Program-made: the position numbers and the translations under genes
Shown: positions 1 through 64,000 of the stretch, piece by piece
Layout: the number at the start of each line of letters is the position of its first letter
Position numbering within the stretch: position 1 is the first letter of the stretch
The notes under the pieces: generated by a model
Told to the model about the DNA's origin: nothing
What the model saw: the letters and a program-made list of their open reading frames with translations, nothing else
Databases searched by the model: none
Assembly: GCA_003149565.1 (NCBI GenBank)
Contig: QCWH01000007.1
Location: forward strand, 1 to 64,000
Direction: 5' to 3'
Length of the DNA stretch: 64,000 bases
Source of the DNA: Marivita sp. XM-24bin2
GTDB lineage: Bacteria; Pseudomonadota; Alphaproteobacteria; Rhodobacterales; Rhodobacteraceae

Positions 1-413
1 TGCCGGGCATGCAGGAGGCGGATGTGATCATTTCGATCACCTCGGCGTTTTCCCCGTCCCTGTTGGCGGATCATGTCAGCCCGGGCGCCCATCTGGCCTG
101 CATGGGTACCGACACAAAAGGCAAGCAGGAGGTCGAGGCGGCACTGCTGGCGCGGGCCAAGGTGTTCACCGATGAGGTCGCGCAGTCGATCAGTATCGGT
201 GAGGCACAGCACGCGGTGGCGGCGGGGCTGATCGCAGAGAGCGACGTGATCGAGATTGGTGCGGTGATCAACGGCACACATGCCGGGCGAACCTCGGACG
301 AGGACATCACACTATTCGATGGAACGGGAGTGGGTCTGCAGGACCTCGCGGTGGCATCCAAAGTGGTAGATCTTGCCGTCGAGCGCGGTCTCGCGATTGA
401 GGTCGACTTCTGA
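1..413 (+). CDS. Ornithine cyclodeaminase / mu-crystallin family protein, 3' part only
   Basis: The gene enters from the left edge, so only about 136 C-terminal residues are visible; the family is usually 310-330 residues. The visible part carries family hallmarks: an ADVII start to the Rossmann strand that detects the nucleotide, a PGAHL...MGTD turn, a stretch with a conserved Asp and GEAQ, and a C-terminal LFDGTGVGLQDLA segment that in the family packs near the substrate. Members are NAD(P)-dependent and act on amino or imino acids (ornithine, alanine, lysine, iminosuccinate). The missing N-terminus prevents choosing among these. No downstream gene is co-directional within 1.4 kb, so this is probably the last gene of its operon. 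Confidence 0.8.
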   Translation, partial: PGMQEADVIISITSAFSPSLLADHVSPGAHLACMGTDTKGKQEVEAALLARAKVFTDEVAQSISIGEAQHAVAAGLIAESDVIEIGAVINGTHAGRTSDEDITLFDGTGVGLQDLAVASKVVDLAVERGLAIEVDF

Positions 414-476
414 GATGGGGTTGCCCGCGTGTCCGGTCTGCTAGGCTGGTGCGCGCTTCTGAATTTCTTAAGTCAC

Positions 477-510
477 AAAAAAGCGCGCCTGGACATGTCC
501 GGGCGCGCTT
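477..510 (-). terminator. Rho-independent terminator of puuD
   Basis: A 30-base near-perfect palindrome (arms AAGCGCGCC and GGCGCGCTT around GGACATGTCC) has a run of A on its left side. Read on the minus strand this gives a GC stem followed by a T run, 29 bases after the puuD stop. It may also stop the plus-strand gene ending at 413. Confidence 0.8.
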
Positions 511-538
511 GTGTTCTAGGTGAGGCTCCGCAGGTATC

Positions 539-1771
539 TCAGCCGTCCTGTGCGGCGCGGAACCAGGCCACGATCTGAGCACGTTGCTCTGTGTCCATCT
601 GGATGGCGTTGGGCGGCGGCATTGCGTGGCTGCGGCCAGCCTGCAGGTAAATCTGCTGTGCGTGTCGTGCGACGTCTGCCTCTGTTTCAAGATAGACACC
701 TTTGGGTGCCCAGCGAATCCCGTCCCACAGCGGCTCACGCGCGTGGCACATGGAGCAATTGCCTTGCACTGCGTTATAGGCGTCTTCGAAACCGTCGGCG
801 GACGCAAAGCGCATCTCGAATTCGGTCATTGGGCGCTCTGCCGCTTCGTCATAGGACTCGGTCCCGCCCAGTGTCGACAACCAGGCGATCACGATAAAGA
901 TCACCACCGTCACTGCCCAGGTCCAATTCGGCCGGCCTTTGCCTGCATGCATGGAGTTGAAGTAATGCCGGATCGTGACCCCCATCAAGAACACCAGCGA
1001 TGCGATCAGCCACGCGAACTCGGTCCCGAAGGCGAGCGGGTAATGGTTGGACAGCATCAGGAAGATCACCGGCAGCGTCAGGTAGTTGTTATGGGTCGAG
1101 CGCAGCTTGGCGATCTTGCCGTATTTCGGGTCAGGCGTGCGACCTGCTTTGAGATCGGCGACGACGATGCGCTGGTTCGGCATGATGATGAAGAACACGT
1201 TGGCGGTCATGATCGTTGCCGTGAACGCGCCCAGATGCAGCAGTGCGGCGCGGCCGGTGAAGACCTGATCATAGCCCCACGCCATTGCCACAAGGATGGC
1301 AAACAGAAGCAGCATCAGCACCGTCGGCTGTTCGCCCAGCGCGGATTTGCACAGGAAATCATAGAGCAACCAACCAATGGTCAGTGACAGCGCCGAAATC
1401 AAAATGCCCTGCCAGAGCGCCAGATCTGCCTTGGTCGGGTCGAGCAGGTACAGCTCACCGCCGACCCAGTAGACAATCATCAAGAGCGCCGCGCCGGACA
1501 GCCAGGTCGTATAGCTTTGCCACTTGTGCCATGTCAGGTGTTCGGGCAGACGCGCGGGGGCCACTAGGTATTTTACCGTATGGTAAAATCCGCCGCCGTG
1601 CACTTCCCATTCTTCTCCATATGCGCCTTCGGGCATGTCGGGTGCGGGCTTCAGCATCAGGTCGAGCGCGATGAAGTAAAAGCTCGCGCCAATCCAGGCC
1701 ATCGCGGTGATCACGTGCAGCCAGCGCACGGCAAAGGCGATCCAGTCCCAGAGAACGGCGAAATCATACAT
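539..1771 (-). CDS. puuD: Urate hydroxylase PuuD, membrane-bound with cytochrome c domain
   Basis: Oxidises urate to 5-hydroxyisourate and passes electrons to the respiratory chain instead of to oxygen. The 410-residue protein has an N-terminal multi-helix membrane region (about residues 1-300; starts with WDWIAFAVRWLHVITAMAWIG), the urate-oxidase domain of this family. A C-terminal class I cytochrome c domain has the haem motif C339-S-M-C342-H343. Both parts and the length are typical for PuuD. The product would feed UraH and the PuuE-UraD fusion encoded 4 kb downstream. It is transcribed divergently from the LysR gene at 1871 across about 100 bases, so that regulator is a plausible controller. 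Confidence 0.93.
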   Translation of the reverse strand: MYDFAVLWDWIAFAVRWLHVITAMAWIGASFYFIALDLMLKPAPDMPEGAYGEEWEVHGGGFYHTVKYLVAPARLPEHLTWHKWQSYTTWLSGAALLMIVYWVGGELYLLDPTKADLALWQGILISALSLTIGWLLYDFLCKSALGEQPTVLMLLLFAILVAMAWGYDQVFTGRAALLHLGAFTATIMTANVFFIIMPNQRIVVADLKAGRTPDPKYGKIAKLRSTHNNYLTLPVIFLMLSNHYPLAFGTEFAWLIASLVFLMGVTIRHYFNSMHAGKGRPNWTWAVTVVIFIVIAWLSTLGGTESYDEAAERPMTEFEMRFASADGFEDAYNAVQGNCSMCHAREPLWDGIRWAPKGVYLETEADVARHAQQIYLQAGRSHAMPPPNAIQMDTEQRAQIVAWFRAAQDG

Positions 1772-1870
1772 GGCGAGGGCTCCCGTTGAGAGGTTTGCGC
1801 CAGACTAGCGACAGAGCCATTCTTCTGCTATTCCGATGAAACTCCAAGCTGTATCAAAAATCTGCGAATA

Positions 1871-2779
1871 ATGTCCTATCTCGACAACATCCGAACCTTC
1901 GTGCGTGTCTATGAATTGGGCAGCATGTCAGCTGCAGGTCGGGATCTGCGCATTTCTCCGGCGGTGACATCCACCCGGATTGCCCAGTTGGAGGATCACC
2001 TTTCGGTGCGGCTGTTTCAGCGGACGACCCGGAACCTCACGCCTACAGAGCAGGGCCGGCTTTTCTACGCGGGTGCGGTTGAGGTTCTTGAAGCGGTTGA
2101 GTTGGCCGAGGCGCAGGTGGTCGAGATCACCGAGAATCCGCGTGGATCAATTTACGTAGCAGCGCCTCTTGGTGTGGGGCGCCGCCTGATTGCGCCGCAG
2201 GTGCCGGCCTTTATCGAGCAGTATCCCGAGGTGTCCGTACGGTTGCGCCTGACGGACCGTAAGGTTGACCTGACGACGGAGGGTCTCGATCTGGCGTTCT
2301 TTTTGGGCGAGCCTGAAGACAGCACGCTGCGCATCCGCAAGATTGCCGACGTGGACCGCGTGCTCTGCGCGGCACCCGCTTATGTGAAATCACGCGGGCA
2401 TCCGAACTCGGGAGACGAGCTGATTTCGCAGAACCACGAATGCCTGAACCTGCGGTTTCCGGGCGCGACCGAGTTCCAGTGGCGGCTGCAGACGCGGGAC
2501 GGGCCCAAGCGCTTCAAGGTGAAGGGCCGATACGAATCCGATGATGGCGATGTGTTGACTGACTGGGCGCTTGAGGGGCACGGTATTGCACTTAAGCCGG
2601 TGTTTGAGGTCGCTGACCACCTGCGCTCTGGCCGTCTTGTCGCGGTTGCCAAGCAGACCCCGCCCGTTCCTGTGCAGATGGCCTGCCTTTTTACCCACCG
2701 GCGCCGGCAAGACCCGAAAACACGTCTGTTCATGGATTTTGTCATCGGGCGCATCGGTACGGCGATCAAGAACGCCTGA
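1871..2779 (+). CDS. LysR-family transcriptional regulator
   Basis: A 302-residue LTTR with an N-terminal winged helix-turn-helix (about residues 1-60, including SAAGRDLRISPAVTSTRIAQ and RLFQRTTR) and a C-terminal periplasmic-binding-like effector domain. It is head-to-head with puuD, the usual arrangement for an LTTR controlling its neighbour; control of puuD or urate genes is inference. It belongs to the subgroup whose HTH starts with a YLDNIRTFVRV-like helix, which gives no effector assignment. Confidence 0.9.
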   Translation: MSYLDNIRTFVRVYELGSMSAAGRDLRISPAVTSTRIAQLEDHLSVRLFQRTTRNLTPTEQGRLFYAGAVEVLEAVELAEAQVVEITENPRGSIYVAAPLGVGRRLIAPQVPAFIEQYPEVSVRLRLTDRKVDLTTEGLDLAFFLGEPEDSTLRIRKIADVDRVLCAAPAYVKSRGHPNSGDELISQNHECLNLRFPGATEFQWRLQTRDGPKRFKVKGRYESDDGDVLTDWALEGHGIALKPVFEVADHLRSGRLVAVAKQTPPVPVQMACLFTHRRRQDPKTRLFMDFVIGRIGTAIKNA

Positions 2780-2799
2780 CCGCGCAAAGGATGCCAAGC

Positions 2800-3516
2800 T
2801 TAGATTGCGGCCTGATGCCGTGCCAGTTGGGTGGTTTTGGAGACCTCGGCAAAGCTGCTGCGGATCAGCCATTTGGTCAGTGTGCGTTCCATCAGATCAT
2901 GCCCCGTCAGGGAAATGCGTCCCGCGTCAATCTCGGTTTCGAAGGTCGAGTGTCCCATCCATGCGGATGTCAGAGAGCGGAGTTCGCACACGACGAACAG
3001 ATCAACGTCGAATTTGGGATCGGTGTAACAAAGGTCGGTTTCCTCACCCGGTTTCGCAACAAGCCAATAATTTGCCGTTTCATTCGGCGCATCATTCAGA
3101 ATGAACTGGATCACGCATTTCGGCTTGGGCAATTGGAGCCGGTCGATCTTGCCCCGGATTTTCCACATCAGGAGACGTGCATCGAGATTCTGAAGAGACA
3201 CTTCGCAATCGATGTTGCGATGCGCCCATTCGCCCAGCCCCCTGATCAAAGGCTCCAATTCGTCAGCAAGCGGCGTGGTCAGATATTCGGCATGACTGGA
3301 ACGGTCGCCCTGGCGCATGACCAGCCCGTTGGCTTCCATCTCTTTCAGGCGTTTGGACAGGAGGCCTGGAGACATGCCGGGAACACCGCGCTGAATTTCG
3401 TTGAAGCGGGTCGATCCGGACCACATTTCGCAGAGTAAGAGCATGGTCCAGCGCGGCTCAAGCAGACTGGCCGCCATCGCGACCGGGCAGAACTTCGGAT
3501 AATTCGACTCTGACAT
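2800..3516 (-). CDS. HxlR-family regulator with C-terminal SCP2-like domain
   Basis: Residues 1-100 form an HxlR winged helix: a Cys-Pro near the start (KFCPVAMA), PRWTMLLL, a STRFNEIQRGVPGMSPGLLSKRLKEM recognition region, then a beta wing and GEWAHRN. The remaining 130 residues resemble the SCP2/sterol-carrier extension seen in many long HxlR proteins (238 residues against about 120 for short ones). The gene is divergent from the tautomerase gene at 3669 with a 150-base spacer, so it probably controls that small operon. It converges with the LysR gene. Confidence 0.85.
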   Translation of the reverse strand: MSESNYPKFCPVAMAASLLEPRWTMLLLCEMWSGSTRFNEIQRGVPGMSPGLLSKRLKEMEANGLVMRQGDRSSHAEYLTTPLADELEPLIRGLGEWAHRNIDCEVSLQNLDARLLMWKIRGKIDRLQLPKPKCVIQFILNDAPNETANYWLVAKPGEETDLCYTDPKFDVDLFVVCELRSLTSAWMGHSTFETEIDAGRISLTGHDLMERTLTKWLIRSSFAEVSKTTQLARHQAAI

Positions 3517-3668
3517 ATCGGCACCTCCAGCTGCAGCAAAGCATCTTGGGCAGATGTGAGTCTACTTCAGAAACTATAGTGGATTCACTCCATTTGCAGA
3601 ACTGGTTTGCGCCGCGCGACCAGTGCGAGCCTTGGTTTACCAGAAACTGAATGCAACGGAGGTGAACC

Positions 3669-3884
3669 ATGCCACTGGTAGATATCGAAGTGATCGAAGG
3701 TGTTTTTGACGACGCGCAAAAGGCCCAGATGATCGAGAAGGTGACCAATGCGATGGTCGAGGTTGAGGGCGAAAACATGCGCCCGGTGACCTGGGTGCGG
3801 GTCAAGGAAGTCCGCAGCGGCCATTGGGGGATCGGCGGTGACACTCCCAGCGCGGACGACATCAAGTCGATGGCCGCTGGCTGA
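3669..3884 (+). CDS. 4-oxalocrotonate tautomerase family protein
   Basis: A 71-residue protein beginning Met-Pro, so Met removal would expose the catalytic N-terminal proline of the tautomerase superfamily. The length and the pattern MPLVDIEVIEGVF...KVTNAMVEV...VTWVRVKEV fit the 4-OT fold. A strong Shine-Dalgarno (GGAGGTGAACC) precedes the ATG. It is the first gene of a probable operon with the OsmC-like gene at 3955 and the methyltransferase at 4473. The substrate is unknown; such enzymes isomerise enol/keto forms of unsaturated acids or act in electrophile detoxification. Confidence 0.85.
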   Translation: MPLVDIEVIEGVFDDAQKAQMIEKVTNAMVEVEGENMRPVTWVRVKEVRSGHWGIGGDTPSADDIKSMAAG

Positions 3885-3954
3885 GACGATCTTTGGCCGG
3901 CTCGCCATATTTCATGTGCGATCCGGCCTGTTCCCAAAACAAGGAGACCCTGTA

Positions 3955-4473
3955 ATGGACCGGAATACCCATGCCCGCCAAGCGCAGCTAAGGGCGCAAG
4001 CTATTTATCTAGAGCGTCCCGAGAGTGCCCAAACCGTTCATCGCGGATCGGCAATGGTGCGCGACGGGCTGACCTGCACCTACGAGCAAGACGGACACCG
4101 CGTTGTTCTTGATATGCCACATGCGATTGGGGGCAGCGATGATGGTCCGCCGCCTGGATTTTACGCAAGAGCGGGGATTTGTGGCTGTCTTGCGATCGGG
4201 ATCAAGATGACCGCTGCGCGGGAAAACCTGCATCTGGACACAGTGACGGTCAGGATCGAACAAGACTGGGACAACCGCGGCGTGCTGGGCATGGAGGGTG
4301 CGAACCCGGTTGCAAGCGACACACGCATTTGCATCGACATCGCAAGTCCGGCTTCTGAGGACGCGATTTCAGACATGGTCGCCCGGGCGCTGAACAGCGA
4401 TCCGTGGTTCCTTGCATATCGGGATGCCCAACCGGTGCACACCGCTGTTTCGGTTGGTGCGGACGTTGTGTGA
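3955..4473 (+). CDS. OsmC-family protein
   Basis: A 172-residue protein with the OsmC/Ohr layout: an N-terminal beta segment, a central PPPGFYARAGICGCLAIGIKMTAA-type helix carrying cysteine near its start, and a C-terminal alpha/beta half. OsmC-like proteins reduce organic hydroperoxides with a Cys pair; here the central helix shows closely spaced cysteines (ICGC), and I could not identify a clear second catalytic Cys downstream. I chose ATG 3955 because it follows an AAGGAG site; the frame is open upstream but without a good start. The stop overlaps the methyltransferase start (TGATG). Confidence 0.75.
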   Translation: MDRNTHARQAQLRAQAIYLERPESAQTVHRGSAMVRDGLTCTYEQDGHRVVLDMPHAIGGSDDGPPPGFYARAGICGCLAIGIKMTAARENLHLDTVTVRIEQDWDNRGVLGMEGANPVASDTRICIDIASPASEDAISDMVARALNSDPWFLAYRDAQPVHTAVSVGADVV

Positions 4474-5300
4474 TGGACGCGCGACTTCAATTGCGTGTGC
4501 AGCGATACGGCTGGGATGCCGCAGCTTTGCACTATCACGCGTCATGGGCCGATCAACTGCGCCCCGCGCATGATCTCTTGCTTCACATGGCGGATATCAA
4601 GGCGGGACAGAGTGTGGTTGAGACAGCCTGCGGGAGTGGTCTGGTCACATTGCGACTGGCTGAGGCGGTTGGTGCGGATGGCTTTGTCTTGGCCACGGAC
4701 CTGTCGCAAGGCATGATCGACGACTTGACGGAGCGGCTGGGCAGAACCGAGAAGACGCATGTCAAAGCGGACCGTATGGCGGTCGAGATCCTCGATCTGC
4801 CAGACGGGAGCTTCGACGCCGCAATTTGCGCGCTTGGTCTGATGTATACGCCTGACCCCGCCGCGGCTGTTTCGGAAATGGCCCGTGTGACCAGTGCTGG
4901 TGGCGTGGTGGCTGCGAATGTTTGGGGCGAGCGCCGCAATTGTGGCTGGGCCGACGTGTTTCCGATCGTCGATGCCCATGTGGCATCTGAGGTTTGTCCG
5001 ATGTTTTTCGGAACCGGCATGCCCGGGGTGCTCAGACAAATTTTTGAGGATGCGGGATTGGAACAGGTCACAGAGCACCGCCACCGCGAGACACTGGTCT
5101 TTCAGACCGAAACAGAGATCCTGGACGCCGTGCTGTTGGGAGGGCCGGTGGCCCTTGCCGTCAAACGATTTTCAGAACCGGTTTGGGATGAGGTGCGACA
5201 TGCATTCCTCACCTCCGTCGCGGATTTCCGAAACTGTGACGGCAGCTATGGCATTCCCGGAGAGTTTGTCACCGTGCGGGGTGTCCGCGCATTGCACTAG
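4473..5300 (+). CDS. Class I SAM-dependent methyltransferase
   Basis: A 275-residue methyltransferase of the Methyltransf_11/25 type. Motif I is VVETACGSGLVTL, followed by an acidic residue ending strand 2 (ATDLSQGMI), a post-motif LDLPDGSFDAAICALGLMYTPD and EMARVTSAGGVVAANVW, so the SAM-binding core is complete. The start at 4473 is translationally coupled to the OsmC-like gene by an ATGA-type overlap. The substrate is unknown. With the tautomerase and OsmC-like protein it may form a detoxification or secondary-metabolite module under the HxlR regulator (inference). Confidence 0.82.
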   Translation: MDARLQLRVQRYGWDAAALHYHASWADQLRPAHDLLLHMADIKAGQSVVETACGSGLVTLRLAEAVGADGFVLATDLSQGMIDDLTERLGRTEKTHVKADRMAVEILDLPDGSFDAAICALGLMYTPDPAAAVSEMARVTSAGGVVAANVWGERRNCGWADVFPIVDAHVASEVCPMFFGTGMPGVLRQIFEDAGLEQVTEHRHRETLVFQTETEILDAVLLGGPVALAVKRFSEPVWDEVRHAFLTSVADFRNCDGSYGIPGEFVTVRGVRALH

Positions 5301-5324
5301 GTCGTTGGTCACGCTGCCTTTGGA

Positions 5325-5681
5325 TTAGCTGCCCCGATAGGTCGAATACCCATATGGCGACAGCAGGAGCGGCACGTGGTAATGCGCGGCCGCGTCTGAC
5401 ATGCCGAACCGGATTGGTACTTCGTCAAGGAACAGGGGATCGTCGCCTGCTTGGCCCGTCGCCCGCAGATAATCACCCGCGAAGAATACCAGCTCATAGG
5501 TGCCTGTCTGAAAGGTGTCACTTGGGAGGATTGGGCTGTCGGTGCGGCCGTCATCATTGGTGACGGTTTCGGTAATTTGTGTGCGCTCACCATCGCTCAA
5601 TCGGTGCAGCACGATCCTGATGCCTTTGGCCGGGCATCCTTTGGCGGTGTCCAGAACATGGGTTGTCAAATAGCCGGACAT
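5325..5681 (-). CDS. uraH: 5-hydroxyisourate hydrolase (transthyretin-like)
   Basis: Hydrolyses 5-hydroxyisourate, the PuuD product, to OHCU. The 118-residue protein has the HIUase signatures: [11 protein letters not shown] near the N-terminus (active-site His), an internal DGRT segment, and the diagnostic C-terminal tetrapeptide YRGS that separates hydrolases from transthyretins. It is head-to-head with the puuE-uraD fusion that takes the next step, sharing a 148-base control region. Confidence 0.95.
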
Positions 5682-5717
5682 CAGAGCCTCCTGTCATCAG
5701 TTGCCTCTTTATGCAGC

Positions 5718-5732
5718 CATTCGCGCCGAATG
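5718..5732. promoter_or_regulatory. Palindrome in the uraH / puuE-uraD divergent region, candidate operator
   Basis: CATTCG-CGC-CGAATG is a perfect 6-base inverted repeat with a 3-base spacer, 37 bases upstream of uraH and 98 bases upstream of the fusion gene. A related imperfect element (ATTCGGAAT) lies near 5790. It could bind the urate-pathway regulator; nothing in the sequence proves this. Confidence 0.4.
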
Positions 5733-5829
5733 CACAAACCAGAAGCGATTTGAGACAGCTTTTGGGATTTCTTGAAAAACGGATTGCATTATTCGGAATA
5801 TAGAGAGGACCAATCAGGAGGACCCCGAC

Positions 5830-7242
5830 GTGCAACGCTATCCCCGTGACATGACAGGATATGGTGCCAACCCGCCCAAGGCCAATTGGCCGGGTGGTGC
5901 AAAGATCGCTGTGCAGATCGTGCTGAACTATGAAGAGGGCGGTGAGAACAACATCCTGCACGGGGATGCTGCCTCTGAAGCCTTCCTGTCCGAGATCACT
6001 GGCGCGCAGCCCTGGCCGGGGATGCGACATTGGAACATGGAGTCGATCTACGAATACGGGTCGCGCGCCGGTTTCTGGCGTCTGCACCGGATGATGAAGG
6101 ATCTGCCGATCACCATCTACGGCGTCGCCACCGCCCTTGCCCGCGCGCCCGAGCAGGTCGCCGCGATGAAGGATGCCGGTTGGGAAATCGCGTCCCACGG
6201 CCTGAAGTGGGTCGAACACAAGGACATGCCCGAAGAGGAAGAGCGCGCGCAGATCGTCGAAGCGATCCGCCTGCACACTGAAGTTGTCGGGGAACCGCCA
6301 AAGGGCTGGTACACCGGGCGCTGTTCGAACAACACGGTGCGCCTCGTCGCGGAGCAGGGCGGGTTCGACTACGTCGCCGACAGCTATGCCGACGATCTGC
6401 CTTATTGGATGCGCTTCGGCGAGATTGACCAACTGATCATGCCCTACACGATGGACTGCAACGACATGCGGTTCGGCATTCAGGCGGGCTATACCAACGG
6501 CGACCAGTTCGAAAGCTATCTGAAGGACAGCTTTGATTACCTTTATGCCGAAGGTGTCGAGGGATCGCCCAAGATGCTCTCCATTGGTCTGCATTGCCGA
6601 ATTGTCGGTCGCCCGGGTCGCGCCGCCGCGTTGAAGCGCGCGCTCAATTACATGGCCGGGCATGAGGGCGTCTGGTTCGCCACCCGCCAGCAGATCGCGC
6701 AGCACTGGGCCAAGGAGCATCCGGCCCCCATTGCGCAGCGCCCGTCCGAGATGACCCAAGAGGAGTTCGTCGCGGCCTTTGGTGGTATCTTCGAACATTC
6801 CCCGTGGATCGCCGAACGCGCCTGTGCCTTCGAATCCGGCCCGACCCATGATACGGCGCGCGGTGTGCACAGCCTGCTCTGCCGCGCCTTCCGCAGCGCG
6901 TCGGATGACGAACGCCTCGGCGTGCTGAACGCCCACCCCGATCTGGCTGGCAAACTCGCCGCCGCCGGACGTCTGACTGCTGAGTCCAGCGCGGAACAGG
7001 CCGGTGCGGGCCTCGATATGCTGACCGACGACGAACGTGCGACGTTCCAGAAGCTGAACGCCGACTATGTCGCGCGCCATGGTTTCCCGTTCATCATCGC
7101 AGTCAAGGACAACACCAAGGCGTCGATCCTTGAGGCGTTCCACCGCCGCATCGGCAATGACCGCGACACCGAATTCGGCGAGGCCTGCCGTCAGGTTGAA
7201 CGCATCGCCGAGTTGCGGCTGCTTGAGAAGCTTGGCGCATGA
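5830..7242 (+). CDS. puuE-uraD: PuuE allantoinase fused to OHCU decarboxylase (UraD)
   Basis: A 470-residue fusion. Residues about 1-300 are a polysaccharide-deacetylase-type allantoinase (PuuE; YPRDMTGYG start, NYEEGGE, EIASHGLKW, TGRCSNNTVRL, LHCRIVGRPGRA), which opens S-allantoin to allantoate without being related to the DAL/AllB allantoinase. Residues about 310-470 are an OHCU decarboxylase with the catalytic NAHPDLAGK motif and FPFIIAVKD. The two domains catalyse adjacent steps of urate breakdown. The start is GTG at 5830, 8 bases after an AGGAGG site; no better ATG exists nearby. The stop overlaps allA by four bases. Confidence 0.93.
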   Translation: MQRYPRDMTGYGANPPKANWPGGAKIAVQIVLNYEEGGENNILHGDAASEAFLSEITGAQPWPGMRHWNMESIYEYGSRAGFWRLHRMMKDLPITIYGVATALARAPEQVAAMKDAGWEIASHGLKWVEHKDMPEEEERAQIVEAIRLHTEVVGEPPKGWYTGRCSNNTVRLVAEQGGFDYVADSYADDLPYWMRFGEIDQLIMPYTMDCNDMRFGIQAGYTNGDQFESYLKDSFDYLYAEGVEGSPKMLSIGLHCRIVGRPGRAAALKRALNYMAGHEGVWFATRQQIAQHWAKEHPAPIAQRPSEMTQEEFVAAFGGIFEHSPWIAERACAFESGPTHDTARGVHSLLCRAFRSASDDERLGVLNAHPDLAGKLAAAGRLTAESSAEQAGAGLDMLTDDERATFQKLNADYVARHGFPFIIAVKDNTKASILEAFHRRIGNDRDTEFGEACRQVERIAELRLLEKLGA

Positions 7243-7730
7243 CCCGACAGATCAAAACAGAGCCGCTGACGGCAGAGGCGTTCGCCCCGTTTGGAGACCT
7301 GCTCGATTGTGCGGGTGATCCGGACAAGATCATCAATCAGGGCCTTTGCGGCCGCTACCACGACCGCGCGACGCTCGACTTCGCTGATGGCCGCGCTGGG
7401 ATCAGCATATTCAAAGCCGAGCTGCGCAGCCTGCCCTATACGCTTGACCTGCTGGAACGGCACCCGTTGGGCAGTCAGGCTTTTGTGCCTATGAGCCATG
7501 ATCCCTTTCTGGTGATCGTCGCCCCAGACAAGGATGGCAAACCCGGCATGCCGCGCGCCTTCCTGACCCAAGCTGGACAAGCGATCAACTTTCACCGCAA
7601 CACCTGGCACGGGGTTCTGACCCCGCTGGCAGGCAGCGGCCTCTTTGCCGTCATCGACCGGATCGGGGACGGGAACAATCTGCAAGAACATTGGCTCGAC
7701 ACCCCCTACGAGGTGCTCGAAGCGACATAA
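7239..7730 (+). CDS. allA: Ureidoglycolate lyase
   Basis: Splits ureidoglycolate into glyoxylate and urea. The 163-residue cupin-fold protein has the AllA pattern: EAFAPFGDLLD start, GISIFKAE, ERHPLGSQAFVPM, FLVIVAP, FHRNTWHGVL (a metal/active-site His region) and FAVIDR. The length matches AllA (about 160-170). It is translationally coupled to puuE-uraD (ATGA overlap) and upstream of the permease gene. An allantoicase gene, needed between allantoinase and this enzyme, is not in the window. Confidence 0.93.
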   Translation: MTRQIKTEPLTAEAFAPFGDLLDCAGDPDKIINQGLCGRYHDRATLDFADGRAGISIFKAELRSLPYTLDLLERHPLGSQAFVPMSHDPFLVIVAPDKDGKPGMPRAFLTQAGQAINFHRNTWHGVLTPLAGSGLFAVIDRIGDGNNLQEHWLDTPYEVLEAT

Positions 7731-7794
7731 TGGACCGGACGCCGATGAGGAGAGGCGGACGGCAAAAACCAATGGTTACGAGGGAGAAGGAACC

Positions 7795-9210
7795 ATGTCA
7801 GACGCATCCATCGGCACGCCGGAGCAGCTCCGCGATCCGAATTACACACCGCCCATCGCAAAGGCTATCCCCTTGGGTATCCAGCACGTTCTGGCGATGT
7901 TCGTGTCCAACGTCACCCCGGCGATCATCGTCTGTGGCGCGGCTGGCTTTGGCTTTGGGTCTAACAGCCCGGACTTTCCGCAGATGATCTACATGATCCA
8001 GATGTCGATGTTCTTCGCGGGCATCGCCACCTTGTTCCAAGCCATCGGCGTCGGTCCCGTTGGTGCGCGCCTTCCCATCGTTCAAGGCACCAGCTTTGCC
8101 TTTATCCCGATCATGATTCCGCTGGTTGCGGGCAAGGGTGTCGACGCCATCGCCGTGCTAATGGGAGGCGTCCTTGTGGGGGGTCTTTTCCACGCCTTCC
8201 TTGGCCTGTTCATCGGCAAACTGCGCTTTGCGCTGCCGCCTCTGGTCACGGGTCTGGTCGTCACCATGATCGGCCTCGCGTTGGTCAAGGTCGGAATTCA
8301 GTACGCGGCAGGCGGTGTTCCTGCCATCGGAACCGAGGAATACGGCTCGCTCCTGAACTGGACGATGGCTGGCACCGTGATCATCGTCACGCTGGGCCTC
8401 AAGTTTTTTACCCGAGGCATGCTATCGGTCTCGGCGGTTTTGGTCGGTCTGCTAGTTGGCTATGTTGTCGCCCTTGCGCTTGGGCAGGTAAACCTTGGCA
8501 ATGTGGGTCGTGCGGCGCCTTTCGCTCTTCCGAACCCGCTGCATTTCGGGCTTGAGTTTTCAGTTGCCGCGATTGTCGGCTTCTGTGCGATGTCTTTCGT
8601 GTCAGCGGTGGAAACTGTCGGAGACGTCTCGGGTATCACCAAGGGTGGTGCTGGTCGTGAAGCGACGGACAAAGAAATCCAGGGCGCGACCTTTGCGGAC
8701 GGTCTGGGCACCGCAGTCTCTGGTCTTTTTGGAGCGCTGCCCAACACGTCCTTTAGCCAGAACGTTGGCCTGATCGCCATGACCGGCGTGATGAGCCGGG
8801 GTGTCGTCACCATTGGCGCGCTGTTCCTGATCTTATGCGGTCTCGTGCCCAAAGTTGGCGCTGTGATCTCATCGGTGCCGATCGAAGTGCTGGGCGGTGG
8901 TGTGATCGTGATGTTCGGCATGGTTGTGGCTGCGGGTATTTCGATGCTGTCCGACGTCAACTGGAACCGCCGCAACATGGTGATCTTTGCGATTGCGCTG
9001 TCGCTGGGCCTGGGGCTGCAGCTTGAACCCGGGGCGCTTCAGTACTTGCCGCAAACAATCAAAGTGCTGGCAACCTCGGGCATCCTGCCCGCCGCTGTGA
9101 TTGCCATTGTGCTGAACCTCGTCTTGCCTGAGGAGTTGTCGGACGAGTCCACCGAGGAAGTATCTGGCGGTATGGCAGGGCATGGCGCTGGCTCGCTTGC
9201 CAAAGATTGA
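7795..9210 (+). CDS. NCS2-family nucleobase permease (urate/xanthine type)
   Basis: A 471-residue inner-membrane protein with about 14 hydrophobic segments and the NAT/NCS2 signature QNVGLIAMTG in the helix-10 loop, preceded by LPNTSFS; the acidic residue in SAVETVGD also fits. NCS2 members use H+ to import uracil, xanthine or urate, and the operon points to urate or xanthine. I set the start at ATG 7795 (GAGGGAGAAGGAACC upstream) rather than at an earlier in-frame start inside allA. It is the last gene before a strong terminator. Confidence 0.9.
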   Translation: MSDASIGTPEQLRDPNYTPPIAKAIPLGIQHVLAMFVSNVTPAIIVCGAAGFGFGSNSPDFPQMIYMIQMSMFFAGIATLFQAIGVGPVGARLPIVQGTSFAFIPIMIPLVAGKGVDAIAVLMGGVLVGGLFHAFLGLFIGKLRFALPPLVTGLVVTMIGLALVKVGIQYAAGGVPAIGTEEYGSLLNWTMAGTVIIVTLGLKFFTRGMLSVSAVLVGLLVGYVVALALGQVNLGNVGRAAPFALPNPLHFGLEFSVAAIVGFCAMSFVSAVETVGDVSGITKGGAGREATDKEIQGATFADGLGTAVSGLFGALPNTSFSQNVGLIAMTGVMSRGVVTIGALFLILCGLVPKVGAVISSVPIEVLGGGVIVMFGMVVAAGISMLSDVNWNRRNMVIFAIALSLGLGLQLEPGALQYLPQTIKVLATSGILPAAVIAIVLNLVLPEELSDESTEEVSGGMAGHGAGSLAKD

Positions 9211-9228
9211 GGATCAACCTTTTGCAAT

Positions 9229-9264
9229 GAAAACAGCCCCCGATGTGTGTCGGGGGCTGTTTTC
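9229..9264 (+). terminator. Rho-independent terminator after the NCS2 permease
   Basis: A perfect 15-base stem (GAAAACAGCCCCCGA / TCGGGGGCTGTTTTC) with a 6-base loop, followed by a T-rich tail, 18 bases after the permease stop. Confidence 0.92.
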
Positions 9265-9323
9265 GTTTTCAGGCCTGGGCTTTTCGAAAAGTCTCAGGGA
9301 AATCTTAGTAGGATTGCGCTGCT

Positions 9324-10469
9324 CTAGAGGACGGATTCGAAGAGTGCGCGGGTATTGGCCTCGGTCATCTCGATCGGGTTGCCGCCGGTGGACGGGTCTT
9401 TCAGGGCATCACGAACAAGCACGTCAAGGTCGACGTCCTTCACTCCCAGATCGGTGAGCGTTTTCGGAATCGCGAAACCTGCGTTGAATTGATCGACAAA
9501 GGCGCAAAAGCCGTCGAAACCGCCGTCGATGCCCAGATAGCCCGCCGCGCGGTCAAAGCGGTCGCGGATGGCTTCGGCGTTGAACTTGAGCACGGTGGGC
9601 ATGAAGACGGCGTTGGTGGTGCCGTGGTGCGTGTGATGATGCGCGCCGATGGGATGGCTCAGGGCATGGATTGCTCCGAGGCCCTTCTGGAAGGCGGTTG
9701 CGCCCATTGCCGCGGCGCTCATCATGTTGGCGCGGGCTTCGATATCTGTCCCGTCGGCATAGGCGCGGGGCAGGTTGTCGATGACAAGGCGCATGCCCTC
9801 GAGCGCAATGCCCTGGCTCATCGGGTGGTAATGCGGGCTGGAATAGGCCTCGACGCAATGGGCGAAGGCATCAAGCCCGGTTCCTGCGGTGACGAACTTG
9901 GGCATGCCCACGGTCAGCTCCGGATCACAGATCACCACGGCGGGAAGCATCTTGGGGTGGAAGATGATCTTTTTCTCGTGGGACTCTGAGTTCGTGATGA
10001 CGCTGGCGCGGCCCACCTCGGACCCAGTGCCGGCCGTTGTGGGCACGGCGACGATGGGGTGAATGCCTGCGGGGTCTGCGCGGGTCCACCAGTCACCGAT
10101 GTCTTCGAAATCCCACAGCGGGCGGGACTGACCGGCCATGAAGGCGAGCGTCTTGGCAAGGTCGAGGCCGGAGCCGCCGCCAAAGGCGATGACGCCGTCA
10201 AAGCCGCCTTCGCGGTAGACCTTGAGACCTTCCTCGACGTTCTTTTCGTTCGGGTTGGGATCGACTTCCGAGAACATCGCGCGGCCCAGACCTGCCTGTT
10301 CGACAAGGTTCAGGGTCTTGGTGGTGATCTCCATATCCGCAAGACCCCGGTCGGTGACGAGGAGCGGCTTGGAGATGCCTGCGGCGAGGCACGCCTCGGC
10401 GATTTCCGAGATGCGGCCTGCGCCGAAACGGATGGCGGTGGGGTAGGACCAGTTTCCAGTCAGAGACAT
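9324..10469 (-). CDS. Iron-containing alcohol dehydrogenase
   Basis: A 381-residue group III (Fe-dependent) ADH. Visible motifs: FGAGRISEI near the start, GGGSGLDLAK for NAD binding, TTAGTGSEVGR, GTGLDAFAHCVEAY (metal Asp and His) and SHPIGAHHHTHHG with the second metal histidines. The His-rich GAHHHTHHG is more histidine-dense than the usual HP(L)GA..(D)..HG version. It is the last gene of the TRAP/ligase operon, starting 5 bases after the aldehyde dehydrogenase stop. In this setting it would oxidise an alcohol group on the gamma-glutamylated intermediate (inference), handing an aldehyde to the adjacent dehydrogenase. Confidence 0.88.
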   Translation of the reverse strand: MSLTGNWSYPTAIRFGAGRISEIAEACLAAGISKPLLVTDRGLADMEITTKTLNLVEQAGLGRAMFSEVDPNPNEKNVEEGLKVYREGGFDGVIAFGGGSGLDLAKTLAFMAGQSRPLWDFEDIGDWWTRADPAGIHPIVAVPTTAGTGSEVGRASVITNSESHEKKIIFHPKMLPAVVICDPELTVGMPKFVTAGTGLDAFAHCVEAYSSPHYHPMSQGIALEGMRLVIDNLPRAYADGTDIEARANMMSAAAMGATAFQKGLGAIHALSHPIGAHHHTHHGTTNAVFMPTVLKFNAEAIRDRFDRAAGYLGIDGGFDGFCAFVDQFNAGFAIPKTLTDLGVKDVDLDVLVRDALKDPSTGGNPIEMTEANTRALFESVL

Positions 10470-10473
10470 GGGT

Positions 10474-11850
10474 TCAAGCTTTCTTGAGGTGGTAGGATTT
10501 GGGACGTGTCAGGGCCTGATACGCCAGTTTCGACAGACCTTGCCCGCGGCCGGTGTCCTTGCAACCGGTCCAGCAGAGCGCCGGGTCGAGGTAGTCGCAA
10601 CGGTTCATGAAGACCGTGCCGGTTTCGATCCGGTCTGCGATGGCTTCCACCGCCTCGGCGTCCTTGGAGAAGATCGCTGCGGTCAGGCCGAACTGGCTGT
10701 CGTTCATCAGCGCGATGGCTTCCTCGTCGTCCTTGACTGGCATGATGCCGACGACAGGGCCGAAGCTTTCGTCGCGCATGACGCGCATCTTGTGGCTGAC
10801 GCCTGTGAGGACCTGCGGCGTCAGATACGCGCCGCCATCATCGGCGGGCATCGTTTCGATATGCGCTGTCGCACCATCGGCCAGCGCCTCTTCGATCTGG
10901 GCGCGGACCTCCTTGGCGAACCGCACATTGGCCATCGGACCCATCGTGGTGTCGGGGTCAAGCGGGTTACCGAGCTTTTGCGCCTTGACCCAGTCAACGG
11001 CTTTTTCGACGAATTGATCGTAGAGGCTTTCGTGCACGTAGATGCGTTCGATCCCACAGCAGCACTGGCCCGCGTTGAACATCGCGCCGTCCATCAGGCC
11101 ATCGACCGCCGCATCGACATCCGCATCGGCGCGGACATAGCCCGGATCCTTGCCGCCGAGCTCGGTCGAGACCGGAATAAACGTGCCTGCCGCTGCGCGT
11201 TCGATGGCCTGGCCTCCGCCGACCGAGCCGGTGAAGTTGACGAAATCCACAGCGCGTTCGGACAGCAGCGCGGAGGTGGTGTCGTGGTCCAATACGACGT
11301 TCTGGAAAACGTCCTCGGGCACGCCCGCTGCATGGAAGGCTTCGGCCAGGTGATCGCCGACGGCGAGGGTCTGGCCGGCGTGTTTCAGGATCACGCAGTT
11401 GCCCGCGATCAAGGCCGGGGCCACGGTGTTGATCGCGGTCATGTAGGGATAGTTCCACGGCGCGATGACCAGAACGGTGCCCCAGGGGGTGCGCTTGATC
11501 ACCCGGCGTGCCGTGTCACTGTCCTCGATTTCCATCGGGGCGAGCGACTCTTCGGCAACATCCGCCATATAGGTCAGGCGTTCGTTGAAGCCGCCATACT
11601 CACCGCCATAGCGGATCGGGCGGCCCATCTGATGGGCAAGCTCTTCGGCCATGCGGTCGGTTTGTTGGCCAATGATTTCGCCCGCTTTGCGGACAAGCGA
11701 TATGCGCTCCGAGAGCGGGCGCGCGGCCCAGTCTGCTTGCGCGGCCTTGGCGCGTTTGGCGGCGTCGAAGGCGGCGTCGCGGGTCAGCACCTCACGCGTG
11801 AGGTACACCGATCCGTCAATCGGTGAGATCAGGTCTACGGTCTTGGTCAT
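10474..11850 (-). CDS. NAD(P)-dependent aldehyde dehydrogenase
   Basis: A 458-residue ALDH-superfamily enzyme. It shows PWNYP in the cofactor domain, the FTGSVGGG turn, catalytic Glu in STELGGKDP and catalytic Cys in NAGQCCCG (three adjacent cysteines), then SFGPVVGIM. It sits between the GS-like ligase gene (4-base spacing) and the iron alcohol dehydrogenase gene, so the pair probably performs alcohol-aldehyde-acid oxidation on one substrate. It belongs to the short succinate-semialdehyde/lactaldehyde-like group; the exact substrate is unknown. Confidence 0.88.
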   Translation of the reverse strand: MTKTVDLISPIDGSVYLTREVLTRDAAFDAAKRAKAAQADWAARPLSERISLVRKAGEIIGQQTDRMAEELAHQMGRPIRYGGEYGGFNERLTYMADVAEESLAPMEIEDSDTARRVIKRTPWGTVLVIAPWNYPYMTAINTVAPALIAGNCVILKHAGQTLAVGDHLAEAFHAAGVPEDVFQNVVLDHDTTSALLSERAVDFVNFTGSVGGGQAIERAAAGTFIPVSTELGGKDPGYVRADADVDAAVDGLMDGAMFNAGQCCCGIERIYVHESLYDQFVEKAVDWVKAQKLGNPLDPDTTMGPMANVRFAKEVRAQIEEALADGATAHIETMPADDGGAYLTPQVLTGVSHKMRVMRDESFGPVVGIMPVKDDEEAIALMNDSQFGLTAAIFSKDAEAVEAIADRIETGTVFMNRCDYLDPALCWTGCKDTGRGQGLSKLAYQALTRPKSYHLKKA

Positions 11851-11853
11851 GGT

Positions 11854-13215
11854 CTAGGCTCTTTCAAATCCGCGCTGAAGTTCCCAGTCGGTGACAACAG
11901 CGTCAAAGGTTTCCTGCTCCACCTCGGCGGCGCGGGTGTAGTGGTCGATCACATCGTTCCCCATCGCGTTTCGAAGCATGTCTGAGCTGCGCAGCTTCTC
12001 AGTTGCGGCGCGCAAGGTGTGAGGTATTTCCGGAATGTCGGTCATCCCATAGACATCGCCGGACACTGGCTCTTCCAATGGCAGCTTTTCCTCCATCCCG
12101 GCGATCCCGGCAGCAAGTTGTGCGGCACAGGCGAGATAGGGATTGATGTCGCTTCCGGGGATGCGGCATTCAATGCGCACCCCTTTTGTGCCGTCTCCTA
12201 CGAGGCGGTAGCCTGCGGTGCGGTTGTCCACCGACCATGCGATCTTGGTGGGGGCGAAGGTGCCGGGCAGGAAGCGTTTGTAGCTGTTGATGTAGGGCGC
12301 GAGAAAGACCGTCATGTCGGGGGCGTATTTGATGAGGCCCGCAACGTAGGACTTCATTGTATCGGACATGGTCAGCTTGGCGTCTGCGTCATGGAACACG
12401 TTGGTGTCGCCTTTGAACAGGGACTGGTGCACGTGGGCCGCGCTGCCCACCTTGTCGGCGCGCCACTTGGGCAGGAAGCTGGCTGCGTGGCCCTGCATCT
12501 GGGCGATTTCCTTGACCGCGTGTTTTGCAATCGTGTGGTTGTCGGCACAGGCGAGCGCATCGGCGTAACGGATGTTCAGCTCTTCCTGGCCGGTTTCGGC
12601 CTCACCTTTGGAGTTTTCGACCGGCACCCCAGCCGCCACCAGATGGTTGCGGATCGGACGCAGGACATGTTCTTCGCGGGTGGTCTGGAGGATGTTGTAA
12701 TCCTCGTTATAGCCGCTGATCGGGGTCAGGTTGCGATAACCAGATTTGCGGATCTCATCGTAGCTGTGTTCAAAGAGGAAGAACTCCAACTCGGTCGCCA
12801 TCATCGGTGTGAGCCCCATCGCGTCAAGGCGCGCGAATTGTTTCTTGAGCATCTGGCGAGGGGAATGGGGCACCGGTTCGTGCGTATGGTGGTCAATTAG
12901 ATCACAAAGCACCATCGCGGTACCTTCGAGCCATGGCATCGGGCGCAACGTGGCCATGTCCGGCTTCATCACGTAATCACCGTAGCCTGCTTCCCAGCTG
13001 GTGGACTTGTAGCCGTCCGGCGTGGCCATTTCGAGATCGGTGGCCAACAGGTAGTTGCAGCAATGGGTCTCTTTCCATGCGGACTCAATGAAGTTCGAGA
13101 CGTGGAAACGTTTACCCATCAGGCGGCCCTGCATGTCGACCATGCAGACGAGAACAGTGTCGATTACGCCGGTTGCGGCGGCGTTGCTCAGAGCATCCAG
13201 GGTCATGTGGGCCAT
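11854..13215 (-). CDS. Glutamine-synthetase-like gamma-glutamylamine ligase (PuuA/GlnT type)
   Basis: A 453-residue glutamine synthetase homologue of the PuuA / gamma-glutamylmethylamide-synthetase branch. N-terminal beta-grasp region with DMQGRLMGKR; catalytic domain with the metal Glu in MATELEFFLF, GQEELN, a GSAAHVHQSL-type His strand, SYKRFLPGTFAPT and RIPGSDINPYLACAAQ. PuuA-like enzymes use ATP to couple glutamate to an amine. Absence of ammonia-assimilation partners and the tie to ALDH, ADH and a TRAP transporter argue for a catabolic role. Start ATG 13215 has AAAGGACG upstream. Confidence 0.87.
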   Translation of the reverse strand: MAHMTLDALSNAAATGVIDTVLVCMVDMQGRLMGKRFHVSNFIESAWKETHCCNYLLATDLEMATPDGYKSTSWEAGYGDYVMKPDMATLRPMPWLEGTAMVLCDLIDHHTHEPVPHSPRQMLKKQFARLDAMGLTPMMATELEFFLFEHSYDEIRKSGYRNLTPISGYNEDYNILQTTREEHVLRPIRNHLVAAGVPVENSKGEAETGQEELNIRYADALACADNHTIAKHAVKEIAQMQGHAASFLPKWRADKVGSAAHVHQSLFKGDTNVFHDADAKLTMSDTMKSYVAGLIKYAPDMTVFLAPYINSYKRFLPGTFAPTKIAWSVDNRTAGYRLVGDGTKGVRIECRIPGSDINPYLACAAQLAAGIAGMEEKLPLEEPVSGDVYGMTDIPEIPHTLRAATEKLRSSDMLRNAMGNDVIDHYTRAAEVEQETFDAVVTDWELQRGFERA

Positions 13216-13239
13216 GGTTTCGTCCTTTCAATCACGGTC

Positions 13240-13267
13240 AAAGCGACCCCCCTCAGGGGATCGCTTT
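13240..13267 (-). terminator. Intra-operon stem-loop between the TRAP binding protein and the ligase gene
   Basis: Arms AAAGCGA and TCGCTTT enclose a second CCCC/GGGG stem. It lies in the 71-base gap after the dctP-like gene. It lacks a T run on the minus strand, so it more likely stabilises or attenuates than fully terminates, giving the binding protein higher expression. Confidence 0.55.
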
Positions 13268-13286
13268 TTGATGGGGTAAGCTTCGA

Positions 13287-14324
13287 TTATTCGAAATTGT
13301 ACGGTGCGCCAGCCTGGTTGATGACGCTGTTGTACTCACGGAAGATGCTGATGATCTTCTGCTGGATCTCGCCTTCCTCGGCAACCTCGTTCCAGAACTC
13401 CTTGGCGGCGTTCTCGACTTCGGCCCATTCGCTTGGCGGAACCTGGCGCAGTTGCAGCTTTTCGCCATTGGCGCGCAGGGCCGCTTCGCCGCCCCAGTAC
13501 CACTGGTTGCGGTAGGTGTGGCCTGCTTCGGTGGCCGCCATAACAACGGATTTGAGATGGTCCGGCAAATCAGCCCAGCGTTGCTGGTTGACGAACCACG
13601 AACCGATCCATGCACCCGAAATGTTATTGGTAAGGAAGTAGTCGGTCACATCTGCCCAGCCGACGGTGTAGTCTTCGGTGATGCCGGACCACGCCATGCC
13701 GTCAAGCTCGCCAGTCTGCACGGCGACCTCGGCGTCCTCGTAGGGGATCGAGACCGGAACGACGCCGAACTTAGACAGGAAGCGACCGGCGGTCGGGAAG
13801 GTGTAGAGGCGCAGGCCGTCGAGGTCAGCGACCGAGGTGATTTCCTTAGTGGTGTTGAAGTTGCACGGATCCTGACCCGCGGCCGAGATCCACTGAACCC
13901 CCACCTTGGCGTATTCCTCTTCCCAAATCTCCTTGAGGCCGTACTGGTTGAACAGCACTGGCACGTCGAGGATGTGTTTGGTTGCAAAGGGGAAGTAGCC
14001 GCCGAACTGGCGCAGCGGGGTCGGGGACGCCATGGAGTCGTCATCCGAGTGAACACCGTCGATGGTGCCGCGCTGGAGCGCCTGGAACAGCTCGCCCGTT
14101 GGGACGATCTGGTCGGCGTAGAACAGTTCGACCGTGAGTTCACCGTTGGAGTTGTTGTTGATGTAGTCGATGACCGGTTTAGTCACGTGCTCGCCCAGTG
14201 CGGCGCCCGCATAGGTCTGAAAGCGCCAGGTGATGCCGGATTGGGCTTTGACGACAGCGGGGGCGGCAAGGCTTGCCGCTGCACCGATGCCGGCGGTTTT
14301 CAGGAACTTACGTCTGCTAGTCAT
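13287..14324 (-). CDS. TRAP transporter substrate-binding protein (DctP type)
   Basis: A 345-residue periplasmic protein with a twin-arginine-like leader (MTSRRKFLKTAGIG...APAVVKAQ). The DctP fold shows LFYADQIVPTGELFQALQRGTIDG, the hinge/Arg segment GLRLYTFPTAGRFLSKFG and the ELDGMAWSGITEDY motif that lines the ligand pocket. ATG 14324 (GAGAGGAAATGACATG) starts the signal peptide directly; the upstream extension has no leader-like sequence. The partner membrane genes follow the usual order dctQ-dctM-dctP on this strand. Ligand unknown; TRAP ligands are nearly always carboxylates. Confidence 0.9.
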   Translation of the reverse strand: MTSRRKFLKTAGIGAAASLAAPAVVKAQSGITWRFQTYAGAALGEHVTKPVIDYINNNSNGELTVELFYADQIVPTGELFQALQRGTIDGVHSDDDSMASPTPLRQFGGYFPFATKHILDVPVLFNQYGLKEIWEEEYAKVGVQWISAAGQDPCNFNTTKEITSVADLDGLRLYTFPTAGRFLSKFGVVPVSIPYEDAEVAVQTGELDGMAWSGITEDYTVGWADVTDYFLTNNISGAWIGSWFVNQQRWADLPDHLKSVVMAATEAGHTYRNQWYWGGEAALRANGEKLQLRQVPPSEWAEVENAAKEFWNEVAEEGEIQQKIISIFREYNSVINQAGAPYNFE

Positions 14325-14379
14325 GTCATTTCCTCTCGGTTGGGGTTGGGTCGCTCCGTTACCGGAGTCTTTATTGTGG

Positions 14380-15705
14380 TTATTTTCCATAAACGTATTC
14401 GGGCAGCCAAAGGGCGATCTGCGGGAAGATCATGATAATGGCGAGGGCGGCGACCATCACCAGAACGAAGGGGATGATCGACACATAGATGTCGCGCAGC
14501 CCTATCTCGGGCGGGGCCATCGCGCGCATCAGGAACAGATTGTAGCCGAAGGGCGGTGTCATATAAGCGATCTGGGTCGTGATCGTGTAAAGGATACCAT
14601 ACCAGATCAGGTCGAAGCCCAGCGCTCCGACCAGCGGCACATAAAGGGGTGCGACGATCACCAGCATCGCGGTGTCGTCAAGGAATGTGCCCATGACGAT
14701 AAAGCTGAGCTGCATCAGAATCAGGATCATCCACGGGTTCAGACCAAGCTGTTCAGTGAACAGACTCTCGATCGCCTTGACCGCGCCCAAACCGTCGAAC
14801 ACGGCGCCGAAGGCCAGCGCGGCGAGGATGATCCACATAAACATACACGAGATGCCGAGTGTCTGACGGACTGAGTTCTCGAACACTTCGCGGGTCATAC
14901 GGCCCTTGAGCACTGCTGCGCCGAAGGCAGCCAGCGCGCCGATGGCGGAGCTTTCGACCAATGACGTCCACCCGTTGACGAACGGGACCATCATGATGAA
15001 GAAAATCGCCAATGGCAGCAGGCCAGCGCGCAGGAGGCGCAGCTTTTCGGCGCGAGGAATGTCGCGTTCGGCGGCGGGCAGGACCGGGCCAAGTGACGGA
15101 TTCATTTTGCAGCGGATCACGATGTAGAAGATAAACATCGTTGCCATCATCAGGCCCGGGATCACACCTGCGAGCCAGAGTTGCCCCACAGGTTGGCGCG
15201 CGATCATCGCGTAGAGCACAAGCACTACCGAGGGTGGCACAAGAATACCGAGGGAAGATCCGGCTTGTATGACGCCTGTCACCATCCTTTTATCATAGCC
15301 GCGCCTCAAGAGTTCGGGCAGAGCAATGGTGGCGCCAATGGCCATGCCGGCGACGCTGAGGCCGTTCATGGCCGAGATCAGGACCATCAAGCCAATTGTG
15401 CCCACCGCGAGGCCACCAGACAGCCCACCCATCCAGACGTGGAACATCTTGTAGAGGTCATCTGCGATGCGGCTTTCGGAGAGCACGTAGCCCATGAAGA
15501 TGAACATCGGCAGCGTCAGCAGCGGGTACCATTTCATAAGTTTCATCGCGGCCGAGAAGCCGAGGTCATATCCGCCCCGGTCCCCCCAGAGGAAGAAGGC
15601 CGCGACAACGGCCACAAAGCCGATGGCTCCGAACACGCGCTGGCCCGTCAGGAGCATCAGCATCATGGTTGAAAACATGAGTGCCGCAATGAGTTCGTAC
15701 GGCAT
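14380..15705 (-). CDS. TRAP transporter large permease (DctM)
   Basis: A 441-residue inner-membrane protein with about 12 hydrophobic helices; GLSVAGMAIGATIALPELLRRGYD, LGILVPPSVVLVLYAMI and AYMTPPFGYNLFLM are characteristic of DctM. It forms the Na+-driven transport channel with the small subunit. Start ATG 15705 overlaps the dctQ stop (ATGA), which fixes the start; an upstream in-frame extension lies inside dctQ. Confidence 0.93.
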   Translation of the reverse strand: MPYELIAALMFSTMMLMLLTGQRVFGAIGFVAVVAAFFLWGDRGGYDLGFSAAMKLMKWYPLLTLPMFIFMGYVLSESRIADDLYKMFHVWMGGLSGGLAVGTIGLMVLISAMNGLSVAGMAIGATIALPELLRRGYDKRMVTGVIQAGSSLGILVPPSVVLVLYAMIARQPVGQLWLAGVIPGLMMATMFIFYIVIRCKMNPSLGPVLPAAERDIPRAEKLRLLRAGLLPLAIFFIMMVPFVNGWTSLVESSAIGALAAFGAAVLKGRMTREVFENSVRQTLGISCMFMWIILAALAFGAVFDGLGAVKAIESLFTEQLGLNPWMILILMQLSFIVMGTFLDDTAMLVIVAPLYVPLVGALGFDLIWYGILYTITTQIAYMTPPFGYNLFLMRAMAPPEIGLRDIYVSIIPFVLVMVAALAIIMIFPQIALWLPEYVYGK

Positions 15706-16286
15706 CAGACCTTGGCTCCCATGTCGTGTCCCTTGAGGCGCAGGATGTCTTTGGCCAGTTCGCAGAGCACTTGCAGCAGCATCAGGAAGATGCCGATCAC
15801 CATGATGACTTTGATCGGCCAGAGATATGGCCGCCACGAAGTGGGGCTGCGTTCGAGGAAGCCAAGCTCTGCGTTGCCAGTGGCGAGGCCTGCAAAGAAG
15901 CTGATTGGCTCGGACCCGAAATAGCCCAGCGAGTATGCGGTTGAAGCAATGCCGCCGTATAGCAGGAAGCCCAAGTAGACGAGCAGGAACACCACTGTCA
16001 CCGCGTCGATGGCGGCTTTGCGGCGGTCGCTCATCTCGCCATAGATCAGGTCCATCCGTACGTTCGATCCCATCTGGATCGAATAGGGCCCGCCAAGGAT
16101 GTAGTAGGCGACCATCGCGAACTGGGCCATTTCCAGCGTCCAGAGTGAAGGAACGAGGAACACCTTGCTGATGGACGACCAGATCAGGATGCCCATCATC
16201 ACGAAGATGCCGTACATCACGATCCGTCCAATCATGCGGTTGAATGGGTCGATCACCCCGACATAGGCCTGAAGGATGCCGGTCAT
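15705..16286 (-). CDS. TRAP transporter small permease (DctQ)
   Basis: A 193-residue protein with four hydrophobic segments and the DctQ pattern (FNRMIGRIVMYGIFVMMGILIW, WTLEMAQFAMVAYYILGGPYSI, MRMDLIYG-type motif). Partner of the adjacent DctM. Overlaps the upstream amidohydrolase gene by four bases and dctM by an ATGA junction, so all belong to one transcript. Confidence 0.9.
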   Translation of the reverse strand: MTGILQAYVGVIDPFNRMIGRIVMYGIFVMMGILIWSSISKVFLVPSLWTLEMAQFAMVAYYILGGPYSIQMGSNVRMDLIYGEMSDRRKAAIDAVTVVFLLVYLGFLLYGGIASTAYSLGYFGSEPISFFAGLATGNAELGFLERSPTSWRPYLWPIKVIMVIGIFLMLLQVLCELAKDILRLKGHDMGAKV

Positions 16287-17080
16287 AGAGCCTCCTGCGT
16301 TGCGAGGGCTTTGGTCAGCATGGTGCTCAGGATGTCGGTGAACCGGGCAACACCGCTTGCGTCAGAGATCAGGTCGTTGCGGACTTCGATCATTACGTTC
16401 TGGAGGCCGCGCGGGATGGCGTGTTCACGCAGCGTGTGGGTGACGCCATCGGTCACGGAATAGGGTGCGTTCAGTTGTGCATCCAGACCGTCTGGCCGGT
16501 TCGCCAGCATCGCGCGGGCGAGACGGTCATCTGCGTCGTGCAGCAGACCCAGTTCAACAGAGCGCGGTTGACCGAACCATATGGGTGTGAACGAGTGGAT
16601 GGTGACGAGGACCGGCGGCGTTGTGAACCCGTCGAGCGTGGATGACAGCAGCGTGCGGAAGGGATCATATACCTCGGCCACGCGGGCGGCGCGGGCGGCG
16701 GCGTCGAGGCCCACATTGCCGGGCACGTCCACGATTTCCGACCTTTCGGGGAATGCGCCGGGTGCGCTGGGCGGCCGGTTGCAGTCATAAACCAGCCGCG
16801 ACACGCGGGAGGCGACGAGCGGTGCATCGAGCCTCTCGGACAGCGCAACAGCAAGGTCCCGCCCGCCGATATCCCACGCGGCATGGCTTTGCCGGTGTTC
16901 CGGGCTGACGCCGAGATCCATGAGCGGCGCTGGGATAAAGGCGCTTGCATGCTCGCAGACAAGGCAAATCGCTGCATTGCCCTGAGGATTGATCACCTCG
17001 GCGGCAGGCCCATCGTTTGGCCCCAGAATCTTATGATCTACGGTTGTCGTCACGCCGCCATTAGGGTTCTGGCGTTGCAC
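16283..17080 (-). CDS. N-formylglutamate amidohydrolase family protein
   Basis: A 265-residue member of the HutG/N-formylglutamate amidohydrolase family: VCEHASAFIPA (metal-binding Glu/His), AAWDIGGRDLA, SRLVYDCNRPP, TIHSFTPIW and NVMIEVRNDLI. HutG-like zinc enzymes remove acyl groups linked to glutamate. As first gene of the TRAP/ligase operon it may release glutamate from the gamma-glutamyl product (inference). The start is uncertain: GTG at 17080, or GTG at 17053, nearer to where homology begins. No histidine-utilisation gene is nearby, so a role in histidine breakdown is unlikely. Confidence 0.83.
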   Translation of the reverse strand: MQRQNPNGGVTTTVDHKILGPNDGPAAEVINPQGNAAICLVCEHASAFIPAPLMDLGVSPEHRQSHAAWDIGGRDLAVALSERLDAPLVASRVSRLVYDCNRPPSAPGAFPERSEIVDVPGNVGLDAAARAARVAEVYDPFRTLLSSTLDGFTTPPVLVTIHSFTPIWFGQPRSVELGLLHDADDRLARAMLANRPDGLDAQLNAPYSVTDGVTHTLREHAIPRGLQNVMIEVRNDLISDASGVARFTDILSTMLTKALATQEAL

Positions 17081-17125
17081 CCTGTCAAGACAATTTCGTT
17101 GATTATTGTACCAAGATCGGTAGCA

Positions 17126-17143
17126 TTGTAGCGATTGCTACAA
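17126..17143. promoter_or_regulatory. 18-base dyad, candidate RpiR operator
   Basis: TTGTAGC-GATT-GCTACAA is a perfect 7-base inverted repeat in the divergent region between the amidohydrolase operon and the rpiR gene, ending 13 bases before the regulator's ATG. An additional GTAGCA/TGCTAC pair overlaps it (17120-17141). This is a natural site for autoregulation and control of the TRAP operon by the SIS-domain regulator. Confidence 0.6.
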
Positions 17144-17156
17144 AAGGCGTCAGGCG

Positions 17157-18023
17157 ATGGCGAAACATCTTTCGGTCAAGGACAGGCTGCACGAACATGC
17201 CGGTGCTCTGACGCCAGCAGAGCGGCAATTGTCGAGCGTCCTGATGCGCGACTATCCGGTGGGTGGGCTGCAATCCATCACCCGCATTGCTGAAGCGGCG
17301 GGTGTTTCGACACCCACGGTCATCCGGCTGGCGCGCAAGCTGGGCTTCGACGGGTTCCCGGAGCTGCAGGCCGCGATGCGCGACGAGGCGTCGGAACAGT
17401 TCAAGACGCCCATTCGCAAGCGTGAAGGATGGGGGGATACCAAACCGGCATCAGCGGCGTTCACGGCTTTTGCGGAAGCGGTGTTCGACAACCTGAGCCG
17501 GACCATCGACCGGCTGGAGCCTGGCACGCTGGACGCCATCGCAGGGGTTCTGGCAGACCGACAAAGGCCGGTTTACCTATCGGGCGGGCGGATCACGCGA
17601 TCCAACGCGGATTACTTCTACAACCACCTTCAGATCGTCCGCCCAGGCGTGACATTGCTGGGGGCTTCTCCCAACGTCTGGCCGCAATATATTCTGGACA
17701 TGGACCGCGCGTCGGTTCTGATCCTGTTCGACATTCGGCGCTATGAGCGGGACCTGGAGCGCCTGGCCGAGTTGGCGAAAGAGCGGGGAGCGGAAATTAT
17801 CCTGTTCACCGATCAATGGGGATCACCGATCTCGCGTCTTGCCGATCACGTGGTGAATGCGATGATCGAGGTGCCATCGAGTTGGGATTCGACGCTGGCG
17901 ATCAACCTGATCATCGAAGCTTTGATAGCGGAGGTTCAGACCCGCGTGTCTGATAGCGCGCGGGAGCGGATCGAGGCGCTGGAGGACATGTTCCGGTCAA
18001 CGCGGATTTTCCGGAAGCCTTAG
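17157..18023 (+). CDS. MurR/RpiR-family transcriptional regulator
   Basis: A 288-residue regulator. Residues 1-80 form the HTH_6 domain (ALTPAERQLSSVLMRDYP, GVSTPTVIRLARKLGFDGFPELQ); residues about 130-270 form a SIS domain (RPVYLSGGRITRSNADYF, SVLILFDIRRYERDLERLAELAKERGAEIILFTDQW), which usually binds a phosphosugar or other small effector. It is divergent from the TRAP/gamma-glutamyl operon and its stop overlaps the convergent EamA gene by four bases. Confidence 0.92.
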   Translation: MAKHLSVKDRLHEHAGALTPAERQLSSVLMRDYPVGGLQSITRIAEAAGVSTPTVIRLARKLGFDGFPELQAAMRDEASEQFKTPIRKREGWGDTKPASAAFTAFAEAVFDNLSRTIDRLEPGTLDAIAGVLADRQRPVYLSGGRITRSNADYFYNHLQIVRPGVTLLGASPNVWPQYILDMDRASVLILFDIRRYERDLERLAELAKERGAEIILFTDQWGSPISRLADHVVNAMIEVPSSWDSTLAINLIIEALIAEVQTRVSDSARERIEALEDMFRSTRIFRKP

Positions 18024-18847
18024 CTGAGCGCGAGGATCATCACGCCAAGGGCGACGACAAAAGCGGCGATCAGGCGACGGTTGGCGGGGCCTTCACGAAG
18101 CCAGATGACTCCGATCAGTGCTGCGAATATAACTGACGTTTCCCGCACCGCTGAGACAATCCCAATGGGGGCGAGGGTTTTGGCGAACAAAGCCAGTCCA
18201 TAAGCGAGGCCGGAGATGAGACCGCCTGTAAGGCCGAGGACCAAGGAGCGCTGGCCGATTTTGCGGGCGCGGTTGAAACGTGTGGCAATAACGAACACGG
18301 CCACGAAAATCTCGGCAGCGAACAGCCAGACGACATAGCCGATGGGCGCGCCCGACACCCGGATGCCGATGCCATCGACAACGGAATAGGCCGCGATAAC
18401 TGCCGAGGTGACAAGGGCCGCCGCGATTCCCCGTTTGTCGGCGTGCCGGATAGCGGCCAGCACCATGATCCCGGCAGACACGGTGAGGATGCCGATCCAC
18501 GCCCAAAGCGACAGGGACTCGTCTGCCCAGACCATCGCACCCAAGGCGACCATCACCGGGGCGGTACCCCGCGCGATTGGGTAGATCAGCGACAGGTCGC
18601 CAAAGCGGTACGCGATATTGAGGCCATAGTAATAGGCCCAGTGGATCACCGTGGAAGCGATGATGAAGGGAAACGCCTCGGCTGCCGGAATGGGGACAAA
18701 GGGCAAGAGGGCGAGAGCGGGCAGGCAATGGCCTGTCGCCACCAGTCCCAGCGTGATCGCGCGGTCGCCCGAGGTCTTGACCAGCGCGTTCCAAAGCGCG
18801 TGGAGCAGCGCAGCCAGCAGCACGATGAGAAGGACAGTGGTGCTCAC
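18020..18847 (-). CDS. EamA/DMT-family transporter
   Basis: A 275-residue inner-membrane protein with ten hydrophobic segments and two EamA halves (LLHALWNALVKTSGD at the start, DLSLIYPIARGTAPV, and in the second half AFAAL/VSAVRETSVIFAALIGVIWLREG). Start is GTG 18847, coupled to the pbfA stop (GTGA). As last gene of the phosphonate operon it may move a phosphonate or a product such as an amino acid; most studied DMT members are exporters, so the direction is open. Confidence 0.85.
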   Translation of the reverse strand: MSTTVLLIVLLAALLHALWNALVKTSGDRAITLGLVATGHCLPALALLPFVPIPAAEAFPFIIASTVIHWAYYYGLNIAYRFGDLSLIYPIARGTAPVMVALGAMVWADESLSLWAWIGILTVSAGIMVLAAIRHADKRGIAAALVTSAVIAAYSVVDGIGIRVSGAPIGYVVWLFAAEIFVAVFVIATRFNRARKIGQRSLVLGLTGGLISGLAYGLALFAKTLAPIGIVSAVRETSVIFAALIGVIWLREGPANRRLIAAFVVALGVMILALS

Positions 18848-20196
18848 CCGGTGGTCCGGATCGCGCCGATGACGATGTTTAGGGCTGTGTCCAGATCGGC
18901 TTCGGAGATCACCAGCGGTGGCGATAAGGTCAGTACATTACCCGCGCTGATCTTGAAGCTGAGACCCTTGTCGAGGCAGGCATAGTAAATGCGTTCTGCG
19001 CGGTCGGGGTCAGGGGTGCGGCTGTCGCGGTCGGATACGATCTCGACACCGAACATGAGACCTCGTCCGCGAATGTCTCCGACATTTGGATGATCGTGCA
19101 GCGCATCTTTCAGGCGGTCCTGTGCATCGGCACCAAGAATGGCGGAGCGGTCAACCAGACCTTCGTCTTCGATGATGTCGAGCGTGGTCAGCGCAGCCCG
19201 GGCGGTGACGGGGTTTTTCTCGTGCGTGTAGTGGCCGATGGCGAAGTCGCCCGCGACGTTCAGATCGTCCCGCGCGATGATCCCGGCGATGGGGAGCATG
19301 CCGCCACCAAGCGCCTTGCCGAGAACCACGATGTCCGGTTCGATCCCGTCGTGGTCGAAGGCGAACATCTTCCCGGTCTTGCCGAGCCCTGTGGGGATCT
19401 CGTCCATGATCAGCAGCGCGCCGTGTTTGCGGCACGCGGCCTGAACGGCTTGCCAATAGCCCGGCGGGGGGACGACCGGAACGGCGCGCATCGGTTCGGC
19501 GATGACGGCGGCCACGTCTTCTTCGCGGGCCAATGCGAATTCGACCATCTTGGCGCAGGCGAGGGCGCAGGTTTCCGGGCCAGGGTGTCCGTAGGCGCAG
19601 TGGTAGCAGTGGAAGGGTGCGACGTGTTCCGCACCCGGCAGGAGCGGACCGGCGATGTGGCTGCGGAAGGTGGCTTCACCCCCAACGCTGGACGCGCCAA
19701 ACCCTGCGCCGTGGAACGCGTCCCAGAAGCTAATCGTCTTGAAGCGACCTGTGGCGGCGCGGGCAAGGCGCAGGGCGACTTCGACAGCGTCAGACCCGCC
19801 GGTGGTGAAGAGAACGCGGCTAAGGTCGCCGGGCGCGATTTGGCACAGCCGCTCGGCCAATGTGACGGAGACGTCATTTGTGAACCGTCGGGGAGAGAAC
19901 GGTAGCGCGTCGATCTGGTCTTTCACGGCCTGTACAAGGCGCGGGTGGCCATAGCCGATGTGGTGCACCGAGTTGCCGTGAAAATCCATGAATCGGCGAC
20001 CGCTGGTGTCCTCGATCCAGATGCCTTCGGCCTTGGCGATGGTCGACAGGCACGGGGACGACAGCGACTGATGCAGAAAGGCGTTGGCATCCCGTGCGAG
20101 CAGATCGCGGGTTGCGTTGTGCGTTTCGCGCGAAGCCCATTCGGCCCGCGCGGCGCTGGTGTTGGCCTCGCCCTCGGTGTGCCGTGTTACGGCCAC
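18844..20196 (-). CDS. pbfA: PbfA-like (R)-1-hydroxy-2-aminoethylphosphonate ammonia-lyase
   Basis: A 450-residue PLP enzyme of class III aminotransferase fold: [68 protein letters not shown] lysine in [10 protein letters not shown] and [15 protein letters not shown]. Within phnWAY operons this type is PbfA, which eliminates ammonia from (R)-1-hydroxy-2-aminoethylphosphonate to give phosphonoacetaldehyde, widening the operon beyond 2-AEP. An aminotransferase role cannot be excluded by eye. The start is GTG 20196, overlapping the phnY stop; the frame is open further upstream only inside phnY. Confidence 0.78.
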
Positions 20197-21626
20197 GGCA
20201 GGGAGTATGTCTTGACGTTGGTGAAGAACTTCATCGCTTCGATGACGCCTTCCTTTACGCCGTTGCCGCTGTCCTTGATACCGCCGAAGGGGGACATTTC
20301 GATCCGGTAGCCCGGCTGTTCCCAGATGTTGCAGGTGCCGACGTTGAGCCCGTTGATATAGGCAATCGCACGGTTCAGGTCGTTCGTGCAAACACCCGAG
20401 GACAGGCCGAAATCGGTGCTGTTGGAAATGCGCATGACCTCTGCGTCGTTGTCGGGCACACGAACGATGGGGATGATCGGACCGAAGGTTTCCTCCATCA
20501 CCAGTTCGCTGTCATGGGGCACGTGATCGACCACGATGGGCGGCAGCAGTGCGCCTTTGCGGCCGGGATCATAGAGCACTTTGGCACCTTGGTCGGCGGC
20601 CATGTAAACGCGCTTTTCGAACAGTTCGGCGGCTTGAGCGTGGATCACGCAGCCCAGTTCGGTTGCCGGGTCCTGCGGATCGCCGAATTTGATCTTTTTG
20701 GCTTTCTCGACCACCAGCGGTACGAATCTGTCCGCAACGCTTTCCTGCACGAGGATGCGTTTGATCGCGGTGCAGCGCTGGCCTGAGTTGCCGGTGGCAC
20801 CCGCGACGGCGATGGTCGCGGCCTTGTCGAGATCGGCATCGCTCAGGTCATTGCAGACGATCAGAGGATCATTGCCGCCGAGTTCCAGCGCGGTCCGTTT
20901 GTAGCCCGCTTTGGAGGCGATGAGTTTGCCGACAGGAACGCCGCCGGTGAAGGTGATGATGTCGATATTCGGGTTCGTCACCATCTCGTCGCCGATATCG
21001 GCGGGCATGCCGGTGACGACCTGGAACATTTCGGGCGGCAGGCCTGCTTCGTACAGGATATCCGCCAAGGTCAGCGCCGTAAGTGGAGTCAGTTCCGTGG
21101 GCTTGCACACCATGCAGTTGTTGGTCGCAATCGAGGGGGCGATCTTGTGGCTGACCATGTTCAGCGGGTGATTGAACGGGGTGATCGCGCTGATGGCGCG
21201 GACGGGTTCGCGCATCGTGAAGATCTTGCGCGCCTTTCCGTTATGGGTGAGGTCACACGAGAAAATCTCGCCATCGTCCTTGAGGGCCTCGGCGGCGGCG
21301 AATTGATAGACGTCCTGCGCGCGCTTGGTCTCGTAGATCGAGTGCTGGTGGCAGATGCCCAGTTCCAGCGTCAGCCATTTGGCAAGATAGTCGCGACGTT
21401 CACCAATCAGTTGTCCTGCGCGTTGCAGGATTTGGCTGCGTTCGTAACGGGTGAGCTTCGGTGTATAGTTCGCGGCAATCTCGAACGCGCGGCAGGCGTG
21501 TTCGGCGGTGCCCATCGGGACGGTGCCGATCACCTCGTCGGTGTAGGGGTAACGCACCTCAAGCCGCGCATCGGTGTCGACCTTTTCCCCACCGATGCGC
21601 ATCTGTTCGTGACGGATTTCGGTCAT
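20187..21626 (-). CDS. phnY: Phosphonoacetaldehyde dehydrogenase
   Basis: Oxidises phosphonoacetaldehyde to phosphonoacetate with NAD+. The 479-residue ALDH-superfamily protein has [16 protein letters not shown] in the cofactor domain, [12 protein letters not shown], catalytic Glu in ALELGGNDP, catalytic Cys in [12 protein letters not shown] and [12 protein letters not shown]. Assignment to PhnY rather than a general ALDH comes from position between phnA (4-base overlap) and pbfA in a phnWAY operon. Confidence 0.92.
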
Positions 21627-22882
21627 GCGGGCACCTCTTCCAGCGCGGCGGCGGTTGTGGCGTAGAAGAACGCATCGAAGTTGCGCAGCGTCGGCGCATT
21701 GGGCAGGTCGATCACGCGGTTCACGATGAACGGCACTTCCTGTTCGGTCAGCCCGCCATGGCTGCGCAGCGGTTCCTTAAGCGCGGCAAGGTCGTGGCGG
21801 TGGGCAGAAGTACCGATGGTCATGTTCTCGGTTGAGATCATGACGATGTCGCCGATGCGATCTGCAGGGAGTTCGTATTTCTCGACAGCGGTGGCCTTGT
21901 CCACAACTTCGAGCATTTCCGGCAAAGAGCGCAGGCGGGCGATGATGTCGGCCTGATCTGCGCCCGAAGGCAGGTAGGCGGTGGCGAACGACCCCAGCGC
22001 GCCATGGTGCACCACATACGGGTCTGTGATCGGCAGGATCACTCGAGCGGCAGCCTCGCCCAGCCACTCGTCAAGCACATCCTGAACGTAGATCACGGCC
22101 GGATCACCATTGGCGTCATGTTTGGGCTTCATGCCGTGATCGGCGGTGACGACGATGGCCGCGCCCATGGCGTCAAGCTCTGTCAGGTAGCGGTCGAACA
22201 TCGCGTAGAAGTCTTTGGCGCCCTGTTCATCAGGGGCGAACTTGTGCTGGATGTAATCGGTGGTGGAGAGGTACATCACGTCCGGTTTCCACTCTTTCAG
22301 CAGCTTTACGCCGGCGGCAAAAACGAATTCCGACAGGTCGGCAGAGTAGACCTCGGGCACCGGCATGCCCAGCCAGTCGGACGCCTTGTCGACGCCGTGC
22401 TCTGCTTTGGTCGTGTCGCCGGAACGCTCGGACGAAAACGCAATGGCGCGGTCTTCGTCGAACTTCAGGCCAGCCCCCAGCAACGCACGCAGCTTGTCCT
22501 TGGCGGTGACAACGGCGACCCGCGCACCGGCGTCGTAGAACTTGGAGAACACGGTGGGCGCGCGCAGGAAGCGGACGTCGTTCATCATGACTTCCTGACC
22601 GGTCTCCGGCTCGTAAAGGAAGTTGCCACAAATGCCGTGCACCGCAGGAGGACGGCCTGTGGCGATGCTCATGTTGTTGGGGTTGGTGAAGGAGGGGATC
22701 ACCGAATGAGCCAGCCGGTCTGTGCCGGTTTCGCGGATGCGTTTGAGCGTCGGCATCAGCCCTTCGGCGATGGCCACTTCAAGGTATTCGGGTTCGCAGC
22801 CATCCAGACAGATCGCAATCGCGCAGGTCTTGGGCGCGGGGTAGGTGCGGTCATTGGCGACCACGGGGTTCTTAATCGGCAT
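21623..22882 (-). CDS. phnA: Phosphonoacetate hydrolase
   Basis: Cleaves the C-P bond of phosphonoacetate to acetate and phosphate. The 419-residue alkaline-phosphatase-superfamily protein shows the metal Asp in CLDGCEP, the Thr nucleophile region [16 protein letters not shown], the [11 protein letters not shown] metal site, [12 protein letters not shown] and a late His ([12 protein letters not shown]). No signal peptide, so cytoplasmic. Lies between phnW (10-base gap) and phnY (overlap). Confidence 0.93.
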
Positions 22883-22892
22883 ATCTCTTCCT

Positions 22893-24074
22893 TCAGGCGG
22901 CGAGTTTCTTGCGTTCTTCCAATGCGGCGGCGGGCGGAGCAGCGCTGCTTACGTTCATGTCGGTCAGGGCGTCGCGGGCGGCGTCCACCACGCGGCGCAT
23001 CACGTGTTCGTCCATCTGCCCGATCACCCCGATGCGGAAGCTGTCTACGACGGTCAGCTTGCCGGGGTAAATGATGAAGCCGCGTTGCTTCATGGCGTCA
23101 TAAAAGCCCTGAAAGGTAAAGTTCGGATCGGCGGGGCAGAAGAAGGTCACGATAATCGGGCTGAGCCAGCGGTCAGCGAGCAGGGTTTCAAAACCCATAT
23201 CGCGCATGCCCTGCACCATCACATCGCGGTTGCGGGTATAGCGTGCGCCACGGGCGGGCACACCGCCCTCGGCCTCGTGCAGATCGAGCGCCTTGAGGAA
23301 GGCGGCAACCACATGGGTCGGGGGCGTAAAGCGCCACTGGCCGGTTTTCTCCATCGTCGCCCATTGCGCGTGTACGTCGAGCGACAGGGAGTGGGAGTTG
23401 CCTTTGGAGGCCTCGATCTCGTCCTTGCGAGCGATGACAAAGCCAAAACCCGGGACACCTTCGATACATTTGTTGGCCGACGACACAAAGGCGGCGCAGT
23501 TGAGTTTGACCGGGTCAAGCGGCAGGGCGCCAAACGCCGACATGCTGTCGATCAGGAGTTTGCGCCCGGCAGCTTTGGTTGCCTCGGCAATCTCTTCGAC
23601 CGGGTTTTGAATACCGCTTGAGGTTTCGCAATGGATCGCCAGCACATGGGTGATGGCGGGGTCATTGGCGAGGATGGACGCGACTTCATCGCCACGCGGG
23701 GGCAGGTAATCGCCCTTGTCGAGCAGATGGTAGGCGCGGCCAAGGTAGTCGAGCGTTTGTGCTGCGCGCAGACCGTAGGCACCATTAGCCAGAACCAAAA
23801 CTTTACCATCCCGGGGCACGAAACTGCCCAGCATCGCTTCAACGCAATAGCTGCCGGAGCCCTGGATGGGCACGCAGTCATAGGCGTCCTTGCCTTCGCC
23901 GACCAGGGCCAGCAGGCGGGATCGCAAGGAACGGGTCATCGCCCGAAAGTCGTCGTCCCAACTGCCCCAGTCTTTGAGCATAGCCTGCTTCACGGAATAA
24001 GCCGTGGTCAGCGGGCCGGGGGTCAGAAGATAGGGCTCCCCAAGTTCCGGGGCAGGCAGCGGAGTAGCAGACAT
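22893..24074 (-). CDS. phnW: 2-aminoethylphosphonate-pyruvate transaminase
   Basis: Transfers the amino group of 2-AEP to pyruvate, making phosphonoacetaldehyde and alanine. The 393-residue class V aminotransferase has LLTPGPLTT at the start, [26 protein letters not shown] and the PLP lysine in [15 protein letters not shown], a PhnW signature. I set the start at ATG 24074 (GGGAAC upstream); the extension to 24125 is not PhnW-like. First gene of the operon phnW-phnA-phnY-pbfA-EamA, behind the LysR-type box at 24153. Confidence 0.94.
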
Positions 24075-24152
24075 GGCGCGTTCCCAAAGCTGGTGTGGTT
24101 TTGGATATGCGGTGCAATCTGGCATATGTAAAATCTTTGTTCTCTATTATTT

Positions 24153-24169
24153 TATAGGCCTAACCTATA
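24153..24169. promoter_or_regulatory. LysR-type operator (copy 1), phnW/lysR intergenic
   Basis: TATAGG-CCTAA-CCTATA is a 6-base inverted repeat that contains a canonical T-N11-A LTTR box (TAGG-N5-CCTA, T24155 to A24167). It lies 79 bases upstream of phnW and 26 bases upstream of lysR. The same TAGG-N5-CCTA core recurs at 25082-25096 before the ester hydrolase gene. Confidence 0.7.
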
Positions 24170-24194
24170 TAAGATCGCTGCGAATGGAGGTCCT

Positions 24195-25064
24195 ATGCGG
24201 TATAGTCAGTTACGTGCGTTTCATCACGTCGCCCTGCATGGCGGCTTTTCCCGGGCGGCGCGCGCATTGAACATCTCGCAACCATCTGTCTCGGACCAAG
24301 TGCGTCAACTTGAGCAACGCCATGATGTGCTTTTGTTCACACGCGAAGCGCGGCAAGTGAAAATGACGGATGCCGGTGAGGCACTCTTTCGATTGACCAG
24401 CGAGATGTTCGAGGTTGAGGAGCGCATCAGCGCATTGTTTGATGAAAACCGGGCGGCCTTGTCCGGCCATCTGCGTATTATGGCAGATTCTGCGATGCAT
24501 ATCACAGATGCGGTGCGACGCTTTCGCGAAACCAGCCCAAACGTCTTTGTGACCATTCGCACCGGTAATACAGAAGACCTGCTGCGACGCCTCAGAAATT
24601 ACGAGGCTGAGATTGGGGTCGTGGGTAACGCGATTTCTGCGCCGGATCTCGACAGTGTGGATTTGGGACGAACCCCAATCCTCGCATTGGTGGCCAAAGA
24701 TCACTTGCCAAAAGAGACGCGCAGTCTGCGTTTCCGGGATCTTTCCTCCGTCCCGCTGATCTACCGGGAGATTGGATCGCGCACGCGTGCTTTGGTCGAA
24801 GAACAGGCTGACCGTTTGGGTCTGTCATTGGTTCCGTCAATTGAAGTCGAAGGACGAGAGGCGATGCGCGAGGTGGTCGCTTCTGGCGCAGGCATTGGCT
24901 TTATCAGCGAGGCGGAGTTTGGACATGACCGGCGGCTTAGGGCCATTCCATTTGAAGACGTCGATCTTGGCATGTCTGAGTCTCTTGTGACGCTTTCCGC
25001 GCGGAGGGATGTGCCTTTGATCCGCGGTTTCTTGAAAGCGGTGCAAAAGACTTTGGCTGTATGA
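24195..25064 (+). CDS. LysR-family regulator of the phosphonate genes
   Basis: A 289-residue LTTR with HTH residues 1-60 (RYSQLRAFHHVALHGGFSRAARALNISQPSVSDQVRQLE) and an effector domain ending at the C-terminus. It is divergent from phnW and followed directly by the ester-hydrolase/ABC operon, with a matching dyad on each side of the gene. In Sinorhizobium a LysR gene is likewise next to phnWAY, so a role as activator responding to 2-AEP or a derivative is reasonable (inference). Confidence 0.9.
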   Translation: MRYSQLRAFHHVALHGGFSRAARALNISQPSVSDQVRQLEQRHDVLLFTREARQVKMTDAGEALFRLTSEMFEVEERISALFDENRAALSGHLRIMADSAMHITDAVRRFRETSPNVFVTIRTGNTEDLLRRLRNYEAEIGVVGNAISAPDLDSVDLGRTPILALVAKDHLPKETRSLRFRDLSSVPLIYREIGSRTRALVEEQADRLGLSLVPSIEVEGREAMREVVASGAGIGFISEAEFGHDRRLRAIPFEDVDLGMSESLVTLSARRDVPLIRGFLKAVQKTLAV

Positions 25065-25081
25065 GCTTAAAGCTTGAATGA

Positions 25082-25096
25082 ATAGGTTTTACCTAT
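25082..25096. promoter_or_regulatory. LysR-type operator (copy 2), upstream of the ester hydrolase
   Basis: ATAGG-TTTTA-CCTAT repeats the TAGG-N5-CCTA core of copy 1 with a different spacer, which argues against chance or simple duplication. It lies 17 bases after the lysR stop and 45 bases before the ATG at 25142. Confidence 0.65.
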
Positions 25097-25141
25097 GGAC
25101 ATATATAAATCACTTGTCTTTACATATGAGCCCTGCTTGGC

Positions 25142-26668
25142 ATGATCAAGTCACATCTGGGAATGACCGTGTCACAAGCAAAGCCGAATACCCTGTTCAT
25201 CGTGATTGACCAATTGCGCGCGGATTGCGTTTTTGGTGCGTTGGCGCAGCATCTGAACCTTCCCAATATTCGCGCCTTCGCAGAGGATGCCGTGTCGTTC
25301 CGAAACCACTATTCGGTCACGTCGCCTTGTGGACCTTCCCGCGTGTCTTTGTTGACAGCCCAATATGCGTCAAATCACGGGGCGACGCGCAATGGCACCC
25401 CGTTGAAGCGCGACACGCCAAACCTTGCGACGGTTGCGCGTGACAACGGGTTCGACCCACTGCTGTTTGGATACACAGATACATCGTACGACCCTCGGTT
25501 TTTGCCGGCCGATGATCCGCGACTGTTTTCCTACGAAGAGCTTGCTCCGGGATTTAAAGAGGTGTTGCGCATGCGGCTTGAGGGCGACTCGAGCGCATGG
25601 GAAGCCTATCTTGCTGAGAATGGCTACGATGTGCCGCCTTATCCAGAGATGTACCAACCGGCGGGCGACGCGCCGGACTCGCCCGCACTTTATTCGGCAG
25701 AACACAGCGATACGGCGTTTCTCACTGATCGGACGATTGAGGACCTGAGCCAACGGGAACAAGGTTGGTTCGGGCTGGTCACCTATATCCGGCCACATCC
25801 ACCTTTTGTTGTGCCTGCGCCGTATAATACGATGTACGACGATGCAGCCATGCCGTCCGCGCGTGATGCGCAGGAGCCAGACTGGCATCCCTACGTCGCA
25901 ACGGCTCGCCGGAAAAGCAATGTCGCGTCAACCGTGGTGGGGTTTCCGGATCTTGAGAATTGCGATGCCACGACGCGAATGATCCGAAAACTCTACTTCG
26001 GTTTGGCCACTGAAGTTGATCATCACATTGGACGCATCCTGCAATGGCTCAAGGACACGGATCAATATGATGACACGCTCATCGTTCTGACGGCAGACCA
26101 CGGGGAAATGCTTGGGGACTACGGCCTTTGGGGAAAGATGACCTTCCACGATGCCGCATTCCATGTGCCTTTGATCATCCGTCAGCCGAATGCGTCGGTG
26201 CGTGGGCATATAGTGACCGCGCCAACTGAGTCGATTGATATCACTCCGGCCATTCTTGACTGCCTCGGCCTTAACGCACCGCATTCGATGGACGGCCGGA
26301 GCCTTAAGCCATTCTTGAATGCTGACAACCCGGAGCGGTGGCGCGATGTGTCGGTTTCCGAGCTGGATTTCGGTGACCCCATCCGTCCAACCCTGTGGCA
26401 AACCGAGCATGATTTGTCCGTCGACACGTCGAATTTGGCTGTTCTGCGCCGTGGTCAGATGCGATTCGTGCAATTCGCCGGAGGGCTGCCGCCAATCCTG
26501 ATGGATATTTCAGACGGCACCGAGGATCAGAATTTGGCAAAAAATTCAGCACATTTGCAGACAATGCTTGATTTGATGCAGGATATGCTTTGCCATCGCA
26601 TGGCAAACACCGATGGCACATTTTCGCGAACCCTGATCACCGCAGATGGCGTAAAGGTGGCGTCGTGA
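25142..26668 (+). CDS. Phosphonate monoester hydrolase / sulfatase-family protein
   Basis: A 508-residue alkaline-phosphatase-superfamily enzyme. Metal site DQLRAD near the N-terminus, formylglycine motif C63-G-P-S-R67, then VTYIRPHPPFVVPAPYNTMYDD, and VLTADHGEMLGDYGLWGK. These and the length match the Rhizobium/Burkholderia phosphonate monoester hydrolases (about 514 residues), which cleave phosphonate and phosphate/sulfate esters; arylsulfatase activity is the main alternative. The cysteine must be converted to formylglycine. No signal peptide, so it acts in the cytoplasm. The start may be ATG 25142 or ATG 25163. The link to phn genes (shared dyad) favours phosphonate esters. Confidence 0.8.
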   Translation: MIKSHLGMTVSQAKPNTLFIVIDQLRADCVFGALAQHLNLPNIRAFAEDAVSFRNHYSVTSPCGPSRVSLLTAQYASNHGATRNGTPLKRDTPNLATVARDNGFDPLLFGYTDTSYDPRFLPADDPRLFSYEELAPGFKEVLRMRLEGDSSAWEAYLAENGYDVPPYPEMYQPAGDAPDSPALYSAEHSDTAFLTDRTIEDLSQREQGWFGLVTYIRPHPPFVVPAPYNTMYDDAAMPSARDAQEPDWHPYVATARRKSNVASTVVGFPDLENCDATTRMIRKLYFGLATEVDHHIGRILQWLKDTDQYDDTLIVLTADHGEMLGDYGLWGKMTFHDAAFHVPLIIRQPNASVRGHIVTAPTESIDITPAILDCLGLNAPHSMDGRSLKPFLNADNPERWRDVSVSELDFGDPIRPTLWQTEHDLSVDTSNLAVLRRGQMRFVQFAGGLPPILMDISDGTEDQNLAKNSAHLQTMLDLMQDMLCHRMANTDGTFSRTLITADGVKVAS

Positions 26669-26902
26669 TTTTTTGTGCTGTCACGGACCTGTCACGGTTG
26701 TCAGAGATACAAAACCCGGCTGTTTCGACCGGGTGGACCATGAAAAAGGAGGCGTCACGCCAGAACTTAGGTTTATTCGCGCAACGATCTGCCAACTGAG
26801 TGCGCGAAGTCAGGACCATCCTAAATGACCGGACGTTGAACGGACCGGGAAAAAAGGGGGGGAACAGCCCCCATTCACCACTTGGAACCAACAGGAGATA
26901 AA
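26669..26902 (+). other. Gene-free leader between the hydrolase and the ABC binding-protein gene
   Basis: The 234-base stretch holds two hairpins: ACCCGG/CCGGGT at 26714-26734 (possible weak terminator of the hydrolase gene) and a G-run/C-run stem at 26856-26872 just ahead of the AGGAG site. A lone half-site (TTAGGTTTA) near 26768 lacks its partner, so I do not call a third LysR box. A separate promoter for the binding protein may be here. Confidence 0.4.
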
Positions 26903-28942
26903 ATGAAACGACTTTTACTTTCAGGCGTGGCTTTGATTGCCTTGCCGGCAGCGGCCTATGCCAACTGCCCGGCAGTGACCGTTGCCGATCCGATGGGTGT
27001 CGCAGCTGGAGAATTCCCGCAGCAATACGAACTGAGCGCCTTCCAGGAAGCCGCTGGTTGCACGATGGAGTTTTCTGCAAACCCCGAGATCGAGGCACTG
27101 AATGCTCAGATCAAAGGAAACCCGGATCTGCCTCCTCTTGCGGATCGTATTCCGGCAGAGCCGCTTGTTGTGATCCCCTATGAAAGTATCGGCGAGTACG
27201 GCGGTGAGCTGAACGTTCTGTCCAATGCGACCGAAGCGGGGACTTCTGACTTCTTGTCCGTGCGTCACGTCAGCCTGATGCGCTACTCCGACGATCTGCA
27301 GACCATCGTACCGAATGTCGCAAAATCATGGGAGTGGAATGATGACTTCACCCAGCTGACGATCAAGCTGCGTGAAGGCCACAAGTGGTCGGACGGTGCT
27401 CCGTTCACCAGTGCGGACATCGTGTTCTATCATGACAACCTGATGCTCGACACGAACATCTTTGAGACGCCGAAAGATTATATCACGGTGGCTGGCGAGC
27501 CGATGACGGTTGAGGCACCGGACGATACAACGGTCATCTTCAACCTTCCGGCACCTAAGCCGGGTCTGGTCGCCCACTTTGCGACACACTATTCGCAGCC
27601 GTTCCAGCCCAAGCATTTCCTTGGTCAATTCCACCCGGATGTTAATCCGGACGCGGACGCGTATGCGCAAAGCCTTGGCTTTGAAAACGGATATGACGCG
27701 ATCCTCGCCTATTACGGCAACTCGGATTGGACTGATACGCCAACGCCGATGCTGTCGCGCGCGGACATCGTCGATGGGCTGCCCAAGGCGACGTATCCGA
27801 CGCTTGAATCGCACATCTACATCAGCGACACGACCGAAGGTCGCAAGCTGGTCGCGAACCCGTACTTCTTCCAGGTCGATTCAACAGGACAGCAGCTGCC
27901 CTACATTTCGACCCAAGACGAGCTGTACATCAACGACAACGAGGTCCGTATCCTCAAGCTCGTGAACGGCGAAGTCGACTACAAGTCCCAGTCTCTGCAA
28001 TTGGCCTCGGCGCCGATCTTGCTCGAAAACCAAGAGAAGGGCGATTACACCATCCACCTGCGTCCTGAGATTACAATGGGCGTGTTCGGCTTCAACGTGA
28101 CCCACGAAGACCCGGCCAAGCGCGAAGTCTTCGGAAACCTTGCATTCCGCGAAGCAATGTCGGTGGCCATCAACCGCGCTGAGCTGAACGAGATCGGTTT
28201 CTTCGGTCAGGGCACGCCGCAGCAGTATGTCGGCTTCTCGCCTCTGCCGGAATTCGTTGACCAAAGCTGGCTGCAGTATAAAGCCGAATATGATCCTGAA
28301 GCGGCTAAGGCAGCGTTGGATGAAATTGGCATGGTCGACACGGATGGCGATGGTTTCCGGGAACTCCCCAATGGCGACAAGCTCGTTCTGAACCTGAACT
28401 TCTCTACCCAGGGGATTGCCGGTCAAACCGTTGAACTCGTGGCGCAGAACTGGGCCGATGTTGGCATTCAGTCCGTCGTCAAAGAAGTGACACCGGATGA
28501 ATACCGCTCGGCACAATCCTCGAACCAGTTGGACGTCGTTATGTGGCGCAAGTCGCAGCCGCTGGCCATCGTTCTGGGCAACAATGAGCTGTGGGTGCCG
28601 CCCTACGAAAACTATTTCGGTGTGCGTAATGCGATGCTCTGGGCCGAGTGGATCGACTCTGACGGTGCCGCTGGTGTTGAACCGCCGCAGTGGGCGAAGG
28701 ACATGATTGACGACATCAATGCGCTTCAGTCCGCCGCGCAGGGTACGCCCGAGTTCGAACAACTCGCATCGGACCTCGTTTCGGCAATGGTTGAAAACAT
28801 GATGTTCATCGGGACGGTCAATGCACCTGCGCCGATCTATCAGCAGAACAAGCTGAAGAACTTTGCAGACTTCAAGACGCATTCCTACGAGTACTATCGG
28901 ACCTATCCGTACCGCGCTACGCAGTGGTGGCTGGACGAATAA
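26903..28942 (+). CDS. ABC transporter substrate-binding protein, Opp/Dpp family 5
   Basis: A 679-residue periplasmic protein with a Sec leader (MKRLLLSGVALIALPAAAYA). The SBP_5 core begins near residue 110 with VPNVAKSWEWNDDFTQLTIKLREGHKWSDGAPFTSADIVFYHD. It is about 130-150 residues longer than OppA/DppA; the extra N-terminal part contains two cysteines that could pair. A DTDGDG loop near the C-terminal third resembles calcium-loop motifs seen in this family. Start ATG 26903 follows AGGAG; an earlier in-frame ATG would spoil the leader. The ligand is unknown; a phosphonate ester or conjugate is suggested by context. Confidence 0.88.
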   Translation: MKRLLLSGVALIALPAAAYANCPAVTVADPMGVAAGEFPQQYELSAFQEAAGCTMEFSANPEIEALNAQIKGNPDLPPLADRIPAEPLVVIPYESIGEYGGELNVLSNATEAGTSDFLSVRHVSLMRYSDDLQTIVPNVAKSWEWNDDFTQLTIKLREGHKWSDGAPFTSADIVFYHDNLMLDTNIFETPKDYITVAGEPMTVEAPDDTTVIFNLPAPKPGLVAHFATHYSQPFQPKHFLGQFHPDVNPDADAYAQSLGFENGYDAILAYYGNSDWTDTPTPMLSRADIVDGLPKATYPTLESHIYISDTTEGRKLVANPYFFQVDSTGQQLPYISTQDELYINDNEVRILKLVNGEVDYKSQSLQLASAPILLENQEKGDYTIHLRPEITMGVFGFNVTHEDPAKREVFGNLAFREAMSVAINRAELNEIGFFGQGTPQQYVGFSPLPEFVDQSWLQYKAEYDPEAAKAALDEIGMVDTDGDGFRELPNGDKLVLNLNFSTQGIAGQTVELVAQNWADVGIQSVVKEVTPDEYRSAQSSNQLDVVMWRKSQPLAIVLGNNELWVPPYENYFGVRNAMLWAEWIDSDGAAGVEPPQWAKDMIDDINALQSAAQGTPEFEQLASDLVSAMVENMMFIGTVNAPAPIYQQNKLKNFADFKTHSYEYYRTYPYRATQWWLDE

Positions 28943-28956
28943 AGCCGCGATAATGT

Positions 28957-28987
28957 CGCTGCGGGCAGATCTTGTCTGCTCGCAGCG
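28957..28987 (+). terminator. Stem-loop after the binding-protein gene
   Basis: CGCTGCG/CGCAGCG with an inner GCAGA/TCTGC stem and 5-base loop, no T run, in the 118-base gap before the permease gene. Such 3' hairpins often protect binding-protein mRNA while letting some transcription continue. Confidence 0.6.
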
Positions 28988-29060
28988 GCCTATCCAATGA
29001 CAGTCGTCTGGCAAAAACCCGGGTCAATCGGGACTCAGACATCTAGCAGGGGCACCAATC

Positions 29061-30065
29061 ATGTTGAATTTTGCGCGTTTCGTGCTGACCCGCGCTGTGC
29101 TTGCGATGATCACGCTGGTCATCGTGTCCCTTGTTGTGTTCTCGCTGATGGAATTGGTGCCCGGCGATTGCGCTGAACGCTACCTCGCATTCAAGAACAC
29201 GCAAGGATCTGGCATTTCGGTCGCAGATATCGAAGCCGAGCGCGCGCGCCTCGGGTTGGATCGACCTTTCCTTGAACGCTGGGGCAAGTGGATCGTGAAC
29301 GCATTCCAAGGTGAGTTCGGCGACAGTTGTATCCTCCGTGTGAACATCGCCCAGCTTCTGGGTGACAAGTTCTGGATTTCACTGGGTCTGTGCCTGGCAT
29401 CGCTGGCTCTCGCATATGCCATTGCGCTGCCAGTGGGCATCATTGCTGCAGCGTCGAACAATGCGGTTCTCAACAACTCGCTGCGCCTCTTTAGCTATCT
29501 CGGTCTTGCGATGCCGAATTTCCTGTTGGCGCTGATGATCATGTTGTTCTCTACCGTGTATTTCGGAGACACTCTGACGGGCTTGTTCTCGGCCGAGTAT
29601 CGAGATGCGCCTTGGAGTTTTGACAGACTGCTGGACCTGCTCAGCAATGCGTGGCTTCCAATCTTCATTCTGGGTTGGTCGGCTACGGCATTTGCGCTTC
29701 AAACTGTACGTGCGCTGATGTCTGACGAGATTGGCAAGCTTTACGTTACAGCGGCTGAAGCGCGCGGGGTTCATGGCCGGAAACTGCTCTGGAACTACCC
29801 CGCACGTCACGCACTGGGCCCGATCGTCAACAGCCTTGGCTTTGACCTGAACCGCATCTTCAATGAATTGCCTATCGTGGCTTTGATCCTGACGCTCACT
29901 GAAGCAGGGGCATTGCTTATCGAGGCCTTGGCGCGGTCCAATGACCAGCAGCTTGCAGGTGCCATCATCTTCCTTCTGACCGCGTCCATCGTGACGCTCA
30001 ATTTCCTAACGGATGTGTTGCTGGCGGTGCTTGATCCGCGCGTCCGTAAGAGCATTGTGAGGTGA
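29061..30065 (+). CDS. ABC transporter permease (OppB/DppB type)
   Basis: A 334-residue membrane protein: N-terminal RAVLAMITLVIVSLVVFSLMELVPGD, then six core helices and the EAA-type loop (YVTAAEARGVHGRKLLWNYPARHAL). The pattern LVPGDCAERYL differs from the usual P-G-D-P, and the extra-cytoplasmic part between helix 1 and 2 is typical for DppB. Pairs with the next permease; about 4 bases separate the two genes. Confidence 0.9.
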   Translation: MLNFARFVLTRAVLAMITLVIVSLVVFSLMELVPGDCAERYLAFKNTQGSGISVADIEAERARLGLDRPFLERWGKWIVNAFQGEFGDSCILRVNIAQLLGDKFWISLGLCLASLALAYAIALPVGIIAAASNNAVLNNSLRLFSYLGLAMPNFLLALMIMLFSTVYFGDTLTGLFSAEYRDAPWSFDRLLDLLSNAWLPIFILGWSATAFALQTVRALMSDEIGKLYVTAAEARGVHGRKLLWNYPARHALGPIVNSLGFDLNRIFNELPIVALILTLTEAGALLIEALARSNDQQLAGAIIFLLTASIVTLNFLTDVLLAVLDPRVRKSIVR

Positions 30066-30069
30066 CGCC

Positions 30070-31269
30070 ATGACGACGACACCCGATCCCCATAAGCCCA
30101 ACCTTGCCGAGACGACCGGCCCGCATGTGCAGGTTGTCGAAACCGAGGACGCAGTTAAGCGGCGCTCAAAAGAGGCCTATTTCACAGCGTCTCAGGGGCA
30201 ATTGATCTGGGCACGGTTCAAGAAACAGCGCTCGGCGATGATTGCGGCTTGCGTGTTGGTGTTCCTTGTGCTGTCGGGCATCTTTGCGCCGTTCCTGTCG
30301 CCCTATGATCCGACAATTGCGGGCAAGAATGACGATTACCTGAACGGTGCGCCGCAGGTGCCGATGTTTTGCGACATCAATGGCTGTTCGCTCAGGCCAT
30401 TTGTGCATGCAGTCGAACGCGAACGCTCTTTGGCGACGAACTTTCGCTGGGTGACCACCATCAATGAAGACGAACGCAACTACGTGTATTTCTTCGTGGA
30501 AGGCTGGGAGTACAAGCTGTTCGGGTTCATCCCGATGGACACGCATCTGTTCGGCACCCAAGACGGTTTCGTGCATGTCTTTGGCACCGATGCGAGCGGC
30601 AAGGATATCTTTTCTCGAACATTCCACGCGATTTGGACCTCGCTTCAGGTCGGTACGATCGGGGTGTTCATCGCTTTCGTGCTTGCGCTCGTGATCGGTG
30701 GGGTGTCCGGCTACTATGGTGGTTGGGTAGATTCCATCCTGCAGATGATCACCGATGCCGTTCGAACGGTTCCTGCAATCCCATTGTTCATGGCTGTCGC
30801 TGCTTTCATGCCACCTGAGATGACAGCGGAACAACGGTTCTTCTATATCTCGCTTATACTTGGTCTGATTGGCTGGCCAACCTTGGCGCGACGTGTGCGC
30901 ACACACCTTCTGACCGAGCGGAACCAGGAATACGTTCTAGCGGCGCAGCTGTGTGGAGCGTCATCGGGGCATGTGATCCGTCGGCATTTGCTGCCGAGCT
31001 TCACCAGCTATATCATCGTCGATCTGGTGATTTCCTTTCCGTATATGGTGCTGTCGGAAACAGCGCTTTCTTTCATCGGCCTTGGCCTGAAGGATCCCGT
31101 CAACAGCCTTGGCGTCATGCTCCAGAATGTGACAAGTGCTGATGTTCTACTCAACTATCAATGGTACTTCATCCCGGTGATCTTTTTCATCGCACTGGTG
31201 ATGGCGTTTGTGTTTGTCGGTGACGGCTTGCGCGACGCCGCGGACCCCTACTCGGATAACAACAAATGA
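30070..31269 (+). CDS. ABC transporter permease (OppC/DppC type)
   Basis: A 399-residue permease, longer than DppC (about 300) because of a soluble N-terminus and an insert between helix 1 and the core (about residues 95-170) with two cysteines (MFCDINGCSLRPF). The core has GTDASGKDIFSR, GGVSGYYGGWVDSILQ and the EAA loop YVLAAQLCGASSGHVIRRHLLP. The enlarged insert parallels the enlarged binding protein and may contact it. Overlaps the next ATPase gene by four bases. Confidence 0.9.
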   Translation: MTTTPDPHKPNLAETTGPHVQVVETEDAVKRRSKEAYFTASQGQLIWARFKKQRSAMIAACVLVFLVLSGIFAPFLSPYDPTIAGKNDDYLNGAPQVPMFCDINGCSLRPFVHAVERERSLATNFRWVTTINEDERNYVYFFVEGWEYKLFGFIPMDTHLFGTQDGFVHVFGTDASGKDIFSRTFHAIWTSLQVGTIGVFIAFVLALVIGGVSGYYGGWVDSILQMITDAVRTVPAIPLFMAVAAFMPPEMTAEQRFFYISLILGLIGWPTLARRVRTHLLTERNQEYVLAAQLCGASSGHVIRRHLLPSFTSYIIVDLVISFPYMVLSETALSFIGLGLKDPVNSLGVMLQNVTSADVLLNYQWYFIPVIFFIALVMAFVFVGDGLRDAADPYSDNNK

Positions 31270-32258
31270 GCCTGATCGACGTTCAAAATTTGACGCTCAA
31301 GTTCCGGACTGACGAGGGTTTGATCACCGCGGTCGACAACGTGAGCTTTTCACTGAACAAGGGCGAAGTGATGGGGCTTGTCGGAGAGTCCGGTTCAGGC
31401 AAATCTGTGACCGCAAAATCGTTGATGCACCTGAATGCGCGCAATGCGGTTTACAGCCCTGAAAGCAAGATCACATTGCACACGGATACAGGTCCGGTGG
31501 ATGTCCTGTCCCTGAAGACCCCGCGCGAATTGAATATCGTGCGCGGCGGTGCAGTGTCGATGATCTTTCAGGAACCGATGGCCAGCTTTGCGCCTGCAAT
31601 TACAATCGGCAAGCAAATGGTCGAGCAACTTCAATTGCACGGCGACTATTCAAAAGAGCAGGCCAAGAACATCAGTGTTGAAATGCTCGACCGCGTTGGT
31701 ATCTCCGATGCGTCAAAACGTTTCGATCAATATGCATTCGAGCTTTCGGGCGGTATGCGCCAACGCGCCATGATTGCCATGGCGCTTTCGACACAGCCAA
31801 AACTCTTGATAGCCGACGAACCTACAACCGCGCTGGATGTGACGATCCAGGCGCAGGTGATCGACTTGATGAAAGACCTTGTTTCTGAATTCCACATGGG
31901 GATCGTTTTTATTACGCATGATCTTGGTGTGGTCGCCCAGACCGCAGACAAGGTAAACGTGATGTATCTTGGCCGTATGATTGAGGAGGGCCCGGTTCGC
32001 GAGGTTATTCGCAACCCCAAGCATCCCTACACGCAAGGCCTGTTGGCCGCGCTTCCGAAATTGGATGATCTGGATTCGCCGCTGACACCGGTACCGGGTG
32101 ATATCCCTTCGCCGCTGGAACGTCCGACCGGCTGCGTATTCCACACGCGGTGCTCGAAGGTGGTCGGCGATGTCTGCATGGCCATCGATCCGCAGGAGCG
32201 GCAGATTGAGAATTCACATAAAGTGGCCTGCCATATCTATGACGAGGTACCAGCATGA
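31266..32258 (+). CDS. ABC transporter ATP-binding protein (OppD/DppD type)
   Basis: A 330-residue ATPase: Walker A GESGSGKS, Q-loop FQEPMASFAPAIT, signature LSGGMRQR, Walker B LLIADEPTTALDV, H-loop ITHDLG, and the C-terminal oligopeptide-transporter extension with GCVFHTRCSKV (cysteines that often hold an iron-sulfur cluster). Overlaps both neighbours by four bases. Confidence 0.93.
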   Translation: MSLIDVQNLTLKFRTDEGLITAVDNVSFSLNKGEVMGLVGESGSGKSVTAKSLMHLNARNAVYSPESKITLHTDTGPVDVLSLKTPRELNIVRGGAVSMIFQEPMASFAPAITIGKQMVEQLQLHGDYSKEQAKNISVEMLDRVGISDASKRFDQYAFELSGGMRQRAMIAMALSTQPKLLIADEPTTALDVTIQAQVIDLMKDLVSEFHMGIVFITHDLGVVAQTADKVNVMYLGRMIEEGPVREVIRNPKHPYTQGLLAALPKLDDLDSPLTPVPGDIPSPLERPTGCVFHTRCSKVVGDVCMAIDPQERQIENSHKVACHIYDEVPA

Positions 32259-33256
32259 GTGATGTTCTGATCCGTGCCAAAGGCCTCTCAGTGGGCTTCC
32301 CTATTGGAGGCGGGCTCTTCAACAAACAGGTCCTCAAGGCTGTCGATAATGTGTCTCTCGAAATTGAGAAGGGCTCATTCTTCGGCCTTGTCGGCGAAAG
32401 CGGTTCTGGCAAGACAACGCTTGGACGCGCTTTGCTCAAAGCGGCCCCGATTACCGGCGGTGGCGCGCACTACAGTGATGGTGAGGTGGACTATGACCTC
32501 GAAAACATCACAAAGGAACAACTAAAGGATTACCGCAAGCGGGCACAGCTGATCTTTCAAGATCCCTATGCCGCGCTGAGTCCACGCATGACGGTGCGGG
32601 ACATTATCGCGGAACCGCTCGAAGTTATGGGGCTGACGAAAAATCGCGCTGAAACCGATGCGCGCGTTCGTGAGATCGCCGCGAAGTGCCGGTTGAACCT
32701 AGAGCATCTGCGTCGTTTTCCCCACGCGTTTTCCGGTGGGCAGCGTCAGCGCATCTCTATCGCCCGCGCGCTCGTATCAGCACCGAAATTCATCGTGGCC
32801 GATGAAAGTGTTGCTGCACTGGACGTCTCCATCCAAGCCGATGTGTTGAATCTGCTCAAGCAGATCCAGACTGACATGGGGCTGACGTTCATGTTCATCA
32901 GCCATGACCTTTCAGTTGTGGCTCATACCTGTGACCATGTCGCTGTGATGTATTTAGGACGGCTGGTGGAAACTGCGCCAACGCGCAAGCTTTTCGCTGC
33001 GCCGCGTCATCCGTATACGAAGGCGCTGTTTTCCGCGATCCCATCCCTTGATCCAGATGATCGCGGAACGGCGCAGAAACTGACCGGCGAGATTCCGTCA
33101 CCGACCAATCAGCCACCTGGCTGCAAGTTTCACACCCGTTGTCCGTTTGCCATCGACCATTGCAAACAAGTCGAACCCAAGCTTGAGACAGACGGTACCG
33201 GGCACGATGTTGCCTGCCATCGGTGGAAAGAATTGATGGCTCCTCAAGCGGCCTGA
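32255..33256 (+). CDS. ABC transporter ATP-binding protein (OppF/DppF type)
   Basis: A 333-residue partner ATPase: Walker A GESGSGKTT, FQDPYAALSPRMTV, signature FSGGQRQR, FIVADESVAALDVSIQ (Walker B), ISHDLSVV, and the terminal GCKFHTRCPFA motif. It completes a full five-gene importer and ends exactly against the convergent gene at 33257. Confidence 0.93.
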   Translation: MSDVLIRAKGLSVGFPIGGGLFNKQVLKAVDNVSLEIEKGSFFGLVGESGSGKTTLGRALLKAAPITGGGAHYSDGEVDYDLENITKEQLKDYRKRAQLIFQDPYAALSPRMTVRDIIAEPLEVMGLTKNRAETDARVREIAAKCRLNLEHLRRFPHAFSGGQRQRISIARALVSAPKFIVADESVAALDVSIQADVLNLLKQIQTDMGLTFMFISHDLSVVAHTCDHVAVMYLGRLVETAPTRKLFAAPRHPYTKALFSAIPSLDPDDRGTAQKLTGEIPSPTNQPPGCKFHTRCPFAIDHCKQVEPKLETDGTGHDVACHRWKELMAPQAA

Positions 33257-35281
33257 TCACCTGTCGATCATTCGGCGCTGAGGTGCGTGTGTGCGGACCT
33301 TCGCGAGGTCCTCTTCGAATACGGATGACAGGGCGAGGGCACCGCTTGGGCTAAGCCGTGTCGAGGTGACGTAATCGCTGGACAAACCGCCTCGTGCATC
33401 GCAGCGGGTGCTTGAGCAGAAAGCCCCCCACGTATCGACATATGTGATCAATCCAAGCCGCTCAAAACCATTGAATAGGTTGTCGGCGTCTGCATGCAAC
33501 GCAGAGGCCTCGGCCAGCGAAATGAAATGGGACAGCGTTGGCATCCCTAGGTACATGCCCGCCCCGGGCAGACTGGCCCGCGCGGCTATTTCAGCGTTGA
33601 AACGCGGTTGAGGTGGGACCTGGCGCAGAACCGAGACCCGCAAACCCTTCCCTCTCAGTGTGCTCAGAGTTTCGCGGGCAGCGGCCGCGACATAGTCGGT
33701 TTGCCGCGTCACATCGAATGGACTGCCATCAATCGGCCCAAGGCGAACCGGGGTACGCTGAAACAGTTCGGCGTTTTTGATGCCAAGGTAGTAGGTCCAA
33801 TCTGCAACCAAGGTGACTTGGCGAATGCTGCGAAAATGTGAAAGAGCCTGAACAACCTGAGCGGACTGCCGGTCACAGAGCTGTCCCGACACCTCAGTGT
33901 GCGCAGAGAACCGACTCTGCAAACCGTCCAGCGGAATGCAGTTCGACCGCGCAATAAGCAGTGTGGGCACTTGGGTGCGTCGCGCTGCCTCTGCGAGCCC
34001 GTAACGCAAAGTGTCCAACTGGTGGTCACCCCAGATTAACGCCTTGGGCGGCCCTTCTGGCCCAAGCCGGCAAACCTCAAGCCCGGCCAATGGTCCATCG
34101 ATCATCTGAGGGCAGTCGAAGGCTGGCGCTCCGGTCTCCAGCGCGTGGATGTAGGCTTGTGCATTTGCGGGAAATCTCAGTTGCAGGCCCTGCGTCGTCA
34201 AGCCAATCAAACCGTTGATGAACAGAACCGCCGCAACAACGCCACTGATCAGTAGTTGATTTGACCACCGGCGCTGCTCGATCCGTTGCCAGATCGTCCA
34301 GGACACTATGGCGAACAACAGGCACGGAATGATCAAGACGAGGTATTCCGTCTGTGTGACCTCGGACACGCGCAGCGCCGATGCAAGATGGGTCAATGGA
34401 ACCGCCCAAAGGAATGTGTGCAGCACCATGCCGAACCACCGCCTGCGCATGGCGGTCATGTCCGGTCGCAACTCTCGTGGTCTGCTGCCAAGGTAGAGAA
34501 ACGCAAGCGCGATTGCGACAAGTGCTCTTGCTGTCAGTGTGTTTCCCGTTGCGGCAATGACCATAATACCAGCGACGAAATTGATCACGCCAATCAGGGT
34601 AGCGTATTCAAGAACACGGAACCTGCTAACGATGATGAAAGGGATTGCTCCGAACAAGAAGGCCCAAAGCCCGCCAATTGGAAGAAGCTGGATAACTGGG
34701 CTGTTGTTTGTTGAGAGGATTAACGAAGTCCCGGCCAAGACAGTCAGTACCAGCAGCAAACGGACAACATTTTTGGAAAGACGCCAATAGAGTAGACTGA
34801 GGATCAGACAGCACTGCCCAATCAAAGCGGGAATCCACAGGTGATCGAACAGCCCGACAAACCGCTGAGATGAGTCCACTGGAAAGAAGACAAGTCCGAA
34901 ATTTGTGGTGAACGTGGCTGCCTGTAACAGCGCATTGCCAAGGTTCTTGTACTCATCGGGCAGGAAAGTCATCCATCCAACCGCGAACATCACAAGTGCA
35001 CAACATAAGACGCCGATGAAGTATGCCTGCAGCACACTGATCACTTGTGTGCGGAAAATCTCAGGACCTCTGATCAACTGATTGGCGGACCACGCACCGC
35101 AAAAGACCAGGATCATATCCTTAGCAAACGTATCGGCGCCAACCCGTCCTGCCCCAAGCGCTGCAAGCACAAAGGCAAAGCAAACCAGTGCGAGGAGGAA
35201 CTGCCGCATCTCTGACCGAGCGGCTTCAGAGTCTTTCAGAACGAAGACGTCTGATAAGCGAAGGGAGGACTGGACTGACAC
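33257..35281 (-). CDS. Degenerate acyltransferase-3/SGNH-like membrane protein
   Basis: A 674-residue protein with about 10-11 hydrophobic segments (residues 20-380) and a C-terminal periplasmic SGNH-like domain (about 400-674), the OafA/YrhL layout used for O-acetylation of envelope polysaccharides. Key residues look lost: where OafA has HLWSLSVEEQ this protein has DHLWIPALIGQ (about residue 145); the SGNH block I motif GDSH is GDHQ (about 417); and the final D-x-x-H-L-S is TSTRLS (about 640). The N-terminal DGLRA-type segment is also absent. It may be a non-catalytic relative. Next to a GT4 and an O-antigen ligase gene. Confidence 0.72.
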   Translation of the reverse strand: MSVQSSLRLSDVFVLKDSEAARSEMRQFLLALVCFAFVLAALGAGRVGADTFAKDMILVFCGAWSANQLIRGPEIFRTQVISVLQAYFIGVLCCALVMFAVGWMTFLPDEYKNLGNALLQAATFTTNFGLVFFPVDSSQRFVGLFDHLWIPALIGQCCLILSLLYWRLSKNVVRLLLVLTVLAGTSLILSTNNSPVIQLLPIGGLWAFLFGAIPFIIVSRFRVLEYATLIGVINFVAGIMVIAATGNTLTARALVAIALAFLYLGSRPRELRPDMTAMRRRWFGMVLHTFLWAVPLTHLASALRVSEVTQTEYLVLIIPCLLFAIVSWTIWQRIEQRRWSNQLLISGVVAAVLFINGLIGLTTQGLQLRFPANAQAYIHALETGAPAFDCPQMIDGPLAGLEVCRLGPEGPPKALIWGDHQLDTLRYGLAEAARRTQVPTLLIARSNCIPLDGLQSRFSAHTEVSGQLCDRQSAQVVQALSHFRSIRQVTLVADWTYYLGIKNAELFQRTPVRLGPIDGSPFDVTRQTDYVAAAARETLSTLRGKGLRVSVLRQVPPQPRFNAEIAARASLPGAGMYLGMPTLSHFISLAEASALHADADNLFNGFERLGLITYVDTWGAFCSSTRCDARGGLSSDYVTSTRLSPSGALALSSVFEEDLAKVRTHAPQRRMIDR

Positions 35282-35382
35282 GCTACCGCAAGATTACAAG
35301 AACGGCCCCCACCGCTGGTCCAAACTACTTCATTCACGCCCGCTCCGGCAATGCATGAGTCCGAAACAGTCTGTTGTATTGA

Positions 35383-36720
35383 TTAAGGAATTGTTGAGCG
35401 AACTGGCCTTAATCCAGCCTTGAAAATGTCGGGTTTTGGTGCATCAAGTCCCAATGCAAGCCAATCATAAACTTCGCGCATCTGGCGTGCCTTGCAATCC
35501 CACAGGAAATACTCTTCGACCCGCTGTCGTGCATTCCTCGACATGTGGGCGAGTGATGCGGGGTTCTCAGTAAGTTTCGTCAGGATTTCACGGAACGCCG
35601 ATACAATGTCATCGCGGCTCCCGCAGGGGGCCTTGAAGCCAGTATCGTCTGTCACCAGCTCACCGGGGCCCGCGTAGTCGACGATAACCGGCACCACGCC
35701 CAAAGCCATCGCTTCTAAAACGACACCACCTCCGAATTCTCGGATCGACGGAAAACTCAGGATGTGAGACTGGCTGAGAATGGTCTGCACGTCTTCATGC
35801 GGCAGCCATTTGTGAAAAGATAGATTGTCTCCACATCCCAACGCGTTAGCTTGCTTTTGTAATTGCTCCAGCATCGGGCCATCGCCAACGATATCCAATG
35901 TCATGCGCCCGGTCCTTAGCAGATCAGCAGAAGCTGCGATCAGCATGTCAGGGCCTTTGTATGGGACCAAACGCCCCACAAAGCAGGCTTTCAACACATC
36001 CCCAGGGGGCTGCGCCATCTTGTTGAAACGTGTGGGGTCTATGCCATTTTCGGGGATATAGACCGTTTTGTCCTGATATGGGCCCGGAATCTCGCTTTGG
36101 GTGTGGCGTGAACCGACAATAATGGCCGACGCGTTTTTAACTGTGTCAGTGTGGCCAGGCAGATGTTTGTAAGCGTTGCGCAGATAGCTCAACCATTCCC
36201 TTTCCGCCCGTCTCTCGGCGTCGAAATGTTTGGGCCACGGGACTCCGCCGTTCAGAGGGCCAAGAACGAATGGCACTCCGGCACGCCTTACCTTTTTGGC
36301 GATGGGCGAGGAGATTGTCGGACTAAGAGGGGTGATACGATGCACAATATCGTAGTCGCCTGCCGATATTGCTGGACCAAACTCTTTCCAAACCAGATGC
36401 TCGAACCAAGGATACATCAGTGCGTTGATGGCCTGCAGGGTGGTCCAGCCCTTTCCCTCACCCATTCGGAGTTTTTCAGCAAGTGCCCAAAGGGGTCGTG
36501 CGACAGACTCCGAATCGATGGCTGTAAAATCCCGCCCTTCGACCAAACCTGCGCGCAGAATTGCGTCTCGATTGCGGACTTGCGTGACCAAATGTACGTC
36601 CGCAACATCTCTTAGCGCTTGCGCCAAAGACCATCCCACTAATGGAACGCTCACCCATTCAGGATTGGCGGCTTCGGCAATGGCCAAGACCCGCGGACGC
36701 GCTGATTTGAAGGTGGTCAT
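35383..36720 (-). CDS. Glycosyltransferase family 4 protein
   Basis: A 445-residue GT-B glycosyltransferase with the acceptor domain in the N-terminal half (VPLVGWSLAQAL, VLGPLNGGVPWP) and a C-terminal Glycos_transf_1 domain: FVGRLVPYKGPDMLI, DIVGDGPMLEQL and the EX7E motif EFGGGVVLEAMALG. The retaining sugar donor is unknown. Together with flanking genes it suggests synthesis of an exopolysaccharide or O-antigen repeat. Weak Shine-Dalgarno; start not certain. Confidence 0.88.
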   Translation of the reverse strand: MTTFKSARPRVLAIAEAANPEWVSVPLVGWSLAQALRDVADVHLVTQVRNRDAILRAGLVEGRDFTAIDSESVARPLWALAEKLRMGEGKGWTTLQAINALMYPWFEHLVWKEFGPAISAGDYDIVHRITPLSPTISSPIAKKVRRAGVPFVLGPLNGGVPWPKHFDAERRAEREWLSYLRNAYKHLPGHTDTVKNASAIIVGSRHTQSEIPGPYQDKTVYIPENGIDPTRFNKMAQPPGDVLKACFVGRLVPYKGPDMLIAASADLLRTGRMTLDIVGDGPMLEQLQKQANALGCGDNLSFHKWLPHEDVQTILSQSHILSFPSIREFGGGVVLEAMALGVVPVIVDYAGPGELVTDDTGFKAPCGSRDDIVSAFREILTKLTENPASLAHMSRNARQRVEEYFLWDCKARQMREVYDWLALGLDAPKPDIFKAGLRPVRSTIP

Positions 36721-36735
36721 ACGTTCAATGTGTTC

Positions 36736-38130
36736 CTAGATGACGGGGCGCCATTGCAACCGCTGGTCTGATTGAAACTCTTTCCTGCCATCGCGCAGTG
36801 TTTCCGCATAGCCCAACAACGCACCCGCCATCAGCCACGTCAGTGGGGTGAGCGTCGCGTTGGGGAGCAGGTCAAATACATTGACCGAAAGTAGAAGCGC
36901 CAACGGAGCAAGTAGAAGGGAATAGCTGTCAACTGAGCGATGACGGGTCTCGCGCCAGAGAAGGAAGACGGGCAGAAGCAACAAGCCAAATTCCGCAAGA
37001 AAGCCCAACCAGCCCAACTGGCCAATCAGAATGATCCATCTGCCATCCGTGATCGTCTCAATGACGCCATTGGCTGGGTTCATGATTTGATTGCGATCGT
37101 AGTTACCCCATCCAAAAAGCGGCTTGGCTTGCGCGCGTTCAAGCAGCCGATTTTCGTTTGTAAACCGAAATTCGAGAGATGCAGCGCGATCCGGATCAAT
37201 GCTTGCAGCGGCTTCAAGAATTTGTGCTTCCGGGACCAGCCCAATGCCTTTCATGGCCGGGTAGGTGATCGCAAAGAGAGCTATGCACAGCGCAAGTCGC
37301 ATCTGCCAACGCGCGCTGAAAACAATTATAGTCGGAATCAGAGCTGCAGCAAACAGCCATGCCCCCAAAGACTTGGCGAGCACAAGAACCGCCGTCAGGT
37401 AGAGAGCGGCGCCAAGGATCGCCCATTTGCGTTTGAAGTTGCCGTATTTCCAAAGCGCGAACGTGGCCACGATCGACATCAACAAAAAGAATGCAGCCCA
37501 GATCCCGTGGTTCAGAAACACCATTGGACGGAACCCACCGAAGCGCATCGTTTGCGAGAAATCGTGTTGATAGTAGCCGTAGACCCACAAGTTCAATTGG
37601 GGAGAAAGGCGTATTTCGATCAGCATAGGCACGGAATAGACCAATCCGCCAATCAGCAGTGCGATCAGCAAGTCTCTTTGATCCTCCGCCGTTTTCAGAA
37701 AACGTCGCGCCAAAAGAAACGGTAGGGCAAGCAGGCATTGTTGGATGACGAAGCCGATGGAATCTTTGATCGTCATGCCCTGAATTGTGAAATTTCCCCA
37801 GTAAACGGGCTGCATGTTGAACAATGCTGTGACGATTGGAGAAAACATGAACAGCAAGAGCAAACCGACCGCCACGGGGCTACGCGGGAGCGGATTGAAG
37901 TTTTGCGGGTACATTCGGTACCACATCACAAAAGCGCTCAGCGCGGGAATTGTGTGTTTTGTGAGAGGCGGCAGCAACGGGAAATCGAACCCGGCTGGAG
38001 GCTCCGGGAGGAAGAGATAGCCTGCAATCAGGGTTGTAAGCACAGCACGACCGGGCGGCAGTTTCTGGAACAGAACAACTGTCACCAAGGGCCAGATGGC
38101 CAATGCCAGAAGTGCCAATGGATTTGGCAT
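36736..38130 (-). CDS. O-antigen ligase / polymerase-like membrane protein
   Basis: A 464-residue protein with 11-12 hydrophobic helices and one larger periplasmic loop (about residues 295-365) that contains RAASLEFRFTNENRLLERAQAKPLFGWGN, the Wzy_C/O-antigen ligase pattern with conserved Arg. Wzy/WaaL-type proteins polymerise or attach polysaccharide. Probably the first gene of the three-gene minus-strand set with 15 bases to the glycosyltransferase gene. Confidence 0.8.
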   Translation of the reverse strand: MPNPLALLALAIWPLVTVVLFQKLPPGRAVLTTLIAGYLFLPEPPAGFDFPLLPPLTKHTIPALSAFVMWYRMYPQNFNPLPRSPVAVGLLLLFMFSPIVTALFNMQPVYWGNFTIQGMTIKDSIGFVIQQCLLALPFLLARRFLKTAEDQRDLLIALLIGGLVYSVPMLIEIRLSPQLNLWVYGYYQHDFSQTMRFGGFRPMVFLNHGIWAAFFLLMSIVATFALWKYGNFKRKWAILGAALYLTAVLVLAKSLGAWLFAAALIPTIIVFSARWQMRLALCIALFAITYPAMKGIGLVPEAQILEAAASIDPDRAASLEFRFTNENRLLERAQAKPLFGWGNYDRNQIMNPANGVIETITDGRWIILIGQLGWLGFLAEFGLLLLPVFLLWRETRHRSVDSYSLLLAPLALLLSVNVFDLLPNATLTPLTWLMAGALLGYAETLRDGRKEFQSDQRLQWRPVI

Positions 38131-38440
38131 TCAGTATCCCGCCATTATTGCCCCGCTATGCGAGTGCATTGGTTCGACTAACGCGCAAGCAAAGCGCGTG
38201 CCACCGTTGGGTTTCTCATCTTCGTAGCATAGTGCTCGCCAAATTCGTCACAAATGGTGCCGGATTGTAGCAAATGCATGACTCCCAATGGCTGCCGAGG
38301 TCACAGGATATCGCGACGAGCCTGTCATTTTGGCTATAAGTCGCGTGCTAAAGTGGCCCTATTGGCTGCGGCGACTCATCGCTAGTGTCCGCGCAATTGC
38401 GCAGGCCGCTCGTGCCGCGCCCTTCTCAGGGAGAGCCACC
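38131..38440. other. Gene-free divergent region before xsc
   Basis: This 310-base stretch separates the ligase gene from xsc. It contains a perfect palindrome GCGCAATTGCGC at 38391-38402, about 40 bases before the xsc ATG, that could be an operator. The xsc frame is open through part of it, but no good start or homology supports an extension. I see no clear TauR-type direct repeats and no small gene. Confidence 0.45.
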
Positions 38441-40219
38441 ATGAAAATGACCACCGAAGAAGCCTTTGTCAAAGTCCTGCAAATGCACGGAATCGAACAT
38501 GCGTTCGGCATCATCGGATCGGCCTTTATGCCGATTTCAGACATCTTCCCTAAAGCCGGGATTACCTTCTGGGACTGCGCGCACGAAGGTTCCGGCGGCA
38601 TGATGGCTGACGGCTACACGCGTGCGTCCGGCAAAATGAGCATGATGATCGCGCAGAACGGTCCGGGCATCACCAACTTCGTTACCGCTGTAAAAACAGC
38701 CTATTGGAACCACACGCCGCTTCTTCTGGTCACTCCGCAGGCAGCAAACAAGACGATCGGGCAGGGGGGGTTCCAGGAAGTCGAGCAGATGAAGCTGTTC
38801 GAAGATATGGTCGCCTACCAGGAAGAAGTGCGCGACCCGACCCGTGTGGCAGAGGTGCTGAACCGGGTGATCCTAAACGCCAAGCGCGCCTCGGCTCCGG
38901 CACAAATTAACATGCCGCGCGATTTCTGGACCCAGGTTGTCGATATCGAGTTGCCTGAAGTTGTTGAATTCGAACGTCCGTCCGGTGGTGACAGCGCTCT
39001 CGACAAGGCTGCTGAATTGATGTCGACGGCCAAAAACCCGGTCATCCTGAACGGTGCAGGCGTGGTCCTGGCGGGTGCCATTCCAGCGTCGATGAAGCTG
39101 GCCGAACGGCTGACCGCTCCGGTCTGTGTGGGCTACCAGCACAATGACGCTTTCCCTGGCTCGCACCCGCTCTTTGCTGGCCCGCTGGGCTACAATGGGT
39201 CTAAAGCGGCAATGGAACTGATCTCGGGCGCAGACGTCGTTCTTTGTCTCGGCACGCGCCTCAATCCGTTCTCGACCCTGCCGGGTTACGGCATCGACTA
39301 CTGGCCAAAAGATGCAAAGATCATCCAGGTCGACATCAACCCCGACCGCATCGGGCTAACCAAGAAGGTTAGTGTGGGTATCGTCGGCGATGCGAAAAAG
39401 GTGGCCGAAGGCATTCTTGCCCGCCTGTCCGACACCGCTGGTGACGAAGGCCGCGAGGACCGTCAGGCGCACATCGCCAAGACCAAGTCCACTTGGGCGC
39501 AGCAACTGTCCAGCATGGATCACGAGCAGGATGATCCCGGCACCACGTGGAACGAACGCGCCCGTGCCGCCAAGCCGGATTGGATGAGTCCGCGCATGGC
39601 GTGGCGTGCGATCCAGTCGGCGCTTCCGAAAGAGGCGATCATCTCGTCCGACATCGGCAACAACTGCGCCATCGGCAACGCGTATCCAACTTTTGAGGAA
39701 GGCCGCAAATACCTCGCGCCGGGTCTATTTGGTCCCTGTGGCTACGGTCTGCCCTCCATCGTCGGTGCCAAGATCGGTTGTCCGGATGTTCCGGTTGTCG
39801 GTTTTGCCGGTGATGGCGCTTTTGGTATTGCCGTCACCGAGTTGACCGCGATTGGCCGTCCTGAATGGCCGGCGATCACCCAGATTGTTTTCCGCAACTA
39901 CCAGTGGGGCGCGGAAAAGCGGAACTCGACGCTGTGGTATGGCGACAATTTCGTCGGCACCGAACTTGATGAGGGTGTCAGCTATGCCGCTATCGCCAAG
40001 GCCTGCGGTCTGCAGGGTATTGTCGCCCGCACGATGGATGAGCTGCGCGATGCTCTGAACACCGCCATCAAGGACCAGATGGAAAACGGTAAGACCACGC
40101 TGATCGAAGCAATGATCAACCAGGAACTGGGTGAGCCGTTCCGCCGTGATGCTATGAAGACACCTGTTGCGGTTGCTGGAATTGATCCGGCGGATATGCG
40201 CCCGCAAAAGGTGGCCTGA
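38441..40219 (+). CDS. xsc: Sulfoacetaldehyde acetyltransferase
   Basis: Converts sulfoacetaldehyde and phosphate to acetyl phosphate and sulfite, a hub for taurine, isethionate and related C2 sulfonates. The 592-residue ThDP enzyme starts MKMTTEEAFVKVLQMHGIEHAFGIIGSAFMP-like; the ThDP site is GDGAFGIAVTELTAIGRPEWP...NYQWGAEKRN. Length and motifs fit Xsc rather than acetolactate synthase (AHEGSGGMMADGYTRASGK, GFQEVEQMKLFE). ATG 38441 follows AGGGAG. Acetyl phosphate is used by AckA and Pta next door and sulfite by SoeABC 3 kb downstream. Confidence 0.95.
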   Translation: MKMTTEEAFVKVLQMHGIEHAFGIIGSAFMPISDIFPKAGITFWDCAHEGSGGMMADGYTRASGKMSMMIAQNGPGITNFVTAVKTAYWNHTPLLLVTPQAANKTIGQGGFQEVEQMKLFEDMVAYQEEVRDPTRVAEVLNRVILNAKRASAPAQINMPRDFWTQVVDIELPEVVEFERPSGGDSALDKAAELMSTAKNPVILNGAGVVLAGAIPASMKLAERLTAPVCVGYQHNDAFPGSHPLFAGPLGYNGSKAAMELISGADVVLCLGTRLNPFSTLPGYGIDYWPKDAKIIQVDINPDRIGLTKKVSVGIVGDAKKVAEGILARLSDTAGDEGREDRQAHIAKTKSTWAQQLSSMDHEQDDPGTTWNERARAAKPDWMSPRMAWRAIQSALPKEAIISSDIGNNCAIGNAYPTFEEGRKYLAPGLFGPCGYGLPSIVGAKIGCPDVPVVGFAGDGAFGIAVTELTAIGRPEWPAITQIVFRNYQWGAEKRNSTLWYGDNFVGTELDEGVSYAAIAKACGLQGIVARTMDELRDALNTAIKDQMENGKTTLIEAMINQELGEPFRRDAMKTPVAVAGIDPADMRPQKVA

Positions 40220-40221
40220 CT

Positions 40222-41382
40222 ATGGCTGGCCCCGCAGAAACCGGGCCTGTCCTGGTGCTCAATGCGGGGTCATCCTCGATAAAGTTTGCGCTGTTCGATC
40301 AGGACTTCGCCGAGATCCTGTCGGGCATGGCCGAAGCGATCGGCGGCGCGTCGCGGCTCCGGATCGGAGACGACGAGCAAGACATCCCGCTGATCGATCA
40401 CCGCGCTGCATTGAAGGCCATTCTGAACGCATTGGCAGATCGTGGCATCACGCCCGACACTTTACGGGCGGTGGGTCATCGTGTGGTGCATGGCGGGCGC
40501 AAGTTGACTGCACCTATGCGCGTTACGGACGAGGTACGCACGGAGATTGCCAATTGCACGCCGCTCGCGCCTCTTCACAATCCACACAATCTTGCGCCGA
40601 TGGAAGAGCTGTCCCGGCTTGCACCGAACGTGCCGCAGTTTGCCAGTTTTGATACGTCCTTCCACGCAACGAATCCGAGCGTCGCGACGCGCTATGCCAT
40701 TCCGAAGATGATGGAGACCAAGGGCATTCGTCGTTATGGCTTCCACGGGCTAAGCTATGCGTCTTTGGTGCGGCGTTTGCCGGAGGTGTCAGCTGAGCCA
40801 CTGCCGTCGCGGCTGCTGGCGTTCCACTTGGGCAACGGCGCATCCCTCTGCGCGATACACAATGGCCACTCTATTGCGACCACGATGGGCTATTCGCCAC
40901 TTGACGGATTGACGATGGGAACGCGGTCGGGCGGTATTGATGCAAACGCAGTGTTGCGCCTTGTCGAAGACAACGGTGTCGAGCGCACCAAGGCAATCCT
41001 CAATCACGAAAGCGGTTTGCTTGGTCTGTCGGGTGGCAAATCGGACATGCGCAAACTGTTGCTCGATCCGTCAGCCGATAGCGCGTTTGCGATCGAGCAT
41101 TTCTGTTATTGGACCTTGCGCCATGCCGGGTCTTTGATCGCTGCACTCGAAGGAGTTGATGCAATCGCGTTCACAGGAGGCATCGGCGAAAACGCCGTTG
41201 GCGTACGCGCCCGTCTCTTGCGGGGATTGGAATGGCTGGGCGTGCGGACCAATCCCGACTTCAATCATCGTAACGGTCCGCGCCTGCATTCCGATAGCTC
41301 AAAAGTTTCCGTTTGGGTCATTCCGGCAGAGGAAGAGCGGATGATCGCCTTGGATGCCGTGGCCTTGTTGGAGGCTGAATGA
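40222..41382 (+). CDS. ackA: Acetate kinase
   Basis: A 386-residue ASKHA-fold kinase: VLNAGSSSIKFALFD at the N-terminus, GHRVVHGG, FDTSFHATNP, RRYGFHGLSYASL, FHLGNGASLCA, GTRSGGIDANAVL and AFTGGIGENAVGVRARL. Starts 2 bases after the xsc stop, so co-transcribed. It would turn Xsc-derived acetyl phosphate into acetate and ATP, or the reverse. It converges with pta over 10 bases. Confidence 0.94.
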   Translation: MAGPAETGPVLVLNAGSSSIKFALFDQDFAEILSGMAEAIGGASRLRIGDDEQDIPLIDHRAALKAILNALADRGITPDTLRAVGHRVVHGGRKLTAPMRVTDEVRTEIANCTPLAPLHNPHNLAPMEELSRLAPNVPQFASFDTSFHATNPSVATRYAIPKMMETKGIRRYGFHGLSYASLVRRLPEVSAEPLPSRLLAFHLGNGASLCAIHNGHSIATTMGYSPLDGLTMGTRSGGIDANAVLRLVEDNGVERTKAILNHESGLLGLSGGKSDMRKLLLDPSADSAFAIEHFCYWTLRHAGSLIAALEGVDAIAFTGGIGENAVGVRARLLRGLEWLGVRTNPDFNHRNGPRLHSDSSKVSVWVIPAEEERMIALDAVALLEAE

Positions 41383-41392
41383 GCTTTCCAAC

Positions 41393-42256
41393 TCAATTGT
41401 GCTGCGCCAGGGCGATGGTAACAAGTGTAGATGCCACGATGTCGTCCACTGAAGCCCCTCGGCTGAGGTCACAGACCGGTTTCGCAAAGCCTTGCAGGAA
41501 AGGGCCGATGGCCTGTGCGCCTGCAAGTTCCTGGCACAGCTTGTACGCGATGTTGCCGGCATCCAGCGATGGGAAGACAAGGACGTTTGCATCGCCGCCA
41601 CCCAAGCCCTTTTTCGCCGCAATGGTTGCGTTCAAAGCGGCATCTGCCTGCACCGGCCCGACAAACCCGGTTGCCACGGCGACGGCGCGCACTCGCTCCA
41701 CGCTGGCGCCCGCGCCGCTGTTGCCCGTTGAAAAGGACAAGAGCGCGACCCGCGCATCGCCCAACAGCGCGTTTGCCGTTTCGGCAGAGGCGCGCGCGAT
41801 GGCTTCCAGTGCTACGACGTCGGGGTCTACGTTCACCGCGCAATCGGCAAACACAAATTCGCGCCCATCCGGGAAGATCATAAGGAAATATGATGACGGG
41901 ATCGCCACGCCTTCGGCCAGTCCGATGGCCATGCTGGCGGCTTCGATCACACGCCGTGTCGGGCTGTCGGCGCCTGCGACCAGCGCATCGGCCTCGCCCG
42001 CGGCGACCATGGCCGCAGCGCGATACAGCGGTTTCTGCAACAGCCGCCGGGCCAGAACCTCTTTCATTCCGCGAGCAGAGACGAGCGCTGCGACCTGTGC
42101 CTCGGTGATCTCGTCCGTCACATCAATCGGCACGCATAGCCCGTCCGCAGCCAACCGTTGCGCAGCCTCTGCAACGCGCGGATCGCCTCGCTCTGGAAAA
42201 ACCACCCGCGTCTGCTGTTCGATGGCTACCACGCGTGCCTTGTCCAGTACGCTCAT
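41393..42256 (-). CDS. pta: Phosphate acetyltransferase (short form)
   Basis: A 287-residue PTA_PTB-family enzyme: RVVFPERGDPRVAEAA, ALVAGADSPTRRVIEAA, SYFLMIFPDG, DCAVNVDPD, ARVALLSFSTGNSGAGASVERVRAV, VGPVQADAALN, NVLVFPSLDAGNIAYKL. About 40 residues shorter than typical single-domain Pta, with no obvious internal gap. It converts acetyl phosphate to acetyl-CoA. It is convergent with ackA and head-to-head with the citrate-synthase gene across only 36 bases, which suggests overlapping control. Confidence 0.9.
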   Translation of the reverse strand: MSVLDKARVVAIEQQTRVVFPERGDPRVAEAAQRLAADGLCVPIDVTDEITEAQVAALVSARGMKEVLARRLLQKPLYRAAAMVAAGEADALVAGADSPTRRVIEAASMAIGLAEGVAIPSSYFLMIFPDGREFVFADCAVNVDPDVVALEAIARASAETANALLGDARVALLSFSTGNSGAGASVERVRAVAVATGFVGPVQADAALNATIAAKKGLGGGDANVLVFPSLDAGNIAYKLCQELAGAQAIGPFLQGFAKPVCDLSRGASVDDIVASTLVTIALAQHN

Positions 42257-42292
42257 ACCATTCTCCCACTTCCGGCCGCAAAGGAGCCTTCA

Positions 42293-43426
42293 ATGACCGA
42301 AAACGTCAAGATCAACCGAGGTTTGAAGGGTGTCTATTTCGAACGTTCGGGCGTGAGCGATATCGACGGGGCCGCTGGGACTCTGCATTACCGAGGGTAT
42401 TCGATTCACGATCTGGCAACACACGCGACCTTCGAAGAGGTCTGCCATCTGCTGATAAAAGGTGAGTTGCCCACGGCGAAGGAACTCAATGCTTTCGACG
42501 CCGAGTTGCGCGCGGCGCGGTCCGTGCCGGATGCGGTTCTGGACATCATTCGCGTTTGCAAGGACGGGCACCCGATGGATGTGCTGCGCACGGCGGTGTC
42601 TGCGTTGGCCGCGTTGGAGCCGGACAGCCTTGCGACCGGGGAAGAGGCGTTTCTGCGGAACGGTATGCGCCTGACCGCTCAGCTCCCTACACTGGTCGCC
42701 GCGCATGAAGCGATCCGTAACGGGCGCGATCCGGTTGCTCCGGATGACAGTCTAAGCCATGCCGCCAACTGGCTCTGGATGCTCAAGGGAGAGAAGCCGT
42801 CCGAGGACGCGGCCCGTCTGGCTGATGTGGATTTCGTCCTGCATGCAGAACACGGCGCCAATGCGTCGAGTTTTGCCGCGCGGGTGACGGTCGGGACCGA
42901 GGCGAACCTGCACGGTGCCATCGTGACCGCACTCAGCACCTTGGCAGGTCCCGCGCATGGCGGCGCGGCGGAAGACGTGATGAAGATGGTCAAGGAGATC
43001 GGTACGCCCGACAAGGCGGCGGAGTATGTGAAGGCCAAGCGCGCCAATCGCGAGGCAGTGACGGGCTTCGGCCACCGCGTTTACCGCGCCGAAGACCCCC
43101 GCGCGCGCCACATGCGCGAAGGTGTGCGCAAGCTGGGCGAAGAGATGGGCGCGCCCGAATGGTACGAGATTCTGCAAGCGGTCGTAGAGGCGATGAAGCC
43201 CTACAGCCGCCACGGTCTGAATGTGAACGTGGATTTCTATTCCGGCGTGATCTACCAGCTTCACGGCATCCCGATGGATCTTTACGTTCCGATCTTTGCC
43301 ATCGGCCGGATGCCGGGTTGGGTGATCCAGTGCATAGAACAGCAGCGCGGCAATATCCTGATCCGTCCGCTCACGCTCTACAACGGGCCGGAGCCGCGGG
43401 ATTGGGTGCCGCTTGACGCACGATGA
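42293..43426 (+). CDS. Citrate synthase family protein
   Basis: A 377-residue type I-like citrate synthase of the short class. It shows GLKGVYFERSGVSDIDGAAGTLHYRGYSI, catalytic His regions HAEHGANASSFAAR and GPAHGGAAEDVMKM, GFGHRVYRAEDPRARHM, FYSGVIYQLHGIP and FAIGRMPGWV. Citrate synthase and 2-methylcitrate synthase cannot be separated by eye; no propionate genes are nearby, so a role feeding acetyl-CoA from sulfonates into the TCA cycle is plausible. ATG 42293 follows AAGGAG. Confidence 0.88.
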   Translation: MTENVKINRGLKGVYFERSGVSDIDGAAGTLHYRGYSIHDLATHATFEEVCHLLIKGELPTAKELNAFDAELRAARSVPDAVLDIIRVCKDGHPMDVLRTAVSALAALEPDSLATGEEAFLRNGMRLTAQLPTLVAAHEAIRNGRDPVAPDDSLSHAANWLWMLKGEKPSEDAARLADVDFVLHAEHGANASSFAARVTVGTEANLHGAIVTALSTLAGPAHGGAAEDVMKMVKEIGTPDKAAEYVKAKRANREAVTGFGHRVYRAEDPRARHMREGVRKLGEEMGAPEWYEILQAVVEAMKPYSRHGLNVNVDFYSGVIYQLHGIPMDLYVPIFAIGRMPGWVIQCIEQQRGNILIRPLTLYNGPEPRDWVPLDAR

Positions 43427-43433
43427 GATGGAA

Positions 43434-43449
43434 ATGTAAGCGCTTGCAT
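43434..43449. promoter_or_regulatory. LacI-type operator-like palindrome before soeA
   Basis: ATGTAAGCGCTTGCAT is a 16-base dyad with the central AAGCGCTT typical of LacI/GalR-family operators. It lies 86 bases upstream of the soeA ATG and 8 bases after the citrate-synthase stop. No LacI gene is in the window. Confidence 0.55.
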
Positions 43450-43535
43450 AATCCGCCTTTACCATCGGCGCAGAAACGTAAACACTGTTGCCAATTCTGA
43501 CCGGGGCGACACCCGGCGGATCAGGGAGAATTGAT

Positions 43536-46364
43536 ATGGGCCACGTCCAGCCAGAGCTGAACCTGTCACCGAAAGTCTCGGACGAGGTGCGCAAAACCAC
43601 GTGCTACATGTGCGCCTGCCGCTGCGGGATCAACGTGCACATGAAGGACGGCAAGGTCGCCTATATCGAAGGCAACCGCGATCATCCGGTGAACCGCGGC
43701 GTGCTCTGCGCGAAGGGCAGCGCGGGTATCATGCAGCACAACGCGCCATCACGCCTGCGTGCGCCGTTGAAGCGCGTAGGCCCGCGCGGGTCGGGTGAGT
43801 TCGAAGAGATCTCGTGGGACGAAGCGCTTGAGATTGCCACAGGATGGCTCAAGCCTTTGCGGGCCGAAGCACCCGAAAAGCTGGCGTTCTTCACCGGGCG
43901 CGACCAGTCGCAATCCTTCACCAGCTTCTGGGCGCAGAATTTCGGCACGCCCAACTACGCCGCGCATGGCGGGTTCTGTTCGGTCAATATGGCCGCTGCT
44001 GGCATCTACACGATGGGCGGCGCGTTCTGGGAGTTCGGTCAGCCCGACTGGGATCACACCAAGCTCTTCATGCTCTTCGGCGTGGCCGAAGACCATGACA
44101 GCAACCCGATCAAGATGGGCCTTGGCAAGATCAAGGCGCGCGGGGCCAAGGTGATCGGTGTCAACCCGATCCGCACCGGTTACAATGCTATTGCCGATGA
44201 CTGGGTCGGGATCACGCCGGGCACGGATGGCCTGTTCATCCTCGCGCTGGTGCATGAATTGATGAAGGCCGGGAAGATCGACCTCGACTACCTTGCCCGC
44301 TACACCAACGCGCCTGTCCTCGTGAACGGCGACACGAAATCGCCGGAACACGGTCTGTTCCTCAAGGACGACAACGGCAAGCCGCTGGTCATGGATCGTG
44401 TGACCGGCAAGCTGACCCCGTTCGATCAGCCCGGCGTCAGACCCGATCTGAGCGCGAGTTACCGCCACGCAGGCATCACACACAAGACGGTGATGCATCT
44501 GATGGCCGAGCGCTATCTTGATCCGCAATTCGCGCCCGAAGCTGTGGCTGAAACCTGCGGGGTGTCCGCCACAAAGATCAAGCGTATCGCGGCCGAGATT
44601 GCCCGCGTCGCCTTTGACGAAGCCATCGAGATCGACCAGTCCTGGACCGATTTCCGGGGCGAAAAGCATGACAAGATGATCGGTCGCCCGGTCAGCTTCC
44701 ACGCCATGCGCGGGATCAGCGCCCATTCCAACGGCTTCCAGACCTGCCGCGCGCTGCATGTGCTGCAAATCCTGCTGGGGTCTGTCGAAACACCCGGTGG
44801 CTTCCGGTTCAAACCGCCTTACCCGAAGCCCGCAACTGCGCATCCAAAGCCGCATTGCAAGGTGACACCGGGCAAGCCGCTGGATGGCCCGCATCTTGGC
44901 TTTGTGCATGGTCCGGATGACCTCTGCCTCAAGGAAGACGGCACCCCCGCCCGCATCGACAAGGCGTTCACTTGGGAAAACCCGATGAGCGCCCATGGCC
45001 TGATGCACATGGTCATCTCGAACGCCTATGCCGGTGACCCCTACAAGATCGACACGCTGTTCATGTACATGGCGAACATGTCGTGGAACTCGACGATGAA
45101 CACGTCTGGCGTGATGAAGATGCTGACGGACACGGACGAGAACGGCGACTACGTGATCCCGCGCATCATCTATTCCGATGCCTATTCATCCGAGATGGTC
45201 GCCTATGCCGACCTGATCCTGCCCGACACGACCTACCTTGAACGACACGACTGTATCTCACTCCTCGACCGTCCGATCTGCGAGGCGGACGCGGCGGCGG
45301 ATGCGATCCGTTGGCCGGTGGTCGAACCCGACCGCGATGTGCGCGGGTTCCAGTCTGTGCTGTGCGAATTGGGTGCAAAGCTCGATCTGCCCGGTTTCGT
45401 GAACGAGGACGGCAGCCAAAAATACGCGGATTACGCCGACTACATCACCCACCATCAGCGCCGTCCCGGTGTTGGCCCGCTGGCGGGATGGCGTATGGGC
45501 GAAGACGGTCTGACTGGCGGGCGCGGGGACGTCAATGAGGCACAGATCGACAGCTACATCGCCAATGGCGGCTTCTGGATGGCGCATGTCCCGGAGGAAG
45601 CGCTGTATTATAAACCGTGGAACAAGGCCTATCAGGACTGGGCGGTGGAAATCGGCCTCTACGATGCGGCCGCGCCCTATATCTTCCAGCTTTACGTCGA
45701 GCCGATGCGCAAGTTCCAACTGGCCGCCGAAGGGCATGGCGATCGGCAACCGCCGGATCACCTGCGCGCGCGGATCAAGGAAACGCTCGATCCGCTGCCG
45801 ATCTGGTACGCCCCGTTCGAGGACAGCCGTGTCGATACCGAGGAATTCGCAATCCACGCTCTGACCCAGCGGCCTATGGCAATGTACCATTCTTGGGGCA
45901 CCCAGAACGCGTGGCTGCGCCAGATCCACGGCCGCAACCCGCTCTACCTGCCGACCAAGCTTTGGGAAAAGCACGGCTTCAAGACAGGTGACTGGGCCAA
46001 GGTGACCTCGGCGCATGGGGACATCACCGTGCCCGTGGCCCACATGGCGGCGCTGAACGAAAACACCGTCTGGACGTGGAACGCCATTGGCAAACGCAAA
46101 GGTGCGTGGGCCTTGGACAAGGATGCGCCCGAAGCAACCAAGGGCTTTCTGCTCAACCACCTGATCCACGAACTGCTGCCGCCCAAAGGCGACGGTCTAC
46201 GCTGGGCGAACTCTGATCCGATCACCGGGCAGGCAGCGTGGTTCGATCTGCGGGTGAAGATCGAAAAGGTCGATGGGCCTTCGGAATCCCATCCTGTGTT
46301 CGATGAACTGAAATCGCCTGTTGGCAAAGGACCAGATGAACTGCGCTGGAAGGTGGAACCATGA
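43536..46364 (+). CDS. soeA: Sulfite dehydrogenase (quinone), molybdopterin subunit SoeA
   Basis: A 942-residue molybdopterin oxidoreductase. An N-terminal [4Fe-4S] site C23-x2-C26-x3-C30-x27-C58 is followed by a Mo-bis-MGD core (FFTGRDQSQSFTSFWAQNFGTPN, GVNPIRTGYN) and a C-terminal dinucleotide-binding domain (HSWGTQNAWLRQIHGRNPLYL). There is no Tat signal, so the enzyme faces the cytoplasm as known for SoeABC, unlike periplasmic SorAB. Oxidises cytoplasmic sulfite, the product of Xsc, to sulfate. Related PsrA/PhsA-type reductases are the alternative; the xsc linkage favours Soe. ATG 43536 follows AGGGAGAA. Confidence 0.87.
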   Translation: MGHVQPELNLSPKVSDEVRKTTCYMCACRCGINVHMKDGKVAYIEGNRDHPVNRGVLCAKGSAGIMQHNAPSRLRAPLKRVGPRGSGEFEEISWDEALEIATGWLKPLRAEAPEKLAFFTGRDQSQSFTSFWAQNFGTPNYAAHGGFCSVNMAAAGIYTMGGAFWEFGQPDWDHTKLFMLFGVAEDHDSNPIKMGLGKIKARGAKVIGVNPIRTGYNAIADDWVGITPGTDGLFILALVHELMKAGKIDLDYLARYTNAPVLVNGDTKSPEHGLFLKDDNGKPLVMDRVTGKLTPFDQPGVRPDLSASYRHAGITHKTVMHLMAERYLDPQFAPEAVAETCGVSATKIKRIAAEIARVAFDEAIEIDQSWTDFRGEKHDKMIGRPVSFHAMRGISAHSNGFQTCRALHVLQILLGSVETPGGFRFKPPYPKPATAHPKPHCKVTPGKPLDGPHLGFVHGPDDLCLKEDGTPARIDKAFTWENPMSAHGLMHMVISNAYAGDPYKIDTLFMYMANMSWNSTMNTSGVMKMLTDTDENGDYVIPRIIYSDAYSSEMVAYADLILPDTTYLERHDCISLLDRPICEADAAADAIRWPVVEPDRDVRGFQSVLCELGAKLDLPGFVNEDGSQKYADYADYITHHQRRPGVGPLAGWRMGEDGLTGGRGDVNEAQIDSYIANGGFWMAHVPEEALYYKPWNKAYQDWAVEIGLYDAAAPYIFQLYVEPMRKFQLAAEGHGDRQPPDHLRARIKETLDPLPIWYAPFEDSRVDTEEFAIHALTQRPMAMYHSWGTQNAWLRQIHGRNPLYLPTKLWEKHGFKTGDWAKVTSAHGDITVPVAHMAALNENTVWTWNAIGKRKGAWALDKDAPEATKGFLLNHLIHELLPPKGDGLRWANSDPITGQAAWFDLRVKIEKVDGPSESHPVFDELKSPVGKGPDELRWKVEP

Positions 46365-46525
46365 GCGCTGCTGTGAAAGCCACGCTGCTGGTCATCGCGG
46401 TTGTGCTGATTGGCATGGCCGGATCGTTCATCTGGTTCGTCGCAACCTGGGACAAAGAGGCGGAACAGCCGATCGGGTTTGCGCCAGCATCCACCATCAC
46501 GATCACGGAGGACCGCACAGCATGA
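46361..46525 (+). CDS. 54-residue single-span membrane protein between soeA and soeB
   Basis: A 54-residue reading frame overlaps the soeA stop (ATGA at 46361) and its own stop overlaps the soeB start at 46522 (ATGA-type). The peptide has a short basic start, one hydrophobic helix (about residues 8-29, LLVIAVVLIGMAGSFIWFVA) and an acidic soluble tail of about 25 residues. Tight coupling on both sides indicates a real gene rather than a spacer. I do not recognise a family; it could be an assembly or stabilising subunit of the membrane-bound Soe complex. Confidence 0.75.
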   Translation: MSAAVKATLLVIAVVLIGMAGSFIWFVATWDKEAEQPIGFAPASTITITEDRTA

Positions 46526-47271
46526 CGCAGCTTCCCGAAAAGACAGACCGCAAGATGGGTCTGGTGATCGACCTCGACACCTGTGTCGGGTGCCATGCCT
46601 GCGTCGTATCCTGCAAAGGCTGGAACACCGAAAACTACGGCGCGCCGCTATCCGACCAGGACCCTTACGGCGCGGATCCGTCTGGCACGTTCCTCAACCG
46701 GGTTCATTCCTACGAGGTCCAACCCGAAAGCGGACCGGCGCAGCTCATCCATTTCCCAAAATCCTGCCTGCATTGCGAAGACGCGCCCTGCGTGACCGTC
46801 TGCCCGACCGGGGCCAGCTATAAGCGCACCGAGGATGGGATCGTTCTGGTGAACGAGAAAGACTGCATTGGCTGTGGTCTTTGCGCCTGGGCCTGTCCCT
46901 ATGGCGCGCGCGAGTTGGACAAGGCCGAAGGGGTGATGAAGAAATGCACCCTTTGCGTGGACCGCATTTATAACGAGAACCTGCCCGAAGAAGACCGCGT
47001 GCCCGCCTGTGTGCGCACCTGCCCCTCCAATGCCCGTCACTTCGGTGATCTGGGCGACCCCGACAGCGACGTCAGCCAATTGGTCGCCGAACGCGGCGGG
47101 ATGGATCTGATGCCGGAACAGGGCACCAAGCCCGTCAACAAGTACCTGCCGCCGCGTCCCAAGGACCGGCTGAACGAAGAAATCGACATCCTCGCCCCGC
47201 TGCTCGCCCCGGTTGCCGAAGAACCGAAAGGTTTTCTTGGTTGGCTCGATAAAAAGCTGGAGAAACTCTGA
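46522..47271 (+). CDS. soeB: Sulfite dehydrogenase iron-sulfur subunit SoeB
   Basis: A 249-residue DmsB/PsrB-type ferredoxin protein with cysteine groups for four [4Fe-4S] clusters: CVGCHACVVSC, CLHCEDAPCVTVC, CIGCGLCAWAC and CTLCVDRI...ACVRTC. It carries electrons from SoeA to SoeC. ATG 46522 was chosen because of the overlap with the small membrane gene and immediate MTQLPEKTDRKMG; upstream frame is shadow. Overlaps soeC (TGATG). Confidence 0.92.
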   Translation: MTQLPEKTDRKMGLVIDLDTCVGCHACVVSCKGWNTENYGAPLSDQDPYGADPSGTFLNRVHSYEVQPESGPAQLIHFPKSCLHCEDAPCVTVCPTGASYKRTEDGIVLVNEKDCIGCGLCAWACPYGARELDKAEGVMKKCTLCVDRIYNENLPEEDRVPACVRTCPSNARHFGDLGDPDSDVSQLVAERGGMDLMPEQGTKPVNKYLPPRPKDRLNEEIDILAPLLAPVAEEPKGFLGWLDKKLEKL

Positions 47272-48143
47272 TGCACCCGGCCCCGTCTATCATCGCATTT
47301 AGCACCTTCTCCGGTCTGGGCCTGGGCCTCCTGTTTTGGCTCGGTGTCGACAACACTGCGCCCACAGGTTGGGTCGCCTTTGCGTTCTTTGCCATTGCCT
47401 ATATTCTTGCCGTAGGTGGTCTGATTTCCTCGACCTTCCACCTCGGTCGCCCGGAACGCGCTGTCAAAGCGTTTACGCAATGGCAGACCAGTTGGCTGAG
47501 CCGGGAAGCCTGGAGCGCTGTCGCCGCCTTGGTGATCATGGGGCTCTACGGGTTCTTTCTCGTCTTCTTTGAGAGGCAGATCGCTGTACTGGGCTGGATC
47601 GGAGCGTTCTTCAGCCTGTTGACCGTCTACACCACCTCGATGATCTACGCGCAACTCAAGACGGTACCACGCTGGAATACGATCCTGACATCCGTCCTGT
47701 TTGTGTCCCTGTCTATAGCCGGAGGGGCGCTGATCTCGGGTCGAGTGACCATCGGTCTGATCTTCTTGCTGGTCGCAGGCGGGATTCAGGCGATCTGGTG
47801 GAAAACGGGCGACGCGCGTTTCAAGCAAAGTGGAACCGACCTGAAATCAGCGACGGGTCTTGGAAAGATCGGCGAGGTGCGCGCATTTGAGCCGCCGCAT
47901 ACCGGCACCAACTATCTGCTGAACGAAATGGTCTATACCGTGGGGCGCAAACACGCGCAAAAGCTGCGGATGATTTCGTTTCTGCTGATGCTGGTTGTTC
48001 CGGTGTTCCTGCTGCTCTTGCCCTATCCGCATGTTTTCGGCGTGCTGGCCCTTATCAGCCACATCGCTGGAGTGTTGGTGTCGCGCTGGCTCTTTTTTGC
48101 CGAAGCCGAGCATGTCGTCGGCCTCTACTACGGCATGCGCTGA
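47271..48143 (+). CDS. soeC: Sulfite dehydrogenase membrane subunit SoeC (DmsC family)
   Basis: A 290-residue DmsC-family anchor with eight hydrophobic segments (PAPSIIAFSTFSGLGLGLLFW at the N-terminus; GGLISSTFHLGRPERAVKAF, a DmsC hallmark; SWLSREAW). It would pass electrons into the quinone pool. Last gene of the soe operon; a GC hairpin follows at 48159. Confidence 0.9.
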   Translation: MHPAPSIIAFSTFSGLGLGLLFWLGVDNTAPTGWVAFAFFAIAYILAVGGLISSTFHLGRPERAVKAFTQWQTSWLSREAWSAVAALVIMGLYGFFLVFFERQIAVLGWIGAFFSLLTVYTTSMIYAQLKTVPRWNTILTSVLFVSLSIAGGALISGRVTIGLIFLLVAGGIQAIWWKTGDARFKQSGTDLKSATGLGKIGEVRAFEPPHTGTNYLLNEMVYTVGRKHAQKLRMISFLLMLVVPVFLLLLPYPHVFGVLALISHIAGVLVSRWLFFAEAEHVVGLYYGMR

Positions 48144-48158
48144 CCGACCGGGTCGCGT

Positions 48159-48179
48159 GCTCCCGGTCTGACCGGGAGC
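48159..48179. terminator. Hairpin between convergent soeC and the DUF1523-like gene
   Basis: GCTCCCGGT-CTG-ACCGGGAGC is a perfect 9-base stem with a 3-base loop between two convergent genes, without a T run; it may serve both. Confidence 0.6.
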
Positions 48180-48186
48180 GCCAAAG

Positions 48187-48831
48187 TTACTTCGACTTCC
48201 AGCTACCCAGCCACCGGCGGAACCCGCTGCGGCGGCGCGCGAAGCCATCGCCAACCGATTCAAATCCTTCTTCCACATCCTCAAGAACCGGATCGATCCG
48301 TGCGATGCGGAACCGCCGCCAACGCACCCAGATCGCCCAGAAGAGCGCGGCAAGCGTTGTCAGGATGATGATATTGACCCAAGGAATGATCCGTACATCC
48401 GGGCCGTCCACGGGCCGCACGCTGATCGCGTTGGGAAAGATCGTGAGGAACTCGTTGCGCCAGCCATAATGCTTGATCACCACCCATTGCGGGTCCGCCG
48501 CCGTGCTGCGGAGATCCGCTGCCTCGGCCTGAAGGTTCGACGTGTCGAACTTGAAATAGGGCGGCCAGCCCCAACCCGTGTCCTCGTTCCGGTAGACCAT
48601 CACGTCACCATCGTCGAGAACGCCCGAGATGAAGAAAACGTCCCGGTTCGGCAGGCTGCCATCACTGCCCACATCCGCCGAAGCCCAGAACCAGCGGTTC
48701 TCGCCGGGATCGATCCGGCGCACCTCGGTATCGGTGATCCGTGCCACGTCATGCTGCGGCAGCGTGTAATGCAGGAACGAACCGAACAGCACCCAGAAGG
48801 TCAGGATGAAGGCCCATTTGATATACCCCAC
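48187..48831 (-). CDS. DUF1523-like membrane protein
   Basis: A 214-residue protein with an N-terminal helix (about 5-22), a periplasmic domain (HYTLPQHDVARITDTEVRRID; WFWASADVGSDGSLPNRDVFFI) and a second helix near 148-168 followed by a basic cytoplasmic tail. The pattern matches what is annotated as DUF1523 in Rhodobacteraceae; the function is unknown. It is the last of nine co-directional genes, 12 bases after the 88-residue protein gene. Confidence 0.75.
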   Translation of the reverse strand: MGYIKWAFILTFWVLFGSFLHYTLPQHDVARITDTEVRRIDPGENRWFWASADVGSDGSLPNRDVFFISGVLDDGDVMVYRNEDTGWGWPPYFKFDTSNLQAEAADLRSTAADPQWVVIKHYGWRNEFLTIFPNAISVRPVDGPDVRIIPWVNIIILTTLAALFWAIWVRWRRFRIARIDPVLEDVEEGFESVGDGFARRRSGFRRWLGSWKSK

Positions 48832-48843
48832 GGCGTCGTCCCC

Positions 48844-49110
48844 TCAGTGGAAATTCGTCAAGTAGATGATGACAGAGATAACCGTCAGCGGCACGATATA
48901 CACCCCCAGAATGAGCTTTCTCCGCAGTGACACGTCGTAGTCACGCAAACCTGCCTCAACAAAGGCCTCCCGGTCGCCTTGCTGGATCTCTTCGTCCCAT
49001 TCCTTCTCAAGCTTGTCGCGCCGCACTGCGCGCGAATAGAGCGAGAGGCAGATATAGACCACGCTCAGGACCAGAAAACCGATCACCAGCAACCGACCAA
49101 GTGCAAACAT
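48844..49110 (-). CDS. Small two-helix membrane protein, unknown
   Basis: An 88-residue protein with hydrophobic helices at about 4-24 and 64-85, separated by a charged, Glu/Lys/Arg-rich soluble segment (RAVRRDKLEKEWDEEIQQGDREAF). It begins 3 bases after the 444-residue gene and ends 12 bases before the DUF1523-like gene. No family recognised. Confidence 0.75.
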   Translation of the reverse strand: MFALGRLLVIGFLVLSVVYICLSLYSRAVRRDKLEKEWDEEIQQGDREAFVEAGLRDYDVSLRRKLILGVYIVPLTVISVIIYLTNFH

Positions 49111-49113
49111 ACC

Positions 49114-50448
49114 CTACCTCCGAACCGCGCCCCAGGGGCCGACGCGTGTGATGATATCCTCGCGCACAGGCGCCGGCTCTTCAAGCGGCGCGTCATGGCC
49201 GAACAAGGCCTCCCGCGCCCCCGCCTTGTCGGCCACGTATTCGCGGGTCAGGAAATCGACCACATAGGCGCGCTTCGTGTCAGTCCAGCCGCGATAGGCG
49301 GCGTAGAACGCCTCCTTCTGGCAGATGTAAAGCTGCCGGATATCCTTGGGCGACAGTTCCGACAGCAGCATGTTCACCAGTGTCGCATCCTGGGTGTCAC
49401 TGGCCCGCAGCGTGTAGAAATACGCCGGGTTGTCGCTTGCGATCCGGGGCCATTTGGCACCGCCATCCGCCCATTGCACCAGCTGGTTGAGCGCGTGCCA
49501 CTCCGGCGGGAGCCGGTCCGAATACCGTCGCGCCAGCCCGCGGATGTCCCGCCGAGTTGCACCGGTCAGGTCGATCTCCGCCTCCTGCGCGATATCCACA
49601 ACGATGAAATCCATCTTTTGCCGCAGAATGGCCGAGGCATCGATCCCCCGCGCCTTGACGATGGGTTCCACCAACCCGTTCAGGTCGAGAAACTTCGCCA
49701 CCTTGTTCCGCTGTTGCAGGCTGAACGTATGGGCAATCGGCATTCCCGGCACGACATGACCTGCACAGATCGCCGCCGGGTGCTCCACCTGCCGAAACAC
49801 ATAGATCCCGCCGAAATGGCTGGTGTGGAAGTTCTCCTGCTTGAACTCCATCTGTTTGAGCCGCACCGGATTGCGCACCACATCACCCGTGCGTTTCGCC
49901 AGGGTGATCATGTCCGCGATCAGCACATCATCGTACCAGCCGTCCGGTTCTGTCTTGAACCGATCCACCAACGCGCCCAGCTTTTCCGCATCGCGCACCG
50001 TGCCGCTCGTCGTGTCCGCCTCGATCCGGATGGTGTGAATGTCGAACAGCCGCTCGGGGTTGGACACGTCAAACACCGTATTCACCAACTCCCCCGCCAC
50101 CGCATCCTTGGCAGTCAGCGCGAAGAGCTGGCTCTCATTCGCCTTGATGAACTGCCGTAGAATATCCCGCGAGGTCGAGAATTTCGCATCCAAGAGCGGC
50201 GCCGTCTTCTGCTGCGTCGTCAGCAGAATGAACTGCCGGTTCACCCCGTTGTGGTTGAGGTAAAGCGGATCGTCCAACTCATCCCCCACCTCGGGCGAGA
50301 AGCCGGAGATGTCGATGTGGAAATCCGTCAGGGCCGTGGTCTTGCCTGTGAGGTGCTTGAGCGCCCGGTTATACCGCTCCACCAGCGCCGGCGAGGCGAC
50401 ATGGATCAGGTTGCCGAACATCAGGCCGGATTGGATGAGGCGGTTCAT
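49114..50448 (-). CDS. Conserved hypothetical protein (DUF6638-like)
   Basis: A 444-residue, mostly soluble protein without a signal peptide or clear membrane helix. N-terminal MNRLIQSGLMFGNLIHVASPALVERYNRAL; LTDFHIDISGFSPEVGDEL. It resembles proteins I remember annotated as DUF6638 in Rhodobacteraceae; I cannot confirm the accession by eye. Coupled to the upstream 109-residue membrane gene (4-base overlap). No enzyme motif seen. Confidence 0.7.
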   Translation of the reverse strand: MNRLIQSGLMFGNLIHVASPALVERYNRALKHLTGKTTALTDFHIDISGFSPEVGDELDDPLYLNHNGVNRQFILLTTQQKTAPLLDAKFSTSRDILRQFIKANESQLFALTAKDAVAGELVNTVFDVSNPERLFDIHTIRIEADTTSGTVRDAEKLGALVDRFKTEPDGWYDDVLIADMITLAKRTGDVVRNPVRLKQMEFKQENFHTSHFGGIYVFRQVEHPAAICAGHVVPGMPIAHTFSLQQRNKVAKFLDLNGLVEPIVKARGIDASAILRQKMDFIVVDIAQEAEIDLTGATRRDIRGLARRYSDRLPPEWHALNQLVQWADGGAKWPRIASDNPAYFYTLRASDTQDATLVNMLLSELSPKDIRQLYICQKEAFYAAYRGWTDTKRAYVVDFLTREYVADKAGAREALFGHDAPLEEPAPVREDIITRVGPWGAVRR

Positions 50449-50774
50449 GGATCTACTCCACTCCTGTAACGTGCGAACGCTTGGCGATAGATGCCGTATG
50501 CGAGGCCTGCGATTACAGGCAAACCTCCTGCCAAGACGCTTAAACCCTGAGACGTGTTCATCAGTTGGTTAAGAAACCCGGCAGGCAAAAGAACGAGAGA
50601 TATCGCCAGATACACCGCCCAAGCGACAAAGGCAGAGATGCTCCACCAGAAAACAAAACGAATGAAGATCAACGCGCCATCAGGCACAGGCAGGCTGCGG
50701 AAAACACTCCAACATACGAAGAGCGTCCCCAAGGATGCCCAAGCGACAGATGCGATGATAACCCCAACAGTCAT
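50445..50774 (-). CDS. Small membrane protein, unknown
   Basis: A 109-residue protein with three hydrophobic segments (about 4-24, 36-62 and 80-98) and few charged residues. Overlaps the next gene by four bases. No family recognised. Confidence 0.65.
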   Translation of the reverse strand: MTVGVIIASVAWASLGTLFVCWSVFRSLPVPDGALIFIRFVFWWSISAFVAWAVYLAISLVLLPAGFLNQLMNTSQGLSVLAGGLPVIAGLAYGIYRQAFARYRSGVDP

Positions 50775-50805
50775 TTGATGCCTTTACCACACAGCAAAAA
50801 GCGAT

Positions 50806-50878
50806 GCGCCCGACCCGAGCGTGGGTGCGGAACGCGCCCGCCCTGGGGGGCGGGTCGGGCGCGTCGCGGCTTCGCCGC
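50806..50878. repeat. Large GC-rich inverted repeat inside the nine-gene operon
   Basis: A perfect 12-base arm pair GCGCCCGACCCG (50806-50817) / CGGGTCGGGCGC (50851-50862) encloses a second GC hairpin and is followed by GCGGC-TTC-GCCGC (50866-50878). It fills the one large gap (130 bases) in the operon, between the 80- and 109-residue genes. It may be a dispersed REP-like element, an mRNA-stability structure or an attenuator. Confidence 0.6.
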
Positions 50879-50904
50879 TAATTCACTACTATGTTTCCGT
50901 TGTA

Positions 50905-51147
50905 TCATCCGATTGTCTTTTTTCGCCGCAAAAAGAGCCAAACCATTGCAAAAATGGTTCCTAGCGCCCCGCCAATTATGAAAAAGCCAGCAAAGACTTC
51001 TTTGGGAGGATCAGTTGCACGGCAAGTGCGAATTATTCCAAAGTTCTCGGGCTTCAATCCTTCTACGCCACAGATCTCGATAGTCATAAAAACGGCTGCG
51101 GAAGTTGCACAACCCAAGATCAACAGGACCGAAACAAGAGCCCTCAT
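50905..51147 (-). CDS. Small membrane protein, unknown
   Basis: An 80-residue protein starting at ATG 51147 after a GGAGGGGGAGAAAAC site. Two hydrophobic segments (about 3-20 and 52-72) flank a loop with three cysteines (ATSAAVFMTIEICGVEGL; IIRTCRATDPP), ending in a basic tail RRKKTIG. A longer frame runs upstream but would sit inside the preceding gene. The start overlaps the upstream stop by four bases. Confidence 0.65.
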   Translation of the reverse strand: MRALVSVLLILGCATSAAVFMTIEICGVEGLKPENFGIIRTCRATDPPKEVFAGFFIIGGALGTIFAMVWLFLRRKKTIG

Positions 51148-51467
51148 GTTTTCTCCCCCTCCAAGCTCTGCCTTTCGCGAACAGCAATCTGGATGACGCG
51201 AATAGTGAGGAGAGGCGTCCAAAGTATGGCAGTTCCGACCCAAGTGAAGATCATGTTGGACGAGAAAATTCGCCCCAAAACCGGATCGCCCGAAATACGA
51301 AAATACGTCCAGTTCGCAAGTCCGAGTATAATTCCAATCGCAAGTGCGCTGACAGCAAAGCGTTTCAAACCTTTCCATGCTGCGTCATGTGGCACCGGGA
51401 GGGCGGAAGGCAGAGCAAAGCAAAGGCCAAGTATCAGGGCAAACGTGAAAATGGAAAAAAGCGTCAC
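51144..51467 (-). CDS. Small membrane protein, unknown
   Basis: A 107-residue protein with three hydrophobic stretches (about 2-22, 36-55 and 70-95). Overlaps the AAA ATPase gene by four bases upstream and the 80-residue gene downstream. No family recognised. Confidence 0.65.
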   Translation of the reverse strand: MTLFSIFTFALILGLCFALPSALPVPHDAAWKGLKRFAVSALAIGIILGLANWTYFRISGDPVLGRIFSSNMIFTWVGTAILWTPLLTIRVIQIAVRERQSLEGEKT

Positions 51468-53398
51468 CCCTTCCCCTCCAAAAACCTCTTCTTCGCCTCT
51501 TCCTGACGCCCGAAGTCCCGCACCATCGCCTCGATCGCCACCTCATCCGACTTGTCCGCATAGCGGAACTCGGAATCCGCGTAGCGGTTGATCTCCTGGA
51601 TCACCATCTCGACCGTGATGGGCCGTCGCAACTCCTCGATCATCGCCGCCTTCCGATCATAGGGCTGGAACAGGAACAGATCCGGCTGCTCCATCCACTC
51701 GTCCGGCAACTCAAAGTCCATCGCGCGGACCTTCACCGCGTCGGTGATGTTCTTGATCGCCCGGCCCGTAAAGCGCGGGTCGGCCTCCTGAATGGCCTTG
51801 AGGTACGTGCCCATCTTGGCAATCGTGTCGAGCGCGCCGATCTGCGACGACACCCGGTCGAACACCTCCAGCAACCCCGGCTCCTTCGGCCGGTTGTGAG
51901 ACTCGAACGACGCCGCCACCGCCTTCTGGATCTGCTGTGCGGCGTAAAGCTCATGATCCCCCAGTGGGATGTCGTGCTTCTTGCCCATCAGCAGCGCAAG
52001 GATGTCGATGTAATCCTCCCGCGTCTGCGGCCCGTCCACAAGGAACCTTGCTCCCGCCCGCTGCCGCAACGCATCGTCCACGTTCTCCGGGAAGTTCGAG
52101 AACATGCCGAAGGTGCAGTTCCCCCGCACCACCGTATTGGCCCCGGCAAACGCCTCCATGAACACCGCCGTGACCTCCTGCTGGCCCGCAGAGGACTGCC
52201 GATCTCCACGCTTGCCCGCGATCTGGTCGATGTCGTCGATGGTGCCAAACCCGATCACCGACGGGTCCAGCACGTTGTTGATAAACGCCTTCGCGTTCTG
52301 CCCCGACTTGCCCTGGTAGCTGTCGATATTGTCGATGCCGAAATTCTGATACCGGAACGTATAGCCCGCGTTCTGGCAATACTCATGGATCAGCCCCGCC
52401 ATCATCTGGATCAGCGTCGTCTTCCCCGTCCCCGGAGCGCCGTCCCCCATGAAGGTAAAGATGAAGCCGCCAAGCTCCGCAAACGGGTTCAGCCGCCGCT
52501 CGAAATCATAGGCCATCAGCATCTTCGCCAGACGCATCGCCTGGTACTTGGCGATGTGGTTGCCCACCACCTGATGCGGCTTCTTGAACTGCATGGTGAG
52601 CGTGGTGCCACGGGCCTTAGTCGCAGGCGTAAAGCCCCGAAGTGTCAGATCATCCGCCTCCACCCGCCAGTTGGCGCTGGTAAACGCCCCCGTCCGCGCG
52701 CCGTTCTGCGCCCGCAGCGCGATCAGCTCCATCAACTGCTCGGCAAACGCCAACACCGTCGCCACCATGCGCGGCTCGTCGCTCGCATGAAGGGCCAATT
52801 TCTGATCCAACTCCCACAACGCCCCATGCAGGGCCAGCTGCGCATTGTCGGTCAGAACCTCCTGCACCTCCCCCACATCGACCGTCACTTCGCTGGCCTG
52901 AGACGCCAAGAGAAACGCCGTCGCATTGACGAACACATAGCCAACCGCCAGCGCCTCGCCCTCAAGCAAAGCCGAAAACTCCGCTTTCCGATCCGCCCCC
53001 AGCGAGCCCTGCAAATTCGCCCGCTTCATCTCGCCCAACGGCGTCGCGTCGGAAAACGCCTCTCCCACCGCAAGCGCAATCCCAAGCGCCCGCCGCAGCC
53101 CATGCATCACCGCAGCCTGTGCGGGCGACACGAGCGGATCATCTCCATCCGCCCCCGCAATCCGGTCAAGCAGATGCACCCCCTCGGGCCGCGCCGTGGA
53201 CCGTGTCACCAACCCCGGCGTGGTCGAGCGAAACCGCCGCCGCGTGCCGATCCCCGATGACCGCTCCACCGCCGCAGGCTCCGACCCGGACGCCACCCGT
53301 GGCGTGTGATCGAACCCCTCCAGCATCGCATTGGCCGCCGCATAGTGCTTGCGGATCGCTTCTTCGCGCAGCTCCATCAGGTCAGACGTTATGGACAT
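51464..53398 (-). CDS. AAA-family ATPase, unknown role
   Basis: A 644-residue protein. Residues about 1-300 form an uncharacterised helical domain (RTRRRFRSTTPGLVTRST-like basic stretch near 55). The ATPase core shows Walker A GAPGTGKTT (320-328), Walker B IDDID near 386-390, a MFSNFPENVD sensor-1-like stretch, and a lid with ITDAVKVR. It is a single-ring AAA+ protein without protease or transmembrane parts. Together with the coiled-coil protein and four membrane proteins it could drive remodelling of a membrane complex (inference). Confidence 0.8.
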   Translation of the reverse strand: MSITSDLMELREEAIRKHYAAANAMLEGFDHTPRVASGSEPAAVERSSGIGTRRRFRSTTPGLVTRSTARPEGVHLLDRIAGADGDDPLVSPAQAAVMHGLRRALGIALAVGEAFSDATPLGEMKRANLQGSLGADRKAEFSALLEGEALAVGYVFVNATAFLLASQASEVTVDVGEVQEVLTDNAQLALHGALWELDQKLALHASDEPRMVATVLAFAEQLMELIALRAQNGARTGAFTSANWRVEADDLTLRGFTPATKARGTTLTMQFKKPHQVVGNHIAKYQAMRLAKMLMAYDFERRLNPFAELGGFIFTFMGDGAPGTGKTTLIQMMAGLIHEYCQNAGYTFRYQNFGIDNIDSYQGKSGQNAKAFINNVLDPSVIGFGTIDDIDQIAGKRGDRQSSAGQQEVTAVFMEAFAGANTVVRGNCTFGMFSNFPENVDDALRQRAGARFLVDGPQTREDYIDILALLMGKKHDIPLGDHELYAAQQIQKAVAASFESHNRPKEPGLLEVFDRVSSQIGALDTIAKMGTYLKAIQEADPRFTGRAIKNITDAVKVRAMDFELPDEWMEQPDLFLFQPYDRKAAMIEELRRPITVEMVIQEINRYADSEFRYADKSDEVAIEAMVRDFGRQEEAKKRFLEGKG

Positions 53399-53462
53399 CG
53401 GGCAATCCCCCGCTTCTTCTTTTCAAAAATATGCAAACACGACCTCACCACAGGCGCGCCGC

Positions 53463-54581
53463 TCAATAGCTCAAAACCCGCCCCGCATCGTTCACCACGA
53501 ACTTGCGGACAGTCGCAAATCCCGGCGGGTTCAAGTCCGCCAGCGCCTGAAACGGCCGCTCCGGCAGGATGACCATGCGCTCGGTCGCGGTCGTGCCTGT
53601 CTCGGCCCCGCGCCCCGCAAACGGGTCCAATGCGAACACCTCCCGGTCCACTTTGGAAAACCACCCCGATTTCTCCTGTCGCACGCGCTCGCTTTCCAGC
53701 TCCTCCAAGGTCCAGGCCAATGCCCAATCCTGCCCTTCCGGCGCACGCGCCTGTTCCAGCACCTCGCGGATCGGGCCAGACTGCTGAGTAAAGGAATGCG
53801 AATACATCGGGCCAATGTGAAACCGCCGCAGTCGCTTGGGGTGCAGGTCGTCAAAGCTTTCGTCAAACCCCTGTGCTATGGTCAACAGTTTCAGCCCACC
53901 CAGCGATTGCGCGATCAGATGCGCCTGCACCTCGGGCCAGCGCCGGTCGTCTTTCGGCAGCGCGTTGCGGCCACTGTCCTCGACCTCCATCAAATAGATC
54001 GTCGGCAGGTTCACCTGGCTGTCATAGACCCCCCAATGCAGCAGATAACGCCGGCGCGGCTCGGTTCCCGAGAGCCACAGGCATTGCGGATCGTTCCGCG
54101 CCCAGTAGAGCTTGCCGCGCGCCAGTTCCTCGTAATAGAGCCGCTGGCTCAGGGTGAATTGCAGCCGCGTCGGGATCGCCTGATCGCCGATGATCTCGGC
54201 CACCATCTGGTCTTTCAGCGCATCGACCGAGGGCATGGTCCGCAAATGCTGATCCGCCTGCGCGGCGTCATTCGCCATGACCAATAGCTCAGTAACAGTC
54301 GGAAACCCGCTGTCCTTCACATCCATCGTCAGGGACCCAAAGAACTGCCCGGTGTCCCGGCCAACCAGCAGGTACTTCATCGACAGCGCCCGGAAGGTGA
54401 GGTTGAGCGCGATCACATAGCGCGTCAGAACCTCGACCTCGTCTTTGGTCAGCCGCTTTTCCACATGCAGCATCGCTGCCACGCGCCCCAAATGGGCGAG
54501 GATCTTTTCGAATTTCGCAAAATACCTGCGGCTGGCCTGAGTGTCAGGCAGCCCGCGGTGATCATTGGCCGCGGTGGTCAT
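53463..54581 (-). CDS. Hypothetical soluble protein in the AAA operon
   Basis: A 372-residue protein with no leader or clear membrane helix and no motif I recognise. Segments VEVLTRYVIALNLTFRALSMKYLLVGRDTG and GTEPRRRYLLHWGVYDSQVNLPTIYLMEVEDSG suggest an alpha/beta fold. The start overlaps the coiled-coil gene by four bases; 64 bases separate it from the AAA gene. Confidence 0.7.
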   Translation of the reverse strand: MTTAANDHRGLPDTQASRRYFAKFEKILAHLGRVAAMLHVEKRLTKDEVEVLTRYVIALNLTFRALSMKYLLVGRDTGQFFGSLTMDVKDSGFPTVTELLVMANDAAQADQHLRTMPSVDALKDQMVAEIIGDQAIPTRLQFTLSQRLYYEELARGKLYWARNDPQCLWLSGTEPRRRYLLHWGVYDSQVNLPTIYLMEVEDSGRNALPKDDRRWPEVQAHLIAQSLGGLKLLTIAQGFDESFDDLHPKRLRRFHIGPMYSHSFTQQSGPIREVLEQARAPEGQDWALAWTLEELESERVRQEKSGWFSKVDREVFALDPFAGRGAETGTTATERMVILPERPFQALADLNPPGFATVRKFVVNDAGRVLSY

Positions 54582-55654
54582 GACCCATACAGGTTCTTGT
54601 CATGTTTCTCGACGATCGCCTGGAACCGGCGGGCAAAGCGTTCATCGGCCTTGGCCTTGGCCTCAAGCACCTCGCGGGCGAACACCATGTGGTCCTCGTG
54701 GCTTTCCAGCATGTCGGCCATCTTCTGATTGGTCGCCGCCCCGATTCCGGCCATCGCAGACTGAGCCTCTTGGTCGGTCTTCACACCGATCTCGTTGATC
54801 CGGTGGGCCACATCCTGCTGCTGCGCGGTCTTCAGCGACTTGGACAGCGCATCATAGAGAACCACCCGCTGCTTGGTGTCTGTCTGAAGCTTGTTGATCA
54901 GCACCATCTGCGTTGCCGCCTGATTCTGGAGCGAGTCGATCCAGGTCTTGCCCTTCTCGATATAGCGCTCGAGCGTCTGGCTCTTGGCCAGTTTGACCTG
55001 CTCGTCCTGAACCATCGCATTATAGGCGGCGTTCAACTCGGCGAGTTCGGTTTCCAGCTTGGTGCGCGCGGCTGCGTCCTGCTCCACGCTGATCTTGTTT
55101 TCCAACTCGATTATCTTCGGGTCCATCGCGAGGATCTCGGCACGCACCGTTTCCAGCGCGCCCACCGTCGCCTCGCGCTCGTCGAGCGTTTCTGACAGGT
55201 TCACTTCCACCTTGTCTTTCTGCTCGTTGAGCAGGTTCAACTGGCCCTGAAGCAGGTTCACGATCACGTCCGACTTGGCGATCAAATCCTGCAACTTGTC
55301 GTCGATCGAGGCGGTTTTCATCCGCTCCTGCCGCATCGACTCGGATTTGCCCTTCGAGAAGATCCCAACAAAGCTTTCCCAGCCGGTCTTCGAGCGCATT
55401 TCGTCGAAATCCTTGGAAAACGCAGCGGTCACGTCATCCAGTCCCATGATCAGTTCCGCAATATTCGCGTTCATCACATCGGTATGGGCGTGCACGTCTT
55501 CCAGCGTCGCATTCTCGATGTCGAAGGTGACATCATCGCCGGTTTTCATCTTGGCACGCGCGGTTTCGATGCGGCCGGTCAGTTCCGCGATCTTGGCTTG
55601 CGCTTCGGCCACCTGCGCCTGGCTTTCGCGCACCTGTGTGTCGAAATCCGCCAT
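54578..55654 (-). CDS. Long coiled-coil protein, first gene of the AAA operon
   Basis: A 358-residue protein, nearly all helical and Glu/Lys/Gln/Ala-rich, with heptad-like runs (residues 5-40 and about 130-330). Parts such as QTLERYIEKGKTWIDSL and QMVLINKLQTDTKQRV recall the layout of TelA/toxic-anion-resistance proteins, but this is only an impression. ATG 55654 follows GGAGG; the frame extends upstream without a good start. No membrane helix. First gene, divergent from the secreted-protein gene at 55832. Confidence 0.75.
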   Translation of the reverse strand: MADFDTQVRESQAQVAEAQAKIAELTGRIETARAKMKTGDDVTFDIENATLEDVHAHTDVMNANIAELIMGLDDVTAAFSKDFDEMRSKTGWESFVGIFSKGKSESMRQERMKTASIDDKLQDLIAKSDVIVNLLQGQLNLLNEQKDKVEVNLSETLDEREATVGALETVRAEILAMDPKIIELENKISVEQDAAARTKLETELAELNAAYNAMVQDEQVKLAKSQTLERYIEKGKTWIDSLQNQAATQMVLINKLQTDTKQRVVLYDALSKSLKTAQQQDVAHRINEIGVKTDQEAQSAMAGIGAATNQKMADMLESHEDHMVFAREVLEAKAKADERFARRFQAIVEKHDKNLYGS

Positions 55655-55831
55655 TCCAAATCCTCCAATCAATCCAACCGATCCAACGTAATCGTTCTGC
55701 AGCGCTGTTGAACCGGATCTGCGCAAAGTCTCGCAAAAGCACTGTTGAAAGGGAAGCGTCGATCGCGCTTTAAAGTAGACAAGGTGCAGTGGTTCGCTGC
55801 GTCGTTATATGTTTTGAAGGGAGATTTTGAG

Positions 55832-56395
55832 ATGAACAGATTTCTGACAATAGCCGCTGCTGTTATGATGTCGCTTCCGGTTGCTGCGCAGGCGGACGAA
55901 ATTTCGGACACGCTTGAAGCCGCGCTTGAGGCTTACAACAAGGGCGATGTCACCTATGCGCTCGAAGAATTGGACTACGCACGTCAAAAGCTCATGGCTC
56001 TGCGCGCTGAGGCTTTTCAAGACCTTCTGCCCGAGGCACCCGAAGGCTGGACGCGCGACGTGGAAACAGAGATGCAGGCCGGTCTCGCTCTGATGGGTGG
56101 CGGCATGGGCGCCAGTGCGGAGTATCGCTCACCAGATGGTTCGCAGTATTACACCGTCACAATGATGGCCGACAACGCAATGGTTGCAAGCATGGGCAGT
56201 ATGGTGGCCAACGCAGCTGCGATGGGCATGCGGGTTGAGCGTGTCGGTCGCCAACGGATTGCGTTGAACGATGGCCAGGCGATGGCCCTTGTGAACAACC
56301 GCATCCTGGTCACCGTCGAGGGTGGTGACGAAGCTCTGCTGCTGCAGGCTATGGAGCAAATTGACTTCCAGGAGCTTTCCTCTTTCGGTAACTGA
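55832..56395 (+). CDS. Secreted protein, unknown
   Basis: A 187-residue protein with a Sec leader (MNRFLTIAAAVMMSLPVAAQA-D), so periplasmic at about 166 residues. The mature part starts with a helical EISDTLEAALEAYNKGDVTYALEELDYARQKL, TPR-like in spirit, then a beta-rich, Met/Ala-rich domain. No family recognised. Start ATG 55832 follows AGGGAG. It is divergent from the AAA operon, so it could be part of the same unit. Confidence 0.75.
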   Translation: MNRFLTIAAAVMMSLPVAAQADEISDTLEAALEAYNKGDVTYALEELDYARQKLMALRAEAFQDLLPEAPEGWTRDVETEMQAGLALMGGGMGASAEYRSPDGSQYYTVTMMADNAMVASMGSMVANAAAMGMRVERVGRQRIALNDGQAMALVNNRILVTVEGGDEALLLQAMEQIDFQELSSFGN

Positions 56396-56421
56396 GAAAT
56401 TTGACCGTTCGGTAAAAAATC

Positions 56422-56449
56422 GGAAGGCGTCCTTCCTGGGACGCCTTCC
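56422..56449 (+). terminator. Terminator after the secreted-protein gene
   Basis: A perfect 11-base stem GGAAGGCGTCC/GGACGCCTTCC with a 6-base loop, followed by CTCGTCTTT. It isolates the gene from the amidinotransferase. Confidence 0.8.
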
Positions 56450-56517
56450 CTCGTCTTTGGGCTTGCCGTTCGTCTTCGTCTTCCGCATGGCTTCCGCACG
56501 AAAAAGGAGGGACGAGC

Positions 56518-57639
56518 ATGGATTGGTCGCCGGATAAGACACAAGTCAAAAGCTGGAACGAATGGGATACGCTGCGCCACGTGATCGTAGGCAAAGCTGA
56601 TGATTGTCACATCCCACCGGAGGAACCGGCGCTGGATGCCAAGGTGCCCGAGGACAGTGACATGCGTGGCCAATGGGGGCGGCGGCCTTAAGAAACCATC
56701 GACCGTGCGAATGAGCTCTTGGACAATTTTGCCGATATGCTCCGCAAGCGCGGGCTGCGGGTGGATCGCCCGACGCCGACGGATTTCTCGAAGCCCGTTA
56801 CGACCCCGGATTTCCACACCGACAGCCAGTTCGGCTGTATGCCGCCGCGCGACGTGCTGCTGACTGTGGGCCATGAGATCCTCGAAGCGACGATGTCTTA
56901 TCGTTGCCGCTGGTTCGAATACCTCTGCTACCGCCCGCTGATGCAGCAATATTGGGAAGAAGACGTGAACTTTCGTCACGAGGCCGCGCCAAAGCCTCGG
57001 CTGACGGATGCGGATTACCACGCCGATTACCTTTCCGAGAAGATCGGGATCGAAAAGCGCCTTAAATGGACCGCCGAAAAGCACTTCGTCACCACTGAAG
57101 AAGAACCGCTTTTCGATGCTGCCGACGTTTTGCGCTTTGGGAAAGATCTCATCGTGCAGCACGGGTTCACCACGAACCTCAAGGGCATCGAATGGCTGCG
57201 CCGTCACTTCCCCGACCACCGCGTCCGTGCGGTGAACTTTCCCGGCGACCCGTACCCGATCCACATCGACGCGACATTCACACCTCTGCGTCCCGGTCTG
57301 ATCCTGAACAACCCGAACCGCCGGTTGCCTGAAGAGCAGCGAGAATACTTCAGGAAGAACGATTGGGAAATCATCGACGCGGCGCAGCCCGCGCACAACA
57401 CGCCGCCGCCTCTGTGTTATTCCTCGACCTGGCTCAGCATGAACGTCCTGGTTCTTGATCCGAAAACCGTCTGTGTTGAGGCCTCCGAGGTCTACCAGAT
57501 GGAGCAAATGGACAAGCTGGGGATGGAAGTGGTCCCGGTCGAGCTGCGGGATGCCTATGCGTTTGGCGGTGGCCTGCATTGCTGCACAGCGGATGTCTAC
57601 CGCGATGGAGACTGCGAGGATTATTTTGCCAAACAGTAG
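56518..57639 (+). pseudogene. Glycine amidinotransferase-like gene broken by an in-frame TAA
   Basis: Start ATG 56518 (AAAGGAGGGACGAGC). Codons 1-57 read MDWSPDKTQVKSWNEWDTLRHV... to WGRRP, then TAA at 56689-56691, then ETIDRANELLDNF continues the homology in the same frame to 57639. Homologues have Gln after RRP, so CAA has become TAA. Full length would be 373 residues, normal for bacterial L-arginine:glycine amidinotransferase; the C-terminal GGLHCCTAD holds the catalytic Cys. A shorter ORF from ATG 56719 exists but lacks the N-terminal part. Sequencing error is possible. Confidence 0.82.
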
Positions 57640-57943
57640 TCACATGGCAAGGTGGTTTGGGAACCTTCGGAAAGCCTTTCTATGGGCCTTCCGCACCGTT
57701 TGGCTCACGGTGTCACGGTCACTGGGCTGATTGATCTAGCTTCCAGAAAATGCCTTTTGATTGATGAGCTTTCGGATTGCTCGCCATTTGCGGGAATTTG
57801 CCCTGTGGCATTTTCTACTCAAGCCGTCATGAAGCAAAATTTTCTTAGGTAATCGTCGAGTTTATACCCATGTTTACGGGAACCCATTGCGCAGCATCGC
57901 GTTCGGTTAAGGGACCTTAGAAAACACTCCAACGGGGGGCCTA
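57640..57943 (+). other. Gene-free stretch between the amidinotransferase and the 30-residue ORF
   Basis: The 304-base stretch has an imperfect hairpin (CGGAAAGCC / GGCCTTCCG, about 57669-57694) that may terminate the upstream gene, a 66-codon frame I do not believe in, and the EcfG-like promoter at 57879. Confidence 0.5.
57879..57903 (+). promoter_or_regulatory. EcfG-type (general stress) sigma-factor promoter
   Basis: GGAAC (57879-57883), 16 bases, CGTT (57900-57903) is an exact match to the alphaproteobacterial EcfG consensus GGAAC-N16-17-CGTT. It lies about 40 bases before the 30-residue ORF and 138 bases before the sensor kinase start. The placement before a HisKA_2 kinase is what general-stress feedback would look like. 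Confidence 0.7.
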
Positions 57944-58036
57944 ATGATTTTGACCACGATACCGGCGATCAAAAACCTGCTCGCGTGTATCGTGTTGGGC
58001 GCATGTGAGATGCATGAACATGGAATAGTGCTCTAA
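57944..58036 (+). CDS. 30-residue peptide with lipobox-like C-A motif
   Basis: ATG 57944 follows a GGGGGGCC site; the frame encodes MILTTIPAIKNLLACIVLGACEMHEHGIVL and stops at 58036, 5 bases before the kinase. LGAC resembles a lipoprotein cleavage box, and entericidin-like lipoproteins are common general-stress genes, but this peptide lacks the usual tail. It may be a real small gene or a leader peptide for the kinase. Confidence 0.4.
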   Translation: MILTTIPAIKNLLACIVLGACEMHEHGIVL

Positions 58037-58041
58037 AGGCC

Positions 58042-59802
58042 ATGCAGCATCCTAACTCGGAAAACGGCGATCAGGACGCCAAGGGCAGCCCCGTGCGAAC
58101 GCTGCGGCAAAAGCTTGTCGTGCGCATTGCTTTTCTGTTGTCGCTTGCCCTTCTTCCCATCGGCTTGGTGGCGATGGGCCAAAGTTGGCGCGCGCTGACG
58201 ATCACCCACGACAATCTCGAAGCCGGTATCCACGCCCGCACCAGTGCCCTTGTCGAACCTGAGCGGCGTGCATTGTTCAGCAAGATGGGCACGGCACGAG
58301 CCTTGGCGAACACGCTGGGCGCGACCGAGCTCAGCGCGGAAGAATGCACGTCAATCATGCAGCGCGTTCAACAGACCGACGAACGCTTGGCATTTGCTGG
58401 CCTTGTCGAACGGGGCTCGATTTCCCGGTGCAACAGCGCGGGGCGCACTTTCGATTTTATGCCTGATTCGCGATCAGATTCGTTGTTTGCCAATCCAGAG
58501 CCTTACATCACGTTCAATCCTCAAGGTTCCGCGACAGAACTACCTGTTATTATCATCGCGTACCCGACCTTCGGTCCGGATGAGTCGCTCAAAGGCTTCG
58601 TAACGATCTCTTTTGCATCTGAGCCATTGCTGCAGTCCGACAGTGCGGAAGCGCTTGGAGGGGATGTCGCCTTGGTAACCTTCAACAAGTATGGCGACAT
58701 CCTGTCGACCTTCACCCCCGAAGGTCCGATTTCGAATTACCTGCCAGAGGGGCTGTCATATCAGGAGTTCGTCAATCAAGACGATTCCTTCTTCACGGCG
58801 ACAACGCAATCCGGCGAGGCGCGTTTGATTTCGGTGGTCCCCATCCTTGCCGGTGAGGTCTATGCCTTGAGCAGTTGGAACCAGGCGGCGTTGCAACGCT
58901 CAAACTCTCCGTGGTTTACGGCGACAACCCTGCTTTTCCCGTTCCTGATGTGGCTTGTGGGCATTGTTGTTGCTGTGGTCTCGCTGAACCGTCTCGTCCT
59001 GCGTCACGTCAGCGATCTCGGTCGTCGGATGAAACGTTTTGCGCTGCATCGCTCTGTTGAGACCTCTGAGAGGATTGCCGACGCGCCGAGCGAGTTGCAA
59101 TCGATCAACGTGACCTTCGAAAGTATGGCGGATCAATTGCTTCGCGATGAGGCTGAACTTGAAAACGCGCTATTCGAACGGGAGGTGCTGCTGAAAGAGG
59201 TCCACCACCGGGTTAAGAATAACCTGCAGCTCATTTCTTCGATCATCAACATGCAGGTGCGGCAGGTTGGCAGCCCCGACGCAGTGGCAGCTTTGCGGAA
59301 ATTCCAGGATCGGGTCACCAGTCTCGCATCGGTGCATCGCGCGCTTTATCAAGAACCATCTCTGACGCAGATCCGGTTTGATGTTCTGCTTGGCGATCTG
59401 GTCCAGCAGGTGAACACCTTGGGCACCGGAGACAAAGATCCGGTCGAGATCCAGATGGACGTGGACCCGGTGACACTGTTGCCTGACCAGACCAGTCCTC
59501 TTGCAATGGTCACCACAGAAGCGCTTTCTAATGCCTTCAAATACGGGGGGCCGGGTCGGGACGGAGTATTCCGTCTGAGCATCTCGTTGAAAGAAACCGT
59601 CAGTGAGGACCGGACCACGGTCAATCTGACCATCGAAAACAGCATTGATCCGGATACATCCACAAGCGGAGGCTCAGGTTTGGGGAACAGGCTCATCCTT
59701 GCTTTCGTCAGTCAACTTGATGGTAAGATCGAACAGATCGAAGAAGAGGAACGCTACAGGCTTAGCCTGACATTCGCGTACCAACCTTTTTCGCCAGAAT
59801 AA
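58042..59802 (+). CDS. HisKA_2 sensor histidine kinase (PhyK-like)
   Basis: A 586-residue membrane kinase: transmembrane helix about 25-47, periplasmic sensor domain to about 290, second helix about 295-318, a HAMP-like linker, then HisKA_2 with EVHHRVKNNLQLISSIINMQ (phospho-acceptor His388/389) and a HATPase with TTEALSNAFKYG and GGSGLGNRLI. This family feeds PhyR-type response regulators in the alphaproteobacterial general stress response. No regulator, NepR or EcfG gene is in the window. Probably driven by the promoter at 57879. Confidence 0.87.
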   Translation: MQHPNSENGDQDAKGSPVRTLRQKLVVRIAFLLSLALLPIGLVAMGQSWRALTITHDNLEAGIHARTSALVEPERRALFSKMGTARALANTLGATELSAEECTSIMQRVQQTDERLAFAGLVERGSISRCNSAGRTFDFMPDSRSDSLFANPEPYITFNPQGSATELPVIIIAYPTFGPDESLKGFVTISFASEPLLQSDSAEALGGDVALVTFNKYGDILSTFTPEGPISNYLPEGLSYQEFVNQDDSFFTATTQSGEARLISVVPILAGEVYALSSWNQAALQRSNSPWFTATTLLFPFLMWLVGIVVAVVSLNRLVLRHVSDLGRRMKRFALHRSVETSERIADAPSELQSINVTFESMADQLLRDEAELENALFEREVLLKEVHHRVKNNLQLISSIINMQVRQVGSPDAVAALRKFQDRVTSLASVHRALYQEPSLTQIRFDVLLGDLVQQVNTLGTGDKDPVEIQMDVDPVTLLPDQTSPLAMVTTEALSNAFKYGGPGRDGVFRLSISLKETVSEDRTTVNLTIENSIDPDTSTSGGSGLGNRLILAFVSQLDGKIEQIEEEERYRLSLTFAYQPFSPE

Positions 59803-59819
59803 GATCACCGCACATAAAA

Positions 59820-59844
59820 AAGCGCCCCATCCGATGGAGCGCTT
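59820..59844 (-). terminator. Bidirectional terminator between the kinase and the 50-residue gene
   Basis: AAGCGC-CCCATC/GATGG-AGCGCTT forms a 12-base stem with one mismatch. An A run lies on its left, which gives TTTTTT after the stem on the minus strand; the plus strand has TTCTTG. It serves mainly the minus-strand genes. Confidence 0.75.
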
Positions 59845-59875
59845 CTTGAACGATCAATAGTTTAAACCGATCACA

Positions 59876-60028
59876 TCACGAATTTGGCGCGTCCTCGGCC
59901 AGACGCGATTTCGGTGCGTTGGGGTCGGCCCTTTCTTCCTCGGTCCGTTGCTTGCTCACAAGCGCGAAAACGATGAACGTCAGCATAGTCATCAAAGCGA
60001 GTAGCGGTACAATAAATTCTGCGGTCAT
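59876..60028 (-). CDS. 50-residue single-span membrane protein
   Basis: A short frame with a strong Shine-Dalgarno (GAAAGGAGACACC before ATG 60028). The peptide MTAEFIVPLLALMTMLTFIVFALV then a highly charged tail (SKQRTEEERADPNAPKSRLAED) has one helix. It follows the broken sarcosine-oxidase-like gene by 70 bases and precedes the terminator, so it closes that operon. No family recognised. Confidence 0.7.
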   Translation of the reverse strand: MTAEFIVPLLALMTMLTFIVFALVSKQRTEEERADPNAPKSRLAEDAPNS

Positions 60029-60098
60029 GGGTGTCTCCTTTCACAGAAAGAACCCGTCAGTCCGCAAACGGTTCCCGAGCGGCCCGACCGGAAGACAA

Positions 60099-61349
60099 TC
60101 AATGCAGATTGGGCTGATTGCCCATGCCCTTTTCGTCGATCATGTGCCCGGTTTCGAACCGATCAAGTCTGAAAGATGTCGCTGTATCATGCGGAGTGTC
60201 CGTCGTCAGAAGATGGGCGAATACAAAGCCGCTGGCCGGTGTTGCCTTGAACCCGCCATAGCACTATCCGCCGTTGAAATAGAGCCCATTGATGTGTGTC
60301 TTGTCGATGATCGGGGATCCATCCATCGACATATCCATGATCCCGCCCCACATGCGCAAAACCCGGGCCCGGCCGAGCATCGGGAACATTGCCATTGCTT
60401 CCTGCATCACTTCCTCGACCATCGGCAGATTGCCGCGCTGGGCATAGGAATTGTAACCGTCGATATTGCCGCCGAAGACCAGCCCGCCCTTGTCGGACTG
60501 GCTGCAGTGGAAATGACCCTCACCGAAGGTGATGACCCCGGGCAATATCGGTTTGAGGCCCTCGGTCACAAAGGCCTGCAACACATGGCTCTCGATCGGC
60601 AGCCGCATCCCGGCGTGGGACATCACCTTCGATGACGCCCCCGCCACACAGACGCCTACCTTTTTTGCACCGATATATCCGCGTGTCGTTTCGACCCCAA
60701 GGCAGGTGCCGTTCTCAATTCTGAAGCCAGTCACTTCACAGTTCTGGATAATGTCGACGCCGTGCTGATCAGCCGCTCGAGCATAGCCCCAGGCAACGGC
60801 GTCGTGCCGCGCCGTGCCGGCACGCGGTTGCAACAGACTGCCCATCACTGGGAAGCGGGCATTATGCACGTTCAGAAAGGGATAAAGCTCGAGGACCCGC
60901 TTTTGGTCCAGAAGCTCTGCATCTGCACCGTTGAGGATCATCGCATTGCCGCGCCGAATATAGGCGTCGCGTTGGGAGTCGGAATGCATCAGGTTGATGA
61001 TCCCACGCTGACTCATCATCGCGTTGTAATTCAAATCCTGCTCAAGCCCTTCCCAGAGTTTGAGCGAAAATTCGTAGAACGGTTCATTTTCGTCGAGCAT
61101 GTAGTTCGACCGGACAATCGTCGTGTTGCGGCCGACATTGCCGCCGCCGATCCAGCCCTTTTCCAGGACGGCGATGCGAGACTGACCATACTCCTTGGCG
61201 AGATAGTATGCGGTTGCAAGGCCGTGCCCGCCGCCCCCGATTATAATATAGTCATACTCCGATTTGGGCGCGGCGTCCCGCCATGCAGGTCCCCAGCCGC
61301 GATGACCGGTCAATGCTTCCTTGATCAAGCGAAAGCCAGAATACCGCAT
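60099..61349 (-). pseudogene. Sarcosine oxidase subunit beta-like gene broken by an in-frame TAG
   Basis: Start ATG 61349 (GAAGAGACGG). FAD-binding N-terminus YDYIIIGGGGHGLATAYYLA; the SoxB-like middle is intact to ...LYFNGG. Codon 362 is TAG (60264-60266) and the next codons continue as CYGGFKATPASGFVFAHLL to a TGA at 60099. SoxB proteins have Trp here (FNGGWCYGGFKATP), so TGG became TAG. Full length would be 416 residues, the family norm. No soxD/A/G partners follow, so even the intact ancestor may have been a stand-alone FAD enzyme. Sequencing error is possible. Confidence 0.83.
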
Positions 61350-61402
61350 ACCGTCTCTTCCCTTGTTCGGTCCGGCAGGGTTTTTCCGATTGCGTCGCGC
61401 TG

Positions 61403-62224
61403 TCAAGCTTGTGCGTCGAAAATCGCCTGCATCAACGGACTGTCGGGAATGACCAAACCGTCAATGACATCGAAGTGATGCTTTTCCGGATCGATCACAC
61501 AGTCACAGCTCCAAGCATCTGCGAGCCACTTGGCCTGGTCAAGAAAGGCGGGTCGTTCATCGCCCCCGACCCAGACGGTAACAGGAACCGAAGGTCGGGC
61601 CATCAGAACAGGACTTTCCGCAGCGGCTGATGCCTCATCCAGTTTGAAGTCGTCATTCATGCTTGTCTGGATGAGCGGACGCAAATCCGACAGAGGTGAG
61701 ATCGGAACACACTTTGCCACACGCGCCAGCACATCATCCGGCAAAACGCCGGGCGAAATCATCCGCGCAACCAGATGGCCTCCGGCGGAATGCCCGGCCA
61801 ACCGGATCGGTCCAGACACGTCCCGGGCGATCACGCTGATGGCCGCGGCAATCTGCCGTGTGATATCCGCAATGCGGACACGAGGGCAAAGGTCATAGGT
61901 CGGCATCGCCACCGCCCAACCCCGCGCAAGCGCGCCTTCGGCAAAATGCGACCAGTAGGAACTGTCGAACATCCGCCAGAAACCGCCATGTACAAAGACG
62001 AACAAACCTTTTGGCACACCGTCTGGCATGAACACATCCACGATCTCGCGGGGGCCATGACCATACATGACCCCAAGGCGCGCCCGGCCCAATACGGACA
62101 TGCGTTGACGAAAGGCGTCCGAATCCCGGCGCCAGGTGTCTGGGAACTCGGGTCCATTGGGGATATAAGGCGTATTGGCGTAGGCGTCGTCCAGCTCCAC
62201 GGCACGTCTCCGAATGATCAGCAC
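61403..62224 (-). CDS. Alpha/beta hydrolase (kynurenine-formamidase-like esterase)
   Basis: A 273-residue hydrolase: oxyanion-hole motif VHGGFWRMF, AMPTYDLCPRVRIADI, nucleophile elbow GHSAGGHL, and a late KHHFDVIDGL with the catalytic His. This is the KynB/BAAT-like subgroup of the fold; arylformamidase or esterase activity is possible but not proved. Precedes the sarcosine-oxidase-like gene by 53 bases and is head-to-head with the aldehyde dehydrogenase gene over 57 bases. Confidence 0.85.
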   Translation of the reverse strand: MLIIRRRAVELDDAYANTPYIPNGPEFPDTWRRDSDAFRQRMSVLGRARLGVMYGHGPREIVDVFMPDGVPKGLFVFVHGGFWRMFDSSYWSHFAEGALARGWAVAMPTYDLCPRVRIADITRQIAAAISVIARDVSGPIRLAGHSAGGHLVARMISPGVLPDDVLARVAKCVPISPLSDLRPLIQTSMNDDFKLDEASAAAESPVLMARPSVPVTVWVGGDERPAFLDQAKWLADAWSCDCVIDPEKHHFDVIDGLVIPDSPLMQAIFDAQA

Positions 62225-62281
62225 TTGTCATTGCATGTCGCAAGTGTTCCACCTTTACCAGCATAAAACCGGAGGGACCTC

Positions 62282-63757
62282 ATGCTCGATCAGACAACAA
62301 ATCTTTCCAGCCTGCTCAAGGACCCGTCCCTGCTTGAAACCCGCGCCTACGTGAATGGCGCTTGGATTGACGGCGATGACGGCACCTTTTCCGTCGACAA
62401 CCCGGCGCGCGGCGATACCATCGCCGAGGTCGCTGACCTGTCCCGTGCCCAGGTGGCCGAAGCCATCAGCGCTGCCGAGAAGGCCCAAAAGGACTGGGCC
62501 AAGTGGACCGGCAAGGAACGGGCAGCTGTGCTGCGGAAATGGTTCGATCTGATGATGGAGAACCAGGATGACCTTGCGACGATCCTGACCGCAGAGCAGG
62601 GCAAGCCGCTGGCCGAGGCCAAGGGCGAGATTGCCTATGGGGCGTCCTTCATCGAATTCTTCTCTGAAGAAGCCAAGCGCGTCTACGGCGAAACCATCCC
62701 CGGCCACCAGCGTGACAAGCGGATCATGGTTATGAAGCAGCCCATCGGGGTTGTCGGCTCGATCACGCCCTGGAACTTTCCCAACGCAATGATCACCCGC
62801 AAGGCCGGTCCGGCATTGGCTGCCGGATGCAGCTTTGTCGCGCGACCTGCTGCGGAAACACCGCTGTCGGCGATTGTTCTGGGTGTTCTGGCCGAACGCG
62901 CAGGCATTCCGGCGGGTGTGCTGAACATCGTGCCGTCCTCGTCTTCCTCCGAGGTGGGCAAAGAGATGTGCGAGAATCCGGCTGTACGCAAGCTGACCTT
63001 CACTGGCTCGACCGAGGTCGGTCGCATCCTTCTGCGGCAGGCTGCTGATCAGGTTATGAAATGTTCGATGGAGCTGGGTGGCAACGCGCCCTTCATCGTG
63101 TTTGACGACGCCGATCTCGATGCTGCCGTCGATGGCGCGATCATGTGCAAATTCCGCAACAACGGACAGACCTGCGTCTGTGCCAACCGCATCTATGTGC
63201 AGGCCGGTGTCTACGACGCCTTCGCTCAGAAGCTGAAGGACAAGGTGTCCAAGATGAAGGTCGGTGACGGTCTTGAGAACGGCACTGATCTTGGCCCGCT
63301 CATCAACTCCGAAGCACTGGACAAGGTGCAAGAGCACATTGCGGACGCCCAGTCCAAGGGGGCTGAAGTGATCCTCGGCGAACGCGAGCACAATCTGAGC
63401 GGCAATTTCTTTGCGCCGACCATCGTGACGGGGGCCACTTCTGACATGAAGTTCTCGAGCGAGGAAACCTTTGGCCCGCTCGCCCCGCTCTTCAAGTTTG
63501 AAAACGAAGACGACGTGATCGAACTGGCAAATGACACGATCTTCGGTCTGGCCAGCTATTTCTATGCCAAGGATCTCAGCCGCGTCTACAAGGTGGCCGA
63601 GGCGCTGGAATACGGCATCGTCGGCGTGAATACCGGCATCATCTCAACCGAGGTCGCCCCGTTCGGCGGCGTCAAACAGTCGGGCCTTGGCCGCGAAGGC
63701 AGCCATCACGGCATCGAGGAATTCCTCGAGATGAAGTACGTCTGCATGAGCGTTTGA
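62282..63757 (+). CDS. NAD(P)-dependent succinate-semialdehyde-type dehydrogenase
   Basis: A 491-residue ALDH superfamily enzyme of GabD type: GSITPWNFPNAMITRKAGPALAAG, FTGSTEVGR, catalytic Glu in SMELGGNAP, catalytic Cys in NNGQTCVCANR (Cys-Val-Cys pattern typical of GabD), EETFGPLAPLF and FGGVKQSGLGREG. GabD acts on succinate or glutarate semialdehyde. The gene carries its own GGAGGG site and is divergent from the hydrolase gene. Confidence 0.9.
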   Translation: MLDQTTNLSSLLKDPSLLETRAYVNGAWIDGDDGTFSVDNPARGDTIAEVADLSRAQVAEAISAAEKAQKDWAKWTGKERAAVLRKWFDLMMENQDDLATILTAEQGKPLAEAKGEIAYGASFIEFFSEEAKRVYGETIPGHQRDKRIMVMKQPIGVVGSITPWNFPNAMITRKAGPALAAGCSFVARPAAETPLSAIVLGVLAERAGIPAGVLNIVPSSSSSEVGKEMCENPAVRKLTFTGSTEVGRILLRQAADQVMKCSMELGGNAPFIVFDDADLDAAVDGAIMCKFRNNGQTCVCANRIYVQAGVYDAFAQKLKDKVSKMKVGDGLENGTDLGPLINSEALDKVQEHIADAQSKGAEVILGEREHNLSGNFFAPTIVTGATSDMKFSSEETFGPLAPLFKFENEDDVIELANDTIFGLASYFYAKDLSRVYKVAEALEYGIVGVNTGIISTEVAPFGGVKQSGLGREGSHHGIEEFLEMKYVCMSV

Positions 63758-63926
63758 TTTCGGCTGTAGAACCTGCGCGCGGGGCCAGTTTGGTCTCGCG
63801 CGGGACCGCGGCACCACTGGTCCGGAAAAGTCTGATTTCGCTAAAGGCTCTCCGGCATAACCGCCGCTTCATCATTGGTGCGTTCGTCTGAAGCGTGGTA
63901 GAAAGGTACCAGGCAAGGAGATGATC

Positions 63927-64000
63927 GTGGCCGACACTTCACCTTTGACAGGCACGTGGTTGCTTGAAGCGTGGTACAACCAGACGCGAGACGGAAGGCG
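63927..64000 (+). CDS. Lipocalin-like domain protein, start only
   Basis: Begins at GTG 63927, six bases after AAGGAG; an ATG at 63921 would lie directly on that site. The visible residues (ADTSPLTGTWLLEAWYNQTRDGRR) fit the GTW-L start of lipocalin-like domains. Cut by the window edge. Confidence 0.5.
   Translation, partial: MADTSPLTGTWLLEAWYNQTRDGR

Follow-up and report, generated by a model that had tools for sequence, protein, structure and literature searches.

A predicted import-then-hydrolyse route for esterified aminoethylphosphonate in Marivita sp. XM-24bin2

Gene organization and proposed route

In the stretch of DNA analysed here (64,000 nucleotides of contig QCWH01000007.1 of Marivita sp. 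XM-24bin2, referred to as the window), genes for the degradation of aminoethylphosphonate (AEP) lie beside those for a phosphonate monoester hydrolase (PMH)-like enzyme and a complete Opp/Dpp-type importer, an arrangement that suggests an import-then-hydrolyse route for esterified AEP, to which we assign a probability of roughly two in three. Gene content, synteny, active-site type and operator sharing were observed; we infer that the hydrolase is cytoplasmic, that the ester enters intact and which ester it is, that LysR binds and responds to an inducer, and what becomes of the alcohol set free. In the proposed route, 1) a large binding protein would capture AEP, hydroxy-AEP or phosphoethanolamine esterified to a hydroxyl, probably of a saccharide or glycerol, 2) the Opp-type transporter would bring the ester in intact, 3) the formylglycine enzyme (PMH) would split the P-O ester in the cytoplasm, 4) PhnW, PhnY and PhnA would convert the freed AEP into acetate and phosphate, with hydroxy-AEP entering degradation via PbfA, and 5) LysR, probably sensing AEP or a derivative, would activate both transcription units through a common palindrome. 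The features are as follows.

9324..10469, minus strand: iron-containing alcohol dehydrogenase (gamma-glutamylethanolamide dehydrogenase-like, eto); Pfam Fe-ADH, position as in Phaeobacter MED193 eto
10474..11850, minus strand: aldehyde dehydrogenase (eto); Pfam Aldedh, order as in Phaeobacter MED193 eto
11854..13215, minus strand: glutamine-synthetase-like ligase (ethanolamine gamma-glutamylase, ETAGA-like); Pfam Gln-synt_C, NCBIfam GlnA/GGputSyn below cut-off
13287..17080, minus strand: TRAP transporter (EtoX/EtoW/EtoV-like) and N-formylglutamate-amidohydrolase-like GGAH; Pfam DctP, DctM, DctQ, FGase
17157..18023, plus strand: RpiR-family regulator of the eto cluster; Pfam HTH_6 and SIS
18020..18847, minus strand: EamA-family membrane protein (phn_DUF6-like); TIGR03340 154 bits, below the cut-off of 288; Pfam EamA
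18844..20196, minus strand: PbfA (pbfA); NF049939 673 bits, cut-off 525
20187..21626, minus strand: phnY, phosphonoacetaldehyde dehydrogenase; TIGR03250 763 bits, cut-off 636
21623..22882, minus strand: phnA, phosphonoacetate hydrolase; TIGR02335 504 bits, cut-off 408
22893..24125, minus strand: phnW, AEP:pyruvate aminotransferase; TIGR02326 478 bits, cut-off 401
24154..24168, no strand: putative LysR operator ATAGG-N5-CCTAT in the phnW/lysR divergent promoter; exact site, offset kept in Marivita loci
24195..25064, plus strand: LysR-type regulator (AepR-like); phn_lysR TIGR03339 288 bits, below the cut-off of 341
25082..25096, no strand: second copy of the putative operator, in the hydrolase promoter; exact site
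25142..26668, plus strand: phosphonate monoester hydrolase/phosphodiesterase (PMH), D-PMH type, predicted cytoplasmic; active-site residues, solved relatives
26903..28942, plus strand: periplasmic solute-binding protein, SBP_bac_5, large type; Pfam domain, N-terminus, fold matches
29061..30065, plus strand: permease 1 (DppB/OppB type); family profile matches
30070..31269, plus strand: permease 2 (DppC/OppC type); family profile matches
31266..32258, plus strand: ABC ATPase 1 (OppD type, oligo_HPY); domain matches
32255..33256, plus strand: ABC ATPase 2 (OppF/DppF type, oligo_HPY); domain matches

Profile matches in the window agreed with all gene positions and families of the original prediction, except that the starts of the longest open reading frames were not kept: the binding protein was started at the ATG at 26903, and pbfA, as we read the sequence, at a GTG at about 20196. 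PhnW, PhnY and PhnA are adjacent and each scored above its curated cut-off, as did PbfA, and are assigned to the PhnWAY and PbfA families, respectively; LysR, the EamA protein and the hydrolase fell under their NCBIfam cut-offs, LysR thus lying outside TIGR03339, yet are clear relatives of those families. The phnW gene gave a single match in its own genome at E<=1e-90, and no match to the C-P lyase protein PhnJ (PF06007) was found in this genome, which is about 96% complete. Counting the ethanolamine cluster extends the neighbourhood of interest leftward to 9324.

The hydrolase and the importer

The hydrolase matched Pfam Sulfatase (149 bits, cut-off 25) and was related to, but not a member of, the PehA equivalog NF045661 (396 bits, cut-off 900). 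Its best solved relative was 4upk (562 bits), named as a phosphonate monoester hydrolase and presumably SpPMH; the homologue in R. pomeroyi DSS-3 is probably this characterised enzyme. The formylglycine-precursor motif CxPxR was located at C63-G-P-S-R67, with its C, P and R invariant in all eight aligned sequences, and two FGE-domain proteins are encoded in the genome. An FGE-type protein is required for maturation of formylglycine hydrolases such as PMH, and the presence of these two was counted in favour of the proposed route. Alignment placed Tyr111 at the LysA position (Y105 of the Rl enzyme) and Asp113 at the HisA position (Rl T107), which agrees with the rule for the D-PMH branch, namely Tyr at the former and Asp or Thr at the latter (PMC5488252), and differs from the arylsulfatases of the superfamily, in which these positions are Lys and His, respectively. 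Among 164 open reading frames, fragments and duplicates included, Asp was present in 115 and Thr or Ser in 3, the simple motif being undetected in 46. The enzyme is thus PMH-like, as originally claimed, and the sulfatase reading was rejected on Asp113 and Tyr111; cleavage of phosphonate monoesters/phosphodiesters is predicted. Inspection of the N-terminus by eye also bore out the claim that a signal peptide is lacking, which points to a cytoplasmic location, and a hydrolase without a signal-like segment adjoining a complete importer was counted in favour of the import-and-cleave route.

Domain searches recovered all parts of the Opp/Dpp-type importer that had been described beside the hydrolase: an SBP_bac_5 protein with a hydrophobic, signal-like N-terminus (judged by eye), two BPD_transp_1 permeases and two ATPases each with oligo_HPY. 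Solved proteins nearest in fold to the binding protein, among them the SPH1118 pectin-binding protein, MelB and chitin-oligosaccharide binding proteins, were mostly oligosaccharide binders, at only about 18-26% identity, which suggests that the ester partner of AEP may be a sugar. A phosphonolipid or glyceryl-AEP substrate, the former given as an example in the original prediction, is one option among several. From the Opp/Dpp annotation a peptide would be the predicted substrate, yet the nearest solved folds mostly bind oligosaccharides. That the system serves sulfate esters or peptide uptake and stands beside phn by chance would accord with this annotation, the Pfam Sulfatase domain and the presence of NikA, AppA and DppA structures among the lower fold matches, but it is highly improbable given the residues at the HisA and LysA positions, the 4upk match and the recurring synteny with phn and Na/Pi genes described below.

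Conservation of the gene neighbourhood

The synteny of hydrolase, importer and phnW, which the original prediction had named in advance as a check, was found in other genera in a survey of 394 Rhodobacteraceae genomes with neighbourhoods defined as within 15 kb. The binding protein of the importer was near 37 of 77 PMH places and phnW near 22; conversely, phnW was near 24 of 63 binding-protein places, 22 of these 24 also having PMH, the two exceptions being G269, where the binding-protein match covers residues 249-679 only, and G336, where PMH is on another short contig. By genome, the binding protein occurred in 49 of 74 with PMH versus 12 of 320 without. Because the hydrolase-importer-phnW unit recurs in many genera, it is more than chance, and chance adjacency of hydrolase/importer and phn was rejected on this synteny. 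Cultured strains with the locus include Marivita hallyeonensis DSM 29431 and M. geojedonensis DPG-138.

Several observations count against the import-and-cleave route: 26 of the 74 PMH genomes had no phnW match, 24 of the 63 binding-protein places were near neither PMH nor phnW, and a PotD-type importer was found at 7 of the 75 PMH loci of the family. In the stretches read, genes for an Opp-importer, PotD, phn, pbfA, eto, Na/Pi and IMPase were all absent from 21 of these 75 family loci (6 being on short contigs; 24 by a narrower importer test) and from 14 of 80 named PMH loci. The homologue in R. pomeroyi DSS-3 belongs to a locus of this kind, a different ABC importer lying about 7 kb away. 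The family and named sets share loci (L041/L171, L042/L174, L043/L183, L044/L186, L045/L190, L047/L192, L048/L200, L049/L199 and L051/L207) and so are not independent. We suspect a connection with GlpR and with the Pho-regulated PotA/PotD of Phaeobacter MED193. Na/Pi-transporter genes, present at 15 family and 11 named loci, fit the release of phosphate; this neighbour was also considered as a glycerol-3-phosphate dehydrogenase, a reading ruled out in favour of a Na/Pi transporter relative. Ten selected neighbour genes, of which seven adjoin importers that lack PMH, included no enzyme naming the substrate. Recurrent open reading frames overlapping known genes on the opposite strand were not used.

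Whether the importer merely carries free AEP in place of AepXVW, the hydrolase having a separate role, bears on the same data. The family TIGR03261, which we take to be AepX, occurred in 7 of 48 phnW genomes with the importer versus 16 of 25 without it, so that the importer behaves like a substitute source of AEP, which we also count in favour of the import-and-cleave route. In the Marivita genome (about 96% complete) the best AepX/PhnS2 match was 227.5 against a cut-off of 392.75. This tendency toward mutual exclusion and the lack of an AepX above cut-off would suit carriage of free AEP, which we nevertheless regard as improbable: PMH was present at nearly all importer places beside phnW, 13 of 61 importer genomes had no phnW match, the solved relatives of the binding protein mostly bind ligands larger than AEP, and a PhnD-family binding protein is already encoded elsewhere in the genome.

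A putative operator shared by two promoters

The palindrome ATAGG-N5-CCTAT had two exact sites in the 4.43 Mb genome, one in the phnW/lysR promoter and the other in the PMH promoter. For the count across loci, 44 lysR-phnW intergenic regions and 87 PMH upstream regions were delimited and the rest dropped. Matches of at least 8 of 10 bases were present in both promoters at 16 of the 22 loci with both delimited (14 of 20 after two duplicate contigs were dropped), and in 21 of the 87 PMH upstream regions, the expectation from shuffling being about 5%. The offset is conserved in Marivita loci, where the intergenic copy often matches at just 8 of 10 bases (7 of 10 in L163). Matches of the ATAGGG..CCCAT type that lie 89 to 153 bases ahead of the lysR open reading frame were read as phnW coding sequence and left out. 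The claim of one regulon is supported in that both promoters of the unit share a putative operator that is kept across the genus; this operator is largely confined to Marivita, a point against the import-and-cleave route. LysR would bind the shared palindrome, with AEP or a derivative as inducer.

Ethanolamine genes and the range of substrates

The published eto order RpiR, GGAH, EtoVWX, ETAGA, GAADDH, GETADH was found at 9324-18023, adjoining the phn cluster, as judged by protein families and gene order; the best PDB match of its DctP-type binding protein was 4uab (479 bits). Other loci (L209; L207, identical to L051; L071; L086; L228; and L230 and L007, both of Ruegeria conchae) had PMH and importer beside ethanolamine catabolism, phn genes being absent from the stretch read. 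These loci, together with the eto cluster next door, suggest small diesters, of AEP and/or of ethanolamine, as the probable substrates. The original proposal is partly supported: synteny, the PMH active site and the common operator speak for an AEP-directed system, but the module is not exclusive to AEP.

It is also conceivable, though in our view unlikely, that importer and hydrolase serve mainly phosphate diesters (glycerophosphoethanolamine, phosphoethanolamine-sugars) whose ethanolamine goes to eto, AEP esters being handled as analogues and phn being an added outlet. Besides the adjoining eto cluster and these loci, this would be in line with the two primary activities of RlPMH, phosphodiesterase and phosphonate monoesterase, with the recurrence of IMPase, DeoR and Na/Pi genes at PMH loci, and with ETAGA within 15 kb of PMH in at least 9 genomes, a lower bound for which 64 hand-picked places of those listed for ETAGA were compared with 38 of the 77 PMH places, and the other 39 were checked by contig against 18 ETAGA entries. 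However, phn outnumbered eto at PMH loci (23 versus 9 of 75; 29 versus 15 of 80), and the common operator joins PMH to phnW, not to eto. Moreover, ETAGA occurred in 251 of the 394 genomes; eto being so common in the family, part of the PMH-eto adjacency could be chance.

Within the import-then-hydrolyse route for esterified AEP, we tentatively raise the possibility of a system dedicated to phosphonoglycan-fragment uptake, in which a sugar-type Opp importer would take up entire oligosaccharides bearing AEP, hydroxy-AEP or phosphoethanolamine esters, which would lose their ester groups in the cytoplasm. If so, glycan-bound AEP would be directly usable by marine bacteria, and a single exchangeable ester module would supply either C-P (phn) or C-O-P (eto) catabolism. 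Phosphonates are constituents of lipids and glycans, and the AEP transporters described in the portion of Murphy et al. considered here serve AEP itself (PMC8316502). A recurrent import-and-cleave module would explain access to bound AEP without an extracellular enzyme that feeds competitors, offer a function in the cell for the PMH enzymes, whose promiscuity has made them models of enzyme evolution, and tie phosphonate and ethanolamine recycling into one marine bacterial gene neighbourhood.

Comparison with known systems

The Marivita hydrolase shares fold family, formylglycine motif and PMH-type active-site residues with 4upk, RlPMH (2vqr) and PehA. On Rhizobium pRL9, pehA (RlPMH), which we take to be pRL90232, likewise immediately precedes an Opp-type importer; unlike in Marivita, no phn genes were found within the stretches read of the R. 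pomeroyi and Rhizobium PMH loci. SPH1118, MelB and the chitin-oligosaccharide binding proteins resemble the Marivita binding protein in fold.

Four further known systems are close to that of Marivita. The PhnW-PhnY-PhnA pathway with PbfA (Zangelmi et al. 2021, PMC8154272) has these four enzymes in common with Marivita, where all exceed curated cut-offs and an ester hydrolase and Opp-type importer are added; the words "sulfatase" and "oligopeptide" are absent from the main text of that paper. The AepXVW, AepP and AepSTU importers (Murphy et al. 2021, PMC8316502) likewise include an ABC importer beside LysR and phnWAY, whereas that of Marivita consists of SBP_bac_5 and two oligo_HPY ATPases and is accompanied by a hydrolase. 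The marine PEH hypothesis (Sosa et al. 2017, PMC5649143) postulates that polysaccharide esters yield their phosphonates to enzymes resembling alkaline phosphatase, including a PMH relative in Sulfitobacter; it deals with C-P lyase and with methyl- and hydroxyethylphosphonate, and the passages considered mention no importer and no PMH-phn cluster. The gene order of Phaeobacter MED193 eto (Westermann et al. 2023, PMC10132767) matches Marivita 9324-18023; there the headgroup is freed extracellularly, whereas in the route proposed for Marivita import would come first.

Gene content of the region

In the window, which comes from a genome of the genus Marivita, EamA, pbfA, phnY, phnA and phnW lie on the minus strand, and after phnW the plus strand carries a LysR gene, a sulfatase-fold hydrolase gene (25142..26668) and a complete Opp-type importer, which ends at 33256 and has its binding protein encoded at 26903..28942. 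PhnW, PhnY, PhnA and PbfA exceeded the curated NCBIfam cut-offs, while LysR, EamA and the hydrolase were clear relatives of named NCBIfam models with scores below the cut-offs; the gene content given in the original prediction (phn genes, LysR, hydrolase and complete importer) was thereby borne out by profile matches.

The G+C content was 61.9% in the phn half (18020-24125) versus 55.2% in the LysR-hydrolase-importer half (24195-33256), a difference hinting that the unit was assembled from two sources. Inspection by eye revealed two short G+C-rich inverted repeats (26715-26733 and 26856-26872) in the gap between the hydrolase and binding-protein genes, with a possible role in transcript processing or attenuation. 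Purine/urate-type genes (urate oxidase N-terminal domain, OHCU decarboxylase, ureidoglycolate lyase and xanthine/uracil permease) occupy 539-9210, and directly 3' of the importer (33257-38130), where a polysaccharide cluster perhaps begins, lie genes for an SGNH-domain protein and a glycosyltransferase together with a weak O-antigen-ligase match.

Conservation of the unit

The same set of 394 Rhodobacteraceae genomes (393 genera) was searched with the hydrolase (phosphonate monoester hydrolase, PMH), PhnW and the binding protein, giving 77 places in 74 genomes, 74 in 73 and 63 in 61, respectively. Within 15 kb of the 77 PMH places, the binding protein was found at 37 and PhnW at 22, as compared to an estimate of below 1% per pair if the genes were scattered at random over 4 Mb. 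PhnW was within 15 kb at 24 of the 63 binding-protein places, and both PhnW and PMH at 22, the conserved synteny for which the original prediction had proposed a search. Fisher co-occurrence tests over the whole sets, with phylogeny ignored, gave 1e-24 to 2e-32. The best 80 loci from the GTDB collection, many on short contigs and overlapping with the family set, had the same pattern (importer genes in 56, phn genes in 29). These results show that the phn-LysR-hydrolase-importer unit is real and conserved.

PhnW and the importer occurred without PMH in genome G269, where the binding-protein match was limited to residues 249-679, and at a place in genome G336, where PMH was on another short contig. 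At locus L144, the importer adjoins phnWAY with no hydrolase and the binding-protein match lacks the first 248 residues, which looks like decay of the unit; at L083 (9273-11010), the hydrolase matches are split over two ORFs within one phn-importer locus. Since a plasmid of Rhodobacteraceae bacterium SC52 carries importer, phnW, phnX and PMH in one row, the module also accompanies the PhnX version of the pathway. In seven loci (L050, L185, L206, L210, L213, L227 and L233), pbfA accompanies PMH with no phnW in the same stretch, hinting at hydroxy-AEP (hydroxylated aminoethylphosphonate) esters as substrates; the contigs of L185, L210 and L233 are short, and phnW occurs elsewhere in the genome of L050. 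The hydrolase-importer pairing is wider than the Marivita-type unit: in L009 (10004-17216, Rhizobium), L010 (9072-16845, Roseibium, where a regulator is annotated PhnF) and L103 (another genus), a PehA-type hydrolase directly adjoins an Opp-type importer whose binding protein is a different one.

Candidate shared operator

LysR sites follow a T-N11-A rule, with which the pattern ATAGG-N5-CCTAT agrees. Exactly two sites were present in the 4.43 Mb Marivita genome, both in the unit:

24154-24168, candidate operator copy 1, phnW/lysR promoter, exact ATAGG-N5-CCTAT
25082-25096, candidate operator copy 2, hydrolase promoter, exact ATAGG-N5-CCTAT

The reversed control pattern occurred once in this genome. 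Among 100 shuffles of the window, 5 gave at least 2 hits when one mismatch was tolerated, both real sites being exact. At least 8 of the 10 operator bases were found in both promoters at 16 of the 22 loci where both could be delimited; 8 or more bases are reached by about 5% of single regions on shuffling. Among the Marivita loci, which include MAGs named only Rhodobacteraceae or Alphaproteobacteria and assigned by similarity, the offsets were nearly constant and the spacer variable. Outside Marivita, hydrolase-side sites with at least 8 of 10 bases were found in Boseongicola (L042/L174), Cribrihabitans (L043/L183), L077 and L195, the weaker of which could be chance.

Hydrolase and binding protein

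The nearest solved structure to the hydrolase was 4upk (562 bits), named phosphonate monoester hydrolase, which we take to be SpPMH of Ruegeria (Silicibacter) pomeroyi. The top full-length match was from M. lacus (84% identity), and identity to the plasmid homologue of R. pomeroyi DSS-3 was 53%. The CGPSR motif carries the formylglycine cysteine, and two FGE-domain proteins, of the type needed for PMH maturation, are encoded in the genome. In the alignment with the Rhizobium enzyme, Tyr111 faces Tyr105 and Asp113 faces Thr107; in an excerpt of PMC5488252, the Lys of arylsulfatases is described as replaced by Tyr in PMHs, and the second position as His in known arylsulfatases and Asp in the majority of PMHs ('D-PMHs'). 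Asp was found at the position equivalent to 113 in 115 of 164 homologous ORFs and Thr or Ser in 3, this set including fragments and duplicates and 46 ORFs in which the simple motif was not located. No signal-like segment was seen by eye at the N-terminus, in agreement with the earlier claim that a signal peptide is lacking, and the hydrolase is therefore probably cytoplasmic.

The binding protein has an SBP_bac_5 domain and a signal-like N-terminus, and its best solved relative by sequence search was SPH1118, a pectin-binding protein according to an excerpt of PMC9314435. In a fold search with an AlphaFold2 model (mean pLDDT 73.7, pTM 0.73), SPH1118 with galacturonic acid ranked first (query TM 0.77), followed by 5ipw (called OppA), MelB with melibiose, raffinose or galactinol, and chitin-oligosaccharide binding proteins; NikA, AppA, mannobiose-binding and other proteins ranked lower. 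A sugar-containing ligand is hinted at by this model-based ranking and nothing is proved, because identity to the solved fold matches is at most about 26%.

Neighbouring genes and predicted range of substrates

PMH presence by itself does not imply AEP, because many PMH loci and genomes are without phnW or the tested neighbours. No PhnW match was found in 26 of 74 PMH genomes. With the wider of two importer tests, the tested neighbours were absent from 21 of 75 family PMH loci, against 24 with the narrower one, and among the 60 family loci with hydrolases above 340 bits, 10 had none. They were also absent from 14 of 80 named loci, including all 7 of Leisingera, and from the R. pomeroyi homologue locus, where a different ABC importer lies about 7 kb away; a PotD-type importer was present in 7 of the 75 family loci.

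The gene order at 9324-18023 is that of the published ethanolamine-catabolism (eto) cluster. Its TRAP binding protein matched 4uab (479 bits), a structure presumably with ethanolamine bound. At least 9 genomes have the glutamine-synthetase-like ligase of the cluster (ETAGA) no more than 15 kb from PMH. The stretch at locus L209 contains PMH, importer and eto genes (searched for apart from the small TRAP permease) but no phn gene, and in L007, L228 and L230, PMH and importer genes are accompanied by eto genes and an IMPase-like gene. Na/Pi transporters (NF037997) were present in 15 of 75 family and 11 of 80 named PMH loci, which fits phosphate release. The recurrence of eto and Na/Pi genes beside PMH argues that the module would accept diesters carrying an aminoethyl headgroup of either the C-P or the C-O-P kind; in Marivita, the links to the phn genes and through the operator point to AEP as the likely main product.

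The eto genes directly adjoin the phn genes in the window, and two loci of other genera, L148 and (in part) L159, likewise have eto genes next to phn genes. A related organophosphodiester system is probably represented by L053, L055, L057, L060, L061, L063, L070, L074, L084 and others, where PMH is repeatedly accompanied by subsets of DeoR, IMPase-like phosphatase, Na/Pi transporter and EamA but by no phn gene, and where the importer within reach is of Opp type, of PotD type or absent.

Comparison with known AEP systems

AepX, the known free-AEP importer (taken as TIGR03261 phnS2), was matched in 23 of the 73 phnW genomes, 22 over the cut-off. It was present in 7 of 48 phnW genomes with the Opp-type importer versus 16 of 25 without it (Fisher p 3e-5); at L044, AepX and a PhnU2-type permease adjoin PMH and phnWAY. 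In the Marivita genome, the TIGR03261 profile gave no AepX over the cut-off, C-P lyase PhnJ was not found, and one PhnD-family protein was over the cut-off.

In the passages of open-licence PMC papers that were covered, no report was found that places a PMH or an Opp-type importer among the genes of an AEP cluster. The words 'sulfatase' and 'oligopeptide' have zero occurrences in PMC8154272, PMC12366243 and PMC10590968, as do 'oligopeptide' and 'monoester' in PMC10574752, and 'oligopeptide' in PMC8316502 and PMC9381506. In an excerpt of PMC5649143, alkaline-phosphatase-like enzymes are postulated to release phosphonates from esters of marine polysaccharides, and attention is drawn to a PMH relative in Sulfitobacter. 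Import and cleavage of AEP esters is a well-supported prediction, and the unit is best described as the known hydrolytic pathway for AEP joined to a predicted ester-importing front end as the new element.
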